NCBI RefSeq assembly: GCF_003987355.1
Contig: NZ_PIPR01000001.1
Location: 1,612,001 to 1,676,000 of the forward strand
Direction of reading: 5' to 3'
Origin: Pseudidiomarina aestuarii
Lineage (GTDB): Bacteria > Pseudomonadota > Gammaproteobacteria > Enterobacterales > Alteromonadaceae
DNA length: 64,000 nt
This document shows, one piece after another, positions 1-64,000 of this stretch. Under the pieces are notes generated by a model. It made no database searches and was not told the DNA's origin. It saw nothing but the letters and a program-made list of their open reading frames with translations. The position numbers were made by a program, and so were the translations under genes. How positions within the stretch are numbered: position 1 is the stretch's first letter; each line of letters starts with the position of its first letter.

Positions 1-171
1 AACTGTCACTGTTGCTGGAATGGCACTCACTTGTTGATTGGTGCGAGTTGCGGTGATTTCGATACGCTCATCAGGCTCAACTGAAGTTGAGTCTTGTGCG
101 TATGAAACGCCAACTAAAGAACTGGTAATTGCTATTGCGGTGAGTGTTCGTTTGAACTGCGTTGCCATCAT
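1..171 (-). CDS. TonB-dependent outer-membrane receptor, N-terminal fragment
   Basis: Only the first 57 codons are in the window; the gene continues past the left edge. The start reads MMATQFKRTL, followed by a hydrophobic signal peptide ending near SYAQ. Next comes ERIEITATRT and a stretch ending in VSAIPATVTV, the usual opening of the TonB box/plug region of TonB-dependent siderophore or metal receptors. An AGGAG sits 8 bases before the ATG at 171, which favours that codon over the ATG at 168. Two Fur-like AT-rich sites lie in the upstream gap, so iron-repressed uptake of a ferric chelate is likely. The substrate cannot be told from this fragment. Confidence 0.8.
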   Translation of the reverse strand, partial: MMATQFKRTLTAIAITSSLVGVSYAQDSTSVEPDERIEITATRTNQQVSAIPATVTV

Positions 172-210
172 TCTGAGCGCTCCTACAACGGAATAATTTG
201 AAAGTGCGCT

Positions 211-229
211 AATGATAACGATTCGCATT
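211..229. promoter_or_regulatory. Putative Fur box 1
   Basis: The 19 bases AATGATAACGATTCGCATT resemble the Fur consensus of GATAAT/ATTATC half-sites. The site lies 40 bases upstream of the TonB-receptor start. Assignment is by eye, without a matrix score. Confidence 0.5.
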
Positions 230-243
230 TATAGATCAAGTCT

Positions 244-264
244 AAATGAGAATAATTTTTATTT
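244..264. promoter_or_regulatory. Putative Fur box 2
   Basis: A second Fur-like stretch (AAATGAGAATAATTTTTATT) follows the first by 14 bases. It keeps the GAGAAT-AAT core seen in many gammaproteobacterial Fur sites. It lies between the receptor and the divergent antiporter gene and could affect either promoter. Confidence 0.45.
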
Positions 265-358
265 AGGACTGATTTTTGGATTGTGTTTCCATCCCCCTCG
301 TTTTCTTGGCACACTATCGCATTGAGTGAATCAGCAACTTATCAGTGAAGGAATGAAC

Positions 359-1738
359 ATGACGTGGCTATCGATATTACCGCCTCTGGTGGCGATTATT
401 GTCGTGTTTTGGCGCAAGGAAGTAATTGTCGCACTCTTACTCGCGGTCTTTACCTCTGAGTTGTTGCTGACCCTGCAGGCGCCTGAGCTCTCGCTTGGTT
501 ATGCCTTTATTGCCACACTAGAACGTATTGTCAGCGTATTTGAATCACCGGGAAATACTCGGATTTTGGTATTTAGCTTATTAGTCGGCGCGTTGCTTGC
601 CTATATTCGCGAGTCGGGCGGCGTTGCCGCAATGGTTGAAGGCTTGCTGAAACGCGGTATGGGTAAAACCAAACGCAGTGCCAGTTTGTTGACCGTTTTC
701 ACCGGTATTTTTATCTTCATTGAATCGAATTTAAGTGTGTTGACCGCAGGTATTTTATCGCGCGGCCTGTTTGAAAAATTAGGCATGAGCCGCGCTCGAT
801 TGGCTTATTTAATTGATAGCACCAGCGCGCCAATTTGTATCTTAATTCTGTTGAATGGTTGGGGGGCATACGTGTTAAGCATGCTCGAGCAACAGGAATT
901 ACCGGGTTCATCGGTGGTGACGCTGTGGAGTACTATTCCATTTAACTTCTATGCGCTGGTGACGTTAGTGCTGGTGTTCTATACCGCTATTTCGACGCGG
1001 GTTCATGGCCCCATGCGGCGCCTCGAAGCGCAACCGCAGCCCACGCAAGACTTGCCAGAGCATGTGCCAAGCAATAGCAAAGCGCGATACATGGTGGTGC
1101 CTCTCGTGGTGATGGTCGGTGGCATGATTGCCTTTATGATTGGTACCGGCGGTGGCGATATTACCCAAGGCGATGGCTCGAAAGCAGTTTTATATGCGAC
1201 TGCTCTTGCCTGTTTGGTTGCATACCTCATGTTGTTACTCAGTAAACGTGAAACCCATCAAAACTTGGTGAATATTGGATTTAAGGGTATGGGCGAACTG
1301 CTGCCGCTGGTGACCATCGTGTTGTTGTCGCTTGCCCTTGGAAGCAGCTTGCGTGAACTGGGGACTGGTGTCTTCTTGGCGGGCTTAGTCGGTGATTATT
1401 TGCCACTGGTACTTATTGCGCCGATGCTGTTTGTCGCCGGTGCACTGATTTCTTTTACGACCGGTACTTCATGGGGTACCTTCGCAATCCTAATTCCGAT
1501 TGCTGCGCCATTGATTATCGCGCTCGATTTACCTGCACCATTACTTCTGGCGGCAGTATTGGGTGGTGGTGTATTCGGCGACCATTGTTCACCGATATCG
1601 GACACGACCGCGGTATCATCGCTCGCATCCGGCTGTGATTTGTTAGAGCACGTACAAACGCAATTACCTTACGCATTGGTTGGCGGCGGTATCACCATTG
1701 TGCTCTATGTTATCGCTAGTTTCGTGATGATTGGGTAA
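359..1738 (+). CDS. NhaC-family Na+/H+ antiporter
   Basis: Inner-membrane antiporter of about 459 residues with roughly a dozen hydrophobic segments, matching the NhaC (Na_H_antiporter) family. The hallmark motif GDHCSPISDTT lies near residue 406. It is followed by SSLASGCDLLEHVQTQLPYA, as usual in this family. The role is probably sodium or organic-cation/proton exchange for pH and salt balance in a marine host. The reading frame is open from a GTG at 326, but GAAGGA at 347-352 sits 6 bases before the ATG at 359, which I take as the start. The ATG at 353 is too close to that site. The gene is followed by a heptad-repeat hairpin and then alr. The exact exchanged ion is inferred, not seen. Confidence 0.88.
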   Translation: MTWLSILPPLVAIIVVFWRKEVIVALLLAVFTSELLLTLQAPELSLGYAFIATLERIVSVFESPGNTRILVFSLLVGALLAYIRESGGVAAMVEGLLKRGMGKTKRSASLLTVFTGIFIFIESNLSVLTAGILSRGLFEKLGMSRARLAYLIDSTSAPICILILLNGWGAYVLSMLEQQELPGSSVVTLWSTIPFNFYALVTLVLVFYTAISTRVHGPMRRLEAQPQPTQDLPEHVPSNSKARYMVVPLVVMVGGMIAFMIGTGGGDITQGDGSKAVLYATALACLVAYLMLLLSKRETHQNLVNIGFKGMGELLPLVTIVLLSLALGSSLRELGTGVFLAGLVGDYLPLVLIAPMLFVAGALISFTTGTSWGTFAILIPIAAPLIIALDLPAPLLLAAVLGGGVFGDHCSPISDTTAVSSLASGCDLLEHVQTQLPYALVGGGITIVLYVIASFVMIG

Positions 1739-1753
1739 ATGAAACATGCTAAT

Positions 1754-1825
1754 CGTTACTAGCCATTAGCTACTGGCGAAAGCCAAGACTAAAACAAAGA
1801 CGCAAGTAACAAATAACAAGTAACG
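1754..1825. repeat. Heptad-repeat hairpin A
   Basis: An imperfect inverted repeat occupies the gap between the antiporter and alr. The left arm is 1754-1778 and the right arm 1801-1825, around a 22-base loop. Both arms run in 7-base steps (CGTTACT, AGCCATT, AGCTACT on the left; AACAAAT, AACAAGT, AACGAGT on the right). About 18 of 25 positions pair. It has no T-tract like a classical terminator. Similar structures lie at 6075-6140 and 8795-8946. Confidence 0.75.
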
Positions 1826-1861
1826 AGTAACTGTTCGCGACAGCGAACACATGGGAAAGAC

Positions 1862-2971
1862 ATGGGGAACGGGATTCATTTTCGCGCAACACGAGCAGAG
1901 ATCGATCGTGATGCATTCGCGCATAACGCTCAACTCATCCGCGATAGCGCAGCCGGAGCCAAAGTGCTGGGTGTGATCAAAGCCGATGGGTATGGGCATG
2001 GAGTTATTAGCACCGCGAATGCTATTGCAGCTCATGTGGATGCCTTTGCCGTAGCTTTTATTGACGAGGCGTTGCAGCTTCGTGAAGCGGGTTTTAGTTT
2101 ACCGATTGTTCTACTCGAGGGCTGTTTATCTGCCGCCGAGCTCCCCATTTGTGCGCACCATAATCTACAACCGGTGGTGCATGAGCCTTCTCAGTTAGAT
2201 GCGATACTCACGTCGCGACTGGTGCGTCCGCTTGCCGTGTGGCTGAAAGTCGACACCGGGATGCATCGCCTTGGCTGGCATCCGCAAGACGTTGCGCGGG
2301 TGTATCGCGAGCTTGAAGCCAGCCCCAATGTCGGCGCGATTACGTTGATGTCTCATTACGCGAATTCCGGTGATAGTGAGCATCCACTGACCCAACGGCA
2401 AAATGATTTATTTAGTGCTGTATGTGCAGAGACGGCAATTACTGAATCTTTAAGTATTGCCAATTCAGCCGCCCTTTTGAGCTCGTCGAAAGACTTCAGT
2501 ACGCTCGATGGTCATTGGGTTCGTACTGGCTTAACCCTGTATGGGGTTGCACCGAGAACACCGGATCAAAACATCAAAATACCACTACGTCCGGTTATGC
2601 GTTTGGTTGCCCCGGTTATTGCTGTTCGGGAAATTCCAGTGGGCGACAGCGTCGGGTACGGCAGTCGTTGGCAGGCCAAACGCAAGAGCCGTATCGCGAC
2701 CGTAGCCATTGGGTACGCGGATGGTTATCCCCGCCATTGCCCTGATGGCACACCGGTATATGTTCATGGAACTGAAGTGCCGCTCATAGGTACAGTATCG
2801 ATGGATATGATCACCATCGATATAACCGATTTGGACGCGGTTCAAGTGGGAGATGAAGTTGAGCTATGGGGACCGAATCTACCAGTCGACCGCATTGCTG
2901 AGGCCGCTGGCACTATTAGTTATGAGTTGTTCTGCCGGGTATCGGCGCGGGTACCGCGAGTTGAAATTTAG
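1862..2971 (+). CDS. alr: Alanine racemase
   Basis: PLP enzyme that interconverts L- and D-alanine for peptidoglycan. At 369 residues it has the normal family length. The PLP lysine is K40 in [11 protein letters not shown]. The second catalytic base, a tyrosine, sits near residue 265 in [17 protein letters not shown] and IGYADGYPR, both standard in the family, follow. The start at 1862 begins [19 protein letters not shown] and is preceded by GGGAAAG. The gene ends 4 bases inside the convergent yqhA, leaving no space for a separate terminator. Whether it is the biosynthetic (alr) or catabolic (dadX) form cannot be told, because no D-amino-acid dehydrogenase is adjacent. Confidence 0.95.
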
Positions 2972-3477
2972 TCACCGCTGGTGTCTGACTTATCCCGCGT
3001 CAATTTATCCAAGTAACCCATGGCAAAAGCCGAGCCGACAAAGGTCAGGTGCATAATGACGTACCATTTGATCTTGTCGTCAGCTAAGTTTTCAGCGTTC
3101 ATGAAGACTTTCAGCAAATGAATGGACGAAATAGCCACAATAGAGGCGGCTACCTTATTCTTCAAACCGCCGGAATCGATTTTACCTAGCCAAGCCAGTT
3201 TCTCGGTATTGCCGTTGATATTCAGCGTCGAGACGAAATTTTCGTAACCACTCAGCATCACCATCACCAGCAAACCACCCACCAAAGCAATGTCGATGAG
3301 CGTCAGGACCATGAGAATTAAATCGACTTCCGGTGTACTGAGAATCAGCGGAAACGCATGCACCAATTCTTGAAAAAACTTAATTGCGAGCAATAGCACA
3401 GCTAAACTCAGCCCCAAATAAATGGGTGCAAGCAGCCAGCGTAAGCTATACATCAAATTTTCAAAAAAGCGTTCCAT
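2968..3477 (-). CDS. yqhA: UPF0114 family membrane protein YqhA
   Basis: Integral membrane protein of 169 residues with three or four hydrophobic helices, matching the YqhA/TIGR00645 family. The characteristic opening [20 protein letters not shown] and the conserved [20 protein letters not shown]-type segment are both present. The ATG at 3477 follows AGGAG by 4 bases; the longer open frame to 3561 would run into yqaA. yqaA lies upstream on the same strand with a 19-base gap, so the two are probably co-transcribed. The biochemical function of this family is unknown. Confidence 0.9.
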
Positions 3478-3496
3478 GATTCTCCTCATTCGTTCG

Positions 3497-3922
3497 CTAC
3501 TGCGGCCAGAATAGCTGCATGATACCAAGCAACACCGCATAGCGACCAGCTTTACTGACAAAAACTAAAATGAGAAATTGCCAGAATCTCAAGCGCAACA
3601 TGCCCGCAATGAAGGTCAATGGATCGCCCAAAAACGGTGTCCAAGCCAGTAACAGCGACCATTTACCATAGCGCTCAAACCACCAATGGCCTTTTTCTAG
3701 GGTATTAGCTTTGAAGGGAAACCAGCGTCGATCTTGAAACTGCAGCAGGTATCGTCCCAGCACGTAATTGATTACGGAACCTAGTGTGTTGCCCGCGGAG
3801 GCGACTACCCATAACCACCACAGGTTATAACCCTGCTGCTGAGCAGCCACGACCAGTATTTCTGACTGCACGGGCAGGATTGTCGCTGCCAGCAATGCAG
3901 TCAGAAAAATGCTCAGATACAT
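3497..3922 (-). CDS. yqaA: YqaA family inner-membrane protein (DedA/VTT-like)
   Basis: Membrane protein of 141 residues related to the VTT/SNARE-associated fold. Family signatures are [14 protein letters not shown] at the N-terminus, [15 protein letters not shown] in the middle, and the [18 protein letters not shown] block near residue 100. VTT proteins are linked to lipid scrambling and membrane homeostasis; the YqaA branch has no firm biochemical role. It lies 9 bases downstream of the S9 peptidase stop and 19 bases upstream of yqhA, suggesting one transcript of peptidase-yqaA-yqhA. Confidence 0.9.
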
Positions 3923-3931
3923 GGCGAGAGC

Positions 3932-6043
3932 TTATTCACCATCCGCTGACTTGAGATAGCGCTTAAACCACGCCACCGTATAGTCCACTTTTGCATTGAT
4001 GCGTGAAGGTCGCGCCGTGACGCCATGGTAGGCGTCCGGAATTCGTACCATCACAGTTGGAACCTGGCGAATTTTCAAAGCCTGATAAAACTGTTCGGTT
4101 TCCGCTATAGGTGTACGGCGATCTTTTTCACCGGTGAACATCAGTACCGGCGTCTTCACATTCCCGACTCGCGACAATGGCGAACGAGCCCAGTAATGAT
4201 TCGGGTCTTCCCACGGCAATGCCGGGAACTGGTTGGTGATTTGGCCAATCGAGCTATCGGCTGTCAGCGTTTTGCTTACCCAGTTGATAACTGGATTCGT
4301 GGCTGCCGCCGCATTAAACCGATCGGTGGTTCCCACTGCAAATGCGGTTGCGATACCGCCGGCAGAACCACCTGCAATAAAGAGGTTATTGGGATCTGCG
4401 ACACCTTTCTCAATCAATGCATCAAGGCCCGACAAATGGTCAGCTAAATCGTTGTCAGACGAATAAAAGCCATCCAGCAACATCGCGAAATCTTTGCCAT
4501 AGGAAGTACTGCCGCGGTAATTGTTATAGAACACGACAAAGCCTTCCGCCGCATAACGCTGATGTTCGGCGCTGAAAAATGGACCATAAGCTAAATGCGG
4601 GCCACCATGAATTTCGACCATGGTTGGATAGGCCTTACTGGGGTCGTAGTTGGGCGGGGTTAAATACCAGCCGTGAATTTCAGTACCGTCAAAGCTTGAT
4701 GAATAAGTAAATTCATTTAATTGAGCCAAGTCGCGATGGCCCAGTACATCCTCGTTCAGTGCAGTCAAAACACGTTTGCGTTTTGCTTCATCACGCTGCT
4801 TGAGGTTATAAACTGCCACATCGGCTGGTCTGGACTCACTGCCGTAGGTAAACGCAATGACATCAGAATCAGCCGCTGCGGAGAACATCCCAAATAAATA
4901 TGGACGACTGATGCTGGTTCCACCGATTTTATCGGTCAAATCAGTGCGACGATCATTCAATGTCACTGTGGCTAATTTGTAGCGTCCACGGTCCGCATAT
5001 TGCACTGCAAGTGTCTTATTATCGAGCCACTGTGGGCTCTCAATAGAGCGATCCAAGTCAGCTTGCAACGATTGAATAGTGCCATTGCCCAGGTTCATGA
5101 CCTGAAGCTTGGCGTTATGATACGGCTCGGGTGCACTTGAGCGACTCAAAAAAGCGAGCTGAGAGCCATCTGGCGAGAGGCTAGCCGAATATTCGCCACC
5201 CGGTTGATTAGTGAGCTGAGTCAGTTTCAGCGACTGGGTGTTGACCTGCCACAAGTCTTGCTCACCGGTTTGATATTCCCAGCTTTCCGCACGGGTTGCG
5301 CCGAAAATAATGTGCTGATTGTCGCGCCAGACTAAAGGACCACCGTGATCAAACGCACCTGCTGTTAGCTGTCGAGCAGTACCGCCATCACTTGGAACCA
5401 CAAATACTTGGCGATACGCCGATGGCACAACGCCTTGCCCATCGCGCTGATAGAAAGTTCGCTCAACTACAACTGGCGCAGGCGCCCATTTTGCGTCTTT
5501 GGGCTTGGTGGCAGACTTCACGGATTTGGCGAAATCGGTTTTGGGTGCAGGCTCATTCATCATAAACGCGAGCTGCTTGCCATTCGGCGACCAACTTAAA
5601 TTACCTGGGCTTTGCTGCACGCTGGTCACTGCTGTTAGCTTTTGCTGCGCCAACCAATACACATGAATTTGATTTTTACCGGCTCGATTGGAAGTAAAAG
5701 CCAGTCGGGTGCCATCCGGTGACCAAGTTGGATTGCCATATTGATACTGATCGGCAAACAACGGCGTATGCGCACCCGTCTCGACATCAATCAGCCACAA
5801 TTCGTTGCGGGTACCGTCGGTCATAATGTCGTAATGAGATCTCACATAAACCACATGCTGACCATTAGGGCTGACCTGCACATTATTCGCCCACTCCAAC
5901 GCAAACACGTCCTCGGCGCTAAGCGTCGGCTTAACCTCGGGGATGGTCGCGGTATCTGTGGTGTCACTAAGCGTGTCAGCTAACGCGGTGGCACTGAGTC
6001 CGAGACTCAGCAACGCGGCACCAATCAATATGTATTTCTGCAT
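3932..6043 (-). CDS. Secreted S9 family peptidase (prolyl oligopeptidase/DPP-like)
   Basis: Exported serine peptidase of about 703 residues. A signal peptide (MQKYILIGAALLSLGLSATA) is followed by a WD40-like beta-propeller with repeated WSPDG/LSPDG blades. A C-terminal alpha/beta hydrolase domain starts near residue 455. The nucleophile is the Ser near 560 in GGSAGG, the Asp lies near 640 in GEKDRRTP, and the His near 673 in DAYHGV. Family members cleave oligopeptides, often dipeptides after proline or acyl-amino acids. AAGGA sits 6 bases before the ATG at 6043, better than the longer frame to 6073. It probably works with the other exported peptidases in this window on environmental protein. 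Confidence 0.92.
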   Translation of the reverse strand: MQKYILIGAALLSLGLSATALADTLSDTTDTATIPEVKPTLSAEDVFALEWANNVQVSPNGQHVVYVRSHYDIMTDGTRNELWLIDVETGAHTPLFADQYQYGNPTWSPDGTRLAFTSNRAGKNQIHVYWLAQQKLTAVTSVQQSPGNLSWSPNGKQLAFMMNEPAPKTDFAKSVKSATKPKDAKWAPAPVVVERTFYQRDGQGVVPSAYRQVFVVPSDGGTARQLTAGAFDHGGPLVWRDNQHIIFGATRAESWEYQTGEQDLWQVNTQSLKLTQLTNQPGGEYSASLSPDGSQLAFLSRSSAPEPYHNAKLQVMNLGNGTIQSLQADLDRSIESPQWLDNKTLAVQYADRGRYKLATVTLNDRRTDLTDKIGGTSISRPYLFGMFSAAADSDVIAFTYGSESRPADVAVYNLKQRDEAKRKRVLTALNEDVLGHRDLAQLNEFTYSSSFDGTEIHGWYLTPPNYDPSKAYPTMVEIHGGPHLAYGPFFSAEHQRYAAEGFVVFYNNYRGSTSYGKDFAMLLDGFYSSDNDLADHLSGLDALIEKGVADPNNLFIAGGSAGGIATAFAVGTTDRFNAAAATNPVINWVSKTLTADSSIGQITNQFPALPWEDPNHYWARSPLSRVGNVKTPVLMFTGEKDRRTPIAETEQFYQALKIRQVPTVMVRIPDAYHGVTARPSRINAKVDYTVAWFKRYLKSADGE

Positions 6044-6074
6044 GCGGTATCCTTTTAAAGATGAAAGCGTCATT

Positions 6075-6140
6075 GGCTATTAGTTACTAGCTACTCGCAA
6101 ACACAGATCTCTGTTTCCGAGTAACCAGTAACCGATAACT
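6075..6140. repeat. Heptad-repeat hairpin B
   Basis: An imperfect inverted repeat lies between the S9 peptidase and the divergent diguanylate cyclase. Left arm 6075-6097 (GGCTATT, AGTTACT, AGCTACT, CG) pairs with 6118-6140. Heptads on the right are GAGTAAC, CAGTAAC, CGATAAC and continue to about 6154. The loop holds a smaller near-palindrome, AAACACAGATCTCTGTTT. The sequence is related to hairpins A and C. Its place in a divergent promoter region argues against a simple terminator role. Confidence 0.7.
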
Positions 6141-6295
6141 AGTAGCTGGTTGCCATCAGATTAACAGTGCTTGTGTGGTGTGCAATACATTTCCGACCAA
6201 GCACTATGAGACATCGACAAATGGATTGTTTATTTTCTGTAAATTCCGTATGCTGCTTTCTGTTTACTGCCATTTACGGGTGAAGCAGACGTCTG

Positions 6296-7438
6296 ATGTT
6301 GCATCTTCCGACTCTCATTGCCGTCAGTATCGTCATGAACATACTGCTCGGAATCCTGATGTTGGTAATCTTTCGATTACGCCAGCAACAACGTTGTTTT
6401 GTCTATTGGTCAGTCGCTTGTTTTGTCTTCGCCGCTGCAGCTATTACTGCAAGTCTTCGCGCTTTTATTGATGCCCCACTACTGACCGTTTACTGCGCGG
6501 ATCTACTGATTATTTTGGCGCCGCTACTCGCCATAGCAGGGCTGCGAGAATACCTGCATTACACACGTAGTTTCGTGTATTTACGAGCACTCTGGGCCTG
6601 TTGCGCAATATTGCTCGCTCCATTACATACCCAGCCGCTTCTCGCTCAACTTGTCACCTCTATCGTACTCGCAGGAGCTTTCGGTTATGCAACCTTATTG
6701 CTGGTTCGAGTACCAACGCGCTCGCCGTTACCTAAACTGGTACTCGCGCTGCTTTTTGGTGCTCATGCTCTGATCATGATCATACAGTCGAGTATACTTT
6801 TTACCTCGTTCCGCGAGGGTCCGATGCCTAGCTTCGCACCTTTGCTTGAATGGATACTGGTGAATCACCTATTGCTTACCACCGCCACTGCGATGGTGTT
6901 CCCATTGCTCGTCTTTGTGAGTAATGAAAATCGACTGACTCAATTAGCGAACTACGATGACCTCACCAAGCTGTTTAATCGACGTGCATTCTACCAACAG
7001 GCTGAAGATTACTTTGCTGCAAGTGAACTCGATGAGCAGGACTTTAGCGCTTTAATGCTCGACCTCGATCATTTCAAAGGAATCAATGATCAGTATGGTC
7101 ATGCTGCAGGAGACGCCTGCTTGCGCTGGGTGGCTCGCCAAATTCGTTCACAGCTTCGTGAACAAGATGTCGCTGCGCGGGTGGGTGGTGAAGAATTCGC
7201 TATAGCACTGCCGCAAACCGATGAAAGAGCTGCAATCGCAATCGCTGACCGGTTGCTAGAAGCCATTGGTGGCGAACCTTTTGAATACCAAAGCCAACCA
7301 ATACATTTGACCGTCAGTATTGGGGTCATTCATCGCAAATCTCGGCACGAGGCCTTGCAAGCTTTACTGATCGACGCCGATACTGCTCTTTATACCGCGA
7401 AAAAACAGGGGCGCAACCAAGTCGTGCTCGCCTCTTAA
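6296..7438 (+). CDS. Membrane-anchored GGDEF diguanylate cyclase
   Basis: Protein of 380 residues. The first ~210 form about six transmembrane helices with no recognisable sensor family. The rest is a GGDEF domain that would make cyclic di-GMP from two GTP. The active-site motif is GGEEF near residue 297. An REQD inhibitory I-site lies exactly five residues before it, so product feedback is expected. DLDHFKGINDQYGHAAGD matches the conserved GTP/metal-binding helix. The start at 6296 has only a weak ribosome-binding site. The amidohydrolase follows 11 bases downstream, so they may share a transcript. Confidence 0.92.
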   Translation: MLHLPTLIAVSIVMNILLGILMLVIFRLRQQQRCFVYWSVACFVFAAAAITASLRAFIDAPLLTVYCADLLIILAPLLAIAGLREYLHYTRSFVYLRALWACCAILLAPLHTQPLLAQLVTSIVLAGAFGYATLLLVRVPTRSPLPKLVLALLFGAHALIMIIQSSILFTSFREGPMPSFAPLLEWILVNHLLLTTATAMVFPLLVFVSNENRLTQLANYDDLTKLFNRRAFYQQAEDYFAASELDEQDFSALMLDLDHFKGINDQYGHAAGDACLRWVARQIRSQLREQDVAARVGGEEFAIALPQTDERAAIAIADRLLEAIGGEPFEYQSQPIHLTVSIGVIHRKSRHEALQALLIDADTALYTAKKQGRNQVVLAS

Positions 7439-7449
7439 CGGAGGTTTCT

Positions 7450-8808
7450 ATGCGTCAATTCTCTTTTATGGTCAGTTTCTTTCTGGTATCCATTCTCTTT
7501 CTTACTGGTTGTCAAAACGACAAGGCTGCGGCTTCTGATGTCGTTGCCGACACGGTCATACGTAATGTACACATTGTGGACGTTTCAGGAACTTCTCCGA
7601 AAATCGGAGAAGATCGCACTATATTCATCGAAAATGACCGTATTTCCGCAGTTTTGCCGGCTGACGCTGCGACTCCTGTTGGCGCAACCGTGATTGATGG
7701 CGCTGGTGGCTATGTGGTTGCAGGTTTTGCTGAGATGCATGGGCATGTGCCACCTGCCAGTAGCTTTGGACAGTTACCTGAGCGTTATCTTGAAGACGTG
7801 TTGTTCCTCTATGTTGCTAATGGTGTCACGACCGTGCGCGGCATGTTGGGCTACCCGCACCAATTGGATCTCAAAGCATCTATCGCCGCTGGCGAGATGG
7901 TCGGTCCAACCCTGTACTTGGCTGGACCTAGCTTCAACGGCAATTCGATTGAGTCGCCCGAAGCGGCCACCCAACGCGTGATTGACCAGCGCGACGAAGG
8001 TTGGGATTTGCTCAAAGTGCATCCCGGATTGACGTTAGCCGAGTATCAAGCGATGGCGCGCACCGCCCGCGACGCGGACATGGAATTTGGTGGCCATGTA
8101 CCCAGCGAAGTCGGCCTCGCGAACGCTCTGAATGAAGGGCAACGCACAATTGATCACTTAGATGGATACTTAGAATTCGTCGATGCCATGAACCGTCCCA
8201 TTACCACAGAAGAACTGCAGCAACTGGTCGACATGAGTCTCGCCGCTGATGTCGCCGTGGTTCCAACGCAAGCGCTGTGGGCTACCCTCATTGGCGCTGG
8301 CAACTCTGAAGAATTGCTAGCCTACCCTGAGTTGGCTTATGTTCCGCAGCAAGTCAGTGATGGTTGGCGAGGCTTTCTCGAAAATCCGTCGACGTCCTAC
8401 TTCAATGAATCCACTGCTGCCGTGCAACACGCTAATCGTCAGCAACTACTAAAAGCATTGTACGACGGTGGTGTTGATATTATTTTCGGCACCGATGCGC
8501 CACAGCTCTTTAGTGTGCCCGGATTCTCTATGCATCATGAAATTCGCTTTATGCAAGACGCAGGAATTCCAGCTGATGCGATTATTCGCTCCGCCACCGT
8601 TGCCGCCGGCGAATATTTTGTCGAGAAAGACTCCTTTGGCTTGATTGCAGCCGGACAACGTGCCGACTTTATGATTGTAAATGGCAATCCACTCGAGGAC
8701 ATGACTCGACTGAGCGACACGCAGGGTGTAATGGTTCGCGGGCAATGGCTCTCACGAGCCGCTATTGACTCCCGCCTCGCAGAGATAAAAGGAGCTAATG
8801 GCTACTAG
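7450..8808 (+). CDS. Amidohydrolase family lipoprotein (imidazolonepropionase-like)
   Basis: Metal-dependent hydrolase of 452 residues exported as a lipoprotein: the signal ends LFLTGC with the lipid-modified Cys at 21. The amidohydrolase (TIM-barrel) signatures are EMHGHVPP, FGGHVPSEVGL, TIDHLDGYLEF and IFGTDAPQ, giving the usual His/Asp metal ligands. The family cleaves C-N bonds in cyclic amides, dipeptides or related compounds; the substrate is not evident. A strong GGAGG lies 5 bases before the ATG. The stop codon TAG at 8806-8808 is itself part of the left arm of heptad hairpin C. Confidence 0.88.
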   Translation: MRQFSFMVSFFLVSILFLTGCQNDKAAASDVVADTVIRNVHIVDVSGTSPKIGEDRTIFIENDRISAVLPADAATPVGATVIDGAGGYVVAGFAEMHGHVPPASSFGQLPERYLEDVLFLYVANGVTTVRGMLGYPHQLDLKASIAAGEMVGPTLYLAGPSFNGNSIESPEAATQRVIDQRDEGWDLLKVHPGLTLAEYQAMARTARDADMEFGGHVPSEVGLANALNEGQRTIDHLDGYLEFVDAMNRPITTEELQQLVDMSLAADVAVVPTQALWATLIGAGNSEELLAYPELAYVPQQVSDGWRGFLENPSTSYFNESTAAVQHANRQQLLKALYDGGVDIIFGTDAPQLFSVPGFSMHHEIRFMQDAGIPADAIIRSATVAAGEYFVEKDSFGLIAAGQRADFMIVNGNPLEDMTRLSDTQGVMVRGQWLSRAAIDSRLAEIKGANGY

Positions 8809-8946
8809 CTACTGGTTACTCGTTGGTCGTTAGTCGTTAGTCGTTAGTCGAAGCCTGCAATATTTATCGACCAACGACCAACGACCAACGAAAAACGAAT
8901 TGCTAGTAACTAATAACTAATAGCCAGTAACTAATAGCTATTAGTT
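8795..8946. repeat. Heptad-repeat hairpin C (longest copy)
   Basis: An about 150-base imperfect inverted repeat begins inside the last codons of the amidohydrolase. The innermost part is regular: tandem TCGTTAG units up to 8850 face tandem CGACCAA units at 8868-8888 across a 17-base loop, with only G-T type mismatches over 23 positions. Outward, the arms become ACTAGCT/TAGTAAC-like heptads as in hairpins A and B. The right arm runs to about 8946. No T-run follows. Confidence 0.8.
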
Positions 8947-9043
8947 AAAGTATGGCGAGCATTAGAAATGGTCTCGGTCATTCACTGAACATTTCGTGAC
9001 CAGAGGCGTATAGTAAATACACCCATTGCTGTTCGAGGTGTTT

Positions 9044-10501
9044 ATGCTTACGCTCGTCGCAACTAGTGCTATCACTAGCGGTTTTATCCAAGACCCAACC
9101 GCCTTGCTGTTGGCACGCTTTCAGTTTGCTTTCACCGTCGCTTTTCACATTATTTTTCCTGCATTTACGATTGGTCTTGCCAGCTATCTAGCAGTACTTG
9201 AAGGTCTTTACCTGAAGACACGCAATCCGGTTTACCAAAAGCTCTTTCGCTATTGGGTGAAGATCTTTGCAGTTGCATTCGGGATGGGGGTCGTTTCTGG
9301 CATCGTCATGAGCTACCAGTTTGGTACCAATTGGTCGGTGTTTTCAGACAAAGCAGGACCTGTCATTGGCCCCTTGATGGGCTACGAAGTCTTGACCGCC
9401 TTCTTCCTCGAGGCGGGTTTCCTCGGCGTTATGCTGTTTGGGATGAACAAAGTCGGCGAAAAGCTCCACTTTTTTGCAACTTTGATGGTCGCTATTGGTA
9501 CCGCCATCAGTGCTTTCTGGATTTTGTCGGTCAATAGTTGGATGCAAACGCCAACTGGTTTTGCCATGAATGACGTCGGCCAATTTGTGGTCGTGGATTG
9601 GTTTGAAGTTGTGTTTAATCCGTCGTTCCCTTATCGATTAGCGCATATGCTACTAGCAGCGTATTTGACCACGGCCTTTGTGGTCGGGGCTGTTGCTGCT
9701 TGGCATTTACTGAAAGATAAAACCAATGCGGGTGCCCGCAAAATGTTCTCCATGGCAATGTGGATGGCATTGATCGTCGCTCCGTTGCAAGTGTTCGTAG
9801 GTGATTTGCATGGTTTGAATACACAAGAGCATCAACCTGCCAAAGTGGCCGCTATGGAGGGTCATTTCGAGACCCAGCGCCAAGCGCCACTGTACCTATT
9901 TGGAATACCGAATGAGGACACAGCGAGCGTCGACTACGCAGTGAAAATTCCGGGGCTTGCGAGCTTTATTCTCAAGCACGATTTTGACGCCGAAGTCACT
10001 GGCCTAGATGCTTTCCCACGGGATGAGTGGCCGCCAGTTGCCATTGTGTTCTGGGCGTTCCGAGTCATGGTCGGGATTGGTCTGTTGATGGTATTGATTG
10101 GCGTGTGGTCAGGCATTCAGCGCTGGCGTGGCAAGCTTTATGACTCGCCGTTATTGCATCGCGCCGCTCTGTTCATGGGACCGATGGGCTTTGTGGCCGT
10201 AGTTGCCGGTTGGATAGTCACCGAAGTGGGCCGTCAACCTTGGGTGGTGTATGGGCTGTTACGTACCGCCGATGCCGCCTCACCGATTGCATTGGAAGGC
10301 ATTGCAGGCAGTCTGCTGGCATTTATTGTGGTTTATTTCCTCGTGTTTGGTGCGGGAACCTTCTACATCATTCGCAAAATGGCGGGCTCTCCGGACCATG
10401 TGAATATTCCAGACTACGCCAAGCGCCAGCATGCCATGGCAGTCGAGCGGATGTTCTACGACGACGATGACCAGTCGCTGGCTAAAGGGGAGGATAAGTA
10501 A
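9044..10501 (+). CDS. cioA: Cytochrome bd-type quinol oxidase subunit I (CioA)
   Basis: Haem-bearing subunit I of a terminal quinol oxidase in the inner membrane. It is 485 residues, close to Pseudomonas CioA and shorter than E. coli CydA, so it has the short Q-loop typical of the cyanide-insensitive branch. Haem ligand candidates are H35 in FHIIFPAFTIG and the His near 200 in PYRLAHM. The GRQPW block lies near residue 396. The frame is open from a TTG at 9026, but GAGG sits 5 bases before the ATG at 9044. The stop overlaps the start of cioB by one base (TAATG). cydA is an acceptable alternative name. Confidence 0.93.
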   Translation: MLTLVATSAITSGFIQDPTALLLARFQFAFTVAFHIIFPAFTIGLASYLAVLEGLYLKTRNPVYQKLFRYWVKIFAVAFGMGVVSGIVMSYQFGTNWSVFSDKAGPVIGPLMGYEVLTAFFLEAGFLGVMLFGMNKVGEKLHFFATLMVAIGTAISAFWILSVNSWMQTPTGFAMNDVGQFVVVDWFEVVFNPSFPYRLAHMLLAAYLTTAFVVGAVAAWHLLKDKTNAGARKMFSMAMWMALIVAPLQVFVGDLHGLNTQEHQPAKVAAMEGHFETQRQAPLYLFGIPNEDTASVDYAVKIPGLASFILKHDFDAEVTGLDAFPRDEWPPVAIVFWAFRVMVGIGLLMVLIGVWSGIQRWRGKLYDSPLLHRAALFMGPMGFVAVVAGWIVTEVGRQPWVVYGLLRTADAASPIALEGIAGSLLAFIVVYFLVFGAGTFYIIRKMAGSPDHVNIPDYAKRQHAMAVERMFYDDDDQSLAKGEDK

Positions 10502-11502
10502 TGGATTACGCACTGATTTGGGCCATTTTAATCGCTGTTGCGGTGTTTGCGTACGTGGCATTGGACGGCTTTGACCTTGGTGTTGCGCTGCTCTTCCCTT
10601 GGTTTAAGAAAGAGCAAGACCGCGACATTATGATGAACACCGTCGCGCCGGTATGGGACGGCAATGAAACCTGGCTCGTACTCGGTGGCGGTGGCTTGTT
10701 GGCAGTATTCCCGCTTGCTTACGCCGTGTTGATGCCTGCCTTATATATGCCGGTCATCGCTATGCTGTTGGGACTGATTTTCCGCGGGGTCGCGTTCGAG
10801 TTTCGCTTCAAAACCAAGCGCGCGAAGCCCATTTGGGATATCTCCTTTATTGTCGGCTCGCTGGTTGCCGCCTTAAGCCAAGGCATTATGCTGGGCGCTA
10901 TGCTGCAGGGGATTGAGGTGGAAGGTCGCGCTTATGCCGGTGGCTGGTTTGATTGGCTTACGCCGTTCAGCATTTTCTGCGGATTGGCGGTCGTGGTGGG
11001 CTACGCCTTGTTAGGTGCGAGCTGGCTGGTGATGAAAACGACTGGTGACTTACAAACTCGCAGCTACGCACTGGCGCGCAAGGCGGCCTTGCTCTTGGTT
11101 GCAGCAATTGCGGCGGTGAGTTTGTATCTGCCTTGGCACGATCCCGCCATTGCCGATCGCTGGTTTAGCTTCCCTGCCTCGGTATGGTTGTGGGTATTGC
11201 CGATAGTTCTGGCCGGTGTGACTTTCGGTTTGTTGCGCTCGCTGTTTAAGCAACAAGAGGGCCGTCCTTATTTGTGGGCATTGGGACTATTTCTGCTCTC
11301 ATTTGCCGGCTTCGCGGTGAGTATTTTCCCATACTTGGTGCCCTTCGAAATCACCATTTGGGAGGCGGCAGCACCAGATAACAGCTTGAAGTTCTTATTA
11401 GTAGGGGCGGTCGTCTTGATTCCGATTATATTTGCCTACACGGGCTACACCTACTGGGTGTTCCGCGGCAAGGTTGACGCTGATAGTGGTTACCATGACT
11501 AA
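10501..11502 (+). CDS. cioB: Cytochrome bd-type quinol oxidase subunit II (CioB)
   Basis: Subunit II of the bd/CIO oxidase, 333 residues with about eight transmembrane helices. Family signatures are ALDGFDLGVALLFPW at the N-terminus and PVWDGNETWLVLGGGGLLAV near residue 52. It pairs with CioA to oxidise quinol and reduce oxygen without pumping protons. Translation is probably coupled, as the ATG shares a base with the cioA stop. Its 3' end overlaps the downstream DUF2474 microprotein by 8 bases. Confidence 0.94.
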   Translation: MDYALIWAILIAVAVFAYVALDGFDLGVALLFPWFKKEQDRDIMMNTVAPVWDGNETWLVLGGGGLLAVFPLAYAVLMPALYMPVIAMLLGLIFRGVAFEFRFKTKRAKPIWDISFIVGSLVAALSQGIMLGAMLQGIEVEGRAYAGGWFDWLTPFSIFCGLAVVVGYALLGASWLVMKTTGDLQTRSYALARKAALLLVAAIAAVSLYLPWHDPAIADRWFSFPASVWLWVLPIVLAGVTFGLLRSLFKQQEGRPYLWALGLFLLSFAGFAVSIFPYLVPFEITIWEAAAPDNSLKFLLVGAVVLIPIIFAYTGYTYWVFRGKVDADSGYHD

Positions 11503-11608
11503 GGGTGATTCTAAGTGGCGTCAGTTGGCGTGGTTTATTGGCTTATGGGCCGCCGGCGTGATCGTGATCACGCTGGTCGGCCTCGCCATTCGTGCGGTAA
11601 TTCTGTAA
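11495..11608 (+). CDS. DUF2474-type small third subunit of the bd oxidase
   Basis: A 37-residue single-pass membrane protein, MTKGDSKWRQLAWFIGLW followed by a hydrophobic helix and a short basic end (AIRAVIL). Its position straight after cioB, overlapping it by 8 bases, and its W-R-x-L-x-W start fit the DUF2474 family found beside cyanide-insensitive oxidases. By analogy with CydX it probably stabilises the haem-containing complex. It is short enough to be missed by ordinary gene calling. It ends 4 bases before the convergent M17 peptidase stop. Confidence 0.85.
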   Translation: MTKGDSKWRQLAWFIGLWAAGVIVITLVGLAIRAVIL

Positions 11609-11612
11609 AAGG

Positions 11613-13175
11613 TTAGTCGGCGCTGGTGGCTGCGTCGTACTGCTTCACCCACTCCGTGAGTAAGCGCACGCCGTAACCATTGCCGCCTGCTGGATGAATG
11701 CCTTTGGCGCTCTCGCTGTAGGCATTGCCCGCCATATCGATATGCACCCATGGCGTATCTTGCGCAAAATGCTGAAGGAAGCGCGCGCCTGCTTGCGCAC
11801 CTGGGCTACCGGTATTTTTGATGTCCGCTAACCAACTATCAATAATGCCGTCATAGGGCCCTAATGGCAGTTGCCAGACGTGTTCCGCAGTTTCATCACC
11901 GGCGGCTTTGATGGCGTTAAGTATGGTCTCATCCGGAGTGAAAACTGCTGAGTATTCTGTGCCGAGCGCGCCCACTTTTGAGCCGGTCAGCGTCGCGATA
12001 TCAGCAATCGCGCGGGCACTGAGTTTCTCCCGTGCATACCAAATGCCATCCGCGAGAATCAAACGACCTTCAGCATCGGTGCTGGTCACCTCAATGCGGG
12101 TACCGTCACCGGCAATCAATACATCGCCTGGCAAGGTTGCTGAGCCAGAAATTAGGTTGTGCGATAACGGCACTACACCAGCCACGTTTACGTCAGCTTT
12201 TTGTCCTGCCAATGCCATCACGGCACCAATAACCGCAGCACCGCCGGCTTTGTCCGTCTGCATACGCAGAATCGAGCCACCACTGGTCTTGAGGTTGTAG
12301 CCACCGGTATCAAACGTGTTGCCTTTACCGACCAAAGCGATCGGGGCTTCATCGTTGCCGGCACCTTGCCACTCGAGAATCAACATATGTGCTTTATGCT
12401 GACTGCCTTGGCTGACGCCATACAACGAGCCCATACCCAGTTCTTTCACTTGCTCTGGCGTAAGAATGGTTGCCTTGATGCCGTAAGGTTCAGCAGCAGC
12501 CTTTGCGAGTTCCGCAATAGCTTTCGGATAGCCGTCGCTGCCGGGTAGGTTAATAATGTCACGGGCGACAAACACACCATGTGCAAGCGGTTGCGTTTGC
12601 GCGTAGGCTTGCTCGGTCGCTTTGGCGTCAGTCACCTGCCACGTCACGGCGTAGTTTGGGCGAGGTTTTGGCTCTTTCTTATAGCGGTCAAAGCGGTAGT
12701 TACGTAAATCCATGCCGTGTGCAATATGCGCGACTTGTTGTGCATCTAAGCCATTGGCATTTAGCACCACCGTTGTCATTTTGTCACTCAATTTAGCGGC
12801 GATAGTCGCGCCCAACTCTTCGGCTTTCGTAGCTTCAATTTCAGTGCCGGTACCCATTAACCATAAGCGCTTGGCGTCTAGCCCCGCCGGTGCAATCAGT
12901 TCAACCACTTGGCCTGACTTCCCAGTAAACTCGGCGACATCGGCAACACGGCTGACCTGATTCCGCGCATCCGTTGAGAACCGTGATGGCAGTTGCAGGG
13001 TCTCTGCTTCGGGCACGAATACTACCATCACATCTGGGTTGGTAGGCGCTTGTTCCGCAAAACTGATGGTCGTTTGCAGATAGTCTTGCCACGCTGACGC
13101 TGCTTTGGCGGGCGCAGTAGCGAGCATGCTCAGCGTTAGAATCGACGCTGTCAGTAACGTTGTGATGGCTTTCAC
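11613..13175 (-). CDS. Exported leucyl aminopeptidase (M17 family)
   Basis: Two-metal aminopeptidase of about 520 residues with an N-terminal signal peptide (ITTLLTASILTLSMLATA), unusual because most PepA-type enzymes are cytoplasmic. Metal and catalytic motifs are VGKGNTFDTGGYNLK, TDKAGGAAVIGAV and STDAEGRLILADG, the last with Ser where Asn is usual. It removes N-terminal residues from peptides, probably in the periplasm. The start is a GTG at 13175 with AGGGG 7 bases upstream; the longer frame to 13244 would add a non-signal extension. It converges on the cio operon. Confidence 0.9.
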   Translation of the reverse strand: MKAITTLLTASILTLSMLATAPAKAASAWQDYLQTTISFAEQAPTNPDVMVVFVPEAETLQLPSRFSTDARNQVSRVADVAEFTGKSGQVVELIAPAGLDAKRLWLMGTGTEIEATKAEELGATIAAKLSDKMTTVVLNANGLDAQQVAHIAHGMDLRNYRFDRYKKEPKPRPNYAVTWQVTDAKATEQAYAQTQPLAHGVFVARDIINLPGSDGYPKAIAELAKAAAEPYGIKATILTPEQVKELGMGSLYGVSQGSQHKAHMLILEWQGAGNDEAPIALVGKGNTFDTGGYNLKTSGGSILRMQTDKAGGAAVIGAVMALAGQKADVNVAGVVPLSHNLISGSATLPGDVLIAGDGTRIEVTSTDAEGRLILADGIWYAREKLSARAIADIATLTGSKVGALGTEYSAVFTPDETILNAIKAAGDETAEHVWQLPLGPYDGIIDSWLADIKNTGSPGAQAGARFLQHFAQDTPWVHIDMAGNAYSESAKGIHPAGGNGYGVRLLTEWVKQYDAATSAD

Positions 13176-13279
13176 GTAAGAACCCCTCTTGTGGATAATC
13201 AAAAACTTGCACCACAAGATGCCTGAACGACCTGAATTAGACAAGTCGATGTGGCGGGCTTTATCGCATGGTTGGGGCG

Positions 13280-14092
13280 TTATGTCGCGTGTTGCTGTTC
13301 ACGGCCGCGATTCAGTACCTGTGCTTCCTCGGCCGACTTGGTCATTGTCGCATCGGTGTAGCGAAGCAGATGTAGCTCGCCATCCGCACTTTCCAAAATA
13401 GCTGTACAATTCTCAACCCAGTCACCGGTGTTCACGTAGAGTTTACCGTCCGTTTTCGTAATTTCAGGACGGTGGATATGACCGCAGATAATGCCGTCTA
13501 GCTTACGTTTCGTCGCTTCACGAACCGCTGCCGTCCGATAGTGGCCAATCACCTGCTCCACTTTACCCACTTGGCTTTTCACATATGCCGCTAATGACCA
13601 ATAGTTGTGACCGAATTTCTTACGCAGCTTATGGGTTTGCCGATTCAGAAACATCACTACATCGTAAAGGTGATCACCAATCAAACTCAGCCATTGGCTA
13701 TGGCAAGTTTCGGCGTCAAAGGCGTCACCATGCATAACCAATAGACGTTGATTCTTCGCGGTGGTGTGGATGGCTTGCTTCTGAATGCGAATGCTGGCCA
13801 CATCCGGATGCCGATACTTGCGCATCACCTCATCATGGTTGCCTGGTATGTAGATAACCTCGACACCCTGCTTCGCCATTTTCAGCAATTGCTGCAACAC
13901 CTGATGGTGTTCAGCCGGCCAAAACATCTGCTTTTTCATCGCCCAGAAATCGACAATGTCGCCGACCAAATACAGCCGCTCGACTTCGATTCGTTTCAGG
14001 AGGTGGAGAAGAAACTCGGCCTTGCAATCCTTCGAGCCGAGATGAACATCAGAAATAAACAATGTACGCGCTTGCAGACGAGCTTGGGGCAT
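13280..14092 (-). CDS. Metallophosphoesterase, UDP-2,3-diacylglucosamine diphosphatase-like
   Basis: Calcineurin-like phosphoesterase of 270 residues. Its dimetal motifs appear in order: SDVHLG, GDIVDFW, GNHDE, MHGDAF and CGHIHRP. The order and spacing match the LpxH-like COG2908 group, which hydrolyses UDP-2,3-diacylglucosamine to lipid X in lipid A synthesis. It is longer and more divergent than E. coli LpxH, so another nucleotide-sugar or phospholipid substrate is possible. GGAG/AAGG precedes the ATG at 14092; the frame to 14134 lacks such a site. It stands alone upstream of the tRNA. Confidence 0.82.
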   Translation of the reverse strand: MPQARLQARTLFISDVHLGSKDCKAEFLLHLLKRIEVERLYLVGDIVDFWAMKKQMFWPAEHHQVLQQLLKMAKQGVEVIYIPGNHDEVMRKYRHPDVASIRIQKQAIHTTAKNQRLLVMHGDAFDAETCHSQWLSLIGDHLYDVVMFLNRQTHKLRKKFGHNYWSLAAYVKSQVGKVEQVIGHYRTAAVREATKRKLDGIICGHIHRPEITKTDGKLYVNTGDWVENCTAILESADGELHLLRYTDATMTKSAEEAQVLNRGREQQHAT

Positions 14093-14195
14093 AACCTTCT
14101 CCCGCTGTGGGTTTCGTCTATGTTCCGCGTTCAATGTGAAATTGCCTTGACCACTTGATGAAGTTTTTGCGACAGCGGTGATGGGCTTTTATGGC

Positions 14196-14224
14196 TGGAC
14201 ATTGCGCCTGATTTTCCCTAGAAT
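14196..14224 (+). promoter_or_regulatory. Sigma-70 promoter for tRNA-Arg
   Basis: TGGACA at 14196-14201 and TAGAAT at 14219-14224 are separated by exactly 17 bases. A GC-rich discriminator (TCCCGCC) follows, typical of stringently controlled stable-RNA promoters. The tRNA begins 31 bases after the -10 element. Confidence 0.65.
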
Positions 14225-14255
14225 TCCCGCCTGCTCATCAGCAGCCCCACAACAC

Positions 14256-14332
<77 letters not shown>

Positions 14333-14456
14333 TATTTAACGAGACCTCCCACGATATAGCCAGATTTATATTTTGTATGACCCGACGAGCGGAAGGAAGC
14401 TTGTCGCGCCTAAGACTTAGCTTGAGCAAAATTATATAACCGGCAATTACAAGAGT

Positions 14457-16247
14457 TTACCTAACAATTATCTCCGTTAAACCTGAATGCCCTTTACCAT
14501 CTGAATAAAGATTATTTAAGTCAGTTTGGGGATCTGCAATCCAGCGCCCATCTACAATAAATTTGTATAAATACCTACCTTGAGGCAATTTAATCCTTGC
14601 TTCCCAACCACCTTCACCTCTTTTCAGTGGAATACCAAACATATCCCAATTATTGAAGTCACCAACTACATAAACTTCATTAACCTCAGTATATCCACGA
14701 AGAGTGAAATTAACGTTTCCTGTCAGTGGAGGATAGTTATACTTGTGCTTTAACGTTGAGAAATCTTTAGCCTTATCCCCAAGTTTAATTAGAATCGTCT
14801 GAAGCAACTCCTGATTGTAAATGGAGTTTTGGAGGAGTTCCGGTGAGAGCACATCGTAATTTGTATGATGGGTTAGATGTATATACTTTTCTGGATCCTG
14901 AATAAATTGAAAAGCAGGTATTCCCATATGCTCAAAAAGTATATGCTCCGTCTGATCAACGCTCTGCTCTGTGACGACAAAACCCTTCGGAATATCGTTG
15001 CTAATGGCCTTAAAAATTTCAGCTGCCTGTTTATTGCCATTTGTATATATTCCCCTGATCTTTCCTGCTCCATTGTCCAAGTTCAAATATAGAGCGATAT
15101 TTAGTTGCTTTTCAGCTTTACTTTTCCCAAATAATTGCCCTATATGCCGTTCGACAAATGACTTACTACCTTCAAACCCAACTTCATGTCCTCCCCAAAA
15201 TGCCAATATTATTGGTTGCCGCAAGTCAGCATTATTTCTATTTAATGTTATTGCTAAGTTCATTAAACTGATAACGCTTAAACCATTGTCTGTGGCTCCC
15301 TGCCCAACAGACCAGCTATCTAAATGAGCGCCGACAAGAATCGCGGGTTCTTGCTTGTACTTAGCCTGTTTAGGATCAATCCGGACCAACAAAGAGTAAT
15401 TAGGCTCAATCTCCAAATTGGCCTTTTCAGATTTACTCGATAAATTGGCAGTTAGCATTTTTCCCTGCTCTATATCACTTTTCATAAGGGCGAAATGAGA
15501 ATGAGGGACTACTAAGACAGGTAAACGCTTAAAGCTACTATCGTCAGGAAGCGCTACAAAATTACTTTCATCAACTCGAATAACGTCGCCATTAATGTTA
15601 GAGGACTGAATAAGAGCAACAATCCCTAGCGATTTAGCCAGTTTCTGAAAGCGTTCAAATTCTTCTCTGGCTTCGCGTCTGAGACGTAGTACAGATCTCA
15701 ACGAGCGTCTAGAGTGATAACCAATCAACCTATTATTAGGATCGGTGTTTAAAGCAGCTAGAGCGAGAGTTTCGTTCGTTAGTTTCCCTTCCCCCTCAAC
15801 TTGAGGGTACTTTTGCTCTCTGTGTGTGTTTGCTAATAAAACAATCGATCCATGTAGCTTTTCAGAGAGTTCGACGCTGGGTTGGTCAAGTTGACTAGCA
15901 CTGTCTAGGACGTAAAACTTTTCATGGTTTAGTAAATGAAAATTAGGTGTATATGGGTACGGCTCTACTGGAACGGTGTTTCCTTTAAACGTTAAATATG
16001 TTTCGCCCTTTTCCCAATTACCCAATTTGGTGGTAAAGGACTCAACCCAGTATCCTTCAATCCCCTCAGCCTCAAAGCACTGCTTTATGAAATCCAGTGA
16101 ATTATAATAATTTTCAGACCCATGAAAGCGATGTCCAATTGAAAAAAATAATTCCTCTTTGCAGGCTAAGCTAGTTTCAACGGCATAGGACTGAGCCGTC
16201 GAAATAATCGTTAACAGCATAGCGACTATACCAATACGTGACCTCAT
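14457..16247 (-). CDS. Secreted M28 family metallopeptidase with C-terminal CBM48-like domain
   Basis: Exported zinc aminopeptidase-type protein of about 596 residues. A signal peptide (MRSRIGIVAMLLTIISTAQS) precedes a PA-like insert region and an M28 catalytic core. Metal and catalytic residues appear as GAHLDSW (His ~309), ATDNG, GGHEVG, LNLDNG and THHTNYD (~458). The last ~85 residues form a CBM48/AMPK-glycogen-binding-like domain: FTLRGYTEVNEVYVVGDFNN, then a PQGRYLYKFIVDGRW block. That fusion is not usual for M28. GGAG lies 9 bases before the ATG at 16247; the in-frame ATG at 16262 lacks a site. The gene is AT-richer than the core genes to its left. Confidence 0.88.
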   Translation of the reverse strand: MRSRIGIVAMLLTIISTAQSYAVETSLACKEELFFSIGHRFHGSENYYNSLDFIKQCFEAEGIEGYWVESFTTKLGNWEKGETYLTFKGNTVPVEPYPYTPNFHLLNHEKFYVLDSASQLDQPSVELSEKLHGSIVLLANTHREQKYPQVEGEGKLTNETLALAALNTDPNNRLIGYHSRRSLRSVLRLRREAREEFERFQKLAKSLGIVALIQSSNINGDVIRVDESNFVALPDDSSFKRLPVLVVPHSHFALMKSDIEQGKMLTANLSSKSEKANLEIEPNYSLLVRIDPKQAKYKQEPAILVGAHLDSWSVGQGATDNGLSVISLMNLAITLNRNNADLRQPIILAFWGGHEVGFEGSKSFVERHIGQLFGKSKAEKQLNIALYLNLDNGAGKIRGIYTNGNKQAAEIFKAISNDIPKGFVVTEQSVDQTEHILFEHMGIPAFQFIQDPEKYIHLTHHTNYDVLSPELLQNSIYNQELLQTILIKLGDKAKDFSTLKHKYNYPPLTGNVNFTLRGYTEVNEVYVVGDFNNWDMFGIPLKRGEGGWEARIKLPQGRYLYKFIVDGRWIADPQTDLNNLYSDGKGHSGLTEIIVR

Positions 16248-16432
16248 TATACTCTTCTCCATTGGAATATTTTCAGACTAAGGAATTAGCAATTCAGTTA
16301 GCTATCATCTCAACTACTGGGTATACGTAAAATTAAAGATATCTGAAGATAATTGAATCCTTCATCATCCAATTTCGATTTGTAATCCTTCCAAAAGTCG
16401 CAGTAGTTATAAGTAGAAAATTCCGTTTAACT

Positions 16433-16666
16433 CAAACTAATGCCTATATTGAACGATTTAATCGAGCAATACGGCATGAATGGCTCGATTTACACCTAGT
16501 TGAAAGCGTCGAAGATTTACTAGAAGTTGCCACTCAATCGCTTTGGCTTTGGCTTTGTAACAAACAACGGTTTAACGCGGCCATCGGAGGCATTCTGCCA
16601 ACACAATTAGCACAGCCGGTCATGAGTTCTACGAATAGATGCTACTTAATATGGGGGAGACAATGA
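16433..16666 (+). pseudogene. IS3-family transposase remnant (3' end of integrase domain)
   Basis: A 77-codon open stretch encodes the last part of a DDE integrase domain: NAYIERFNRAIRHEWLDLHL, then FNAAIGGILPTQLAQP. This matches the C-terminus of IS3-family OrfB proteins, including the glutamate that completes the DDE triad (E in YIERFN). There is no upstream catalytic core and no OrfA, so the element is dead. GGGGGAGACAATGA at its end may be part of the old right terminal repeat. The surrounding gap (16248-16800) holds nothing else coding. Confidence 0.8.
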
Positions 16667-16708
16667 CAAATTTATCAATGTCGTCTATCTGTTATCGGCG
16701 ATGAAGGT

Positions 16709-16729
16709 TTCTAAAGAATTCTAAAGAAC
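16709..16729. repeat. Tandem TTCTAAAGAA repeat
   Basis: Two consecutive copies of the 10-base palindrome TTCTAAAGAA lie about 70 bases upstream of the CadC-like regulator. They are a candidate operator. No other copies were noticed nearby. Confidence 0.4.
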
Positions 16730-16800
16730 TTTGTACTTCGTCTTTAACTGGGGTTAAGTTTTGCAATACTATCTACACAAACTTGGCCCGGTTATGAACA

Positions 16801-18411
16801 GTGAACAAAATGGATGGTTTATCAATAGAAGCAGATTCAACTGAGGTAGTGGAGTGCAGATCCGCAGGTCTGGTCGTTGATATCCAAATGCAAAAGGTCA
16901 CGTTCGCGGGCCGCACTTTGGCCATCAGGGGGTTAACCTACAAGTTACTCATTGAATTCTTACTCTCAGAGCGAAGAGTCTTGAGCACATCCGAACTAGC
17001 TGAGCGTGTCTGGAAAAAAAGTTATGTGAGTGATGAGACTATAGCGCAAAGAATATCATTACTTCGAAAATCCCTTTCCCCAATGGGGTCAGACCTAATT
17101 GAATCAGTAAGAAGCGAAGGATATCGATGGCTCGCACCGGTAGAGCTAAATTGTGAGCCCGCGGCTGCGAAAGCTTCATTATCGAGTATCCATTCAGAGC
17201 GCAAAAGACTATTCGTTGTATTTGCCACTCTCACCATACTAGTAGCGTTATTTGTTTGGTTTGTTAAATCGAATACACCTCAGGAATCTCAACATAACGT
17301 ATTGAATGAACATCCACTCTTACTTCAAAAAGCATTTGAGTTCGCCGAACAAAATAATGCAACCAGCAATACTATTGCGACCGATTTATTCACGGAATTT
17401 CTTACCAAAGAGCCCGATAATATAGATGCGCATATTGGACTCGCAACAGCTTATATAGAGCGATTTGTTAAGTTTCAAGGTGAAGAGCTATTCCTCGATT
17501 TTGCTGCAGAGCTCATTGATAAGCTGGTTGAGATGGAAGCTCCCGAATGGCAAATCTCGAGACTAAAGGCTTATTATCACGATGCCAAAGGAGAGATTGA
17601 CCAAGCGATTTTTTACTATGAAAAATCGCTGGAACAAAACGAGGAAGAAGTGCATCAAATCGCAGCATCATTAGCATATCTTTATGTACGAAAAGGTAGA
17701 TTATATGAGAGCTTACAGCTGAACCTTACAGTACTCGATGCGCAGCAAGGCTATACAGTTTTGCAGATCGCAGAAATCCTTTATTTATCTCAGTCAAATG
17801 AACTGTCAAAACGTTGGGTCCAATTAGCCTATAAGTTAGCTCCAAACGACGCATTTGTTGTCACGCAATATGCTAAAGACTTTCATGCTAGGGGGAGTCG
17901 AGAAGAGGCTTACTTAGCTCTTGAAAAATTGCATAGCTTTAATTTGGGGACAGCTTTTAGTTACACCACCCTGGCTGAATTAGCGATCAAAGACGAACGA
18001 TGGGAATTGGCGGACCACTCGCTTCAAATAGCGAGAAACCTTGATCAAGATTATTTTTATTCTCAAACACTTCATTATTGGTTGTTCAAAAAAGGTTATG
18101 CAGAAGATACTGTTCCTCTACCGCCACTAAAAAATAGCGGTAATGTATGGCCAAATTGGTATATCGCCAGAAGTGTTGCAGAAATTGCTGATACAGATTA
18201 CGTTGCTGCCAAAAGATCGATAGCTTCAGCTATCTCTGAGGGCTATCTTGATTATGATTATCTAAAGCTAATGCCTGTCTTTTCTCCATTAATTGGCGAC
18301 CCTGACTTCGAGTCTTTAGTCAATCAAATGATACGCTCTGTAAGCACAGAGCGTATCAAAATTAACACGTCGACATTACCTGACCCTAATTTAATAGAGC
18401 AGGCAATATAG
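16801..18411 (+). CDS. CadC/ToxR-like membrane transcriptional regulator with TPR domain
   Basis: One-component regulator of 536 residues. Residues ~20-115 form an OmpR/PhoB-type winged helix, including ELAERVWKKSYVSDETIAQR and SVRSEGYRWLAPV. One transmembrane helix follows at ~137-155 (LFVVFATLTILVALFVWFV). Residues ~165-515 are predicted TPR-like helical repeats facing the periplasm. This layout lets a periplasmic signal control DNA binding without a phosphorelay. The open frame starts at a GTG (16801), with an ATG at 16810 as alternative; neither has a strong ribosome-binding site. Neighbours are the M28 peptidase and beta-lactamase-fold hydrolases, its likely targets. Its 3' end overlaps the convergent hydrolase by 26 bases. 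Confidence 0.85.
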   Translation: MNKMDGLSIEADSTEVVECRSAGLVVDIQMQKVTFAGRTLAIRGLTYKLLIEFLLSERRVLSTSELAERVWKKSYVSDETIAQRISLLRKSLSPMGSDLIESVRSEGYRWLAPVELNCEPAAAKASLSSIHSERKRLFVVFATLTILVALFVWFVKSNTPQESQHNVLNEHPLLLQKAFEFAEQNNATSNTIATDLFTEFLTKEPDNIDAHIGLATAYIERFVKFQGEELFLDFAAELIDKLVEMEAPEWQISRLKAYYHDAKGEIDQAIFYYEKSLEQNEEEVHQIAASLAYLYVRKGRLYESLQLNLTVLDAQQGYTVLQIAEILYLSQSNELSKRWVQLAYKLAPNDAFVVTQYAKDFHARGSREEAYLALEKLHSFNLGTAFSYTTLAELAIKDERWELADHSLQIARNLDQDYFYSQTLHYWLFKKGYAEDTVPLPPLKNSGNVWPNWYIARSVAEIADTDYVAAKRSIASAISEGYLDYDYLKLMPVFSPLIGDPDFESLVNQMIRSVSTERIKINTSTLPDPNLIEQAI

Positions 18412-19435
18412 CAGTTGAGAGAATCGCATGTGTTTGTTGATGCATGTAGCGAGTATTATAGGCTGTCGCCGTAATGACAGCTGTTGCATTTAATTCGGGA
18501 ATAACAAACAGGTAGTTTCCACCATTGCCAGCCGCAGCATGTGTCTCTATTACTCGACCATCAATCTCAAACGGAAAGTGCCACCACGTAAGTCCGTAAG
18601 TCGCATTCATTTCCGGCATTGATACTGAGTATGATTGAAGGCTCTTCTCAATCCAATCGGATTCAATAATTTGCTTTCCGGACCATGATCCGTTGTTTAA
18701 CACTAGCTGCCCGATCTTAATTAAATCTCTAGGCTTTATTTTCAAGCCTCCCCCTCCTTGAGTAATGCCTTCCTCGTTATAAAGCCATGAACTCTCTGTG
18801 ATTCCCAACGGTTGGAATAGAGCAGTATTTGTGTAAGTAGAGAATTTTTCCCCCGTAACCACCTCAATAGCGGCTGCGGATACTGATATACCCGCGGTGC
18901 AGTAAGCAAAATCTCTTCCATACGGTTGTTCGTCCATTGGAACCTCCCATGGTGGGTTTGCTCGGGCAGGAAGGCTCAAGAAAAAGCTTACCCAATCTCT
19001 GGTTAGATACATTTTTTCCTCATGACCGTCTGAGAGGTTGTTCATATCGTCACACTCAAGAGGGTTCGTCATCGACAATAGATCGAAAAAAGTCATTTCG
19101 TCTTTATGTGTACTCGGATTTAGTACGGTTGCGTTGTCGAAAATCGGTAAGACTCTTGCAAATTCAGACTCGAAATAACCATCCGAGATAGCTTTACCAA
19201 ACATTAATCCTGTCAGCGATTTACTTAACGAACGAACATCATGGAGATCATTAGCTAGAGTTCCGTTGTAATAATTCTCATATACAAGCTCATTATCTCG
19301 CATCACTAGAACACTACTCAGTTGTTGTGGTTGTAGCATGTCAATCGCAGCACTTATATTATCCAAACTATTGGCATTGGCGGCACCGCATACGATCAAT
19401 GAACAAACCGTCATACACATCACTTTAACTTTCAT
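18386..19435 (-). CDS. Exported beta-lactamase-fold serine hydrolase
   Basis: A 349-residue protein with signal peptide (MKVKVMCMTVCSLIVCGAANA) and a class C beta-lactamase/DD-peptidase fold. The nucleophile motif SxxK is S69-L-S-K72. The second motif reads YCT in place of the usual YxN, and HAAAGNGG near the C-terminus stands for the KTG-like element. Such proteins are esterases, D-amino-peptide hydrolases or penicillin-binding relatives; true beta-lactamase activity is not implied. It converges on the CadC-like gene with a 26-base overlap. A 192-base gap separates it from the divergent lipoprotein hydrolase. Confidence 0.88.
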   Translation of the reverse strand: MKVKVMCMTVCSLIVCGAANANSLDNISAAIDMLQPQQLSSVLVMRDNELVYENYYNGTLANDLHDVRSLSKSLTGLMFGKAISDGYFESEFARVLPIFDNATVLNPSTHKDEMTFFDLLSMTNPLECDDMNNLSDGHEEKMYLTRDWVSFFLSLPARANPPWEVPMDEQPYGRDFAYCTAGISVSAAAIEVVTGEKFSTYTNTALFQPLGITESSWLYNEEGITQGGGGLKIKPRDLIKIGQLVLNNGSWSGKQIIESDWIEKSLQSYSVSMPEMNATYGLTWWHFPFEIDGRVIETHAAAGNGGNYLFVIPELNATAVITATAYNTRYMHQQTHAILSTAILPALLN

Positions 19436-19628
19436 TGGAATACCTTATTGGTTAGTGGTTTCAACCCAATTCTTCTTCAATGAAAGAGATTTGTCCTTTA
19501 AATAAAGATAATGATTTATGAAGAAGTCTCACTTACATTAAGTTCAGAAAACTTCATCTTTATTTAATGGAAAAATAGTCAAGAAAGACTCAGCCTCAGA
19601 TAGTCATCTCAAGCTAAGAGTCCTAAAA

Positions 19629-21236
19629 ATGATCATTAAAGAGTCCTGTAAACTTTTTCTATTCGTAAGCCTCCTGACGAGCTGTTCAATAGTCAGTGAT
19701 TCCACATATTGTGAGAACTTATTGAAGCAATCACATCCGGGCACTCCTTTCGATTATTCGATTTCCTGGATCAATTCCGATTCAGAGGTTTCATCTTGTT
19801 ACTCTACTGGAGCTGACGAACAAGCTACTTTTGAAGCAGCCTCACTGAGCAAATTAGTATTTGCCACCATCGTTATTAAATTGATCGAAGAGGAGCATCT
19901 AAACCTCGATGATCAAATAATCAAACTCTTCAGCCCAGCCGAACTACCACCACGTTATAATTCTATTTACTCTCATCCGTATTTCGAGCTTCTAACCGTT
20001 CGAAATATTCTAAATCATAGTTCAGGATTGCCTAACTGGCGCGACGGTGAATTGGATTTTAGGGCAAAGCCAGGAGAGACATTTTCATATTCTGGTGAAG
20101 CTTATGAATTATTGCAGTTCATCGTAGAAAACTACTCGGGAAAAGAACTTGAAGAATTAGCTGCCGATTATATTTTTCGACCGTTAGGTCTAAAACATAC
20201 GAGCTTTACATCCCATTCGGTAACCCCCATCTCCGGCATGAACGTAATCGGCTATGATCTACCCTCTTCATTTTATACTCAAGGATCCGCCGCATATTCA
20301 CTTTTGACTACCTCCTCAGAATATCTAAAATTTTTGAGAGCCCTTATTGCGGGAACTATAATTTCGGTTGAATCGTTGAACCAAATGATTACCGTTCAAA
20401 ATCAAGAGTTTGATGGAAGTATTTCTATAGGATGGGGACTCGGGTTGATGATTGACAATACAGTGAGTCCGGTGTTTGTTTCTCATACAGGATCAAATCC
20501 TGGATTTCGAGCTCTAGCGCTAGTTGCGGGAAATAATTCCTCCGGCTTGGTCTATCTATCAAACTCCGAAAATGGAAGTGCTCTAGATCAACATCTAACT
20601 CATCGCCTTACATCTCTGCCTATTGAAAGCAATCTCTTTGCATGGCTCGAGTGTAATCAATGCGGAGAAAAATCAGAGTTTATCAAAGCAATCAAAGATC
20701 AATCTTTCATAGATCATGAAAGCTTACCTCTCGAAGAACAAGCCAATATTGCTCATATGTTTGCGGAGTTTGGAGAGCACGATCTTGCGGTTAACTTATT
20801 TGATGCATTAGGTGAAAAAGGTTTATCTAAAATTGAAGTTCTATATGGAAAGTCAATTGCTCATCTAAGAATTGGCGAATTTGAACTCGCGAAAAGCTAT
20901 CTAGAGCAAGTATTAAACATCAACCCGAATGCCGAAAATGCGAGAAAAATACATGAAGGTCTGATCCAGCCGAATAATGACAATCTTATCGAAATCTCCC
21001 TCGATGGATATAAAGATGCTAGGTCGGTATTCTTAAGAGCAGACCTGAACAATTGGCATCGCTTCTCGTTACCACTAAGAAGAACAGACAAAGGATGGAG
21101 TGTATTAATCACACCAACGTCGAATGAGATAAGATATTACTTTCAGGTCGATAACGAGAGAGTTGTTCCATGTTCTCCTTGCGCCAAGGAGTTTTACTTC
21201 GGTAAGCAAGTCGCCGTTCTGTATTTGAGGAGGTGA
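19629..21236 (+). CDS. Beta-lactamase-fold lipoprotein with TPR and C-terminal CBM48-like domain
   Basis: Multi-domain exported hydrolase of 535 residues. The lipobox L16-T-S-C19 gives a lipoprotein. The beta-lactamase domain carries SxxK as S72-L-S-K75 and a YSG second motif (YSGEAYELLQ). Residues ~345-435 look like TPR helices (LAVNLFDALGEKGLSKIEVL and following). The last ~85 residues are CBM48-like (VFLRADLNNWHRFSLPLRR, then EIRYYFQVDNERVVP), similar to the tail of the M28 peptidase at 14457. A hydrolase plus TPR plus glycogen-binding-like fold in one lipoprotein is unusual. The AT-rich composition matches its neighbours. The substrate is unknown. Confidence 0.83.
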   Translation: MIIKESCKLFLFVSLLTSCSIVSDSTYCENLLKQSHPGTPFDYSISWINSDSEVSSCYSTGADEQATFEAASLSKLVFATIVIKLIEEEHLNLDDQIIKLFSPAELPPRYNSIYSHPYFELLTVRNILNHSSGLPNWRDGELDFRAKPGETFSYSGEAYELLQFIVENYSGKELEELAADYIFRPLGLKHTSFTSHSVTPISGMNVIGYDLPSSFYTQGSAAYSLLTTSSEYLKFLRALIAGTIISVESLNQMITVQNQEFDGSISIGWGLGLMIDNTVSPVFVSHTGSNPGFRALALVAGNNSSGLVYLSNSENGSALDQHLTHRLTSLPIESNLFAWLECNQCGEKSEFIKAIKDQSFIDHESLPLEEQANIAHMFAEFGEHDLAVNLFDALGEKGLSKIEVLYGKSIAHLRIGEFELAKSYLEQVLNINPNAENARKIHEGLIQPNNDNLIEISLDGYKDARSVFLRADLNNWHRFSLPLRRTDKGWSVLITPTSNEIRYYFQVDNERVVPCSPCAKEFYFGKQVAVLYLRR

Positions 21237-21403
21237 TTTTTTCCTCCACCTGGGGCTAAGACATCGATAAACATTAAGTCTCTGTTGATAAAGATGAACA
21301 CGCAATCAAAACTCTCAATATGAAAGGAACCGCTATCGACGAACGACTCTTGCAAGTTTCAGTTATCGAGTATCGAAAAAGCTAACAAGTAGCCGGCTTA
21401 TCT

Positions 21404-22858
21404 CTAAAAGCAGTTTTCTTGTGCGCTTTGGATTAATTTTTTCTCTCCATCAGGTTTGAAACAGCTGGTTTGAAGAGACGTCCAACTCGGTAAACTCCCT
21501 TGCTCAATGAAGTTTTTAAGCTGCTCTAAATTAGCAGGCGCTAGGTGAGGTTTCACTGATGCCAAAAATCGCTCCAAGGTAAAGGCTTGATTCCACGTTC
21601 CATCGGCTAACCAGGTCTTAATAAGTGACTCAAGGTTTGTAGAGCGGAGGCTATGATCCAGATAAAACGCCACTAAATGCCCTCGTTGATAAGGAAGCAT
21701 TTGATGGTCAAAGTCGCTCCAGAATTTCTCTGCTATATCTTCGTTGCTCGCATTCTTTGCTGGGTTTTCAATGAGTGCTGTAAATGCTTCATTCATGACC
21801 GTCACATATTGCTCCTGCGACAGAATTTCGGCATGCACTAAAACTTTATTTGTCAGATAGTTGGTGAACCCTTCTGTGAACCATGCTAATTCTCCAACAG
21901 GGGTACTGAGCTCTGGAGAAATGCGACTTCCAATCCATACATGCATCATTTCATGTGCCAGTAGATTCACGATTGGACTGCCATTAGGTTCATTCAATTC
22001 AAATATCGTCGATGGATTGAGGAACAATGCAAAGTTATTATGCAGCAGTGTCCCACTAAACATATAGCCTTCACTCATTGCTTGTCCTGCTGAAATTGCA
22101 CTGACCCAGTAGAACGGAAAATCGTAGTCACCAAAAAAATCACGCTCAGCCTGTGTTATCGACGCAGCGAGATCTGCTAAAAGCGCGATATTAAAATTCC
22201 AATCCAAGCCCTCGTCGGGCCTCCGTTGTAATGTGATGTACAGGGGCTGCCCAGCGACTTCTCTTTGCTCAATTTGAATATCCCCCATAACAAAAAGTGC
22301 GCCTCGCAGTTCGCTCATACTAACTGAATCTTTTTTGAAATCATTAGCGCCGACAAAAGAGTTGAAAGCGGCGGTATGCGAATGAGGCAGCCATGTGAAC
22401 TTGAGTGAAAAATCTTGTTTGTAATGACTCGGTAGTAATAACGCCGAGTGGCCAATCAGGTGAATCATTTCTGCAGAAACCAACGGACGAAAGTAGGCTT
22501 GGCCTTCCCCCTCCCGCTGCAGGCTATTAGATGCTATCTGGTATTGAAAGCTGATGGTGGCGTTTGGATCGTGATCTACCAACCACCCATCATCGCCATC
22601 CTGATTTAGCTCGATAATCGACCCGTCCAAATAACTAGCCTGAACGCCCCGCAGATGATCAGAGAGGTTTTCTAAACCCGCCCAGCGACTAAACTCCAAC
22701 TCTGTGGTTCCGTCAGCATCGCCTTGAAAGGTGATATTAACTAATGCGCTGCCACTATGCGGTTCAGTACCAATTTGAAGTTCTAAATGCTGCTGATGAG
22801 TGGTCGCTGCTGCAAAGGATGAAGCAGTAAGTAGAAACCAAACAAAAAAATATCTCAT
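21404..22858 (-). CDS. Exported M61/M1-like metallopeptidase
   Basis: Protein of about 484 residues with a signal peptide (MRYFFVWFLLTASSFAAATT). The gluzincin zinc motif HEMMH lies near residue 301, and the third ligand Glu about 25 residues later in AWFTEGFTNYL. The N-terminal beta-rich part and this helix arrangement fit the M61 (glycyl aminopeptidase) or M1 clan; it is shorter than typical M61, which ends in a PDZ domain that I do not see here. GGAA lies 7 bases before the ATG at 22858, preferred over 22891. It is divergent from the serine hydrolase at 23002. Confidence 0.82.
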   Translation of the reverse strand: MRYFFVWFLLTASSFAAATTHQQHLELQIGTEPHSGSALVNITFQGDADGTTELEFSRWAGLENLSDHLRGVQASYLDGSIIELNQDGDDGWLVDHDPNATISFQYQIASNSLQREGEGQAYFRPLVSAEMIHLIGHSALLLPSHYKQDFSLKFTWLPHSHTAAFNSFVGANDFKKDSVSMSELRGALFVMGDIQIEQREVAGQPLYITLQRRPDEGLDWNFNIALLADLAASITQAERDFFGDYDFPFYWVSAISAGQAMSEGYMFSGTLLHNNFALFLNPSTIFELNEPNGSPIVNLLAHEMMHVWIGSRISPELSTPVGELAWFTEGFTNYLTNKVLVHAEILSQEQYVTVMNEAFTALIENPAKNASNEDIAEKFWSDFDHQMLPYQRGHLVAFYLDHSLRSTNLESLIKTWLADGTWNQAFTLERFLASVKPHLAPANLEQLKNFIEQGSLPSWTSLQTSCFKPDGEKKLIQSAQENCF

Positions 22859-23001
22859 AACGAAGTTCCAAACGATTTTTGAAATTACCAAATATTAGCG
22901 CTGGCGAAACATCAACCTGTAATCCCTAGTTACAATTATATCTTCATGCAAAGATATATTTTGGTACACTGTACTCGAATTGATGACCAATAGGAATGAG
23001 C

Positions 23002-24369
23002 ATGATCAATAAATTAGTGATGAAAATTTTGGCAATAGTTGTCTTTTGTCAGCCTTTAATGACGGTTGCGGAACCAGCAAGTGACAAGCAGCAATATCGG
23101 GAGCAAATAGAAGAGTTGGCGCGGGCCTATCAGTCGGTTTACGGCTTCTCCGGCTCTATTAAGGTCGTCAAAGACGGTCTGCCGATAGTTGAGAGCAGCT
23201 ACGGACTAGCAGATAGAAGTTTCAATATCGACAATGCCATCAACCATCGATTCTCCATCAACTCCATATCGAAAACTTTTACCGCAACAGCTGTTATGCA
23301 GTTGGTTGAGTCCGGCGACATTAGTCTTGACCAAAGTATTGGAGCCTACCTTCCAGAGCTGAAAGCTGATTGGAAAGATGAAGTTACCGTTCATCACTTA
23401 TTAACGCATAGCAGCGGACTACCTCGAGAATCCGGAATTCAGTGGTATGACGAACTAACCCTCGAGCAGCAAGTCGAGCACTTAATCAATAAGCAGACTT
23501 TGTTGTTTGCTCCGGGCACTCGCTATGAGTATTCGAACTCTGGCATCACACTGTTGGGACGAATTATTGAGAACGTCTCAGGTCAGAGTTTTTTTAATTA
23601 CATCAATAACCGGATTATAAAGCCGCTCGAACTTCCCGATACTGGTATGTATGAGGGACGTAAGCTAGTACCAAGGCAGGCTGTGCCCTACCGCATTACC
23701 ACCAATGGTGTTGCCAGTGCCCAGCGCGCCAAGCATTTGGGCCAGAATGCAGGGGGTGGGATGTATTCAACTGTGAATGATTTATATCGCTTTGTAGTCG
23801 CCCTCGAAAACAACCGCCTACTTTCCGCAGAAACTACACAGTTAATGTTCAAGCCGCAGATTGAAATAGATGGTGGTGACGCTGCCAGTTATGGCTGGAC
23901 ACTCAAACCATTTGGCAATCAGACCCTAGTGTTTGCGTCAGGCAGTGGCTACGGCACCAAAAGTGTTATGGTCAGACAATCGGCAACAGATGATTTTATC
24001 GCTGTGACCTCGAACTGGGGCAACACACCGATATTGCAACTGATGGCCGGGCTATTCTTGATTATTAATGACCTTGACTACGATCTGCCAGATCAAAAAG
24101 TACTAGCCAAGCCGAGCCATTATGAAGATTTTCTCGGTATTTATCGGTTTGATCCTATTTTGCTCAAAAAGCATTTGATGGCTGACAGCGACAGCATGAC
24201 TCTGCAAGAAATCGACGGACGACTTTTTCTAAACGATGAGCTATTAGCTGACAAAGAAAACGGTTTTCTTGGTCTCACTTATACCGACGAAGTAATGATT
24301 AAAGTCGATGAAATGTCTATGACGATCAACATCAACGGTAACCAAGTAGTCGGTAAGCGCCAAGACTAA
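23002..24369 (+). CDS. Exported beta-lactamase-fold serine hydrolase
   Basis: A 455-residue hydrolase of the class C beta-lactamase/esterase family with an N-terminal signal peptide (LVMKILAIVVFCQPLMTVAE). Motifs are S88-I-S-K91 and YSN near residue 176 (YEYSNSGITLLGRI). A small C-terminal beta-rich tail of ~90 residues follows the catalytic domain. AGGA at 22992-22995 is 6 bases before the ATG at 23002; the in-frame ATG at 22996 abuts it. It is the third protein of this fold within 6 kb and clearly distinct from the other two. Substrate unknown. Confidence 0.88.
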   Translation: MINKLVMKILAIVVFCQPLMTVAEPASDKQQYREQIEELARAYQSVYGFSGSIKVVKDGLPIVESSYGLADRSFNIDNAINHRFSINSISKTFTATAVMQLVESGDISLDQSIGAYLPELKADWKDEVTVHHLLTHSSGLPRESGIQWYDELTLEQQVEHLINKQTLLFAPGTRYEYSNSGITLLGRIIENVSGQSFFNYINNRIIKPLELPDTGMYEGRKLVPRQAVPYRITTNGVASAQRAKHLGQNAGGGMYSTVNDLYRFVVALENNRLLSAETTQLMFKPQIEIDGGDAASYGWTLKPFGNQTLVFASGSGYGTKSVMVRQSATDDFIAVTSNWGNTPILQLMAGLFLIINDLDYDLPDQKVLAKPSHYEDFLGIYRFDPILLKKHLMADSDSMTLQEIDGRLFLNDELLADKENGFLGLTYTDEVMIKVDEMSMTININGNQVVGKRQD

Positions 24370-24466
24370 TGTTAAGCATCGTTATCATGGTTTACGCGAC
24401 CGTTTGTTACAAATATCGGTCGTGAAGAACAACCCATCGAAGTTCAGTGATTAGTGTTGGACGAAG

Positions 24467-24489
24467 AATGGCCGCGCATTGCGGCCATT
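24467..24489. terminator. Perfect hairpin downstream of the 23002 hydrolase
   Basis: AATGGCCGC and GCGGCCATT form a perfect 9-bp stem around a 5-base loop. It lies about 100 bases after the hydrolase stop and before the convergent microprotein. There is no T-run, so Rho-independent termination is uncertain. Confidence 0.5.
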
Positions 24490-24541
24490 TGACCAAGAGC
24501 TCAACACTTAAAAGTCACGATAGGTTAATTTCGTAAAAGAT

Positions 24542-24679
24542 CTACCTTGAAAAGGTTTGGCTGACTAACTTAGAAAAGTTCTCTTTCTGGTAATCTTCCA
24601 TTGATGCGTAAAATGCGACACATCCAATGACTAAAACTAGAGCGATGTATGCAGCTGTTCTTTTAAAACTTTTATTCAT
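24542..24679 (-). CDS. 45-residue single-pass membrane microprotein
   Basis: The start reads MNKSFKRTAAYIALVLVIGC. One transmembrane helix spans about residues 8-26, followed by a charged tail (ASMEDYQKENFSKLVSQTFS). A textbook AAGGAG lies exactly 6 bases before the ATG at 24679, which strongly supports translation; a longer in-frame start at 24739 lacks one. I do not recognise the family. It lies downstream of the trypsin-ankyrin gene on the same strand with a 93-base gap, so it may be its own transcript or part of that operon. Confidence 0.7.
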   Translation of the reverse strand: MNKSFKRTAAYIALVLVIGCVAFYASMEDYQKENFSKLVSQTFSR

Positions 24680-24772
24680 ATGCAACTCCTTGCTTGTGAT
24701 TTGAGGTAAAAATAGTATTTGCGTATTTGGTGCGCGCACTTCGGAATTTGTTCAACACGTATGAGCGAAAAT

Positions 24773-26119
24773 TTAATCTGTCTGTTCAGCGCCTTTTGCC
24801 AGTAAATACTCAACAATATCCTTCTGCTCCCGTTTTTTGGCAGTCATCAATACCGTATTTCCCTGCTTGTCGCGCAAATTGATATCTGCGCCTTGTTCGA
24901 CCAGGAATTTGATACGTTCCAACGAGCCGTAAAATCCGGCCATATGCAATGCTGAGTCACCGCGTTCATCTTGCTGATTGATGTCTAATCCCGCCTGCAG
25001 CAGCGCAGCTGCGAGCGTATTGGCATCGTCATGAAAATACTGCCACATCAACCGACTTAAATAATGCTGCTTTCTAAATCCAAGATGATTGACGTCTGCA
25101 CCGGCACCGATCAAATAGTTAAAAAACGGACTATTACCTTGCTTAAGCGCGTAATCAAGCAATGGTACCCCTTGTAACTTGGTGCCTAATAGAGCCGGTT
25201 GAGCAGCAATTAATGTTTTGAACAGGTCTAAATTATTGTTGATGAAGGTGTATGTGAGTACCTCCTCTCGTACTTCTGTTGATTGGTACCAAGTTGAATC
25301 CTGTTGTATCAACGCCACTGCTTCGCTGTGACTGTCTGAGCGCAACAGAGAGACGAGAGGATATGTTGGCGCTGGTTGCACTTCATTAGAAGCAATTTGC
25401 TGTTCCAGCCAATTCACTTCAGTTGAAATTCGAGAATAGTACTCTGTGGCGCCATAAGTCCCTGGCTTTTCAGATTCCTGGCAACAACTAACCCCCGCAA
25501 GATAAGGAGTACCGTTTTCCAGAATGAATGCGGGACCGCCGCTATCACCAGAACCGCTAACCCCCTCCAAATTTGTTGCGCTATTGCCTTGATTAAAGTC
25601 AAACGTTATCCACTTTCCATCTACCGAAGTGATGGTATTGGTCGCTGCTCGCAACAGATTGTCGTGCGTAGCATCACCGGTAATTCCATTGCCTGTCGCT
25701 CCTTTACCGGCAATAGCAATCGCTTTATTCAGTTCGTCACTTTTACCATACAGTGGTGCTTGCATTGCCTGTTCGAGCGGCCAACGTAATTGTAATAATG
25801 CCAGGTCGGGTTCACCGGTTTTGGTAAAGTCAGGGTGCCTGATAATTTTAACCACAGAGTAGTCGTGATCTAAGTGCTGAATTTTAACTGGGTATTGCTC
25901 TTCTGGGTTTACACAATGAGCGGCTGTAACTAGCCAATAATCATTGATTACAGTCGCGGTGCAACGGTCTAAAAATGCAATGTAGGGTGCAAACTTGGTT
26001 GCATGTTGCTGATAGGCACTATCCGCTTTGTCATGACGAATCACGACTGCCTCTGAGGCTATTGACGTAAGCAACAGCGTTGAGCATGACAAAAGCGTAA
26101 AGATCTTGCGTAACTTCAT
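24773..26119 (-). CDS. Exported trypsin-like (S1) protease with C-terminal ankyrin repeats
   Basis: Protein of 448 residues. After a signal peptide (KIFTLLSCSTLLLTSIASEA) comes a chymotrypsin-fold domain with an intact triad: H68 in TAAHC, D105 in DLALLQL and S193 in GSGDSGGP. Residues ~270-448 carry ankyrin repeats, clearest in GDSALHMAGFYGSLERIKFL and GNTVLMTAKKREQKDIVEYL. An S1 protease fused to ankyrins in one exported protein is uncommon in bacteria; the ankyrins may hold substrate or partner. The ATG at 26119 gives the signal peptide; the open frame to 26227 would bury it and overlap the upstream gene. Confidence 0.86.
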   Translation of the reverse strand: MKLRKIFTLLSCSTLLLTSIASEAVVIRHDKADSAYQQHATKFAPYIAFLDRCTATVINDYWLVTAAHCVNPEEQYPVKIQHLDHDYSVVKIIRHPDFTKTGEPDLALLQLRWPLEQAMQAPLYGKSDELNKAIAIAGKGATGNGITGDATHDNLLRAATNTITSVDGKWITFDFNQGNSATNLEGVSGSGDSGGPAFILENGTPYLAGVSCCQESEKPGTYGATEYYSRISTEVNWLEQQIASNEVQPAPTYPLVSLLRSDSHSEAVALIQQDSTWYQSTEVREEVLTYTFINNNLDLFKTLIAAQPALLGTKLQGVPLLDYALKQGNSPFFNYLIGAGADVNHLGFRKQHYLSRLMWQYFHDDANTLAAALLQAGLDINQQDERGDSALHMAGFYGSLERIKFLVEQGADINLRDKQGNTVLMTAKKREQKDIVEYLLAKGAEQTD

Positions 26120-26195
26120 TGTTGAGAGTCTCGCTGTCCGATCAGTGATGACAGCTGTATGCCGCAACATCACAAACACATTGAAAACAACTTGT

Positions 26196-26843
26196 TTAAT
26201 GAGCAGGTGTGAAGATTTCATCGTCATGATCAGCAGCGCTCGGATTGGACAATCGGTAATTGGTGTAGGTTCGCTTCATCCGCTCCTCAAAAGGCATGAG
26301 AAATGCCGAGCCTTGCACGATAAGTTCATAGTTTTTAAGAACCATGGTTTGCTCAGTCAGGGGAAAGCACTCAATTGCAAAACTCAATTGGTGAATTTTG
26401 GAACCGAACGAGGGCGAAAACGCGCTGTCGTTCGTGAGCGTTATGCTTATTAGTTTTTCGGTTGAACTTGATACTTTTGCGATGCCGTGCAAATTTTCAT
26501 AAATGTCGGCGTCATCATCTGCCGTTGGAATCGGCCGAAATGCGAAAGTTTTTGTGCCCTCGGTATCGCTAATCGCGCCAATATTGGCAGGAATCATTTT
26601 TTTGAAGTGATCACAGTCTACGTTGCCAAACGCTCCGGCTTTATCGTTATGTATTAGACTTTGAATTTCATCCCGGAAGCTGACGTTATCTGCATTGATA
26701 ACACGAACTATTGGCTCACCTAACTCATTGTTCATAACAGACAAATTCACATTAGAACCGCCATTGGTGATGTGGATGTCATAATCGAGGTTGAGATCTT
26801 CACCAGTGACCAAAGTGGTCAGCAAAAAAATCAGATGACGCAT
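26196..26843 (-). CDS. Hypothetical exported protein
   Basis: A 215-residue protein I do not recognise. The first ~15 residues (MRHLIFLLTTLVTGEDL) look like a short signal peptide. The rest is mixed beta-rich sequence with two cysteines (VDCDHF, AIECFP) that could pair. There are no transmembrane helices and no catalytic motif. It starts 2 bases after the stop of the DUF4386-like gene, so the two are probably co-translated, and it precedes the trypsin-ankyrin gene on the same strand. Confidence 0.72.
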   Translation of the reverse strand: MRHLIFLLTTLVTGEDLNLDYDIHITNGGSNVNLSVMNNELGEPIVRVINADNVSFRDEIQSLIHNDKAGAFGNVDCDHFKKMIPANIGAISDTEGTKTFAFRPIPTADDDADIYENLHGIAKVSSSTEKLISITLTNDSAFSPSFGSKIHQLSFAIECFPLTEQTMVLKNYELIVQGSAFLMPFEERMKRTYTNYRLSNPSAADHDDEIFTPAH

Positions 26844-26845
26844 GT

Positions 26846-27514
26846 TTAACTATCCTTGTGGCCACATAACACGGTTCCGACCCATATGAACCAGACGATT
26901 TGAGTTAATCCAAAGACTTCTTTGATAAATGGCAAACTTGGAATAACCGTGAGAACACCAAAAGCACCAACCAAAAAGCCGACCCAACATAGCAATCTTG
27001 GAAAGATGTGAGACCGCAGACCAACAATACTTAACAGAAGCACCCACATGCCTCCGACAAGTTCAATTCCACCACCAAGCGCGTTCACAACCATGGTGTA
27101 GCTATAAAATAGTATTGCTGCTGCTTGCGGATCTTTTGAGTACAGCATGATCATGGTGTTCATACCCACCAAAGCAATCATTCCTGCACACATCATGAGT
27201 ACGACCCAGATAAAGCCAAATAAGCTGGCACTATTCAGCAAATGCCGACTTACACCCAAGAACCTATTATGAATAGCTTGGACTGATACCAGTAATAAAA
27301 CTCCAAAAATTAGATAGCCCAACAGATAAGCAAATTGAATTAAGCCCTGTTCGGCAACGACATAACCAATTCTCTCGTTGATATCTGCCCCTTGGGGAAT
27401 GGCCAGCAAAGCGCCAAAAATAATAAACATACCGAGATAGCAAACGGGCATTAGAAGAAATGCCAGCGCTCCCAAGCGCGATAGTTTCGAGTCACTCAAC
27501 TGATCAATCGACAT
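26846..27514 (-). CDS. DUF4386-like integral membrane protein
   Basis: Membrane protein of 222 residues with about six hydrophobic helices. The opening SKLSRLGALAFLLMPVCYLG and the later LLGYLIFGVLLLVSVQAI resemble the DUF4386 family, whose function is unknown. GAGG lies 6 bases before the ATG at 27514, so the longer frame to 27544 is rejected. Upstream is a 174-base gap holding palindromic box 1 within a larger folded element, then the S33 hydrolase gene. Confidence 0.7.
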   Translation of the reverse strand: MSIDQLSDSKLSRLGALAFLLMPVCYLGMFIIFGALLAIPQGADINERIGYVVAEQGLIQFAYLLGYLIFGVLLLVSVQAIHNRFLGVSRHLLNSASLFGFIWVVLMMCAGMIALVGMNTMIMLYSKDPQAAAILFYSYTMVVNALGGGIELVGGMWVLLLSIVGLRSHIFPRLLCWVGFLVGAFGVLTVIPSLPFIKEVFGLTQIVWFIWVGTVLCGHKDS

Positions 27515-27583
27515 ACCAAACCTCAAATGTGTTACTAGAACCAATGATTATGAGGCAATAATACGGGACGGTTTCGGCGCGAT

Positions 27584-27609
27584 CGTCCTTGCCACGTAAG
27601 AAGGACAGT
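27584..27609 (+). repeat. 26-base palindromic box, copy 1
   Basis: GTCCTT and AAGGAC enclose GCCACGTAAG; the whole box runs CGTCCTT...AAGGACAGT. Copies 2 (30478-30503) and 3 (31689-31714, opposite strand) match at 24/26 and about 22/26 positions. This copy lies between the S33 hydrolase and the DUF4386-like gene, nested in a larger inverted repeat whose arms are GGACGGTT (27566) and AACCGTCC (27660). Confidence 0.75.
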
Positions 27610-27688
27610 GTGGACACCCGCCCAACAAGTGGGCGAGTGGCTTCCATTTTCAAGCTAACAACCGTCCTTTCTGACGCGCAACAACGTG

Positions 27689-29188
27689 TTACCAACGCGC
27701 AAAATCTGGCAGGTCAATCACAATTTCTGTTTCGGAAACCACCTCACTTGCAAGAAATGACCTAATAACCTCAGTCACCTTGGGTGAGCGCATAAATAAG
27801 TTATGGCCGGCATTGACGACCGTAACATGTGTAAGTCGACTCAGTCCCGAAGTAGCTTCTAGTTGCCCCTCTGGATAAGTTCTTCCATCCAAAGTCCCCG
27901 TGAGCAGGAGTGTTGGAATTGCGCTGGTTGGATTGACTCTAAAGTCGTCCCCAAGCGTAAGTTCTGGAATAGCTTCATTCATTTGTGGCATTGGAAAGTT
28001 TAGTGACAAACCAAGCAAGCTGGTTTTTGACTGGTCTTTTACCAACTGCAAGCGCTCTTGAGAGATTCCAGAAGCAATGTCCATTGCCATAGGCATTGCA
28101 CGAAAGCTTATTTGCGTATCATCGAAATAGCCGCGCTTTAAAACATCACTAAGCAAGTTCGTTTGAGCGGCAACGTTTTCTCGATCTAGAGTTCGATACA
28201 AATGTAATAATAACGGCACGCCGCGATGCGGATCAGAGATCATACCTGCCGCCAAAAACTGCAAGTGTTGTTTCTGAAACAATAAGGTCCGCTTACCCGA
28301 ATCATTTTCGTAAGTGACTGGTAGCGGTTCTTTTGCCAACTTCTCATGCACGCTATGCATCATAGTGACAATGTCAGGATATAATTCACGCGCCTTTTCT
28401 TGCGTATTAATTGCTGCTTGAAGCCGCGCGAAGTAGGCGTCGGTTCGCGCCGGTAGTTTAACGGTTTGGTCCAAGCCCTCCGCACTCGCAATGACCACTT
28501 GCTGAATTTTCTCGGGATATGCTTTCATAGCTGCGAAGGCAAGATGGCTCCCATAAGATATTCCCCATAAGGTCATTTGGGGCGCGTTAAGGTGTTCGCG
28601 TAAGTCATTCAAGTCATGGGCACTTTCTAGCGTGTTGTAGCCTTTGATATCAATGCCATGCTGCGCCCAGAAATCGGCGCACTCAAGTGCCGCGGCACGA
28701 TACAGTCGCGTAACCTCCGCCTCGGTTTGTTCGGTCGTACCCTCAAGGTGTTGCCGCGAGCGGCACTCTGGCATGTCATCAGATAATCCAGTCCCTCTTT
28801 GATCAAGCGCGATCACATCCCCAAATTCGCGCATCGCCATAAAGAGTGGAAAACGAAAGTTGGGGTATTTAGCAGTGTTAATTCCTGAACCGCCAGGCCC
28901 TCCAGCGAGATAGATAATGGGCGTTGTTGATTCTCTCGTTGTTGCTGGGAAGCGAACATAATGAACCTTAATTATTCGACTTGTTGCATTGTTTCTATTC
29001 TCGGGAACGCTAATAAAACCGCTAAACGCATCGGTGGTTTGCCCATCCATAGTAGTAAACGTAATAGGCTGCTCATTCGGATAAAGTCGCTGTTGTGAAG
29101 GTGCTTTGCTAGGTTCTGCACCCGCCCAAGGCATTGCAAGCAAAGCGACCACAAAGACTGCATGTTGAAAAATAAGAAAGTAACGCAT
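27689..29188 (-). CDS. Exported alpha/beta hydrolase, S33 tripeptidyl aminopeptidase-like
   Basis: Exported serine hydrolase of 499 residues with signal peptide (MRYFLIFQHAVFVVALLAMP). The oxyanion motif GGPGGSG and the nucleophile elbow GISYGS (Ser ~211) are those of S33 prolyl/tripeptidyl aminopeptidases. The late NAGHNLFM supplies the His, and LTGTLDGRTYPEG probably the Asp. It has the TAP-like C-terminal shape. GGAG lies 7 bases before the ATG at 29188. It follows the DJ-1/PfpI gene by 28 bases on the same strand, so they form an operon, presumably under the divergent AraC regulator. Confidence 0.87.
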   Translation of the reverse strand: MRYFLIFQHAVFVVALLAMPWAGAEPSKAPSQQRLYPNEQPITFTTMDGQTTDAFSGFISVPENRNNATSRIIKVHYVRFPATTRESTTPIIYLAGGPGGSGINTAKYPNFRFPLFMAMREFGDVIALDQRGTGLSDDMPECRSRQHLEGTTEQTEAEVTRLYRAAALECADFWAQHGIDIKGYNTLESAHDLNDLREHLNAPQMTLWGISYGSHLAFAAMKAYPEKIQQVVIASAEGLDQTVKLPARTDAYFARLQAAINTQEKARELYPDIVTMMHSVHEKLAKEPLPVTYENDSGKRTLLFQKQHLQFLAAGMISDPHRGVPLLLHLYRTLDRENVAAQTNLLSDVLKRGYFDDTQISFRAMPMAMDIASGISQERLQLVKDQSKTSLLGLSLNFPMPQMNEAIPELTLGDDFRVNPTSAIPTLLLTGTLDGRTYPEGQLEATSGLSRLTHVTVVNAGHNLFMRSPKVTEVIRSFLASEVVSETEIVIDLPDFARW

Positions 29189-29216
29189 GAGTAAGCTCCG
29201 TATTTTTGTATTCGAA

Positions 29217-30365
29217 TCAAGATTGACTTTCAAGTATCGCAATCATTGCCTTCGCTACGCCTGCTGATGATTGGTAGTTTTGCCCCGTTACTATGCGGCC
29301 ATCAACCTCTACATGCTCTTGACCGCGCGGGCTATACAAGAAGTCACCGCCGCGCGCTTCGATGGTTTTAGTGATGTGAAACGGAAACTCTTTGAAATAC
29401 GGTCGGTCAGGATTCTCATATTCGTCTGGATAACCGCTGATACGTTTACCTTTGACCAAGTATTCGCCGTTCGTGAGTCGCAAATGCGCAATACCAGCAG
29501 TACCGTGGCATACGGCAGAAATGATGCCGTTGTGTTGCTCATAGATTGTCATCGAAATGCGTTGTAACTCAGCGTTGTCAGCCACGCCATACATAGCGTT
29601 GGTACCGCCTACATAGTGGACTGCGCGGTAGTCGTCCGGAACAACCTGAGTCGGATTCATGGTATTACCAATCGCATACATAAAATCGGCGTCGTACAAG
29701 TATTTCTTGTGCATCGGATCCGATGTATTGATATACGCTAGTGGCAAAGCACCTCCGTCTGGACTCACAAAGTCAACGCTGTAACCCGCACGAATAAACT
29801 CATCGTAGGCATTAACGATTTCAGAAAAGCTCACCCCAGTAGGAAGATTTGAAGCACCGTGAAAGTGTGCGCTAGAAAGAATAAAAAGAATGCGCTGACC
29901 ATTAACATTACTGCTGGATCCAGCAGCAGATTTGCTAATAATTTGCCATTTATCTGCTACTTTTTTAAGGAGAAAGCGATCGACGAATCGCTGTTTCCTT
30001 TGCGGCATTAAAATTTCAGCTTTTGCAATCGCTAGGTTGCCCTCCACATCAATCTGCAAAATACGACCGATGCGACCGTTATCAACACCCTTGTTCTCGT
30101 CTTTATGCCAACTTAGATACTCATCGATGGAGACTTGCCAAACCGCGGCATCTGCCTTTTCTAAATAAAGCAATGCATCAGGATGAAAGGCCTGCGCCAA
30201 CTTTTCAGCGTCACTGTGTGATGAGCCATAAAAATACAGCTCAAGCGTTTGGGTGATAGCAGTCCGATTTTGTGCTTGCTGCGACTGAGTTGCATACGCC
30301 GCCGCACTGCAGAAGAACACCGATACTAATAAAAGTAGCTTTAAAACAACGTGACGACTAAACAT
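29217..30365 (-). CDS. Exported DJ-1/PfpI-family protein with N-terminal NTF2/SnoaL-like domain (paralog A)
   Basis: Two-domain exported protein of 382 residues. A signal peptide (LKLLLLVSVFFCSAAAYATQ) precedes an NTF2/DUF4440-like domain (NRTAITQTLELYFYGSSHSD through WQIISKSAAG). A DJ-1/PfpI domain follows from ~residue 155. The nucleophile elbow is AVCHGTAG near residue 284. YVGGTNAMYG stands for the usual GG motif, and DGRIVTGQNYQS is the family C-terminal block. Relatives act as glyoxalases, deglycases or chaperones, but export and the NTF2 fusion are atypical. GGAG lies 6 bases before the ATG at 30365. It heads the operon with the S33 hydrolase, divergent from the AraC gene. Confidence 0.85.
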   Translation of the reverse strand: MFSRHVVLKLLLLVSVFFCSAAAYATQSQQAQNRTAITQTLELYFYGSSHSDAEKLAQAFHPDALLYLEKADAAVWQVSIDEYLSWHKDENKGVDNGRIGRILQIDVEGNLAIAKAEILMPQRKQRFVDRFLLKKVADKWQIISKSAAGSSSNVNGQRILFILSSAHFHGASNLPTGVSFSEIVNAYDEFIRAGYSVDFVSPDGGALPLAYINTSDPMHKKYLYDADFMYAIGNTMNPTQVVPDDYRAVHYVGGTNAMYGVADNAELQRISMTIYEQHNGIISAVCHGTAGIAHLRLTNGEYLVKGKRISGYPDEYENPDRPYFKEFPFHITKTIEARGGDFLYSPRGQEHVEVDGRIVTGQNYQSSAGVAKAMIAILESQS

Positions 30366-30462
30366 ATTCATCTCCAATAAATGTCGGTAATTTGGCAATT
30401 TAGACCAGCCTATTACGCTCACTTAGAGGATCTCGTGAAGGCTGAAGTGCGACCTTAGCTGC

Positions 30463-30510
30463 CGCCAAAAGACGAATCGTCCTTGCCACGTAGGAAGGAC
30501 TGTTTTGGCG
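30463..30510. repeat. Extended cruciform carrying palindromic box copy 2
   Basis: Box copy 2 occupies 30478-30503 with arms GTCCTT (30479-30484) and AAGGAC (30495-30500). It sits inside a second perfect inverted repeat, CGCCAAAA (30463-30470) and TTTTGGCG (30503-30510). The structure lies in the divergent promoter between the DJ-1 A gene and the AraC gene, 45-53 bases before the AraC start. It is a natural operator candidate. Confidence 0.75.
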
Positions 30511-30555
30511 ATCCGTGTGCTATGCTGATTTTTTAGGGTAAGTGCATCGACATCT

Positions 30556-31683
30556 ATGTTAGCTATCTTCTTTTCTTCGCTCGCCATGGCAGTGGCCGGC
30601 TTTGCTATTTTTCATATTCCTAAACGTCGGTCGAGGGGACCTCTGCTGCTGCTTTTAAGTTGTCTCCTTTACTTGTCCTCGGGTGCAGTGGTGTTTGAGT
30701 TAGCACCAAACCTCGTACACCTTTATGTAAGTTTTATTCCGGTTGTATTTTTTCTATTTCTGCCAGCGTTTTGGCTTTACCACGATGCAACTATCACAAC
30801 TGATTTATGGTGTTGGAAACCATCGATGTTGAAGCACTTTGCCATCGTGCCGGTTGTGTTATGCCTGAGTATTGCGCTCGCGCTGCTTCCGGCGAAAGAC
30901 TTTCAGCAGATGTTTTTCGCGTCAGAACCAGTCGATACACCATGGCTTATCACGTTAGCTATGGCGTTTGCTTTCTTCTTAGTGGTCTGGTTCCTGCTCA
31001 GTTGCGGCTACGTATTCAGTATTTTTCGTCGTACATTGGCTTATCACAAAAACATCCGACTCATATACGCGGATGAATCAGGACGTAAACTGAACTGGGT
31101 CATTATTACGTCCGCCCTAATGATCTTGACGTGGGTCTACGCCCTCGTTGTGCTCGCGCTAGAAAACAGACTTGCTCACTTGGGTATTTCAGAGACGGGA
31201 GTACTCGGGTTGTTGTCGCTTATCGTGTGGTTAGTGGCTCACAACGGCATCAAACAACAGACTGGATTCGGTGAGACAACAGAGGCGAATACAGAAATAG
31301 CGCACGTGATAAAAGCACAAGCCTATGAACGCTCGGCACTGCGCAAGAAAGATTTGCAAAGAATTGCAGCGAAAATAGAAACCGCTGTAGCGCAAGACCA
31401 GATTCATCTAGAATCAGACCTGAATCTCGTCAAACTGGCGAAACATATTGCTGAGCCGCCCCAGTATATTTCCCAAACATTGTCACAGCACCTCAATACC
31501 ACCTTCTTTGATTTTATCAATAAAGCAAGAATCGACGATGCACGACAGTTATTAGCCACGACGGACCACTCCGTACTAGATATTGCCTATGCGACCGGTT
31601 TTAACTCGCGCTCGGCTTTTTATAAAGCGTTTAAAAACTACCTAAATCAGACCCCAAGCGAATACCGAGCGAATTGCCCCTAA
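30556..31683 (+). CDS. Membrane-anchored AraC-family transcriptional regulator
   Basis: Protein of 375 residues. The first ~240 hold about seven transmembrane helices. The last ~100 are an AraC/XylS DNA-binding domain with two helix-turn-helices: NLVKLAKHIAEPPQYISQTL and SVLDIAYATGFNSRSAFYKA. Membrane-AraC proteins of this kind are thought to sense signals at the membrane. It is divergent from the DJ-1 A/S33 operon and flanked by inverted copies of the 26-base palindromic box, one in its promoter and one 5 bases after its stop. Autoregulation and control of the divergent operon are inferred. Confidence 0.88.
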   Translation: MLAIFFSSLAMAVAGFAIFHIPKRRSRGPLLLLLSCLLYLSSGAVVFELAPNLVHLYVSFIPVVFFLFLPAFWLYHDATITTDLWCWKPSMLKHFAIVPVVLCLSIALALLPAKDFQQMFFASEPVDTPWLITLAMAFAFFLVVWFLLSCGYVFSIFRRTLAYHKNIRLIYADESGRKLNWVIITSALMILTWVYALVVLALENRLAHLGISETGVLGLLSLIVWLVAHNGIKQQTGFGETTEANTEIAHVIKAQAYERSALRKKDLQRIAAKIETAVAQDQIHLESDLNLVKLAKHIAEPPQYISQTLSQHLNTTFFDFINKARIDDARQLLATTDHSVLDIAYATGFNSRSAFYKAFKNYLNQTPSEYRANCP

Positions 31684-31688
31684 TGCTA

Positions 31689-31714
31689 ACTGTCCTTCCT
31701 AGGTGGGAAGGACG
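31689..31714 (-). repeat. 26-base palindromic box, copy 3 (inverted)
   Basis: On the minus strand this reads CGTCCTTCCCACCTAGGAAG followed by GACAGT, 23/26 identical to copy 2. It forms an 8-bp stem GTCCTTCC/GGAAGGAC just after the AraC stop codon. It may serve as terminator for that gene, but it lacks a T-run and shares its sequence with the promoter copy. Confidence 0.75.
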
Positions 31715-31817
31715 AAATGCCTGTTTGCACTCCTTACTATCGCCGCACTCATCTTCACAAAAAGCTGACATTTAGCATGCCACACTCACGGGCTCGCTAA
31801 ACTTCAATGGATCATTC

Positions 31818-33308
31818 ATGAAAAAGGTAATAGTAGTCATCCTGTTCGCTACGCTTAGTTTCTACGCTGCATCAAGCTCGGCTAGTCTGACGCCAACAGC
31901 CGCCCAAACAAACACTACAACTGATTCTGTTACACAAGCGATTGTCGATAAAGTGATCGCGACCTATGGCGGTGATGTGCTCTTACAAGCCGACAGCATT
32001 AGAGTAATTGATTACAACAAAGGCCCATGGCCTGGCGAGGGTGAAACGCCCACTATTCCCGAGTTATGGCGAATCAATGAAGAACTGACGATAGACTTCG
32101 TGGGACAGCGCAAAAGTTTGCTGTCTTACCGCGTGCCGCGAACCACCATCGACTTGGAAAAGTGGATTCAGCAGGGTGAACAAACTATCGCGTATGACAT
32201 CCTGCATGAGAAATACTCCGAGCAAAACTGGGCTACCTTTGCACGTCTCGGTGCGTCACTTGAACGCAGCAGCGATACGTTGCATGCTCGGCACTTGGCG
32301 AATCTAACAGGCCAGCTAGACTATATTGGCGATGACTATTTCCGTGGCCGTCTGCAACACAAGTTGACTTACGAAACCGACTCCGGCGAGCGCTATACCT
32401 ACTTCGTTGACAAGGCAAATGGGCTTATCCACAAGCTATTGCGCCAACACCCTCGCGCTGGCGATCTGCTTTATGTTTTTTCCAATCATAGTACCGACAG
32501 CAAGGTCGCCTTTGCCCGCGACATGAACTTCTTTGTTAATGGCGAGCTGCGCTTAACCTCAGTACACCGTGCAATTGAACTCGACCCAGATCTCGTGGCC
32601 GCATTTCAAGGCTTTAAGAATTTTACTCCTTGGGGTGAAACAATTGACGCTTCTGAGCTAACTGTCAAAGAGATTTCCGATGGCGTGTATCAAGCCGGCA
32701 CCGGTCGCTCACTTACGGTGTTTATTGAGCAGTCAGACCATTACATAGGACTGGGAGCGGCGGATGCCCTAGCAGACAATTTTGCTGAAATAAAAAAGCT
32801 GTCTCAGCAAGATAAGCCGCTCAACTACTTTGTCGTCACGCATCATCACAATGCCAATGTGCGAGGCTTAGATAACGCCTTAACCTTAGGTGCTACTTTA
32901 GTGGTTGCTGAACAGCATAGAGACTCTATTCTAAGCCATATCACTGTCGACGAGGCCGACAACAAGATCATTTCGGTCCCACCACGAGCAACATTTGCGT
33001 TGGGCAATTTAGAGCTATTTGATATTGCTACCGCACACTCCCGTCATTATTTATTAGCCTATTTACCTGCAGCCCAGATGGTGCTTGCAGAAGACCATTT
33101 CGTCACTGATTTGAAAGCCGCAAAACCACGAATCTATCATGACATGGTGCGCTTCGCTGACGCACTTGCCGAGCTCAATCTTGCAGTAGAGAAGCTGGTA
33201 GATATTCGTGGTTGGCGTCAATTCAGTATGGACGAATTCACGCAATGGACACGTGACTTTACGCCAAAAACCTGCCCGCCAGGTTATGAGATTTGTGCAG
33301 ATGGTTAA
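31818..33308 (+). CDS. Exported metallo-beta-lactamase-fold-like protein, degenerate metal site
   Basis: A 496-residue exported protein with signal peptide (MKKVIVVILFATLSFYAASSSAS). The N-terminal ~250 residues are not assigned. The C-terminal ~220 resemble a metallo-beta-lactamase fold: FVVTHHHNANVRGL sits where HxHxDH is expected and HYLLAYLPAAQMVLAEDHF resembles the later metal motif. The Asp of HxHxDH is missing, so zinc hydrolase activity is doubtful. The SUMF1-like gene starts 7 bases downstream and a GST-like gene overlaps that one, giving a three-gene operon. Confidence 0.72.
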   Translation: MKKVIVVILFATLSFYAASSSASLTPTAAQTNTTTDSVTQAIVDKVIATYGGDVLLQADSIRVIDYNKGPWPGEGETPTIPELWRINEELTIDFVGQRKSLLSYRVPRTTIDLEKWIQQGEQTIAYDILHEKYSEQNWATFARLGASLERSSDTLHARHLANLTGQLDYIGDDYFRGRLQHKLTYETDSGERYTYFVDKANGLIHKLLRQHPRAGDLLYVFSNHSTDSKVAFARDMNFFVNGELRLTSVHRAIELDPDLVAAFQGFKNFTPWGETIDASELTVKEISDGVYQAGTGRSLTVFIEQSDHYIGLGAADALADNFAEIKKLSQQDKPLNYFVVTHHHNANVRGLDNALTLGATLVVAEQHRDSILSHITVDEADNKIISVPPRATFALGNLELFDIATAHSRHYLLAYLPAAQMVLAEDHFVTDLKAAKPRIYHDMVRFADALAELNLAVEKLVDIRGWRQFSMDEFTQWTRDFTPKTCPPGYEICADG

Positions 33309-33315
33309 GGAACAT

Positions 33316-35037
33316 ATGATGCGAACAATACTTGTTCTGTTAATGCCTATGGTCGGTTTGTTGCCAGCGGTTCACGCTCAAGTTGACCACATTGTACCGC
33401 CAATGGTTAATATTCCGGCTGGTGAGTTTATGATGGGTACGACTGGCGGTGAACGACAAGCTAGGCCAGTGCATAAAGTCCAGTTGGACGCATTTCAGCT
33501 AGGTAAATATACGGTAACCGTCGCTGAGTTTCGAAAATTTGCGGCCGCCACGGGTTATACCACGGAAAGTACCTGCAACGATTTTCTTGATTCTGAGGGT
33601 TTAAGAGGCCCCGAACACATCGGCAGCGGTCGCTGGGATCAACACCGATACAGCTACAGCGACTATCAACCAGTAACCTGTATTTCATGGCAAGATGCCA
33701 ATGCTTACGCTACATGGTTGTCTGAACAAACGGGCCAGCATTATCGACTACCCACCGAGCAGGAATGGGAATATGCCGCCAAAGCCAATACCCGTAGTCG
33801 CTATTTTTGGGGGGATGACCCGTTGCAAACAGAGGCCTGCAAGTATGGTAACTTTGCAGATCTAACCGGCGAACAAGTTAATAACCAACTTTATGGGTAC
33901 AGCAACAAAGGCTTTATCGAACATTTAAATTGTGATGATGGTGAGGCCTACAATGCCATAGTCGGTCTATATCGGCCCAATCCGTTTGGGTTGTATGACA
34001 TGGCAGGTAATGTCAGCCAGTATCTGAATTCGTGCTTTGACCCAAGTGGTTATCAAACCGACCGCAACTCTCAGGATGCCAAATCATGCGAATTTATAGC
34101 TACCCGCGGCGGCAATTGGCACTATCCAGCACAACCACATAGCAACCGCGGTCGCTTTAAACGTGAAGGTTGGAATGTCGCAGCCGGTATCGGCTTTCGC
34201 CTGGCAATGGATGGACATTCAGATGTCGTTGCACCCTCTAGCCAAACGTTTGAACAGCAACTACACCAAGCACAACAAAAGCGACTGACGCAACGTGAAC
34301 GATTGTTGCCTGCTGTAACTCAGCTGAGACTGGTCGAGAACGATGAAGGCAAACTGATACTGAGTTGGCTGCCATCAGCGGATAATCGGGTAACCGGCTA
34401 TGACATCTACCGCTCAACGATAAAGCAGGCACATTTGCTTGGCGGCTTTTACCAGAAGCATTATGAAAAAGCCTATGCTGTCGATGCTGATAACACCCAA
34501 CTGGAAGTGACTTTACCGGACAGCGCTGGCAGCTTTATTGTTATTGCGCGCGCAGGTCAGATGTTCGGATTCCCATCTGCAACCGTTGTAAAGGCAGCGC
34601 CCGCTTCAGTCTCTGCTATTCCGGGGCGTTTGGATATGCAACAACTGACCCAATTGCATAATGCATCCTTATATTATTTCCCTGCCGAGGAGGATAAACC
34701 TGAGCGTTACTTGGTGTTTAAAACCAATAAATTAACGGAGCAAAATATGGTGACACTAAGGTTTGATACACAGGTTGCTCAAGCTGGCTGGTATCTACTG
34801 AATTACAAAGGCAGCAGCTTTCAGACTGGCGAATTTTTTAAGCTCTGGCAGGGCAACAAACTTGCCGGCAGTGCCGACTTTGAGCGCGGCATCGATGACT
34901 CGGTTTCAAACAGACACAAAGTGTATTTAGATGCCGGGCGTCACGCATTAGAGCTAACTATACTCCGAGAAAACTTTGATCGCTGGGGCTTGAGTTGGTT
35001 AGAGTTCTCACCTGTAACTCCTGAGGAGCAGTTGTGA
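33316..35037 (+). CDS. Exported SUMF1/FGE-sulfatase-domain protein with Fn3-like tail
   Basis: Protein of 573 residues. After a signal peptide (TILVLLMPMVGLLPAVHAQ) comes a formylglycine-generating-enzyme-like domain to ~residue 300: MVNIPAGEFMMGTTGG, YRLPTEQEWEYAAKA, NPFGLYDMAGNVSQ and IGFRLAM. The domain's catalytic cysteine pair is not evident, so it is probably a C-type-lectin-like binding or non-FGE member. Residues ~335-430 look like a fibronectin type III domain (LSWLPSADNRVTGYDIYRS). The ATG at 33316 follows AAGGA. A downstream GTG overlaps its stop (GTGA), indicating translational coupling with the GST-like gene. Confidence 0.83.
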   Translation: MMRTILVLLMPMVGLLPAVHAQVDHIVPPMVNIPAGEFMMGTTGGERQARPVHKVQLDAFQLGKYTVTVAEFRKFAAATGYTTESTCNDFLDSEGLRGPEHIGSGRWDQHRYSYSDYQPVTCISWQDANAYATWLSEQTGQHYRLPTEQEWEYAAKANTRSRYFWGDDPLQTEACKYGNFADLTGEQVNNQLYGYSNKGFIEHLNCDDGEAYNAIVGLYRPNPFGLYDMAGNVSQYLNSCFDPSGYQTDRNSQDAKSCEFIATRGGNWHYPAQPHSNRGRFKREGWNVAAGIGFRLAMDGHSDVVAPSSQTFEQQLHQAQQKRLTQRERLLPAVTQLRLVENDEGKLILSWLPSADNRVTGYDIYRSTIKQAHLLGGFYQKHYEKAYAVDADNTQLEVTLPDSAGSFIVIARAGQMFGFPSATVVKAAPASVSAIPGRLDMQQLTQLHNASLYYFPAEEDKPERYLVFKTNKLTEQNMVTLRFDTQVAQAGWYLLNYKGSSFQTGEFFKLWQGNKLAGSADFERGIDDSVSNRHKVYLDAGRHALELTILRENFDRWGLSWLEFSPVTPEEQL

Positions 35038-35675
35038 ACACATTAATATGGGTGATCGATTCGCCATTCTCGCGAGCGGTTAAGTGGTTATTGTTGAAGA
35101 CGGGAATGAAACATAGTGAGCACTTGCTAACTTGGGACAGTCTAGCAAACGACCCCAGGCTGGCTGAGTGCAATCCCAAGCTACAGGTTCCCACTCTGAT
35201 TGCTGACGACGAAACACTCACCGATTCGCTGCTGATCATATTGCGGTTATTAGGACACGACTGGCACCGCACTGTTGACGCCCAGCTGTTTCGCCTTGGT
35301 GATTGCGACTTTGAAGCGACGCTAATCTTTTTGTTCCGTGCAAACCTATTGGCGCATAAGTACGGCCGCAGCCAAGAAAGCAACTTCATGCGTGAGGCCG
35401 GCGTAGCGACCTACCAAAAAAGCGTTGATATTCTGCTTGACCATCTAGTGGTTAACACCGCAAAGATCGAGGTGAACGTCGGCTTAGTTTTGGTGTTCTC
35501 GATGGTGCTTATTGCCCGCTCTAATGCGCAGTCAGATATTGTGCGCGATTATCGTATTGAGGAATTACTGCCGTTTCATGAAGCGCTCACTGCTGACCTC
35601 GTCTACCAACAGCTTGCCCAAAGCTACAGCGGTCAAGAAGGTAATCGGTGGCCTTTCTTTATTAATTACTCTTAA
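35034..35675 (+). CDS. Glutathione S-transferase-like protein
   Basis: Cytoplasmic protein of 213 residues. The N-terminal thioredoxin-like half has SPFSRAVKWLLLKTGM and the cis-proline motif VPTLIADDETLTDS, where the glutathione-binding E-S dipeptide reads D-S. The C-terminal half is helical as in GSTs. The start is GTG at 35034, overlapping the previous stop; GAGGAG precedes it. Its 3' end overlaps the convergent histidine kinase by 14 bases. Activity is unproven; it may only share the fold. Confidence 0.72.
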   Translation: MNTLIWVIDSPFSRAVKWLLLKTGMKHSEHLLTWDSLANDPRLAECNPKLQVPTLIADDETLTDSLLIILRLLGHDWHRTVDAQLFRLGDCDFEATLIFLFRANLLAHKYGRSQESNFMREAGVATYQKSVDILLDHLVVNTAKIEVNVGLVLVFSMVLIARSNAQSDIVRDYRIEELLPFHEALTADLVYQQLAQSYSGQEGNRWPFFINYS

Positions 35676-36912
35676 AACGGATCTCGAGCTGAAATTGTGG
35701 TGGCATAGAATTGATCTCGAGCTGCCACTGATTCAACTGGCAGATCCGCTTCACCAAATGCAATCCCTGTCCGAGTCCTTGGCTAGCAGGTCCACGCACG
35801 CTTGCGGTTGTCAGATCGGCAGGTGTCGTTTCGGCGATTGGATTCGTAAAGTGTAAAGCGTTACTCTGTAATTTAATTTGCAAGCTGGGCTTGCTCGCAT
35901 GTTCTAGTGCGTTATTGATCAGGTTGGTCAACATTAACTGAAGAAGATTCTGATTAGCGTTGATTCGATAGTTGCTAGGCACATCAATATGCAGCTCAAA
36001 CTCTTCGAGATCAGCTAATTTTCGGTGGTTCACAACGCAGGATTCCAGCTCAGCCAATAGCCCTAATGATTCAGTATGGACCGATTCTTCACGCGCTAGT
36101 GCAAGCAACACAGTCGTGGTTTCTTCAATTCGCGCAACCATTTCTTTGAGTTGCTTGCTCTGCTGTTTACTCAGCCCTTTCGCGTCATCAAGACGCTCAA
36201 CCAGAAACTTTAAAACAGTGGTCGGCGTGCGCAGTTCGTGACTGATATCGCGAGTGAAATCTGCCTCACGTTGCAAAGCGATCTGCAATTTATCGACACT
36301 GTTCTTAACCACATCGGCAAGGTAGCCAATTTCGTTCTGCGGTAATTGCGAGGGCAATTCTATAGATCTGCTGCTGTCGCTTGATTGTTTGAATCGGGTC
36401 GCTAATCGAGTGAGTGGCTGGGTAATGCTGCGCCCCAAATAAAAACTAAGTAACCAAGCTGCACCCATCACAATGGCAAAGATCAAACCGATCCATGGCA
36501 CCAAGCGCGGTAAATAATCGCGCGAAACTTCTAAGCCAGTGACATCGGCTGTCAGAATCCATTCGTCGCCGCCTAGTTGCAACGTTTGCAGATGTAAAGT
36601 ACCACCATTTGCTGTCGGAAACTCAACGCGTTCAGATGAGAGTTGACGTAATTCTTGGACCTGCTTTGGCAGTTCTTGCCAATTGGAATAAATCGTCATA
36701 AACGGAAAGCGTGGCTGAACCACTTGCGACTGTTCGGCATAAACTCGCTCAAGATAGTTCGCCTCACTGCTCACCAGACGATTAAAGACATTATCCTCAA
36801 CCACGTAGGCATATGCGATGAGCAAGCTCACTAAGCAAACTGCGAGCGCCAGTGCAAAACTCACGACCGCGATCTGTAGTGTCTTTTTAATACTCGAATT
36901 GGTGCCGTTCAT
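35662..36912 (-). CDS. Sensor histidine kinase (two-component set 1)
   Basis: Inner-membrane kinase of about 416 residues, QseC/PmrB-like. Transmembrane helices lie at ~15-37 and ~138-158 around a ~100-residue periplasmic sensor; a HAMP domain follows. The phospho-acceptor is H225 in DISHELRTP. The ATPase N and G regions appear as NLINNALEHA and GLGQGLHLV. It is paralogous to the kinase at 50041, sharing ADFTRD and the GxGQGLxLVxRI block. The ATG at 36912 leaves a 16-base gap to the response regulator; a longer frame to 36969 would overlap it by 41 bases. It is the third gene of the S41-regulator-kinase operon. Confidence 0.88.
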   Translation of the reverse strand: MNGTNSSIKKTLQIAVVSFALALAVCLVSLLIAYAYVVEDNVFNRLVSSEANYLERVYAEQSQVVQPRFPFMTIYSNWQELPKQVQELRQLSSERVEFPTANGGTLHLQTLQLGGDEWILTADVTGLEVSRDYLPRLVPWIGLIFAIVMGAAWLLSFYLGRSITQPLTRLATRFKQSSDSSRSIELPSQLPQNEIGYLADVVKNSVDKLQIALQREADFTRDISHELRTPTTVLKFLVERLDDAKGLSKQQSKQLKEMVARIEETTTVLLALAREESVHTESLGLLAELESCVVNHRKLADLEEFELHIDVPSNYRINANQNLLQLMLTNLINNALEHASKPSLQIKLQSNALHFTNPIAETTPADLTTASVRGPASQGLGQGLHLVKRICQLNQWQLEINSMPPQFQLEIRFKSN

Positions 36913-36928
36913 TTGCGCTTTCACTGTG

Positions 36929-37618
36929 TTATTTCGACTCACTGGAATGCAGCCGGAACCCGACCCCATGTAAGGTTGCTAACATGGGAGTGGCAAATGG
37001 TTTATCCAGGGCTTGTCGCAAGGTGTAAATATGCGAGCGCAACACATCGCTATCAGGCATATCATCTCCCCAGAACTTGTTGATGACCTCCTGCCGACTG
37101 ACAGCATTTGGATACGCCCGAACCAGTAACAGTAAAATAGCAAAGTCCGTGCTACTTAACTTGAGTGCTTGCCCGTTGCGCTGCGCCCACTGCTGACGCT
37201 CATTGACCTCGAGGTCACCGATCTTCACCGTTTGTGCTTGATGCAGCTGCTGGCGACGAGCCAACGCTTGGCAACGCAGGTAGAGCTCTTGTAAATCAAA
37301 TGGCTTCGTTAAATAGTCATCCGCGCCTGCAGCAAAGCCGACAGATTTATCAGCAATACTGTCGCGCGCCGTGAGCAGCAGCACAGGCGGTATTGGGTCA
37401 CAGCTTAGCTTGATACTCTCGCACACCTGAATACCGGTCATGTCAGGCAGCATGACATCCAGAATCACAACGTCGTAATTCTGCTCTTGCGCTAACTGCA
37501 GGCCGTGCCGACCGGTCGCGGCGAAGTCGATTTGTACGCCCTGCTCTTCTAGAAAGTCACAAACCTCAGTCGCAATAGCTAGCGTATCCTCAACCAACAG
37601 GACCGATAATGAGGTCAT
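36929..37618 (-). CDS. OmpR-family response regulator (two-component set 1)
   Basis: Regulator of 229 residues: receiver domain with phospho-acceptor D54 (VVILDVMLPD) and Lys in TKPFDLQEL, then a PhoB/OmpR winged helix ending VGFRLHSSESK. It is closely similar to the regulator at 51260 (both have TARDxIADK, GADDYLTKPFDL and RCQ...RRQ/RH). Its start overlaps the S41 peptidase stop (37615-37618, ATGA), so translation is coupled. It likely controls its own operon and the divergent DJ-1 B gene. Confidence 0.92.
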   Translation of the reverse strand: MTSLSVLLVEDTLAIATEVCDFLEEQGVQIDFAATGRHGLQLAQEQNYDVVILDVMLPDMTGIQVCESIKLSCDPIPPVLLLTARDSIADKSVGFAAGADDYLTKPFDLQELYLRCQALARRQQLHQAQTVKIGDLEVNERQQWAQRNGQALKLSSTDFAILLLLVRAYPNAVSRQEVINKFWGDDMPDSDVLRSHIYTLRQALDKPFATPMLATLHGVGFRLHSSESK

Positions 37619-39000
37619 TGCAGCAGCTCCTTAATTTTTGTCAGCGCGGTGTCACTGCCACTTGCGACGTCGGGCTGAACTATAACGTCAGGGACAACAG
37701 TCGTTACCTCTCTCGCACCGTTTGGACGCACCAACAGCCGAGTGGCAACATAAGCGCGCAGCTGCGAGTGCGGCAGATTAAATAAATTCCCTTGTGCGGT
37801 TTGATTCGCATAACCGCCGGTTGACTCACCAACGAGTGTACCCATTTCGTTGTCCTGCACTGTCGTTGCGAAAACAATGGCTGCTGAATAGGTTACCGGT
37901 CCAATCAGTACGTAGACATTGCCGGTAAAGCGTCTTGCTTCGCTTTTTGGGTTCACTTCGTCGGTCCATGGCGTACGGATTATGTCGCCTACACTCCCTT
38001 TATAGCCGAACCAACCGCGATTGTCCTCGTTGAGTCGTTCGGTCACGTGCGACACTAGCTGAAAAGGTTTGTCGGCAAGGTAGCTTGCAAGCTCCGTGGC
38101 AGTATCAGTATTACCACCTGTGTTATCGCGAATATCGATGATCAAATGCTGAATGTTTTGCTGCTTGATAGTCGAAAAGTATTCTGCAATATCATCAGCG
38201 AATTGCTCTGGATCGACATCGAATGAACTCACGCGCAAATAGCCGAGGCCAGGCTCTAAAATTTGCAGTTCTAATTCTGAGTGGGCAACTTGCGCGGTTT
38301 GCGACTGCCATTGTTGAGTACTGTTCAATTTAATCGAGTCTACTTGGGTTTCGTGTTGCACTTCCAGTTCGAAGTTGCCAATCATGCCGAACACTGCCCA
38401 TAAAATATAGGGAAAGCGTGCTGCTACAAAAGCTTCTCGAAGGCGTTGCGTCTCACCGCCGACGAAGTGCTGACCTTGTTCTATGATTTGTTCAGCTGAA
38501 ACGCCATTAATAGAGATAATTCGGCTTCCAGCTACAAGTGTTTTAGATTCACTATCTGTACTTAAATTATAGTCACGAGCCAGATACAAAGAACCATCTT
38601 GCTCCTTCACCGCAAAAGGAAATGGCGCCGTTCCGGCGTCGACTGCTGCAGCGTATTCTTGATAAGGCCAAATTAAAAAACTGTGACCATCATTGAACAA
38701 ATGCGACAGTTGCCCGACATAACGAAAAAACTCCACACGAGTCAGTGGTTGATCGATGTGTTGCTTAAGTTTAAGCACACTCTGCTGTAGCTCTTGCTGG
38801 TTAGCATAGCCGTCGAAGTCAGGATGCCGTGCCTGAACGCCAGCGACGAATGCATCAATATCTTGATGAAGCTCTGTGACCGAGATTTTTCGGTCCATCA
38901 GGCTTGGGTCTTCTAGCTCCGGAAAAATATCCAAATGAGACTGCGCGCAGCCACCAAGCAGAAAAATTGTGAGAAATAGTATCGCTTTACATGTGTTCAT
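37615..39000 (-). CDS. S41 family peptidase lipoprotein
   Basis: Exported serine peptidase of 461 residues. The lipobox FLLGGC places it as a lipoprotein. The C-terminal-processing-protease-like domain shows LGYLRVSSFD, LIIDIRDNTGGNTDTATELA and the nucleophile Ser in TYSAAIVFA, followed by LVGESTGG. No clear PDZ domain is present, as in tail-less S41 members. AGGAG lies 6 bases before the ATG at 39000, favouring it over 39036. Placement as the first gene of a two-component operon suggests a sensing or feedback role. A perfect 14-bp palindrome lies 31 bases upstream. Confidence 0.88.
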   Translation of the reverse strand: MNTCKAILFLTIFLLGGCAQSHLDIFPELEDPSLMDRKISVTELHQDIDAFVAGVQARHPDFDGYANQQELQQSVLKLKQHIDQPLTRVEFFRYVGQLSHLFNDGHSFLIWPYQEYAAAVDAGTAPFPFAVKEQDGSLYLARDYNLSTDSESKTLVAGSRIISINGVSAEQIIEQGQHFVGGETQRLREAFVAARFPYILWAVFGMIGNFELEVQHETQVDSIKLNSTQQWQSQTAQVAHSELELQILEPGLGYLRVSSFDVDPEQFADDIAEYFSTIKQQNIQHLIIDIRDNTGGNTDTATELASYLADKPFQLVSHVTERLNEDNRGWFGYKGSVGDIIRTPWTDEVNPKSEARRFTGNVYVLIGPVTYSAAIVFATTVQDNEMGTLVGESTGGYANQTAQGNLFNLPHSQLRAYVATRLLVRPNGAREVTTVVPDVIVQPDVASGSDTALTKIKELLQ

Positions 39001-39031
39001 GGTTGTCTCCTGTAGCTTGGTGCATAAGCTA

Positions 39032-39045
39032 CACAAACGTTTGTG
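39032..39045. promoter_or_regulatory. Perfect 14-bp palindrome in the divergent promoter
   Basis: CACAAACGTTTGTG lies between the S41-regulator-kinase operon and the DJ-1 B gene, 31 bases from the first and 91 from the second. It is a candidate operator for this region. OmpR-type regulators more often bind direct repeats, so the binding protein is uncertain. Confidence 0.5.
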
Positions 39046-39136
39046 AAGACTTTGTCGAGACTGTCCAAATTTTCTTCACATTCTCACGACGACTCCCCAA
39101 CTAAGATGCTCGAGAATCTTAATCGGGAGACCTTTA

Positions 39137-40261
39137 ATGAAAAATGTAATCTTATTTTTAATCGGAATAGCATTGATACTGGGCAGTTGTTGCCTTAGCA
39201 GTGCCATGGCACAAACCGTCAGCAAAGAATCCAGTGGTAAACGCGTACTCATGCTGATTTCGAGCAACGGAACCGAACAGGCGCCAGAACTCAGTTATGA
39301 TCTTGAAGAGCTCGCCCAAGCCTATTTGGTGCTGTACGACAATGGTATTCGGATCGATATCATGAGCCCCAAAGGTGGCGCGGTGTTGGTGAAGAATAAC
39401 AAAGACGACTTAGCATATATTCAACGATTCAAAAAGCTCGCTTTGAAGCAACTCGGGAATACTCTAGCACCGACAGATGTAGATCTCAGCGATTACCATG
39501 CCGTCTTTGTTATTGGTGGCTCAGGCGCAATGATTGACCTGCCTGCAGATGACGCAACGCAAGCACTACTCAGCTCAGCGGTCAATGGAGATATGACTAT
39601 TGTCGCGGTCTGTCACGGTCCGGCTGCGCTGGTAAATCTGCAAAACGAAGACGGTTCGTGGTTCGTCGGAGGAAAGCGTATGAATAGCTTCACCAATACC
39701 GAAGAACATGCGTTTTCAGCCGAGCATATCGAACACTTCCCATTCTTACTCGAAGATAAATTAAGAGAACGTGGTGCTATCTTCGTCAATAATGCACCAA
39801 TGTTGCCTTATGTTTCTATAGATGGAAATCTAATCACCGCGCAAAATCCCGGCTCTGTCGCCAAAGCAGCTGAAGCCACAGTGTTAGCTCTTGGCTTGCC
39901 ACTGCAAGAGCGTCAACCGTTCTCTGATGAAGCGACCATGGCATTGATTTCAGCGGCTCGCGAAACGGGTTCGACAATGCTCGATCTTGCGCTTGCTCGT
40001 GAGGCCGACAGCTACGATATGAATTATCTCGCACTCTACGGTTTTTATGCCTATCGCCTAGCTGATGAGCAAAATAAAGCGCGCGAGTTGGAGCTCATGC
40101 ATACTATTCGCAAGTACTTCTCGCATCCGGAGTACGACACGCAGCTCATTCTTAACTTACTTGAGCAAGGTCAGCGCGAACAGGCACTCGGTATTTTCGA
40201 AGAGTTTAAAGTTAAGTTTGCGGGGCATTCGAACCTTAGCAAACTTGAAGCACTGTTCTGA
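39137..40261 (+). CDS. Exported DJ-1/PfpI-family protein (paralog B)
   Basis: Protein of 374 residues with signal sequence (MKNVILFLIGIALILGSCCL); LGSC could be a lipobox, or cleavage may follow AMA. The DJ-1/PfpI domain spans ~33-250 with nucleophile C159 in AVCHGPAAL, FTNTEEHAFS, FPFLLEDKLRERGA and DGNLITAQNPGSV. A helical extension of ~110 residues follows (EATMALISAARETGSTMLDL onward), resembling TPR helices. These blocks are shared with paralog C at 47589. The divergent arrangement with the S41/two-component operon suggests common control. Glyoxalase, deglycase or chaperone activity is a family possibility only. Confidence 0.86.
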   Translation: MKNVILFLIGIALILGSCCLSSAMAQTVSKESSGKRVLMLISSNGTEQAPELSYDLEELAQAYLVLYDNGIRIDIMSPKGGAVLVKNNKDDLAYIQRFKKLALKQLGNTLAPTDVDLSDYHAVFVIGGSGAMIDLPADDATQALLSSAVNGDMTIVAVCHGPAALVNLQNEDGSWFVGGKRMNSFTNTEEHAFSAEHIEHFPFLLEDKLRERGAIFVNNAPMLPYVSIDGNLITAQNPGSVAKAAEATVLALGLPLQERQPFSDEATMALISAARETGSTMLDLALAREADSYDMNYLALYGFYAYRLADEQNKARELELMHTIRKYFSHPEYDTQLILNLLEQGQREQALGIFEEFKVKFAGHSNLSKLEALF

Positions 40262-40280
40262 CTTCGAGCTGCCCCTGCTT

Positions 40281-41087
40281 TTATTCGCCAGCGCTGGCAT
40301 TGAAACTGCCAGCGAGCACTCCACCATCGATCATGATCTCTGAGGCATTTATATAGTTAGCCTCGTCAGAGGCAAGCAAAACGCAGACGGCAGCCACTTC
40401 GCTCACTTCACCAAAGCGATGCATTGGGCAATCGGCGACAATTTTTTTAATGTTCTTTTCGCGCTGAGGGCCCTCTCCAAGCATGGGGTCCCAGATCGGA
40501 GTCAGGATAGCGGCTGGATGAATTGAGTTGCAGCGGATGGGCAAGCCTTCTTGGGCACAATATAAAGCTACGGTTTTGGTGTGGTTGCGAATGGCGGCTT
40601 TCGATGAGGCATATGCGGCAGCGCCCGGTATGCCGACAAGACCGGAGCGTGATGACATGTTGACGATGCTGCCTGCACTTTGGGTTCGACGCATGAGCTG
40701 GATAGCGTGCTTGCAACCTAAAAAGGTGCCGTCTAAGTTTACTGCATGTACATGGTGCCAATCTTCCAATGAGACGTGTTCGGGATCGTGAGGGCCTGTT
40801 GCTGCTTCTAGGCCCGTAATGCCAGCATTATTAAATAAGCCATTTAAGCGACCGAATTTACTCTCGACCCAACGCATTATGTCCTGCCATTGGTTTTCTT
40901 CTCTCACATCTAATTCAAGAGCATAGGCACGATCACCTAATTCTTTCGCCACTGCGTTGACTTCATCGACTAAAATGTCGGTCAAAATGACAATTGCACC
41001 TTCCTCATGATAAGCACGCGCTACACCCTCACCAATACCGCGAGCAGCGCCCGTAATGATTATAATTTTATCGTTAAGTCTGCCCAT
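40281..41087 (-). CDS. SDR-family NAD(P)-dependent oxidoreductase
   Basis: Classical short-chain dehydrogenase of 268 residues. The nucleotide-binding motif TGAARGIG begins at residue 12, LFNNAGITG is the NNAG motif, and VNMSSRSG...AAYASSKAAI supplies the catalytic Ser, Tyr and Lys. GRLNDKIIIITGAARGIGEG fits the 3-oxoacyl/hydroxysteroid type; the substrate is unknown. It is a single gene converging on DJ-1 B with a 19-base gap. Confidence 0.9.
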   Translation of the reverse strand: MGRLNDKIIIITGAARGIGEGVARAYHEEGAIVILTDILVDEVNAVAKELGDRAYALELDVREENQWQDIMRWVESKFGRLNGLFNNAGITGLEAATGPHDPEHVSLEDWHHVHAVNLDGTFLGCKHAIQLMRRTQSAGSIVNMSSRSGLVGIPGAAAYASSKAAIRNHTKTVALYCAQEGLPIRCNSIHPAAILTPIWDPMLGEGPQREKNIKKIVADCPMHRFGEVSEVAAVCVLLASDEANYINASEIMIDGGVLAGSFNASAGE

Positions 41088-41225
41088 CGAGGTTCATTCC
41101 GCTTTAGTTCGTATTATTTAATTATACTAGCCAAACAAACTGCTAAATGCTTATACCACAGGCTTCCTAATTCGTGAGGAGCATTAAGACCATTCATTTT
41201 TGCATGATTCCGCAACACGATCCCT

Positions 41226-42212
41226 CTAATGGCTCAAATCATAAGTTTTAAGGGTTTTGATGGCTGCATCAACCAATGTCTCATCGTCCGATTGCCGTAT
41301 CACTCGTTCAAGAAATGCGTTCGCCGGTGCTCTTTCGTTCTCACCAGCAATTTTGAGCAAAAGTTTTGCGTATTCAAGATTATCACTGGTCAGTAGTTGG
41401 TGTTCTGCAAGAACAAAACGGAGTGCAGCCACTGCTGCCTCTCGGTTCATTCCATCTTGGTCAGCAAACTGAGCAACCAAAAAGCACGAATCAAGCCACT
41501 TCTTGCGGTCAAACCAATCCACTTCAGGAGCTGACTTACAGGCAACTAAAAAGTGCTGTTGCGCTTTATCAATGTTACCTAATGTCCAGTAAAACTGAGC
41601 GACTCGTTCATTAATAAAAAAGTCATCGGGATAGCTCGCGATTGCTTCTGCAGCCACACTAGCCCCCCACTCAAAATCATCGGTATTTTGGGCCAAATTA
41701 AGTTGCGCGATACGCCCCCACTTATCGTCATTAACGACAATGTCAGCAGTTAATTTTCTTTGCGCAGCTATGTCACCTTCTTGGCCAAATGCTGACGCTC
41801 GCAGCACTTTATATCTGGGCAAAGCGGAGTCTGCAGCCCCAGCACGGAACTTCGCTTGAAGTGCCTTATTGTAATAGGTCCTTTTACGAAAAATATTAAC
41901 TTGGTGTGCAATACTTCGCCAAGCCTCTGCGGCAAATGCATGAGTTCGGGCTTCGTCTGCGTACTTAACTTCGTAAGCGCTAAGCCGTTCAATTCCAGTA
42001 TCGCTATCGTCAGTATATATATGGAATAGAACCGCGAGCTCATTACATTTAGGAGACGCCGCGCAACCTGGATTTTGGATCAAGCTTTTAGCAGTATTCG
42101 TCTCACCCTCAAGTAGGGCCTCCCCGGCTTCTTTATAACTACTTGCCGCTGCGGATTGAGACATAGAAACATATAGCAAACCTAACCAGCACAATGGAAT
42201 AGCAAACCTCAT
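41226..42212 (-). CDS. Exported TPR-like protein of unknown function
   Basis: A 328-residue protein with signal peptide (MRFAIPLCWLGLLYVSMSQS). The remainder is almost all helical, with tetratricopeptide-like spacing (AAEAIASYPDDFFINERVAQ, then FYWTLGNIDKAQQHFLVACK). It carries two cysteines close together after residue 48 (NPGCAASPKCNEL). No enzyme motif is present. Unlinked to its neighbours, it is probably a monocistronic gene. TPR proteins act as scaffolds, so a periplasmic partner is likely but unknown. Confidence 0.72.
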   Translation of the reverse strand: MRFAIPLCWLGLLYVSMSQSAAASSYKEAGEALLEGETNTAKSLIQNPGCAASPKCNELAVLFHIYTDDSDTGIERLSAYEVKYADEARTHAFAAEAWRSIAHQVNIFRKRTYYNKALQAKFRAGAADSALPRYKVLRASAFGQEGDIAAQRKLTADIVVNDDKWGRIAQLNLAQNTDDFEWGASVAAEAIASYPDDFFINERVAQFYWTLGNIDKAQQHFLVACKSAPEVDWFDRKKWLDSCFLVAQFADQDGMNREAAVAALRFVLAEHQLLTSDNLEYAKLLLKIAGENERAPANAFLERVIRQSDDETLVDAAIKTLKTYDLSH

Positions 42213-42323
42213 CTACGCACCTCGTATAATTCGTTCCTTGGGTGCGTCTATACTTGGTTGGCTCGGTCTGTTGCTCAAGAAAAGTATGATGAAAAGAGAC
42301 GATGTCGTGATCAACGTGCGAAT

Positions 42324-43193
42324 TCAGCGGCTGAGACGTTCCGCCAAAAAGTCGTAGACGAAGCGTATACGTTGGTTATGCCGCAACTCAGAATGACACA
42401 CAAGCCACGTGCTGTAGTCGTAAACGGAGTGATCTTTTGGGAATAGACAATTGAGTTCAGGAACTTTTTTGCCAAGTTTGGTCGGCAACAATGCAAAACC
42501 AAGACCTAGTTTGGCTAATTCGATGTGACTGAGCTGGAAGTCGCTCAAGCACACGTAATTAATTCGCTCTTTCGCAATGCCGCCATCGACCAAAATTTTT
42601 GTCAAATAATCGGTCTCGAGAAAGCCAATTATAGGCAAGGTTGACGCTGCGTTATCTCGTTCCGAATGGATAGCGCATAACTCTGGTGTGCCAAATAGAT
42701 TCACTTTTGCATCACCAAGCTTCCGAATGATTAAGTTTTCTTCAGTTGGCCTAAAATTTCGAATAGCGATATCGGCGTTTCGGTGAATGAGATCGGCGCT
42801 ATCGTTGGAAACCTCTAACTTAACCTGGAGTGTCTGCTCAAGCTGTTTTAATTCATTAATTAATGCCGGCATGGTGAAGCAGGCATCAACTTGACTGACG
42901 GCCACAGTAACGGTTCCCGCTAAGGATTCGGTGGCCCCTTTGGCTACCAATATCACATTATTGGCAACCTGTTCCATTCCCTGCAACGCCTCAAGAATAC
43001 GCTCCCCCTGCGGGGTGAGGAACAGACTATTCTTACTACGCTCGAATAGCACCACACCTAGGCTTTCTTCCAGTGCGGCAACGCGCCGCCCCACCGTAGG
43101 TTGACTTGTGCGCAATAACTTAGCAGCAGCGGTTAATGACCCTGTTTCAGCCGTCACTAAAAAAGCTTTTGCATCGTCCCAGTCGAAGTCCAC
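42324..43193 (-). CDS. LysR-family transcriptional regulator
   Basis: Regulator of 289 residues with N-terminal winged helix-turn-helix (GSLTAAAKLLRTSQPTVGRR) and a periplasmic-binding-protein-like effector domain. It is divergent from the methyltransferase-EamA-PhzF cluster with a 140-base gap. That gap holds a perfect TATACA/TGTATA inverted repeat and a second CAAAAATG/CATTTTTG pair, plausible LysR sites. It is therefore the likely regulator of the cluster; the effector is unknown. Confidence 0.92.
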   Translation of the reverse strand: MDFDWDDAKAFLVTAETGSLTAAAKLLRTSQPTVGRRVAALEESLGVVLFERSKNSLFLTPQGERILEALQGMEQVANNVILVAKGATESLAGTVTVAVSQVDACFTMPALINELKQLEQTLQVKLEVSNDSADLIHRNADIAIRNFRPTEENLIIRKLGDAKVNLFGTPELCAIHSERDNAASTLPIIGFLETDYLTKILVDGGIAKERINYVCLSDFQLSHIELAKLGLGFALLPTKLGKKVPELNCLFPKDHSVYDYSTWLVCHSELRHNQRIRFVYDFLAERLSR

Positions 43194-43225
43194 TCTAATT
43201 CTCTGTCACCAAAAATGAATTTCAG

Positions 43226-43241
43226 TATACATTTTTGTATA
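43226..43241. promoter_or_regulatory. Candidate LysR operator
   Basis: TATACA-TTTT-TGTATA is a perfect 16-bp inverted repeat. It overlaps a second inverted repeat, CAAAAATG (43210-43217) with CATTTTTG (43230-43237). Both lie 17-50 bases upstream of the LysR start, facing the divergent methyltransferase gene. Confidence 0.55.
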
Positions 43242-43333
43242 GCCAGCAAACAATGAAAAAAGAAGAACCTCTGTTTGGCTAGTGGTATTTTGCAATTCAC
43301 CAAACAAATTAAGTGCCATGTGCAACCATTAAC

Positions 43334-43972
43334 ATGAACAAAAAATATACAGCCGCGCTCTTCTGGGACAAGTTAGCAGCCAAGTATGCTAAAAAGCCTG
43401 TGCCTGATGAAGCCGTGTATCAGCGCAAAATTCAACTTACGCAACATTACCTATCTGCCAGCGACGTGGTACTCGAGTTTGGTTGCGGCACTGGTAGCAC
43501 TGCAATTCTACACGCGCCAAAAGTCGAGCGCATTGACGCAACGGATATCTCCCCCAGGATGATTACTATCGCAAAAGAGCGCGCGCAAGCCGCCAATATT
43601 TCAAATGTCTCGTTTAAGGTAGGTGAATTAGAGGACTTTAAATTTAAACCCGATAGCTATGACGCTGTTTTGGGTCTCAATATCATGCATTTGATACATA
43701 GCCCCGCAGATACTCTCAATGAGGTTTATCGGGTTTTAAAAGCAGATGGGATATTTATATCTAGCACCCCACTTTTAAAAAATGAATCTATTTTTGTTCG
43801 TTGGATCATTAAAATGATGCAAGCCCTTGGTCGTGCTCCCCATATTAATTTTTTAACTAAAGACGACTATTTAAAACGAGTCACCGATGCTGGCTTTGAG
43901 CTAGTTCAGGCTTGGATGCCTGACAAAGCCAGCGTCTTTTTAATCGCACGAAAAGCTGTAATTAAAATTTAA
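43334..43972 (+). CDS. Class I SAM-dependent methyltransferase
   Basis: Small-molecule-type methyltransferase of 212 residues. Motif I is VLEFGCGTGSTA around residues 46-57, and the post-motif IDATDISPRMI and LGLNIMHLI blocks follow the Rossmann order of the UbiE/Methyltransf_11 group. The ATG at 43334 is preferred over 43313 by protein alignment, although neither has a strong ribosome-binding site. It is the first gene downstream of the candidate LysR operator; EamA starts 24 bases after its stop. Substrate unknown. Confidence 0.88.
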   Translation: MNKKYTAALFWDKLAAKYAKKPVPDEAVYQRKIQLTQHYLSASDVVLEFGCGTGSTAILHAPKVERIDATDISPRMITIAKERAQAANISNVSFKVGELEDFKFKPDSYDAVLGLNIMHLIHSPADTLNEVYRVLKADGIFISSTPLLKNESIFVRWIIKMMQALGRAPHINFLTKDDYLKRVTDAGFELVQAWMPDKASVFLIARKAVIKI

Positions 43973-43996
43973 TTACCCGATTATAAAGAGGAACAA

Positions 43997-44860
43997 GTGA
44001 AACCTTACTTATACATGGTCGGATACGGACTATCCCAAACAATTGTCTGGATTTTAGTGTCCTATCTCAGTCAATCCGTTGCGGTGACAGTCATGTTCCT
44101 CGCTCGCAACTTGGTGGGCTTTTTGCTTACTTTTCTATTTTCGGCTAACAAGGCTCTACCGTTGGCCTCATTTAAACGATGGAAGGCACATTTTTTCCGT
44201 GCGAGTGCAACTCTTCTTGGCGGTTTAAGTATTTTTTATTCAGTTACCAAAATTCCTGTTGCCGACTCAGTTGCGATTACGTTCTTGGCGCCGATTTTTG
44301 GTACAGTTTTGAGCATTTTCTATCTTGGAGAAAAGCTAACAAAAGCAACTCTATTCAAATTAGTGGTTGGCTTTATTGGTGTTTTTATTATTACGGGCTT
44401 TAGTGCTGAGGGCGACGCGATTGGCTATGCCGCGGCATTATTTGGCGCCTTTATGACTGCCGTAGCATACGTTTCGGTAAAAAGTTTGTCGGACACCGAG
44501 TCGCCACAAACGATTTTGTACGTTTCTTACCTTGTGATGGTCCCTATCTCTGCCCTGCTGGCAATTGATGGCTGGGTTACCCCGACGAACACACAGCTAC
44601 TTTGGCTACTAGCTATCGGTACAGCATTCTATTTGGCCCAAATTTTTATGGCGAAAGCGTTCTCCCTAGCTCCCGCAGCGAAGGTCCTTCCTGTCGACTA
44701 CTCGAGGATTATCTTTTCAAGCGTTTTAGGGTTCGTTTTTTTAAACCAATCGATGACCCTGAGTACATACATCGGTGCTGCTGTCATCTTACTAACTGCC
44801 ACATTACGAGAAAAAGATATTGAAAAACTATCGTATCGCCGTATTTTCAAGCGCCCCTAA
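43997..44860 (+). CDS. EamA/DMT-superfamily transporter
   Basis: Inner-membrane protein of 287 residues with about ten helices and two internally related EamA halves (IFYSVTKIPVADSVAITFLA and AQIFMAKAFSLAPAAKVLPV). Family members move amino acids, nucleotides or drugs, often outward. The start is GTG at 43997 with AGAGG 5 bases upstream. It overlaps the PhzF start by 41 bases. Its company with a methyltransferase and PhzF suggests export of the cluster's product. Confidence 0.9.
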   Translation: MKPYLYMVGYGLSQTIVWILVSYLSQSVAVTVMFLARNLVGFLLTFLFSANKALPLASFKRWKAHFFRASATLLGGLSIFYSVTKIPVADSVAITFLAPIFGTVLSIFYLGEKLTKATLFKLVVGFIGVFIITGFSAEGDAIGYAAALFGAFMTAVAYVSVKSLSDTESPQTILYVSYLVMVPISALLAIDGWVTPTNTQLLWLLAIGTAFYLAQIFMAKAFSLAPAAKVLPVDYSRIIFSSVLGFVFLNQSMTLSTYIGAAVILLTATLREKDIEKLSYRRIFKRP

Positions 44861-45611
44861 TGCTGGCAATCATTGTCTTGTTTTCTTAGTAAGCAAAGAA
44901 CTCACTAAGCGCGAGATGCAATCGGCAGCTGCAGAAAACGGGCTTTCTGAAACAGCGTTTATTCACTTATTGGGTAACAAGGCAACCCTGCGGATTTTTT
45001 CGCCTTTATGCGAGATGCAATCGTGTTTACACGCGACTCTCGCGGCTTGCTACGTCATGCATCACGAAGGGCTCAATTGTGAATTGCATTTTGGAGGTGG
45101 CATTTTAAAACCTCAATATGTCAATGATGAGTTAGCTCTACGCATCCCTTTGCTCCCAAAAGCAGCCATCGAGCAAACGACCGCACTCGTTTTACGCAAA
45201 CACTTTATAAACGCCTCGTCGCTATGGCCTGTAGCAACAGCCAGTCAAAAGTTACGTTTGATGATCGAATACGCCGATGAACGGTCTATCAGAGCGATTC
45301 AAGCTTCTTCTTTCACGGATATCGCCGACGCTTTTCCTGATATTGAATCATTCTTTGCCTATGCCGCAACCGATCTACCCAATGCCTTTATTGGGCGAAT
45401 GTTTGCACCACAACTTGGCATCAGCGAAGACCCAGTGAATGGCAATTCATGCATTGCACTCGCCTCAATACTATCGGTACAAACTGATGACTTAGGCGTT
45501 CTAATGGTACGCCAAGCGCAGCAATGCAGTGTCGAAATGACCATCGAAAACAATAACGCTCTGGTTACAGCCAACTGTTGCTTCGCCGAGCTTGAAAGCC
45601 GAGGCCTGTAA
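44820..45611 (+). CDS. PhzF-family epimerase/isomerase
   Basis: Protein of 263 residues with the two-fold diaminopimelate-epimerase-like architecture of PhzF. The catalytic Glu is E44 in GLSETAFI. The usual CGHAT motif reads CLHATLAA. The second half has DPVNGNSCIALAS. Family members include trans-2,3-dihydro-3-hydroxyanthranilate isomerase in phenazine synthesis, but no other phz gene is nearby, so that pathway is not implied. The start is a TTG inside the EamA gene (41-base overlap); a later start is possible. Confidence 0.82.
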   Translation: MKNYRIAVFSSAPNAGNHCLVFLVSKELTKREMQSAAAENGLSETAFIHLLGNKATLRIFSPLCEMQSCLHATLAACYVMHHEGLNCELHFGGGILKPQYVNDELALRIPLLPKAAIEQTTALVLRKHFINASSLWPVATASQKLRLMIEYADERSIRAIQASSFTDIADAFPDIESFFAYAATDLPNAFIGRMFAPQLGISEDPVNGNSCIALASILSVQTDDLGVLMVRQAQQCSVEMTIENNNALVTANCCFAELESRGL

Positions 45612-45612
45612 A

Positions 45613-46638
45613 ATGAACAATAAATTTAGTTTTTTAATGTATTCCGTGGCTCTATTTGCGTTAAGCATCCTATCCAGTCCAAGTGCCGCCGAGGAAAAGC
45701 CCACCGATGAACCCTTTCATTACTCAGTAAATCTTCCGCAGTCGTATAACGACTCTAATCGCAGCTACCCTGTAATTTTTCTTGTCGATAGCGGCCCTTT
45801 CTATAAAGGCGATTACTTCAATGAAGCCGTTGAAGCAATTCGGCGACTTGAAGAATTTCATGAATTCCCACAAACGATTATTGTGGATGTCGAAGTTAAA
45901 CAGCTCTGGCGCCACGTCACACGTGACCGAAACATGCTAAGCGAGTGGCTCAGTTCTGAACTAGCTCCGCTTATTGCGAAGCAATACCGAACTCTCAAGC
46001 GTAATAGTATTGTCGGTTTTTCGTATACGGCAGGCGGACTAATGAACTCTCTCGCACTTCGCGAAAGTCCTTTCACCACCATTATTAGTTTGTCACCGGT
46101 TTTTGATTCCATCAGCGATATACCTGAGGAATTAGCAAACGACAATATGTTACGTCAACATTTCGTGGTGTTTGGCAATGAGAGTCACCGACTTATGCAA
46201 TTCTACAAACCGCTACTGGATTCTCAGAGCAACGCCGACTTATCCATCATTTCTCTACCACAAGAAAACCACCAATCAGCTCTCATTCCGGGATTGCGTG
46301 CGGCCCTTTTACAAGCACACTCAGATTACCAGCTACCCAGCTACAAACAGTTCACGCAACGCGATTATAAAGTTCAAGACTTAATGGAGATCCTAAAGCA
46401 GCGGACCATCGACTATGGCGCGGCACCCGAGTCATCTTTGCTTTCAGAGCTAACACTCGCAGCAGCCGAAACCTACACTCAGTTGGGCAAGTTTGAATTA
46501 GCTGAGCAACACTGGCGCTTCACAGAATCCGAGCATAAATCTTACTTCATGACGCAGATAATTGCAGAGTTCGAACGCAATAATCAAACAGAGTGGGCTG
46601 CGCGGGCAAAATCCTTAAGTCAAAGGCTAGATCTTTAG
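45613..46638 (+). CDS. Exported esterase-like alpha/beta hydrolase
   Basis: Exported hydrolase of 341 residues with signal peptide (FSFLMYSVALFALSILSSPS). It belongs to the putative-esterase (EstD/Fes-like) group: YPVIFLVDSGP, WLSSELAPLI and the nucleophile S137 in GFSYTAGG. About 80 helical residues with TPR-like spacing follow at the end. GAGG lies 8 bases before the ATG at 45613, one base after the PhzF stop; the longer frame from 45592 would overlap it. Siderophore or sugar-ester hydrolysis are family possibilities. Confidence 0.83.
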   Translation: MNNKFSFLMYSVALFALSILSSPSAAEEKPTDEPFHYSVNLPQSYNDSNRSYPVIFLVDSGPFYKGDYFNEAVEAIRRLEEFHEFPQTIIVDVEVKQLWRHVTRDRNMLSEWLSSELAPLIAKQYRTLKRNSIVGFSYTAGGLMNSLALRESPFTTIISLSPVFDSISDIPEELANDNMLRQHFVVFGNESHRLMQFYKPLLDSQSNADLSIISLPQENHQSALIPGLRAALLQAHSDYQLPSYKQFTQRDYKVQDLMEILKQRTIDYGAAPESSLLSELTLAAAETYTQLGKFELAEQHWRFTESEHKSYFMTQIIAEFERNNQTEWAARAKSLSQRLDL

Positions 46639-46665
46639 AATTCGCACAATTGAAAATGGAAAAAA

Positions 46666-47535
46666 ATGACTTTCAAAAAAAATTTCAGGACTCTTTGGGT
46701 CGTACTGACATATATGATCACCTGCCCGAGTTCTTGGGCCATAGAAATCGAAATCGACGGTGAACTATTCGAAGTTAATCGCATTAACCAACATGTAGTT
46801 ATTGCCAGCCAAGCGTTTGGTACAACGCGAATTAACTTCGGTATAGTGGTCGGTTCCGATGAAGTGGTGTTGATCTCATCCATGATGCGGCGCAATGCTC
46901 AGTCTGTAGAAGAGCTGGTGCGGCACGTCAGCGGCAAACCAATTACCAAAGTTTTAGTTATTGATTCGGATCCTTTCCACCATCATGGCAGCTCCTATTT
47001 TCGAGACCGAGGCGCTACGATTATTGGTCATGAAAACCTCACTACGCAGGGAGTAACGATAGATATTAGCTTCTCAGAGGAGCTTCTTATCGATGCTGGC
47101 ACAGAGACCATTCGCATGACCCATTCAGCGGCCCACACGCTCGATCACGCCTTCATTACTTTAGAAAAAAGTAACGTCGTTTTCGCTGGGGATGCTCTAC
47201 GTAACGACTGGCTTATTTATGCTGGTCCCAACGGCTGGCCGGCGCACATTTCTGCCTTGCGCGAGATAGCTTTTGAGCAAGCAGACTCAACAATCTTTGT
47301 TCCAAGTAATAGAGGACAAAAGGTCAGCACTTCCGCTGCTGAACTCAACAAAATCATTGGCATCTATGAAGGCTTCAGCGAGTTGTCTCAGAAACTCGCT
47401 CACGAGGGTTTATCTGCTAACGCGATCGCTGACCATCAGGACATCAAATCTCTGTTGCAAGGACTGGAGCGCTACGACGAGTTCGTAACTTATACCATCC
47501 ACCATGTTGAAGACGTATTCAGAAGCGGCTTATAA
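46666..47535 (+). CDS. Exported metallo-beta-lactamase-fold hydrolase
   Basis: A 289-residue exported protein with signal peptide (FRTLWVVLTYMITCPSSWAI). Metal motifs are partly degenerate: VIDSDPFHHHGSSYFRDRGA replaces the HxHxDH loop, while SAAHTLDHAF and VFAGDALRND match the later His and Asp ligands. One or two zinc ions could still bind. It ends before a strong bidirectional terminator at 47551. It is the last gene of the cluster begun at 43334. Confidence 0.82.
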   Translation: MTFKKNFRTLWVVLTYMITCPSSWAIEIEIDGELFEVNRINQHVVIASQAFGTTRINFGIVVGSDEVVLISSMMRRNAQSVEELVRHVSGKPITKVLVIDSDPFHHHGSSYFRDRGATIIGHENLTTQGVTIDISFSEELLIDAGTETIRMTHSAAHTLDHAFITLEKSNVVFAGDALRNDWLIYAGPNGWPAHISALREIAFEQADSTIFVPSNRGQKVSTSAAELNKIIGIYEGFSELSQKLAHEGLSANAIADHQDIKSLLQGLERYDEFVTYTIHHVEDVFRSGL

Positions 47536-47550
47536 CTTAGTCAAACCAGA

Positions 47551-47587
47551 GAGCTTGGCTGCTAAAAGCCAAGCTCCTAGTTTTCAA
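47551..47587. terminator. Bidirectional Rho-independent terminator
   Basis: A perfect 10-bp stem GAGCTTGGCT/AGCCAAGCTC with a 6-base loop (47551-47576) is followed by CTAGTTTT. On the minus strand TCTGGTTT follows the stem. It sits between the convergent MBL-fold gene and DJ-1 C, ending both transcripts. Confidence 0.88.
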
Positions 47588-47588
47588 C

Positions 47589-48659
47589 CTATCGACTTTT
47601 TGAAACATTCGCCAAGCGCAATAAATCGATTCCTTTGCTGATTTCAAAATCGATCATGGCAACTAAAGCATGGGTAAGAACTGTTAAACTTTTAACGCGG
47701 TGTTCAGAGTTTAACAACTCGCCTCTAGCCAACTCGTAGCCCTTTGCTTCATAGATCATCAACACGTCAATCGCACGCTCTTCCTCGGTTCGAGGACGAT
47801 GTTTCGGGGTATAGCCAAGCTCTTCTACCACTAACTCAGCGACTTTCCAGACCGACCAGGGGTTCTGGCCTGTTATAAGCTTTCCGTCTTGGGCCACATT
47901 TTCAAGATAGCGTGCACCCTCGATAAAGTTGGCACCTCTCTCTTCCAGCATGTCTTCTAAGAGAAACGGAAAGACTTCACTCGCATTTGGAATAATGAAT
48001 AACTCTTCTTCATTGGTAAACCCACTAACATCTTTGCCAGACAACAAGTAACCTCCATCGTCTAACCGTGCATTTAAAAGTGCGGCGGGGCCATGACATA
48101 CTGCGCTCACGACACGGTCACTTTCGTACATTGTTTTGACGATTCTTTGTATGTCAGTATTTTCTGGGAAGTCAAACATGGTGCCTTTGCCGCCAACGAA
48201 ATAGACCGCCTGGTAATCAGTTGCATCAATATCGGCCAAGGCAAGAGAGTTTCTTAATTTGTGCTGAGAATCAGGGTCATTCAAGAATGCATAGTCATAG
48301 ATGTCCATATCGTCATTATCCATGACCGCAGGAGGGTTTCCCCCGACAGGGCTTGCGATATCAACCTCAAATCCATTCGCCGTAAACACCCAGTAGGCTC
48401 GAGCCAGTTCGGTGAACTCAAAGCCGGCTTCTATCTCATCGTTTGCCTCTCCAACATTGGTCACCACCGCGAGTATTTTTCCTCGATACTCTGGTCGTTC
48501 CGAATTGAGGTAATCAAGCTCGCTTTTTTGCGTGCTCTTTACTGATTCAATATGCGCTTTGTCCGGCACGAAACCTTTGATCCAGCTTTGTAACCCCAAA
48601 AAGCTAGCGAATAAGACACTAATGATAACGATTAGACTGACGATCAACTTTTTGATCAT
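47589..48659 (-). CDS. Membrane-anchored exported DJ-1/PfpI-family protein (paralog C)
   Basis: Protein of 356 residues with an N-terminal signal anchor (KKLIVSLIVIISVLFASFLG). The DJ-1/PfpI domain has C188 in AVCHGPAAL, FTNEEELFI, FPFLLEDMLEERGA and DGKLITGQNPWSV, each nearly identical to paralog B at 39137. A helical tail of ~90 residues follows. It is the last gene of the run beginning with the response regulator at 51946, 63 bases after the retropepsin-like gene. Linkage to a second, paralogous two-component system mirrors paralog B. Confidence 0.85.
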   Translation of the reverse strand: MIKKLIVSLIVIISVLFASFLGLQSWIKGFVPDKAHIESVKSTQKSELDYLNSERPEYRGKILAVVTNVGEANDEIEAGFEFTELARAYWVFTANGFEVDIASPVGGNPPAVMDNDDMDIYDYAFLNDPDSQHKLRNSLALADIDATDYQAVYFVGGKGTMFDFPENTDIQRIVKTMYESDRVVSAVCHGPAALLNARLDDGGYLLSGKDVSGFTNEEELFIIPNASEVFPFLLEDMLEERGANFIEGARYLENVAQDGKLITGQNPWSVWKVAELVVEELGYTPKHRPRTEEERAIDVLMIYEAKGYELARGELLNSEHRVKSLTVLTHALVAMIDFEISKGIDLLRLANVSKSR

Positions 48660-48722
48660 AGATACTCTCCTACTAAATAAAGCAGGAGAGTAACCTCAAT
48701 GAAGTAAAAAAATAGTGAAACG

Positions 48723-49949
48723 CTAAGGTGTTGAGAAACCAGGGATCGGTTGAAGCACAACGACGTGACATTGCTTATCGCGAATACAAAGCTTTAGCTC
48801 ACCTGGGGTGTTTGCCGTATCTAACCAACGAGATGTGCTGATCTCGCTGGTAGCAATGTCATTCATACTTTCGATGACATCACCAACTGCAATAGGCGAA
48901 CCTTCAGTGGGAAAACCGTTGGCAACGTTTCTGACAATAAAGCTTCCGTCGATTTGCTCTCTTAATTCAAGGCCCGAAAGATTAAAGCGACTTGAGAAAG
49001 GTTGCTCGGAATAGGGCGTAAAGCTAATGGTTTGATTTAGATAATCAATGCTAACTCGATAATGCGCAAACAGTGCGCTCCCGATAACATTCAGATCATC
49101 CTCGTCTTCAGCAACAATGAGGTTCGTTTTGACGCCCTCAAGTTCAAGGTCGCCGATACTTAACTTAGGAAGACGAAACCGCTGATGCGCCGCTTTACCA
49201 CTCAAACCAAAGTCTGCAGCTTCCACCAATGGCGAAGGCAACTGAATCTCTCGGTTCTCGACATAAGCAGTGTTTATCTTCAAATAGTGACGGCTACCCG
49301 TATCGATTTTGACATCGATTTCGTTCTGTTTCTGGTCGCCAAAATCAAGCGTAACCGGAATACTGATCTTTCGAGAGCCAGTTTCGAATCCAAGAACTGT
49401 CGATTCTGGGCTTTGGACTAACGGAACATTTGAAATGGTGACTTGCTCCGCCTGATAATCGAAAACCCATGCAAAATGTTGCAAGAAATCGTTACCGATG
49501 ACTCCGTCAAAAATCATTTCTTGGCCAGAAAGGAAATATTGACTTTGGCTTACTGGGACCACGGCAAAACTAAAATTCTTAACGCTTACGGGGCCAATAT
49601 TTACCTCGGCAACCTCGGTTTTGTATCCCACCGAAGATTCATCATTACCCCAACCAAAAACTGGCAATTCATAATCGCGCTCGAAGGCCATGTTTCGGAC
49701 TTTTTCTGTGTCAAATAACATGGAGAACGAAAGTCCGGTATCAATGTGCATAAGGAACTGCGTTTCACCATCAATCGATATCAGCACATGAGGTTTTACG
49801 CCTATGTACTTGGTGTCGAACGCATATTGCTGCTGTTCTCCCTGCCACACAGGTTGAATATCGTCATTTTCTGCACGCATTTTAAAGACGTTAACTAAAC
49901 TACAGCCCGACAGCTGGAGTAGCAAAATCACTGCAAATATCTTCTTCAT
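48723..49949 (-). CDS. Retropepsin-like aspartyl protease lipoprotein with PDZ domain
   Basis: A 408-residue lipoprotein (lipobox LSGC, Cys16). Two retropepsin-like halves each carry an aspartate motif: HIDTGLSF at D70 and VKIDTGSRHY near 218. GVIGNDFL and NVIGSALF are the paired flap/strand motifs of the Asp_protease_2 family. A C-terminal PDZ domain (GSPIAVGDVIESMNDIATSE) follows. Such proteins are predicted periplasmic proteases or peptidoglycan-associated binders. It lies 91 bases after the histidine kinase and 63 before DJ-1 C on the same strand. Confidence 0.85.
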   Translation of the reverse strand: MKKIFAVILLLQLSGCSLVNVFKMRAENDDIQPVWQGEQQQYAFDTKYIGVKPHVLISIDGETQFLMHIDTGLSFSMLFDTEKVRNMAFERDYELPVFGWGNDESSVGYKTEVAEVNIGPVSVKNFSFAVVPVSQSQYFLSGQEMIFDGVIGNDFLQHFAWVFDYQAEQVTISNVPLVQSPESTVLGFETGSRKISIPVTLDFGDQKQNEIDVKIDTGSRHYLKINTAYVENREIQLPSPLVEAADFGLSGKAAHQRFRLPKLSIGDLELEGVKTNLIVAEDEDDLNVIGSALFAHYRVSIDYLNQTISFTPYSEQPFSSRFNLSGLELREQIDGSFIVRNVANGFPTEGSPIAVGDVIESMNDIATSEISTSRWLDTANTPGELKLCIRDKQCHVVVLQPIPGFSTP

Positions 49950-50040
49950 AACTGTTACTCAAATAATCGAAGGAAACCAATAATGAAGTCTATTGCTAAA
50001 GAGGTAAAAAACAGGTGAAGTCAAAAAACGGGAGAAGGTG

Positions 50041-51270
50041 TTAGATTGACCAGTAAAAAGTAATCGAGAACTTATGCGAAACCAAAGAACAGTCACATTT
50101 CCACTCTTGCGCTGCGGCAATGCGCTCGACCAAGTAGAGACCTTGCCCTATCCCCTCACTCGTCTTGCCTTTGCTCTGACGCGACAACGGAGTCTCTGGT
50201 ACGGAGTCTGCTGAATTGCTAAATCGCCAATAACTTTGCGTAGCTTCTATGCTGATCTCGGGACTTTGCGCATAGTTGACAGCATTGCTTATCAAGTTTC
50301 GGATCAAAACAATGCATAAAGCCTTATGCGCAGTGATTTTTAGATCATAGGGAACGTCAATTCTAAAGTCGAAGCGTTCAAGTTGCTCCTCACTAAGCGT
50401 GTTCATCAATGTCTCTTCAATCAACGCCCGTAAATAAAAGGTTTGCTTCTCGACCACTTCAGCTCTTGCCAAGGCCATCAAGGAATCGACACAGGTGCTC
50501 ACGTAGTTAATTTGCTTTTCCTGCTCCGACAGTTCATCGGGCGTTAACGGCCGACGCTGCTGAAGTGTCAGATAGTTTTTAATTACTGCTATCGGCGTAC
50601 GGAGCTCATGGCCTGCATCGCGAGTAAAGTCACTCTCACGTGTAAGAGCGCCCTGTAAAGAAGAAAGTGTTCTTTGGAATGACCTTGCCAAGTTTCCTAT
50701 TTCGTCCTGCCGCTCAACCTCCAGCGAAGACGAGATTGCCTCTGGCTGAGTCGTCACTAGTTCAGATAAATGAATCAGTGGCCTAGTGATTTTGCGCGTT
50801 AATCCGTAGGCTATTGCAAAGGCGATAGTTAGTGAAGCTACCAGTAGCAGGAATAATAGTAGCGACACCTCGTTCAGGATTGAAGGAAGCGCAAGCCAAG
50901 ACGTCGCATTAAGAAAGACATAAGCCGTCATATCCTCAGACAGAGTCAACGTCTTAATGTGCCAATGTCGCTGTTGCTTGTCGGTGACCTCCTGATCTGC
51001 AGACGATGCAGAAGCCAATAGTTCCTGATACTCCAATGGCATTGGTTGATTCGACGTGAATACCGCAACGTGGGAAAGTCTTGGCGTCAAACTCAGCCCG
51101 TCTTTATAACGCTCTCGTAAATAATCAACTTCATCATTGAGCACGTTTTCAATAACTTTATCTTCTGTGGCGAAGCTCACAACGAAAGCAATACCAGCGA
51201 ACATCACCGATATAAAGCAGCTAAAAGCTAGCAATAGGACAAATACCTTACGCCGAATGCTACGCTTCAT
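50041..51270 (-). CDS. Sensor histidine kinase (two-component set 2)
   Basis: Membrane kinase of 409 residues. Two transmembrane helices (~12-34 and ~135-156) bracket a ~100-residue periplasmic sensor, then HAMP. The phospho-acceptor is H221 in AGHELRTP, NLISNAVNYA is the N-box and GIGQGLYLVERI the G-box. It is a paralog of the kinase at 35662 with the same size, layout and SDFTRD. It overlaps the response regulator stop by 11 bases. The sensor halves of the two kinases are much less alike, so they probably answer different signals. Confidence 0.9.
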   Translation of the reverse strand: MKRSIRRKVFVLLLAFSCFISVMFAGIAFVVSFATEDKVIENVLNDEVDYLRERYKDGLSLTPRLSHVAVFTSNQPMPLEYQELLASASSADQEVTDKQQRHWHIKTLTLSEDMTAYVFLNATSWLALPSILNEVSLLLFLLLVASLTIAFAIAYGLTRKITRPLIHLSELVTTQPEAISSSLEVERQDEIGNLARSFQRTLSSLQGALTRESDFTRDAGHELRTPIAVIKNYLTLQQRRPLTPDELSEQEKQINYVSTCVDSLMALARAEVVEKQTFYLRALIEETLMNTLSEEQLERFDFRIDVPYDLKITAHKALCIVLIRNLISNAVNYAQSPEISIEATQSYWRFSNSADSVPETPLSRQSKGKTSEGIGQGLYLVERIAAAQEWKCDCSLVSHKFSITFYWSI

Positions 51271-51946
51271 CAGCCGCTCCCAAATCCAGTCGATAACCTA
51301 AGCTTGTCACAGTTTTCAACATTGGATAATCAAAACCTTTGTCGAGAATGTGCCGTAATTGATAAATATGCGACTTCAGCGCATCAGTTTCAGGGGGCTC
51401 ATCACCCCATATTCGATGGATCAGTAAAGCCCGACTCGCGGGCTGAGGATACGCTTCAACTAAGGTTTCCAGTATTTGGAATGGGATTTGTCCAAGATGA
51501 AGGAGGCGACCATTTCGATGAGCGACGCGCGCTACACTATCCAGCGTAAGCGGCCCGACTTTCAGGACTTTTGGCTGATATAACTGATGCCGCCGACACA
51601 GTGATTGGCATCTCAGCAACAGTTCATGTAAGTCGAAAGGCTTGGTTAAATAATCGTCTGCACCAGACGTAAAGCCCTCGGTTTTATCAGCAATCGCATC
51701 CCGCGCTGTGAGCATAAGAATCGGTATGTAGATAGCTGACTTTTCCCTGATTGATTTAGTCACCTCAAAGCCATTCGAGTCGGGTAGCATGACATCCACA
51801 ATAACTAAGTCATACGTTTCATTTAAAGCAAGTTGCGTGCCATGCCGAGCCGTCATCGCATAGTCCACAACTACACCGTTATCCCCAAGAAATTCGGAAA
51901 CTTGGCGAGCTAAGACTGCATTATCTTCGATAAGCAAAACTTTCAT
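51260..51946 (-). CDS. OmpR-family response regulator (two-component set 2)
   Basis: Regulator of 228 residues with phospho-acceptor D51 (IVDVMLPD), Lys in LTKPFDLHEL, and a C-terminal winged helix ending SLGYRLDLGAADEA. Very close to the regulator at 36929, which supports duplication of the set. GGGAAG precedes the ATG at 51946; the frame to 51970 is less likely. Only 29 bases separate it from the stop of the P-loop kinase-like gene, so it may also be read from the long upstream run. Confidence 0.92.
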   Translation of the reverse strand: MKVLLIEDNAVLARQVSEFLGDNGVVVDYAMTARHGTQLALNETYDLVIVDVMLPDSNGFEVTKSIREKSAIYIPILMLTARDAIADKTEGFTSGADDYLTKPFDLHELLLRCQSLCRRHQLYQPKVLKVGPLTLDSVARVAHRNGRLLHLGQIPFQILETLVEAYPQPASRALLIHRIWGDEPPETDALKSHIYQLRHILDKGFDYPMLKTVTSLGYRLDLGAADEA

Positions 51947-51975
51947 TTCAGCTTCCCTCGGCTCATACACTTACC

Positions 51976-52497
51976 TCAGCACTTCGAACCAGCCTCTTCA
52001 ATAAAGCTATCTAACTCCTTGATGCTGCGAATGATATGAACAGACTTATCTGAATATTCTGTTTTCAATCGATGTTCGAAGTCGTTATTCCAGAATTTCG
52101 GACTCATTTTAAGGGCCTTATAACTGGCAATAGTTCCTTTAATAACGGAGCTTTCATCAGGCCAACCTTCTGGCTTCACAAAGAGTCCCTTTAAAAGTCG
52201 TTTCGTAACCAACCAGTAGCTCACCGGATAAGGTAAGTTTAGGTAAATCAGAGTATCGGCAGCTTTTAGACGCTCTGTAAATGCGCTTATCGGACCCAGC
52301 CCATCGAGTATCCAATTATCGGATGAAAGTATCTTTTTATGTTTTTCATCAAATGTCTCACGATCTACGAACTCACCATTACTTTTGTAGACAATAGAGT
52401 CCAGCTGGTAGAGTGCGATGCCAGTGCTCGCTGATAATATTTTACTGAATGTCGACTTCCCACTTCCTGGCTTACCGAAAACCGCTATTTTTTTCAT
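51976..52497 (-). CDS. Adenylate-kinase-like P-loop nucleoside kinase
   Basis: Cytoplasmic protein of 173 residues, with Walker A GKPGSGKS at residues 8-15 and a lid-like central region (LIYLNLPYPVSYWLVTKRLL). It resembles the topology-modulation/FLAP-like kinases of the adenylate kinase superfamily. The substrate is unknown. Its ATG overlaps the flavodoxin stop (ATGA, 52494-52497), so translation is coupled. Confidence 0.82.
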   Translation of the reverse strand: MKKIAVFGKPGSGKSTFSKILSASTGIALYQLDSIVYKSNGEFVDRETFDEKHKKILSSDNWILDGLGPISAFTERLKAADTLIYLNLPYPVSYWLVTKRLLKGLFVKPEGWPDESSVIKGTIASYKALKMSPKFWNNDFEHRLKTEYSDKSVHIIRSIKELDSFIEEAGSKC

Positions 52498-53069
52498 CGT
52501 GACTCGCTTTCATTGAATTTTTTTGCCAATACCGCAACACGCTGCCCTAAATAGTTGGCGGTAGATTTATCTGTTTCATGCACGCCCTCGCCATTGACGT
52601 GCGCGACCACGCCAAGCTGACTACCTAGGCGGTTAACGTTTTGCTTGGTGTAGCCATGCGCTGCGTCAATACTGACCCACAACATGCCCTGCTGACAGGC
52701 CAGTGTAAACATATAGTGTAAGGCGCCTGATTGATCACCGTTCGGGGCACTGCCGCAGGTAAATCCTGCCGCGAGCTTATTTGCCCATAACTGCTCGCAC
52801 CACAATTCACTGGTCGCATCCGCAAACGCTTTAAATTGACTGGCGACACCCCCCATGTATGTTGGTGAGCCAAAAATAATTGCGTCGCACGTACCCAATT
52901 GTGTCAGGACATCCTGTTCGACAAACCGACCATCAACGAGCTTCTTTTTGTCGATGCGAAAACGCATAACTTCAACGTCATCAACAGCAAGAGCGCCTTG
53001 CTCAATTTGCTGCGCTAACGTTTCAGTTGCTCCGGTTGCACTAAAATAGATGATGCCCAATTTAATCAT
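52494..53069 (-). CDS. Flavodoxin-like/WrbA-type NAD(P)H:quinone oxidoreductase
   Basis: FMN-binding protein of 191 residues. YFSATGATETLAQQI is the phosphate-binding loop, and FGSPTYMGGVASQFKAFADA matches the WrbA-like isoalloxazine-binding loop. The family does two-electron quinone reduction under oxidative stress. Both ends overlap neighbours by 4 bases (ATGA with the exporter and with the kinase), so it is translated from one polycistronic message. Confidence 0.87.
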   Translation of the reverse strand: MIKLGIIYFSATGATETLAQQIEQGALAVDDVEVMRFRIDKKKLVDGRFVEQDVLTQLGTCDAIIFGSPTYMGGVASQFKAFADATSELWCEQLWANKLAAGFTCGSAPNGDQSGALHYMFTLACQQGMLWVSIDAAHGYTKQNVNRLGSQLGVVAHVNGEGVHETDKSTANYLGQRVAVLAKKFNESESR

Positions 53070-54301
53070 GATATTTTCCTATCTCTTGCAACATACCATT
53101 CGCATGCTCCAAGGCCACTAACGATGGAAAAAAAACAAATGACTGCGTAAATCATATGTACTCCGATACTCCACATAATACCCGTTAGAAGAAGCAAACC
53201 AATTCCAACCAGCAAACGATACTTTTTGGCTAATAAACGCCATGCTGCGAACATTGTGGCGATATAAATAAGCACAAAGACGCCATTTGTGGCCGTAATC
53301 AAAACCTCCAAATCAAGTCTGGTAACAAAGGTAAGAACGAGCATTACAGCGATGATGGATAAAATAAAAGTGATGGCCCAGGTCGGCATAGTGTGCTTAT
53401 TTTTTCTGCCCAACGCAGCAGGAAGGACTCCTTGCTCCGCAAAACTTGCGAGCAAACGCGATAGGCTCGCAAGATAGACGTTAACCGTAGCCAAGCCACC
53501 GGCTACACCAAGTATGCCGATAAGCGCTGCTCCTGCTTTGCCCAACTTTAATTCGGCAATTCCCATTATCGCGACTTCAGCTACGCTCGGATAAAGTAAT
53601 AACAGAACGGTTGTCGCCACATAGATACCACCTACCAGTAGGCAGCCGTATACCATTGCCGGCATGACATCTCGCTGGGGCCTGCGAAAGTCCTCAACAA
53701 GATGGGTAATCGCCTCGAGTCCAAGGAAACTCCAGAAGGCAATTCCCACCCCTTTTAATAGAGGCCCCAGCTCGGGAATAGTCGGATGCCAGGGCGCACT
53801 CACTGTTGCGTTTGGTACCAAGATTAGAGCTAGAATCAGCGCAACCACAGTTAAGGTAATACCAAGTTGCACAACGGCGGATAACTTTAACCCGCGTCGA
53901 TTAATCAGGAACAAACCTAGCAGCGTAACTAGCTCACATATCAATAGCGAAGGTCCAGTGATCCCAGTTAAGCCAGTAAAGAAAGCAAAAGTGAGCAACA
54001 TGGCTGCAGGTGCCCCAAAAGGCACCACACAAATAAACAAGAGCCCTAAACTACGACCTAATCGCGTCCCAAAAGCCTTTTCGACGTAATGCGCAGGACC
54101 TCCAGCGTGAGGAAAGCTCGCGGCAAGTTTACCCATCACCAATGCTATAGGAATAATCATCATGGTCAGGAGCAGCCAAACTGTCGCACTGTCGTTGCCC
54201 GAACTGGCAACTGTTAGCTGTGGCAAAATAAAAACACCGGTACCCAATAAGGTTGTGGCAACCAGTCCTGCGCCTTGCCAACGAGAAATTTTACTGCTCA
54301 T
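53066..54301 (-). CDS. yjeH: YjeH-type amino acid exporter (APC superfamily)
   Basis: Inner-membrane transporter of 411 residues with about twelve helices. SRWQGAGLVATTLLGTGVFI opens the APC fold. SFPHAGGPAHYVEKAFGTRL and FWSFLGLEAITHLVEDFRRP match E. coli YjeH, an exporter of methionine and branched-chain amino acids. The stop-start overlap with the flavodoxin and the 4-base gap from the LysR gene place it within one operon. The function is by homology only. Confidence 0.88.
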   Translation of the reverse strand: MSSKISRWQGAGLVATTLLGTGVFILPQLTVASSGNDSATVWLLLTMMIIPIALVMGKLAASFPHAGGPAHYVEKAFGTRLGRSLGLLFICVVPFGAPAAMLLTFAFFTGLTGITGPSLLICELVTLLGLFLINRRGLKLSAVVQLGITLTVVALILALILVPNATVSAPWHPTIPELGPLLKGVGIAFWSFLGLEAITHLVEDFRRPQRDVMPAMVYGCLLVGGIYVATTVLLLLYPSVAEVAIMGIAELKLGKAGAALIGILGVAGGLATVNVYLASLSRLLASFAEQGVLPAALGRKNKHTMPTWAITFILSIIAVMLVLTFVTRLDLEVLITATNGVFVLIYIATMFAAWRLLAKKYRLLVGIGLLLLTGIMWSIGVHMIYAVICFFSIVSGLGACEWYVARDRKIS

Positions 54302-54305
54302 GCTC

Positions 54306-55172
54306 TTATTCTTCCGTTAAGTACGCTACAAACGCTTTAACCACTTTACTCGACGCAAGCTCAGGACGAACAGCAAGCTGCAATGCAACGGTACGCATGT
54401 GGCCATTATCAAGCTTCAACTCAACGACCTCAGAGTTGTCTTTCTGTTCTAGAAACCATAGCGGAAGCCAAGCAAAACCAACCTTGTGCACAACCCCCTG
54501 CCAAGTCTGTTGGAAATGACTCACGGTCATGCGACTCACGGAACCAAGCCAGCCAGAGTTAACATTACTGCGTAAGCCAGCATCTCGAATGACCAATTGC
54601 CGATGCTGTTCTAGCTCAGTTAGAGAGTGCGTTTTACCATCAACCAAAGGGTGTTCTTCATGGGCAACTGCGCAGAGGTCAACTGTCGTCGCCAGATGCG
54701 ACACATAACCTTTCGGGATCGAGCTCGCAATACCAACATCAACAGTGCCGTCGTCAAGTAACTCGCCGCAGCGCGATAGTGCGGTTTCATGGAGCTGAAC
54801 ATTTAGTTCAGGGAAGTCACCGGCTAGTCGAGCCAGGGCTCTCCATAGTTGCGGTTGAGGAAATAGGATATCCACGGCCAGATTGAAGGTGGTGCGAATT
54901 TCCGTGTGCTGAGAGATAGCGTCGTGTTCAAGAGCGTCGGCGTGACTTACCAACGTACGCGCCGCCGCCAGCAGGCTTTCGCCATAAGGAGTAAGTACTG
55001 CTTTTCGCCCGACCACCTCAAACAGGGGTTTGCCTACCGTTTGCTCGAGCTTTTTGATGCTATGACTTATCGTTGACTGCGTTTTATAAAGCGCATCTCC
55101 AGCTTGTGCAAAGCCACCATTATCGACGACAGCAATAAACATACGCCACTGTTCTAGGGATATACGATGCAT
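54306..55172 (-). CDS. LysR-family transcriptional regulator
   Basis: Regulator of 288 residues with helix-turn-helix GFAQAGDALYKTQSTISHSI and a LysR effector domain. GGAG lies 6 bases before the ATG at 55172, whose A is shared with the GNAT stop (TAATG), so the in-frame ATG at 55184 is rejected. It sits between GNAT and YjeH inside the same run and may regulate the exporter or the whole operon. Confidence 0.9.
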   Translation of the reverse strand: MHRISLEQWRMFIAVVDNGGFAQAGDALYKTQSTISHSIKKLEQTVGKPLFEVVGRKAVLTPYGESLLAAARTLVSHADALEHDAISQHTEIRTTFNLAVDILFPQPQLWRALARLAGDFPELNVQLHETALSRCGELLDDGTVDVGIASSIPKGYVSHLATTVDLCAVAHEEHPLVDGKTHSLTELEQHRQLVIRDAGLRSNVNSGWLGSVSRMTVSHFQQTWQGVVHKVGFAWLPLWFLEQKDNSEVVELKLDNGHMRTVALQLAVRPELASSKVVKAFVAYLTEE

Positions 55173-55861
55173 TACTTTCTCCAAAAGGTTATCGAACCTG
55201 TTTCCTCAAAGCCCAAACGTCGGTAGAGATTGAGCCCCATCTCCGAGGCCTGTAAAGTCATGACTTCTGCGCCCTGCTGTTGCGCCCACTTGATGCAATG
55301 CAGCATCACTTCAGTCGCGTAACCTTTACCTCTGAAAGCGCTAGGCACAGCCACTTGGAATACACCTATGGTTTTGCCCTGCCGATAAAGGAGCACGGTC
55401 GCCACCCGTTCGCCATGCACTCGTAAAAAACCTAATTTCACGCCATCTTCTTGAGCGGCGCGTTGCAAAGGAGCAACTTCCATAGGATAACCAAAACCAT
55501 CACTGCACATTTGCTTGAAGGCGCCAATCCCAGCCTCGTCATGACTATCGAGTAATTCCAGATCGGTTCCCTCAGCAATAGCTTGGTGTTCCTGCGGGAT
55601 TAGTAAATGCATAAAGGTTAGACTGACGTCTGCTTGCAGCCCTTCCAGGCCACTTTCCGGCGCGGATATCAATACTAGCTGCTGCTTTGAGTTTAGCTCG
55701 TTTTGTCGCAAACTCAGCAGTGTCTGTTGCGTATCCAGCGACTCATGCCATACCCGATGCGGCCAACTCGTCGAAAACCATAAACCGTTCTGTGCCTTCG
55801 CACCATAACAACGCCAAAGATCGAGCAAGTTCATGTAGTTTTTCTTAAGGTACGTCTTCAT
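55172..55861 (-). CDS. GNAT-family N-acetyltransferase
   Basis: Protein of 229 residues. The C-terminal ~110 are a GNAT domain: VAVPSAFRGKGYATEVMLHC is the acetyl-CoA pyrophosphate loop, and LNLYRRLGFEETG closes it. The N-terminal half is unassigned and may be a second, decayed GNAT fold. The acceptor is unknown. It starts 4 bases after the YdcZ stop. Confidence 0.87.
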   Translation of the reverse strand: MKTYLKKNYMNLLDLWRCYGAKAQNGLWFSTSWPHRVWHESLDTQQTLLSLRQNELNSKQQLVLISAPESGLEGLQADVSLTFMHLLIPQEHQAIAEGTDLELLDSHDEAGIGAFKQMCSDGFGYPMEVAPLQRAAQEDGVKLGFLRVHGERVATVLLYRQGKTIGVFQVAVPSAFRGKGYATEVMLHCIKWAQQQGAEVMTLQASEMGLNLYRRLGFEETGSITFWRK

Positions 55862-55865
55862 TTGA

Positions 55866-56297
55866 TTACCTATTTAATAAGACTAGGCCAACGACCATTG
55901 CACTTAACCCGATTAATTTAGTTTGGTTTAACGCCACTTGCGGTAAACCAAACCAACCAAAGTGACTCGCGACTACCGCCAGAACGAGTTGTCCAGTAAG
56001 TGCATAGGACATCATTGCCCCTACGCCCATTTTGGGGATCAAAAAGTAGAACAGACCGACACCGGTGGCGCTCATAATCCCGCCTAACCATAGATACCAA
56101 GGCACCGCACGAACATCACTCCAGTTCGGCCATTGACTAGTAAAGCTAATGAGCGCAAGACCGCTGACCAAAACACTCAAGGCAAATGCAACCACGGTGG
56201 CCATCAAAGAGTTCTTCAACAAAACACCTAGCTGACTGTTGATTCCCGCTTGCAGTGCAATGAGTGCGCCAGCGAAAAACGCCATTAGCAATAACAT
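55866..56297 (-). CDS. YdcZ/DUF606-type DMT-superfamily exporter
   Basis: Membrane protein of 143 residues with five helices, the half-size DMT family that functions as a dimer. LIALQAGINSQLG and WLGGIMSATGVGLFYFLIPK are family signatures. It may export small metabolites or amino acids, in keeping with the nearby YjeH. The gaps to neighbours are 4 bases (GNAT) and 3 bases (nitroreductase). Confidence 0.85.
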   Translation of the reverse strand: MLLLMAFFAGALIALQAGINSQLGVLLKNSLMATVVAFALSVLVSGLALISFTSQWPNWSDVRAVPWYLWLGGIMSATGVGLFYFLIPKMGVGAMMSYALTGQLVLAVVASHFGWFGLPQVALNQTKLIGLSAMVVGLVLLNR

Positions 56298-56300
56298 GTC

Positions 56301-56927
56301 CTAGATCTCCAAACTAAAATCGTTAATCGGTAGGCGCACTTTACGTTCAGCGCTGCTCACATCAGTGTCCGCGCGCTCACCTAAAGCGCAAATTACCGCA
56401 CTTCGGAGCCCCAGCTCTGCAAGGCCTAACACCTCGTCAAAGCCCTGATTTTCAAAGCCAGCCATCGGGCAAGCATCGACTTGCTTCAGTGCAGCAGTCG
56501 TTAATAAGTTGCCCAGTGCAATATGCACTTGATTTTCGGCCCACTGCTGAAGTTGCTCAGCAGACATTGACAACATCACGTCTTTTACGTGTTGCGTGAA
56601 ACCAGCCAATGCTCCTGCCTCAAGACCGCGCTCGCGCTCTACATGAGCAAAATGTTGTTCAATAAAATCCGCATCAATCGTTGTATTCACCGTTAGGATA
56701 AACAGATGAGAACAGTCGCGAACTTTAGTTTGACCCATCGCATAAGGTAATAGCTCGTTTTTGATTTCTGGTGACTTAACCACCAGCAGCTTATAGGGTT
56801 GCAGACCATAAGCAGAGGGGCTTAATCGGGTCGCTTCGACAAGTTCAGCTATGGTTTCGTCCGATAATTGCTTATCGCTAAATTCACGCACGGCGTAACG
56901 CCAGTTCAATGCTTCTAAAATAGCCAT
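56301..56927 (-). CDS. NAD(P)H-dependent nitroreductase-family oxidoreductase
   Basis: FMN enzyme of 208 residues resembling NfsB/YfkO. It opens with NWRYAVREFSDKQLSDETIA, followed by TRLSPSAYGLQPYKLLVV, and ends with ADTDVSSAERKVRLPINDF. It likely reduces nitro or quinone compounds. The gap to the cyclase stop is 3 bases. Confidence 0.88.
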   Translation of the reverse strand: MAILEALNWRYAVREFSDKQLSDETIAELVEATRLSPSAYGLQPYKLLVVKSPEIKNELLPYAMGQTKVRDCSHLFILTVNTTIDADFIEQHFAHVERERGLEAGALAGFTQHVKDVMLSMSAEQLQQWAENQVHIALGNLLTTAALKQVDACPMAGFENQGFDEVLGLAELGLRSAVICALGERADTDVSSAERKVRLPINDFSLEI

Positions 56928-56930
56928 GAT

Positions 56931-57923
56931 TTAATCCTCGTTAGTCTCTGTGGTCGACGTTTTGAATGGGAAGGCAAGCGGTCGCAGCGGTGCTGCATCT
57001 GCGCCACGTAACTTCAATGAGCCACCGACAAAAGCGAACTCATAAACTTCCGCTGCGGCAAGTTCTTCCAGATTCACTAGCTCCATAATAGGCACCCCTA
57101 CTTGGGTCAACAGGTACGTGTGAACCGGCACATAGTTGCCTTCGACCTCTGATGGAAACGCCTCAAAACTGAGATTATCGGCACCGATGATCATCGCCTC
57201 ACCCTCTTCAGCTAAATACGTCGCTGCTGCCATACCTAAACCCGGTGAATTGGCCATGAATTGCGCTGCTTGCTCGTAATTATGCATGCGTCCAGTGCGC
57301 AATAAAACGACATCACCCGGCTGCAATTTCACCTGCTGCTGTTCAAGAGCTTGCTCAATATCTGCAACAGTTACTCGATAGTTATCGGGCAGCATGTCGA
57401 GACCTTTTGCTTTAGGTAGGTCAATGAGCACCCCACGCGCGACTAATGGCGGAATGGTTTCCGCACCACTACGTTGCCAGCCCTTGTCGCCAAGGTATTC
57501 ATCAGCGCTGAAATGGTTGTAGATTTCACCATCCAAGCCAAAGTGACTGAAAGCATCAATATGCGTTCCGGTGTGCGTATACATAGACACGGCGCTACCA
57601 GAGTAGCTGACATGCTGGTTGATCTGTTCGCCCATACCGAGCACGTTATCAACCACAGCACCACGCGGGGTATGGGTCATCCAGAATTGATAGTGTGGAT
57701 CGCCAGCGGCTTGCCAGCTCGGCATGCCGACAAAATATTCGACAGACAGGTCGTAAACGTTTCGGGCATCAATGTTAGCCATGACTGCTGCTTGGCTCTC
57801 CGGCGTCATCATATTGAGACGACCGATTTCGTCATTTTCGCCCCATGGACTGGTGCCCACATACTGTTGTGCTGGTGTCGCTTGCATAGCGACAGCAAGT
57901 AATGCGCTTAATAGAATATTCAT
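56931..57923 (-). CDS. Exported cyclase-family hydrolase (kynurenine-formamidase-like)
   Basis: Protein of 330 residues with a short signal peptide (MNILLSALLAVAMQATPAQQ). It carries the complete metal motif HxGTHxDxxxH at H117, H121, D123 and H127. It matches the cyclase/KynB fold, but is longer than bacterial kynurenine formamidase and exported, so that substrate is unlikely. Its ATG overlaps the DsbA-like stop by 4 bases. Confidence 0.85.
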   Translation of the reverse strand: MNILLSALLAVAMQATPAQQYVGTSPWGENDEIGRLNMMTPESQAAVMANIDARNVYDLSVEYFVGMPSWQAAGDPHYQFWMTHTPRGAVVDNVLGMGEQINQHVSYSGSAVSMYTHTGTHIDAFSHFGLDGEIYNHFSADEYLGDKGWQRSGAETIPPLVARGVLIDLPKAKGLDMLPDNYRVTVADIEQALEQQQVKLQPGDVVLLRTGRMHNYEQAAQFMANSPGLGMAAATYLAEEGEAMIIGADNLSFEAFPSEVEGNYVPVHTYLLTQVGVPIMELVNLEELAAAEVYEFAFVGGSLKLRGADAAPLRPLAFPFKTSTTETNED

Positions 57924-58579
57924 GATTCCTCCTCCACATGTTGGCGTTCAACATGCGTAGCAATGAGTTGTTCAAGTTGATCGAGTGAAAGCGTTTGCGA
58001 AACAACTTTCGTGCCATCAATAACTAATGAGGGAATGGTGCGGATACCAAAGTTCTCAGCACGCAATTTGTCGTGCATGACAGCTTTTTTGACTTCTGGC
58101 GAATACAAAGTCGCCAACAATTCGGGGTAAGTAAATCCATGGGCTTTGGCAATGTCGTTAAGCACTTTAACGTCAGCTATATTACGCGCTTCATACAAAT
58201 GCGCACGTTGCACCACATCAAAAAAGTCCCAGTGCGCTTGTTGGCCACCCAACTTTTCAATCGCTTTTGCGTAAAGCGCCGCTAAATAACCGGTCGGATA
58301 ATTAAAGGGGGCAGCACGCATACGCTCAATATTGATCAGTTCTGGGTGTTCAGCGTAGCGCTGACATTGCTCCCAATGTTGCAAGATTTCTCGCTTGGCT
58401 TGCGCCAGCGAGCCAAAACGTGCAATCATTTCTAGTTGATTGCTCTGCAGCACGAAAGCGCGATGCACAACCTTCACTGGGTATTTCGCAGCGATTTTGC
58501 GTAACCGCGGTGACAGCAAGTAACACCATCCACACACCGCATCATGAAAAAACTCTATCGTAGTCACAGCTAACCTCAT
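57920..58579 (-). CDS. DsbA/FrnE-family thioredoxin-fold protein
   Basis: Protein of 219 residues with redox motif C16-G-W-C19 in the first beta-alpha unit and TIPSLVIDG with the cis-proline near residue 185. There is no signal peptide, so it is likely cytoplasmic, like FrnE or 2-hydroxychromene-carboxylate isomerase-type members. It heads the run of small metabolic genes, 90 bases after the ABC permease-M1 stop. Confidence 0.86.
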   Translation of the reverse strand: MRLAVTTIEFFHDAVCGWCYLLSPRLRKIAAKYPVKVVHRAFVLQSNQLEMIARFGSLAQAKREILQHWEQCQRYAEHPELINIERMRAAPFNYPTGYLAALYAKAIEKLGGQQAHWDFFDVVQRAHLYEARNIADVKVLNDIAKAHGFTYPELLATLYSPEVKKAVMHDKLRAENFGIRTIPSLVIDGTKVVSQTLSLDQLEQLIATHVERQHVEEES

Positions 58580-58669
58580 TCAGTATTTTGACCGGTATAA
58601 GGTTAGTGCTTTGTGGACAAAGAAAAAAATGATTAAAGTCGATATCAAACAACGAAAAAAAGCATGTGT

Positions 58670-61600
58670 TTACATTTTTGAGCCCAGCACTAAAAGAGGT
58701 TGCGGCTCGACGAGCAAGCGTTCGATGAGTGCTCGGTACTTGGGCGCCTGCGCCACTAACGCATCAACAAAATCGAGTGAGCTGGCAGGTGGCTGCGGAT
58801 AACGGTGCTTTTTGACAACTTCGGCAAGCGCGGCCAGTATTGGCTCATCACCGATTCCCGCGCGCAGCTGCGCAAAAACTAAGGTCGCACGCGAATACCT
58901 ATCATGTGGGCTTTCCGCACTAACTAGGCTAACCATCGGTTGGTTATTCAAATTCTCAGCATGGGTATAGCGCTCGCGCTCATAATCGACAAGTGCTTGC
59001 ATGGCATCTATGCCATAGTGGCGCTCCAACATAGCGAGCTCAACATACTTGGCCATCGATTCAATAAGGAACGAGTTGTCCTCTTTCACGCCGTTTCCCA
59101 GCATGTGGCCAAACCATTGGTGTGCGGTCTCGTGCACGGCGCGGCGATACGCATGACTGAACGGCTGACCATCATCTTGTCGCGCACGAAAACCAATACG
59201 ACTACCAATGAGAACGAGCTGCGGTAGCGCATAACCAGAAGGCCCCAAATCCGGCGTTTCGATAAGGGTCAGCGTTTTCCCTGGAAAACTTCCCATCGGC
59301 TTAGCAAGGAACGCTGTGGTGTGTTCCATCGCTGCAAGCGTCATAGCGACGTTGCCACGGTGTTGGGGTATGTGCGCAACTTGCAAGATCTGGTCATCGA
59401 ACGACTGCTTGCTAATTTCTGCTCGCGTTGCGATAAAGGCTTGTACTCGGCGCACTGGTTCTTGCGTGGTGTACTTTCGATACAAGCGCTCACCCTCTTG
59501 CCATTCAGCGACCAGTTCGCCCTGACTAAAGGTTTGATAGCCCTGCGGGGCGCTCATCAATGTCGTCAATTGCGACCAATCATAGCGATCTTTGCTAGCA
59601 TCACGCGCTCGCAGTTTTGCCTCAGTCGACAACTCGATGTGTGGCGGTAAGCCATAGTCACGCCGAAAATCATTATTGGCGATTTCTCGAATAGGTAAAT
59701 AGCCGATCTCAGGGAAGTATGGAATAGCTCGCAAATATACGAACTCGGAGGTCACTATTTTATGGTTCGGTAAAGCTTGATAGCCGCTTTGTTGTAGCTG
59801 CAAAGAAAAGCGCAAAGTTGTTCGTTGCCCAGGTGCCAGCGCGGCCTCTAATTTAAAAACATATTGCCCTTGTTCTTGGTCGTAGGTCATCTGACTTGGC
59901 GCCAACAGTTCCAGCTCTTGTAACGGAGAACGCCAATTTTCTCCAACAAGAATCGTATCAAGTGGTTCGTCGTGCAGATTTAATAAGGTATAGCTGCCAC
60001 TGACCAACACACGGCGTTGTTGGGGGTAAACATCTACCTTGGTGTTGACGTGCTCAATGCTGGGCATTGGCATGCCCGCGAACGACTTGTAATTGCGCTC
60101 ATAATCAGCGAGTAGCTGCAGCAACTCAGCCGAGGCCAACATCTTACCGTCTTTTTCCAGCTCACGGTCAATGGAGTACCCTTTTAAGCTGATGAGCGTT
60201 AGAAGCATTGCCATCACGGCTAGTGACACCCAACGCTGCTTGGACGCAGGAGGAACATTTCGCATTAACACCAAAGCCACCAAGGAAACACTTACCAATA
60301 ACCAAAACATGCTAAACGCCCAAAATCCAGTCTCGTTCGCCGCATAACCCAGCACCATGTCTGCACTGCTGAGCGGAGTAGTAAATAACCCAAATAACGG
60401 GTATGTAAGTCCCAACAACGTCGGTAACGGCGTAAACTCGAAGAGTAAAATCAACAGGCTAAGGCCAAGCGCAATTACCCGCTGCTGAATCACCCCTAAG
60501 ATCGCAAGAAACGTGATGCCCTTCAGCGCCAAAGGTATACCTGCGAACACAATAAAATACCCGTATTCAAACCACTGTATAGAGCTGCCTTGCATTACTT
60601 GGCTGATAACTGCAGCTGCAATCGTTAAAACCAAGAAGTAACCTAAAACTGTAAAGAGAATCACCAGACGACTCACAAATCGCACTATCTCCGATACCGG
60701 CAGTGCTTCGCTGACAAGGGCAAAATTGTACTGGTGATCGCGCCAAGTAAGTGTGTAACTCACGTAAAGCATGACTACCGAACCGAACAAAGGCACCAAG
60801 TCCCACATAATTCGATTGATGGCATCGATACTTAAACCATGCAAGGTCGCACCAACTTCGGCAAAATCCAGCGCAGGATACACTTCAGCAAACAGAATCA
60901 TGATCCATAGCAAGCCGAGAAATAAAGCGCCTGGATGCAACAGTAATTGGCCGCAATTGAAGCGCACTATTGTCATGAATTGCTTGGTAATATACGGTGT
61001 AGTCGCCACAAAACCGAGCTTCGATGATCCCCTTTTTACCGGCTTCAATTGCGCTTTGTCACTACCTCTTGCAGTCGCTTTTTGAGGCGCCGAAGGCGAC
61101 AGGCTTGCCGTGCGTAACGCTAAAACCACAAAAATTCCGGCAAGCGTAAAAATGAATACTCGATTCAGTAACAACACCTGCCAGTCAATGTCTTTCTCGA
61201 ACAACGCAGTCAGACCAAACCAATCAAGATAGCTCCAAACCGCTTTGAAGATAGCATCGGGAGCTTGCGCACCGGCCATTAGCGGAGAACCACTGGCACT
61301 CGACAACGCCATATAGGCCACAAACACGATAAGCGCTAATAGATAAATAACGATAGCCGGCGCTGCCAGATTTGTTGAAAACCAATACATGGCAAGAAAT
61401 AGCACAAGCGCAGGCATCGCTAGTACTAGGAGCAATCCTTGCATATGAAGGAATACGTGCACTAACTCCATCAATGACGGTAGCACTTGAGCTTGCATAA
61501 GAATACCGCCGAACAATCCACACACGGCGATAAAACAAAGCGCGTAAATCGATAGCACAAGTCCGACAACGACTGTGCCTTGCAGCTTCACTCGCTCGAC

Positions 61601-61870
61601 GGGCAGAGCTTGGGTCAGCTCGGTCATACCGCTCGATTGGTCACGATAGAGCACTGCGACGCCCAGTATTGCCGTCACCCATGGGAGCGCCATCATACTC
61701 AACGCTCCGGTCACTTGCTGCAGGTGGAAGCGCTGAAACAATTCTACTTGGGAGGCGCTAATTCCATGCCCGACAAAGTAACCGAACAAAGGCGCGATTA
61801 ACAGCAAGACGAGAAAGAGCGGCTGTCGCCATTGCAAGTACAGTTCTGAGCTAAGAATCTGACGAGACAT
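58670..61870 (-). CDS. ABC-2-type permease fused to an M1-family metallopeptidase
   Basis: Very long protein (1,066 residues). The first ~560 residues carry about twelve transmembrane helices in two ABC-2-like groups. The last ~460 residues form an M1 aminopeptidase-like domain, with the zinc motif HETAH around residue 913 and ligand Glu in LIESMAKYVEL. The exopeptidase GAMEN motif is not evident, so substrate recognition may differ. The start is the ATG at 61870, one base after the ATPase stop (TAATG), with GGGGAGAG just upstream. The topology places the peptidase outside or inside depending on helix count, which is unresolved. Confidence 0.85.
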   Translation of the reverse strand: MSRQILSSELYLQWRQPLFLVLLLIAPLFGYFVGHGISASQVELFQRFHLQQVTGALSMMALPWVTAILGVAVLYRDQSSGMTELTQALPVERVKLQGTVVVGLVLSIYALCFIAVCGLFGGILMQAQVLPSLMELVHVFLHMQGLLLVLAMPALVLFLAMYWFSTNLAAPAIVIYLLALIVFVAYMALSSASGSPLMAGAQAPDAIFKAVWSYLDWFGLTALFEKDIDWQVLLLNRVFIFTLAGIFVVLALRTASLSPSAPQKATARGSDKAQLKPVKRGSSKLGFVATTPYITKQFMTIVRFNCGQLLLHPGALFLGLLWIMILFAEVYPALDFAEVGATLHGLSIDAINRIMWDLVPLFGSVVMLYVSYTLTWRDHQYNFALVSEALPVSEIVRFVSRLVILFTVLGYFLVLTIAAAVISQVMQGSSIQWFEYGYFIVFAGIPLALKGITFLAILGVIQQRVIALGLSLLILLFEFTPLPTLLGLTYPLFGLFTTPLSSADMVLGYAANETGFWAFSMFWLLVSVSLVALVLMRNVPPASKQRWVSLAVMAMLLTLISLKGYSIDRELEKDGKMLASAELLQLLADYERNYKSFAGMPMPSIEHVNTKVDVYPQQRRVLVSGSYTLLNLHDEPLDTILVGENWRSPLQELELLAPSQMTYDQEQGQYVFKLEAALAPGQRTTLRFSLQLQQSGYQALPNHKIVTSEFVYLRAIPYFPEIGYLPIREIANNDFRRDYGLPPHIELSTEAKLRARDASKDRYDWSQLTTLMSAPQGYQTFSQGELVAEWQEGERLYRKYTTQEPVRRVQAFIATRAEISKQSFDDQILQVAHIPQHRGNVAMTLAAMEHTTAFLAKPMGSFPGKTLTLIETPDLGPSGYALPQLVLIGSRIGFRARQDDGQPFSHAYRRAVHETAHQWFGHMLGNGVKEDNSFLIESMAKYVELAMLERHYGIDAMQALVDYERERYTHAENLNNQPMVSLVSAESPHDRYSRATLVFAQLRAGIGDEPILAALAEVVKKHRYPQPPASSLDFVDALVAQAPKYRALIERLLVEPQPLLVLGSKM

Positions 61871-62742
61871 TAGCACTCTCCCCATTCAATACCATTTAAA
61901 TGGAGAAAGTAGCGGTCTTGTAAGCATGGTTTAACTGGTGTCATCGCTGGGTGCGGCTGCGACTCAGCGAACACACGATAGACTTGCCGACCATAATACA
62001 AGTTCTCAGTCAAAACATGAGCGTCAGCAGGCAGCTGTTCGATATCGATAGCACCTTGCCAAACCTTACCATCCAGCGATTTAAACAACGAATCAGTGGA
62101 ACCACTGGCAACAACCTCACCTGCAATCAAGATATAGGTATTGGCACAAAGGTGTTCAATATCTTCAACGATATGGGTAGAGAGTAATAACAATCTGGTT
62201 TTCGCTACTTCATGTAGCACTTTATGCAGCCGCAACCGTTCGGCAGGATCCAGCCCTGATGTAGGTTCATCTAATATCAACACTTGCGGATTACCCAGTA
62301 GCGCTTGGGCGATCCCAAAACGCTGCAACATACCACCGGAAAAATGACGCACCTGACGTTCAGCGACTTTTGTTAGATTGGTAAGCTCCAGCAAGCTCTC
62401 AATTTGTGCTTGGCGTTGCTCCGTGTCATTAAGCCCTTTGAGGATTGCAATGTGCTCAAGCAATGCGCGGCACGAAATGTGTGGATACACACCAAAATGC
62501 TGCGGTAGATACCCCAGTTGACTGCGCAAAAATAATGGATTGGAACGCACACATACACCGTTCATTGTAATTAAGCCGCTATCAGCGTCTTGCAGCGTGG
62601 CAATCGTTCGCATCAAGCTTGATTTACCTGCACCATTAGGGCCCAGCAAGCCTACCATGCCGGTGCCTAGCTCCATAGAAATCTGCTTTAAAGCTTGGGT
62701 TCCGTCAGCGTAGGTTTTCGAGATTGAGTCAAGTTGTAACAT
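61870..62742 (-). CDS. ABC transporter ATP-binding protein
   Basis: ATPase of 290 residues. Walker A is GPNGAGKS at ~34-41, the signature FSGGMLQRFG near 139, and Walker B VLILDEPTSGLDP. Its C-terminal ~70 residues are a family-specific extension. It partners the fused permease-M1 protein immediately downstream, with which it overlaps by one base. Divergent LytS starts 178 bases upstream. Confidence 0.93.
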   Translation of the reverse strand: MLQLDSISKTYADGTQALKQISMELGTGMVGLLGPNGAGKSSLMRTIATLQDADSGLITMNGVCVRSNPLFLRSQLGYLPQHFGVYPHISCRALLEHIAILKGLNDTEQRQAQIESLLELTNLTKVAERQVRHFSGGMLQRFGIAQALLGNPQVLILDEPTSGLDPAERLRLHKVLHEVAKTRLLLLSTHIVEDIEHLCANTYILIAGEVVASGSTDSLFKSLDGKVWQGAIDIEQLPADAHVLTENLYYGRQVYRVFAESQPHPAMTPVKPCLQDRYFLHLNGIEWGEC

Positions 62743-62920
62743 AGTCGCTCCTATCTGTTGGGCAAGAGACTAGAGCGCAACCTGGTGTGATGAAAGTAAA
62801 GGGTGTTGAAGGTACTGGATTTCATGACAACGGTGCCTTTCGTCATTAAAATTGAAGCCTTTGTCAGACAAAAAGTGAGACTTTCGCATAGACTAAGTAA
62901 AGTGATTAGAAATAAATCTT

Positions 62921-64000
62921 ATGAGCAAAAGCATGAGCGAGCTGAATTTCACTAGACTAAAACACTATCGTTTAGCCGTCTTACTTCCCCTGCTGACGGC
63001 TCTAGCTATTGAAGTCTTTCTGTCATTGCAAACGACGAACGGATCAGCTCTTGGCGCATTCAGTTGGGTACGCTTCTCCTTGCTCACAGGCGTTTTGATT
63101 TCTCTCTATTGGCTGCATCTTATTTTGCAACAATCAAGCCAATCAGATGCTTCGGTAGGCTGGCTCCGCTCTTTGGCCTCTCTCGACGCTGCTCTCGTTG
63201 TGTTGCTTCTGGTCTGGGCCTTGTTTATGACGAGTCTATTTGTCTATAACCCAGACCCGATGCGTAACCAGCCACTTGAGCCGGTCTTTGACCCCGTTCT
63301 TATGTTGCAAGAGTGGCAGCTCTCGCTCTATTACTTTTGGCAGTTCGGTGTGATGGCTGCGGTTATCTTTTTTTACTATTGGATGAATCGCTACCACTTT
63401 ATTCGCAAGATTCTTGCGCAGCATGGTGTTTACGTTTACGTGCTCAGTAGCACGCTATGGTTGCTACTGACTTACCCGGTATTTGCGTGGTTGGTATTAC
63501 AATTACCGCTTACCATCCCCGACCAGTCACTATTACCGTCCGAAGACCATAATATCTTTGCCGCCATGAACCTGCTCGCAGCGGGATCTATTTGGGCATT
63601 GACAGCACCTTTCATTCTGGCTTTTGAGCGACAACAAGGCGCAAAAGAAGTCGCTGAAATCAAGCAGCAACAAGTTCAGGCTGAGCTTAAAATGCTGCAG
63701 CAGCAGGTGAACCCTCACTTTCTTTTCAATACCTTAAATAGTATCTACGCGTTATGTTTAACCGGCGCTGCGAATGCGGCAACTATGCTATTAAATTTAT
63801 CTGACTTGCTGCGCTATGTTGTCTATGAGGGGCAAAAGTCTCGTGTTTTACTCTCAGAGGACTTGGACTATTTGAAGAACTATATTGAATTGCAACGCAT
63901 GCGCCTGGGCGATCGCTGCAAGCTTTCTTGGCTGGCTAATATTAACGACTCGCAGGCTAAAATCGCTCCCTTATTGTTGGTTATGTTGGTCGAAAATGCT
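62921..64000 (+). CDS. LytS/YehU-type sensor histidine kinase, truncated at the window edge
   Basis: An open frame of 360 codons that continues past the right edge. The first ~220 residues have four or five transmembrane helices. The kinase domain has its phospho-acceptor His in QVNPHFLFNTLNS near residue 266 and the N-box LVMLVENA at the very end. These are signatures of the His_kinase (LytS/YehU) family, which pairs with LytTR response regulators. Its regulator gene probably lies just outside the window. The ATG at 62921 lacks a strong ribosome-binding site; an ATG at 62933 is possible. Confidence 0.85.
   Translation, partial: MSKSMSELNFTRLKHYRLAVLLPLLTALAIEVFLSLQTTNGSALGAFSWVRFSLLTGVLISLYWLHLILQQSSQSDASVGWLRSLASLDAALVVLLLVWALFMTSLFVYNPDPMRNQPLEPVFDPVLMLQEWQLSLYYFWQFGVMAAVIFFYYWMNRYHFIRKILAQHGVYVYVLSSTLWLLLTYPVFAWLVLQLPLTIPDQSLLPSEDHNIFAAMNLLAAGSIWALTAPFILAFERQQGAKEVAEIKQQQVQAELKMLQQQVNPHFLFNTLNSIYALCLTGAANAATMLLNLSDLLRYVVYEGQKSRVLLSEDLDYLKNYIELQRMRLGDRCKLSWLANINDSQAKIAPLLLVMLVENA

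Follow-up and report, generated by a model that had tools for sequence, protein, structure and literature searches.

Comparative sequence analysis points to a probable envelope-stress regulon of exported DJ-1 proteins and interchangeable clean-up hydrolases

The stretch of Pseudidiomarina aestuarii DNA analysed here (the window; 64,000 nucleotides) carries three exported DJ-1/PfpI proteins, DJ_A, DJ_B and DJ_C. Comparison of DJ_B and DJ_C with their relatives points to an undescribed envelope-stress regulon that combines exported, probably glyoxalase-III-like DJ-1 proteins with interchangeable clean-up hydrolases. The constant partner of the long B/C-type DJ-1 proteins is a two-component system, orthologous across loci, and the peptidase belongs to a set of modules that can replace one another. 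That units B and C are branches of one such regulon is, on comparative evidence, the reading we consider probable.

The well-studied DJ-1 proteins known are intracellular, and what they really act on is contested. With a periplasmic DJ-1, its own sensor and defined partners, such a regulon, if conserved, would offer a genetic handle on the purpose of DJ-1 chemistry. Here, marine bacteria place relatives of the Parkinson's-disease protein DJ-1 in their outer layers, and a dedicated sensor system apparently turns them on jointly with secreted proteases by way of a single DNA element common to both. The features concerned are as follows (operators are predicted).

26196..26843, minus strand: distant relative of Exp245, a new family of ~245 aa (phmmer 26.9 bits and alignment)
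27689..29242, minus: S33-type alpha/beta hydrolase behind DJ_A (Abhydrolase_1/TAP-like); association with DJ_A local only
29217..30422, minus: DJ_A, exported Lumazine_bd_2 + DJ-1 protein (PF01965, 31.4 bits); separate clade, operator absent
30556..31683, plus: membrane AraC regulator, ~7 hydrophobic segments
31754..31769, plus: operator variant before the MBL-like gene (3/3 orthologs; inside the called frame in locus L082)
31818..33308, plus: MBLx, hydrophobic N-terminus, candidate regulon member; by eye resembles a degenerate metallo-beta-lactamase fold
35662..36969, minus: HK_B, sensor kinase with two membrane segments
36929..37618, minus: RR_B, OmpR-type response regulator of the DJ-linked clade
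37615..39036, minus: S41 peptidase (PF03572, 91.5 bits, cut-off 24); lipoprotein-like N-terminus by eye
39043..39057, minus: operator variant before S41, CGAC-N6-TTCAC (6/7 S41-clade loci)
39075..39090, plus: operator variant before DJ_B, TTCAC-N6-NNGAC (6/6 S41-clade DJ_B genes)
39137..40261, plus: DJ_B, exported DJ-1 of Hsp31/glyoxalase-III type, C-terminally extended, S41 clade (PF01965, 45.4 bits)
47589..48659, minus: DJ_C, membrane-anchored DJ-1 of Hsp31/glyoxalase-III type with C-terminal helices (PF01965, 55.4 bits)
48704..48719, minus: operator variant before DJ_C, TTCAC-N6-TTTAC (weight matrix, 99.1st percentile)
48723..49949, minus: retropepsin-like protein, lipoprotein by eye (PF13650, 45.7 bits, cut-off 24.3)
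50004..50019, minus: operator variant before the retropepsin-like gene (variant search and weight matrix)
50041..51270, minus: HK_C, sensor kinase (HATPase_c under cut-off, 20.8 vs 26.4 bits)
51260..51970, minus: RR_C, response regulator (regulator comparison and tree)

An earlier note on this DNA had proposed that three exported DJ-1 paralogs each go with an exported peptidase and a regulator. The three genes are real: they account for three of the four PF01965 matches in the genome (E ≤ 0.001), lie inside 20 kb, exceed the curated Pfam cut-off of 26.6 bits and each encode a single N-terminal hydrophobic segment by a simple hydropathy test. The neighbours are also as described, although the S33 gene, the retropepsin gene and HK_C/RR_C lie wholly or mostly outside the span 29217..48659 that had been given. 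Both two-component systems pair a receiver plus Trans_reg_C regulator with an adjoining HisKA/HATPase kinase, as in the OmpR type, and they are homologous as claimed (52% identity for the regulators, 29% for the kinases). The supposed PDZ retropepsin-like lipoprotein has the retropepsin-like domain and two DTG motifs in its translation, but its PDZ match falls under the Pfam cut-off (18.4 vs 23.2 bits). The S41 protein, whose likely start codon is the ATG at 39000, fails the cut-offs of the named CPAF and Ctp models in NCBIfam. MBLx has no Pfam match and lies close to S41 in two other loci (L082 and L083). The region as a whole is rich in hydrolase-like genes.

Linkage to the two-component system was surveyed in 98 genomes of the family, which hold 42 loci of long B/C-type exported DJ-1, taking four genes as the neighbourhood. 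Both a response regulator and a kinase lie near 33/42 of these genes as against 0/26 short relatives (Fisher 1.7e-11), so the neighbourhood survey that had been suggested finds B/C linkage far beyond chance. Among named loci, one or the other is nearby in 27/52 vs 0/27. The system was not nearby in 9/42 family loci and 25/52 named loci; several Pseudoalteromonas, Colwellia and Undibacterium loci have DJ-1 with no such kinase in the neighbourhood. With one exception, the DJ-linked regulators fall in a single clade, separate from the seven other OmpR-type regulators of genome G000 that were included. DJ-RR and DJ-HK distances are correlated (r 0.81 and 0.84; 59 pairs; 0/999 permutations), to which species relatedness may contribute in part. 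Neither the two-component system nor the operator described below accompanies five short DJ-1 proteins whose N-terminus is hydrophobic (L100-L103 and L134), which indicates that export alone is insufficient for the unit.

A direct repeat, TTCAC-N6-TTCAC, recurs in module promoters some 60 bp upstream of the start codon. The exact repeat occurs in 45/63 module promoters vs 17/2364 background windows. It precedes Exp245 in 16/16 cases and retropepsin genes apart from any DJ-1 in 6/9 (2/6 for those adjoining DJ-1), and is present at 14/23 long proteobacterial DJ-1 genes with no two-component system nearby. It was not found before DJ_A (0/14), short DJ-1 (0/53), canonical YbbA (0/30), the long DJ-1 of Bacteroidota (0/10), distant Exp245 homologs (0/3) or the retropepsin genes of two genomes where exported DJ-1 was not found (0/2). 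The longer form, TTTCAC-N5-TTTCAC, occurs 119 times over 35 genomes compared with 54 for a reversed control pattern, so many of these sites are due to chance; the exact form is absent from the window's genome.

Within the window, variant repeats lie 57-70 bp upstream of S41, DJ_B, the MBL-like gene, the retropepsin gene and DJ_C. Both the S41-clade variants and the TTTAC variant are post hoc definitions, made after inspection; CGAC-N6-TTCAC occurs in 2/2370 background windows of equal length and TTCAC-N6-NNGAC in 9/2370, and the three TTTAC sites in the window were reached by 0/100 shuffles. The general weight matrix places the S41, DJ_B and MBLx promoters at the 88th-92nd percentile and detects no operator for RR_C itself within the window. 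Allowing one mismatch yields no enrichment over the whole window (7 sites vs 4.6 expected).

In the S41 clade, the operator and the regulator appear to have diverged jointly in part. The half-site is changed to NCGAC in 6/7 loci, and the regulators differ within the presumed recognition helix; four more clade-specific positions fall outside it. In the seventh locus, L235, the exact TTCAC repeat persists, with a regulator carrying the clade's Thr199 together with Ala192, and L099 combines Ala192 with the changed half-site, so that neither residue fully tracks the operator. The check on L235 somewhat lowered our confidence in co-regulation by the linked regulator, which these comparisons nevertheless make quite likely.

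The linkage, the shared predicted operator and its absence from controls come from comparison across loci; we infer binding of the operator by the linked regulator, activation, the signal and the chemistry. In the proposed regulon, the inner-membrane kinase HK_B or HK_C would detect an envelope signal and phosphorylate its own regulator, which would bind the TTCAC-type half-sites (11-bp period, ~60 bp before start codons) and activate two kinds of target. The first would be the long exported or membrane-anchored DJ-1 of Hsp31/glyoxalase-III type. The second would be a clean-up module, made up of S41 and the MBL-like protein for unit B and of the retropepsin-like lipoprotein for unit C; relatives would use a YbbAP-like transporter, an esterase-like hydrolase and the Exp245 protein.

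From one DJ-1 clade to another, the second partner is a YbbAP-like ABC transporter, an S41 peptidase, an alpha/beta-hydrolase or a retropepsin-like lipoprotein, and clade and partner type largely agree in the DJ tree. The transporter is the commonest (18/42 loci). Close S41 orthologs in other genomes lie beside DJ_B and the two-component system in 5/6 cases. Across the 98 genomes, Exp245 is found in 17/35 with exported DJ-1 vs 1/63 others, the lone exception (G076) having DJ-RR-HK at a contig end, and retropepsin in 15/35 vs 2/63.

As to chemistry, the likeliest account, offered tentatively, is that DJ-1 clears reactive alpha-oxoaldehydes in the periplasm while its partner clears damaged envelope protein or lipid. 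Glu, Cys and His are invariant in the aligned set (43/43 B/C, 15/15 A and 26/26 short proteins), profile matches to solved proteins include glyoxalase III and Hsp31/Glx3, and the AlphaFold2 model of DJ_C has a pLDDT of 95.6. The three window proteins are not HchA itself, as they score 31.3, 59.8 and 73.7 bits against a cut-off of 365 for the HchA equivalog NF003168. HchA carries a Cys-His pair yet is without esterase activity, according to PMC11301059, and the conserved pair here is more in keeping with a glyoxalase than with an esterase. A more specific and somewhat doubtful version is a carbonyl or oxidative envelope-damage response, in which a dedicated two-component system would act through TTTCAC-N5-TTTCAC on a periplasmic glyoxalase-III-type DJ-1, a swappable Type VII ABC transporter, peptidase, retropepsin or esterase, and Exp245, with DJ-1 in TesA's place in the ABC form.

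A rather unlikely alternative is that the exported DJ-1 acts in the way suggested for E. coli TesA with YbbAP, hydrolysing molecules that a YbbAP-like transporter would extract from the inner membrane, another hydrolase substituting where the transporter is lacking. A second YbbP type adjoins exported DJ-1 in 18/23 cases among 35 genomes picked for exported DJ-1, all of which also have a canonical YbbP. The canonical pair neighbours a TesA-like GDSL protein at L209, the one locus scanned, and a GDSL gene stands beside the canonical YbbAP pair elsewhere in genome G000. YbbAP-TesA is a proven transporter-hydrolase complex, as PMC12646458 reports. Against such a role stand the absence of YbbAP from window units B and C and the inactivity of HchA as an esterase.

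The earlier note had the DJ-1 protein de-glycating damaged exported proteins and the peptidase degrading those beyond rescue. Similar operator variants on the DJ-1 and peptidase genes, in B and in C, agree with this, but ABC transporters, not peptidases, are the most frequent partner, and a 2023 paper assigns human DJ-1 a glyoxalase rather than a deglycase function (PMC10634309); we regard the proposal as unlikely. It is quite improbable that the exported DJ-1 is instead a ligand or redox sensor feeding back on the kinase, rather than a clean-up enzyme: DJ-1 is linked to two unrelated kinds of membrane regulator, kinases and membrane AraC proteins, and the DJ-HK tree correlation is high, but Glu-Cys-His is invariant, DJ-1 in the YbbAP clade has its own operator as other effectors do (13/17 tested), and the loci with no nearby kinase do not suit a sensor. 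That exported hydrolase and DJ-1 genes simply accumulate in islands, with no functional unit, has the local abundance of hydrolase-like genes and the appearance of unit A in its favour but is very improbable, since the operator sits on unlinked genes and is missing from close controls, and the partner tracks the DJ-1 clade.

The recurring unit holds for B and C, with the regulator constant and the peptidase exchangeable; unit A, claimed to join DJ_A, S33 and AraC, is not a unit of DJ-1, peptidase and regulator. No S33 gene lies within four genes of any of 14 DJ_A orthologs. An AraC gene immediately precedes 13/14 of them, its likeness to the window AraC residing mainly in the C-terminal 120 residues (31% identity), and the window's membrane AraC is kept next to TM26, with no DJ_A there, in two other genomes. 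At the same place in a same-genus genome, TM26-AraC-MBLx-GST and HK-RR-S41-DJ_B are present with neither S33 nor DJ_A, and no DJ_A match was found in that genome (E ≤ 1e-25). DJ_A, which has an N-terminal Lumazine_bd_2 domain in Pfam, belongs to a separate, AraC-linked branch, and the DJ tree sets it in a clade apart from B and C. Under midpoint rooting, the B and C clades do not form a group that leaves out short relatives.

Known systems resemble the proposed regulon in parts. Tandem half-sites with an 11-bp period are a trait of the OmpR family. The Cpx, Bae and Pmr types share these, the OmpR-type regulator and the two-TM kinase, whereas the regulators here form their own clade with their own half-site sequence; RR_B, RR_C and HK_B score below the curated cut-offs of all NCBIfam models among the best 25 for each. 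With the Hsp31/glyoxalase III branch (yeast Hsp31, Glx3 and E. coli HchA) the proteins share the domain, Glu-Cys-His and profile matches, but they are exported or membrane-anchored, have a longer C-terminus and a dedicated membrane regulator, and share an operator with hydrolases. BceAB-BceRS likewise sets an FtsX-like ABC transporter next to a two-component system, as in relatives here; the present kinases differ from those of the Bce type (traits in part from PMC12646458) in having ~100 residues between two membrane segments, and an exported enzyme is present. Relatives also combine a YbbA/YbbP-like transporter with the gene of an exported enzyme, as in the E. coli Type VII ABC system YbbAP-TesA (PMC12646458), except that DJ-1 stands at TesA's place, followed by the two-component system, that the canonical YbbP is kept as well (35/35), that the YbbP-like protein scores 163 bits against a cut-off of 999 for NF041854, and that the window units lack the system. 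This arrangement suggests that TesA may not be the only exported partner of YbbP-kind Type VII ABC transporters.

Three elements of this system are conserved: the long exported DJ-1, a membrane-sensing regulator of its own and a single operator; the hydrolases are exchangeable. A search of the open-access literature found no description of an exported DJ-1, regulator and hydrolase system. The PF01965 profile matches four times genome-wide, three of these inside the window, where the three exported DJ-1/PfpI genes each score above the Pfam cut-off for the family:

29217–30422, minus strand, DJ_A
39137–40261, plus strand, DJ_B
47589–48659, minus strand, DJ_C

Each of the three proteins carries one N-terminal hydrophobic segment, and a structure model of DJ_C (mean pLDDT 95.6) shows the DJ-1 domain preceded by a 27-residue N-terminal helix and followed by four C-terminal helices. 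Over the aligned parts, DJ_B is 40% and DJ_A 36% identical to DJ_C. In unit B, an S41 peptidase, a response regulator (RR) and a sensor kinase (HK) lie on the minus strand and DJ_B runs divergently from them; unit C has RR, HK, a retropepsin-like lipoprotein and DJ_C, all on the same strand; their two-component systems are homologous, with 52% identity between the regulators and 29% between the kinases. A recent tandem duplication of the three DJ-1 genes was rejected because they fall into separate tree clades; each has relatives in other genera. Elsewhere in the window, GC content drops from ~52% to 40–42% at 14000–22000, adjoining a tRNA-Arg gene (14256–14332), which resembles the edge of a genomic island.

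Both DJ_C and DJ_A served as queries against 98 genomes from the window's family. Thirty-five genomes, the window's own included, hold a B/C-type frame of at least 340 aa, with 42 such genes outside the window's genome. Regions of at most 20 kb surrounding these 42 genes, DJ_A orthologs and 25 short-relative places from the ranked list were compared with the window genes by phmmer, and a public genome scan with DJ_C supplied 80 further named loci; identical proteins were taken once in the linkage counts. Within the family, an RR and an HK lie no more than four genes from 33 of the 42 long B/C genes versus 0/26 short ones (Fisher 1.7e-11). Among the named loci, an RR or HK stands beside 27/52 long genes versus 0/27 short (5.9e-7), the latter including L168 and two L181 pieces, which are long-type genes, cut or broken. 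A hydrophobic N-terminus is found in 40/42 long B/C proteins of the family, 49/52 named ones and 11/14 DJ_A proteins, the other called starts being possibly wrong. It also occurs among short DJ-1 proteins, in the family controls L100–L103 (4/26) and in the named locus L134. The two-component link therefore tracks the long form and not export as such, and, given L100–L103, ‘short’ cannot be equated with ‘cytoplasmic’.

Membrane-anchored C-type DJ-1 accompanied by this two-component system is found in Aestuariibacter, Neiella, a Paraglaciecola MAG, Thalassotalea, Microbulbifer and Massilia. In Bacteroidota, an AraC-type gene adjoins the membrane-anchored DJ-1 in 8/13 loci (L144, L145, L146, L150, L151, L163, L168 and L181) and replaces the two-component system; the seven full-length AraC-type proteins have 5–7 membrane-like segments. 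A wide class-level spread of the B type was rejected, since across 369 genomes just two that do not belong to the family, G261 and G109, with frames of at least 340 aa scoring 415.6 and 347.8 bits, clearly exceed the short relatives. The 346-aa frame of G319 (215.7 bits) lies within the short-relative score range. G261 has the DJ-RR-HK arrangement; in G109 the gene caller dropped the DJ-1 frame.

The earlier note had proposed a repeated unit of exported DJ-1, exported peptidase and regulator; the peptidase pairing holds in units B and C and fails in A. The S33 peptidase was rejected as the true partner of DJ_A, as it lies within four genes in 0/14 orthologous loci; one S33 ortholog, in L092, lies ~7 kb from DJ_A. 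A membrane AraC is directly upstream of DJ_A orthologs in 13/14 loci. The AraC of the window shares 31% identity with this DJ_A-linked AraC across the C-terminal 120 residues, and its orthologs in L083 and L240 adjoin TM26 without DJ_A. It was accordingly rejected as the regulator of DJ_A, and by sequence comparison the two AraC proteins are different genes. In G026, a genome of the same genus, there is no DJ_A match in the genome and no S33 at the corresponding place. In G016, DJ_A adjoins DJ_B-S41-RR-HK, so it can accompany the module.

The partners lying within four genes of DJ-1 in the 42 family loci vary: a YbbP-like permease in 18, the retropepsin in 6, S41 in 5 and an alpha/beta-hydrolase in 5. 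In L057, a YbbAP-type example, the ~231-aa gene encodes an ABC ATPase and the ~830-aa gene a YbbP-like FtsX permease. Canonical YbbP is present in 35/35 genomes (best piece 310–657 bits), and a second YbbP type (no more than 198 bits) adjoins exported DJ-1 in 18/23 cases. Close S41 orthologs were found in six other genomes among the 98, five of them with DJ_B and the two-component system. The sixth, in L235 (7269–13886), is an S41-RR-HK set flanked by two oppositely oriented, identical DDE transposase genes; DJ_B was looked for in that genome and not found. Retropepsin orthologs (35 genomes, E < 1e-80) number 15 outside the window genome. Six have an exported DJ-1 no more than 5 kb away; among the nine others, one has a DJ_B at ~17 kb and another is near a kinase and regulator of the DJ-linked clade. 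At L239:2444–6409 and L240:8683–12656, a second-type YbbAP without adjacent DJ-1 is followed by an FG-GAP-repeat protein, and an exact operator precedes each YbbA.

As to function, Glu84, Cys188 and His189 (numbered as in DJ_C) are shared by 43/43 B/C, 15/15 A and 26/26 short proteins, and the best matches among solved proteins come from the ThiJ/PfpI family, glyoxalase III and yeast Hsp31. HchA, according to PMC11301059, has the Cys-His pair and is a glyoxalase without esterase activity, in which altering the His creates esterase activity; PMC11987610 describes P. aeruginosa PfpI as a methylglyoxalase dependent on Cys and His. From the invariant Glu-Cys-His, the solved matches and these two precedents, exported DJ-1 is predicted to be a periplasmic alpha-oxoaldehyde hydratase. 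The main rival is a TesA-like role for the DJ-1 proteins beside YbbAP (cf. PMC12646458); in the window's genome, the neighbour of canonical YbbA is a GDSL hydrolase resembling TesA. Short DJ-1 genes (L110, L116, L117 and similar) often lie between a LysR regulator gene and one of ~385 aa, which in the two cases scanned is an iron-dependent alcohol dehydrogenase, a neighbour compatible with aldehyde detoxification for this DJ-1 branch.

In a midpoint-rooted tree the DJ-linked RRs form one clade, apart from seven other OmpR-type regulators of the window's genome (three more were left out as too distant or too long); the only outlier, from L050, scores just 51 bits against the RR of unit B. Regulators linked to S41, to YbbAP and to the hydrolase, and those of the C type, largely form separate groups inside this clade. 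The DJ-1 clades, in a tree with some short controls thinned out, track partner type likewise, except for the retropepsin, found in both the C and YbbAP clades. Tree distances over 59 pairs, uncorrected for relatedness among species, correlate at r = 0.81 for DJ-RR and 0.84 for DJ-HK (0/999 permutations).

The putative operator, TTCAC-N6-TTCAC, occurs in 47/65 module promoters before duplicate removal, compared with at most two for any dyad in 50 shuffles. With two duplicates removed it is in 45/63 (median distance to the called start, 61 bases), against 17/2364 background upstream stretches; stretches shorter than 120 bases were skipped. Outside the discovery set, it precedes 6/9 retropepsin genes not beside DJ-1, 14/23 long proteobacterial DJ-1 genes without a nearby two-component system, and 13/17 DJ-1 genes themselves within YbbAP operons (L080, one of the 18 YbbP-linked cases, lay beyond the distance used). 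It is absent from the controls: short DJ-1 (0/53), DJ_A (0/14), Bacteroidota long DJ-1 (0/10) and canonical YbbA (0/30). Contrary to expectation, just 2/6 retropepsin genes beside DJ-1 carry it. The retropepsin co-occurs with exported DJ-1 (15/35 genomes with it versus 2/63 without; 1.4e-6), and its gene lacks the repeat in the two genomes for which the search gave no exported DJ-1 (0/2; G029 is 81% complete). The exact form TTTCAC-N5-TTTCAC has 119 sites over the 35 genomes versus 54 for the reversed control, so a single exact site is little proof; several unlinked sites in relatives lie within genes and look chance-like.

The window's genome has no exact TTTCAC-N5-TTTCAC; the sites in the window are variants:

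31754–31769, promoter of MBLx (an MBL-like gene)
39043–39057, S41 promoter
39075–39090, DJ_B promoter
48704–48719, TTCAC-N6-TTTAC directly before DJ_C
50004–50019, TTCAC-N6-TTTAC directly before the retropepsin gene

All five start 57–70 bases ahead of the likely start codon, that of S41 being the inner ATG at 39000. The last two are among seven one-mismatch matches in the window, an unremarkable number (4.6 expected), and lie at the 99.1st percentile of background by a matrix from other loci. Their pattern, picked post hoc, occurs three times in the window versus 0.15 expected (0/100 shuffles reached three) and in 1/2370 background stretches. With the general matrix, the S41, DJ_B and MBLx promoters of the window reach just the 88th–92nd percentile. 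An S41-clade variant, spotted by eye in the same promoters and hence post hoc, reads NCGAC-N6-TTCAC before S41 in 6/7 loci of the clade (background 2/2370 at equal window length); the seventh, L235, has the exact TTCAC repeat. TTCAC-N6-NNGAC precedes DJ_B in 6/6 loci of the clade (background 9/2370) and MBLx in 3/3, L082 counting only if the true start is inside the called frame.

Seven positions in the C-terminal half set six S41-clade RRs apart from 54 others; 187, 192 and 199 are in or near the presumed recognition helix. A match between these changes and the altered operator is suggestive only, since two RRs break the fit: that of L235, initially outside the comparison and inspected afterwards, has Thr199 as in the S41 clade plus Ala192, yet its operator is unchanged, and that of L099 has Ala192 with a changed operator. 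This slightly lowers the probability of co-regulation by the linked regulator.

The exact-site search of the 35 genomes also brought to light a new ~245-aa family, Exp245:

L057:13494–14234, L061:6534–7304, L236:7029–7769 and 13 more, members in the aligned set
window 26196–26843, distant relative

The exact repeat precedes 16/16 members in the fetched loci, a count partly circular for the seeds, which were chosen through sites; unlinked sites gave two additional members (L300, L308). It is missing at distant homologs (0/3; a fourth, in G019, was left out). No Pfam profile passed its cut-off in the four members scanned, and a comparison with solved proteins gave no credible relative for the family. 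With a hydrophobic N-terminus in 9/16 proteins, Exp245 is likely exported. Across the 98 genomes it occurs in 17/35 with exported DJ-1 versus 1/63 without (1.4e-8). The sole strong Exp245 genome scored without exported DJ-1, G076, has DJ-RR-HK at a contig end, and operators before Exp245 and YbbA on another contig.

A further possible regulon member is a 609-aa protein at L298:3621–5528, by eye an exported serine hydrolase-like protein, with an exact operator ~78 bases ahead. Paired TTTCACAACTWTTTCAC-like sites 13–15 kb apart were also seen in L301 and L302 (G061), with similar pairs in G013 and G095, three related genomes.
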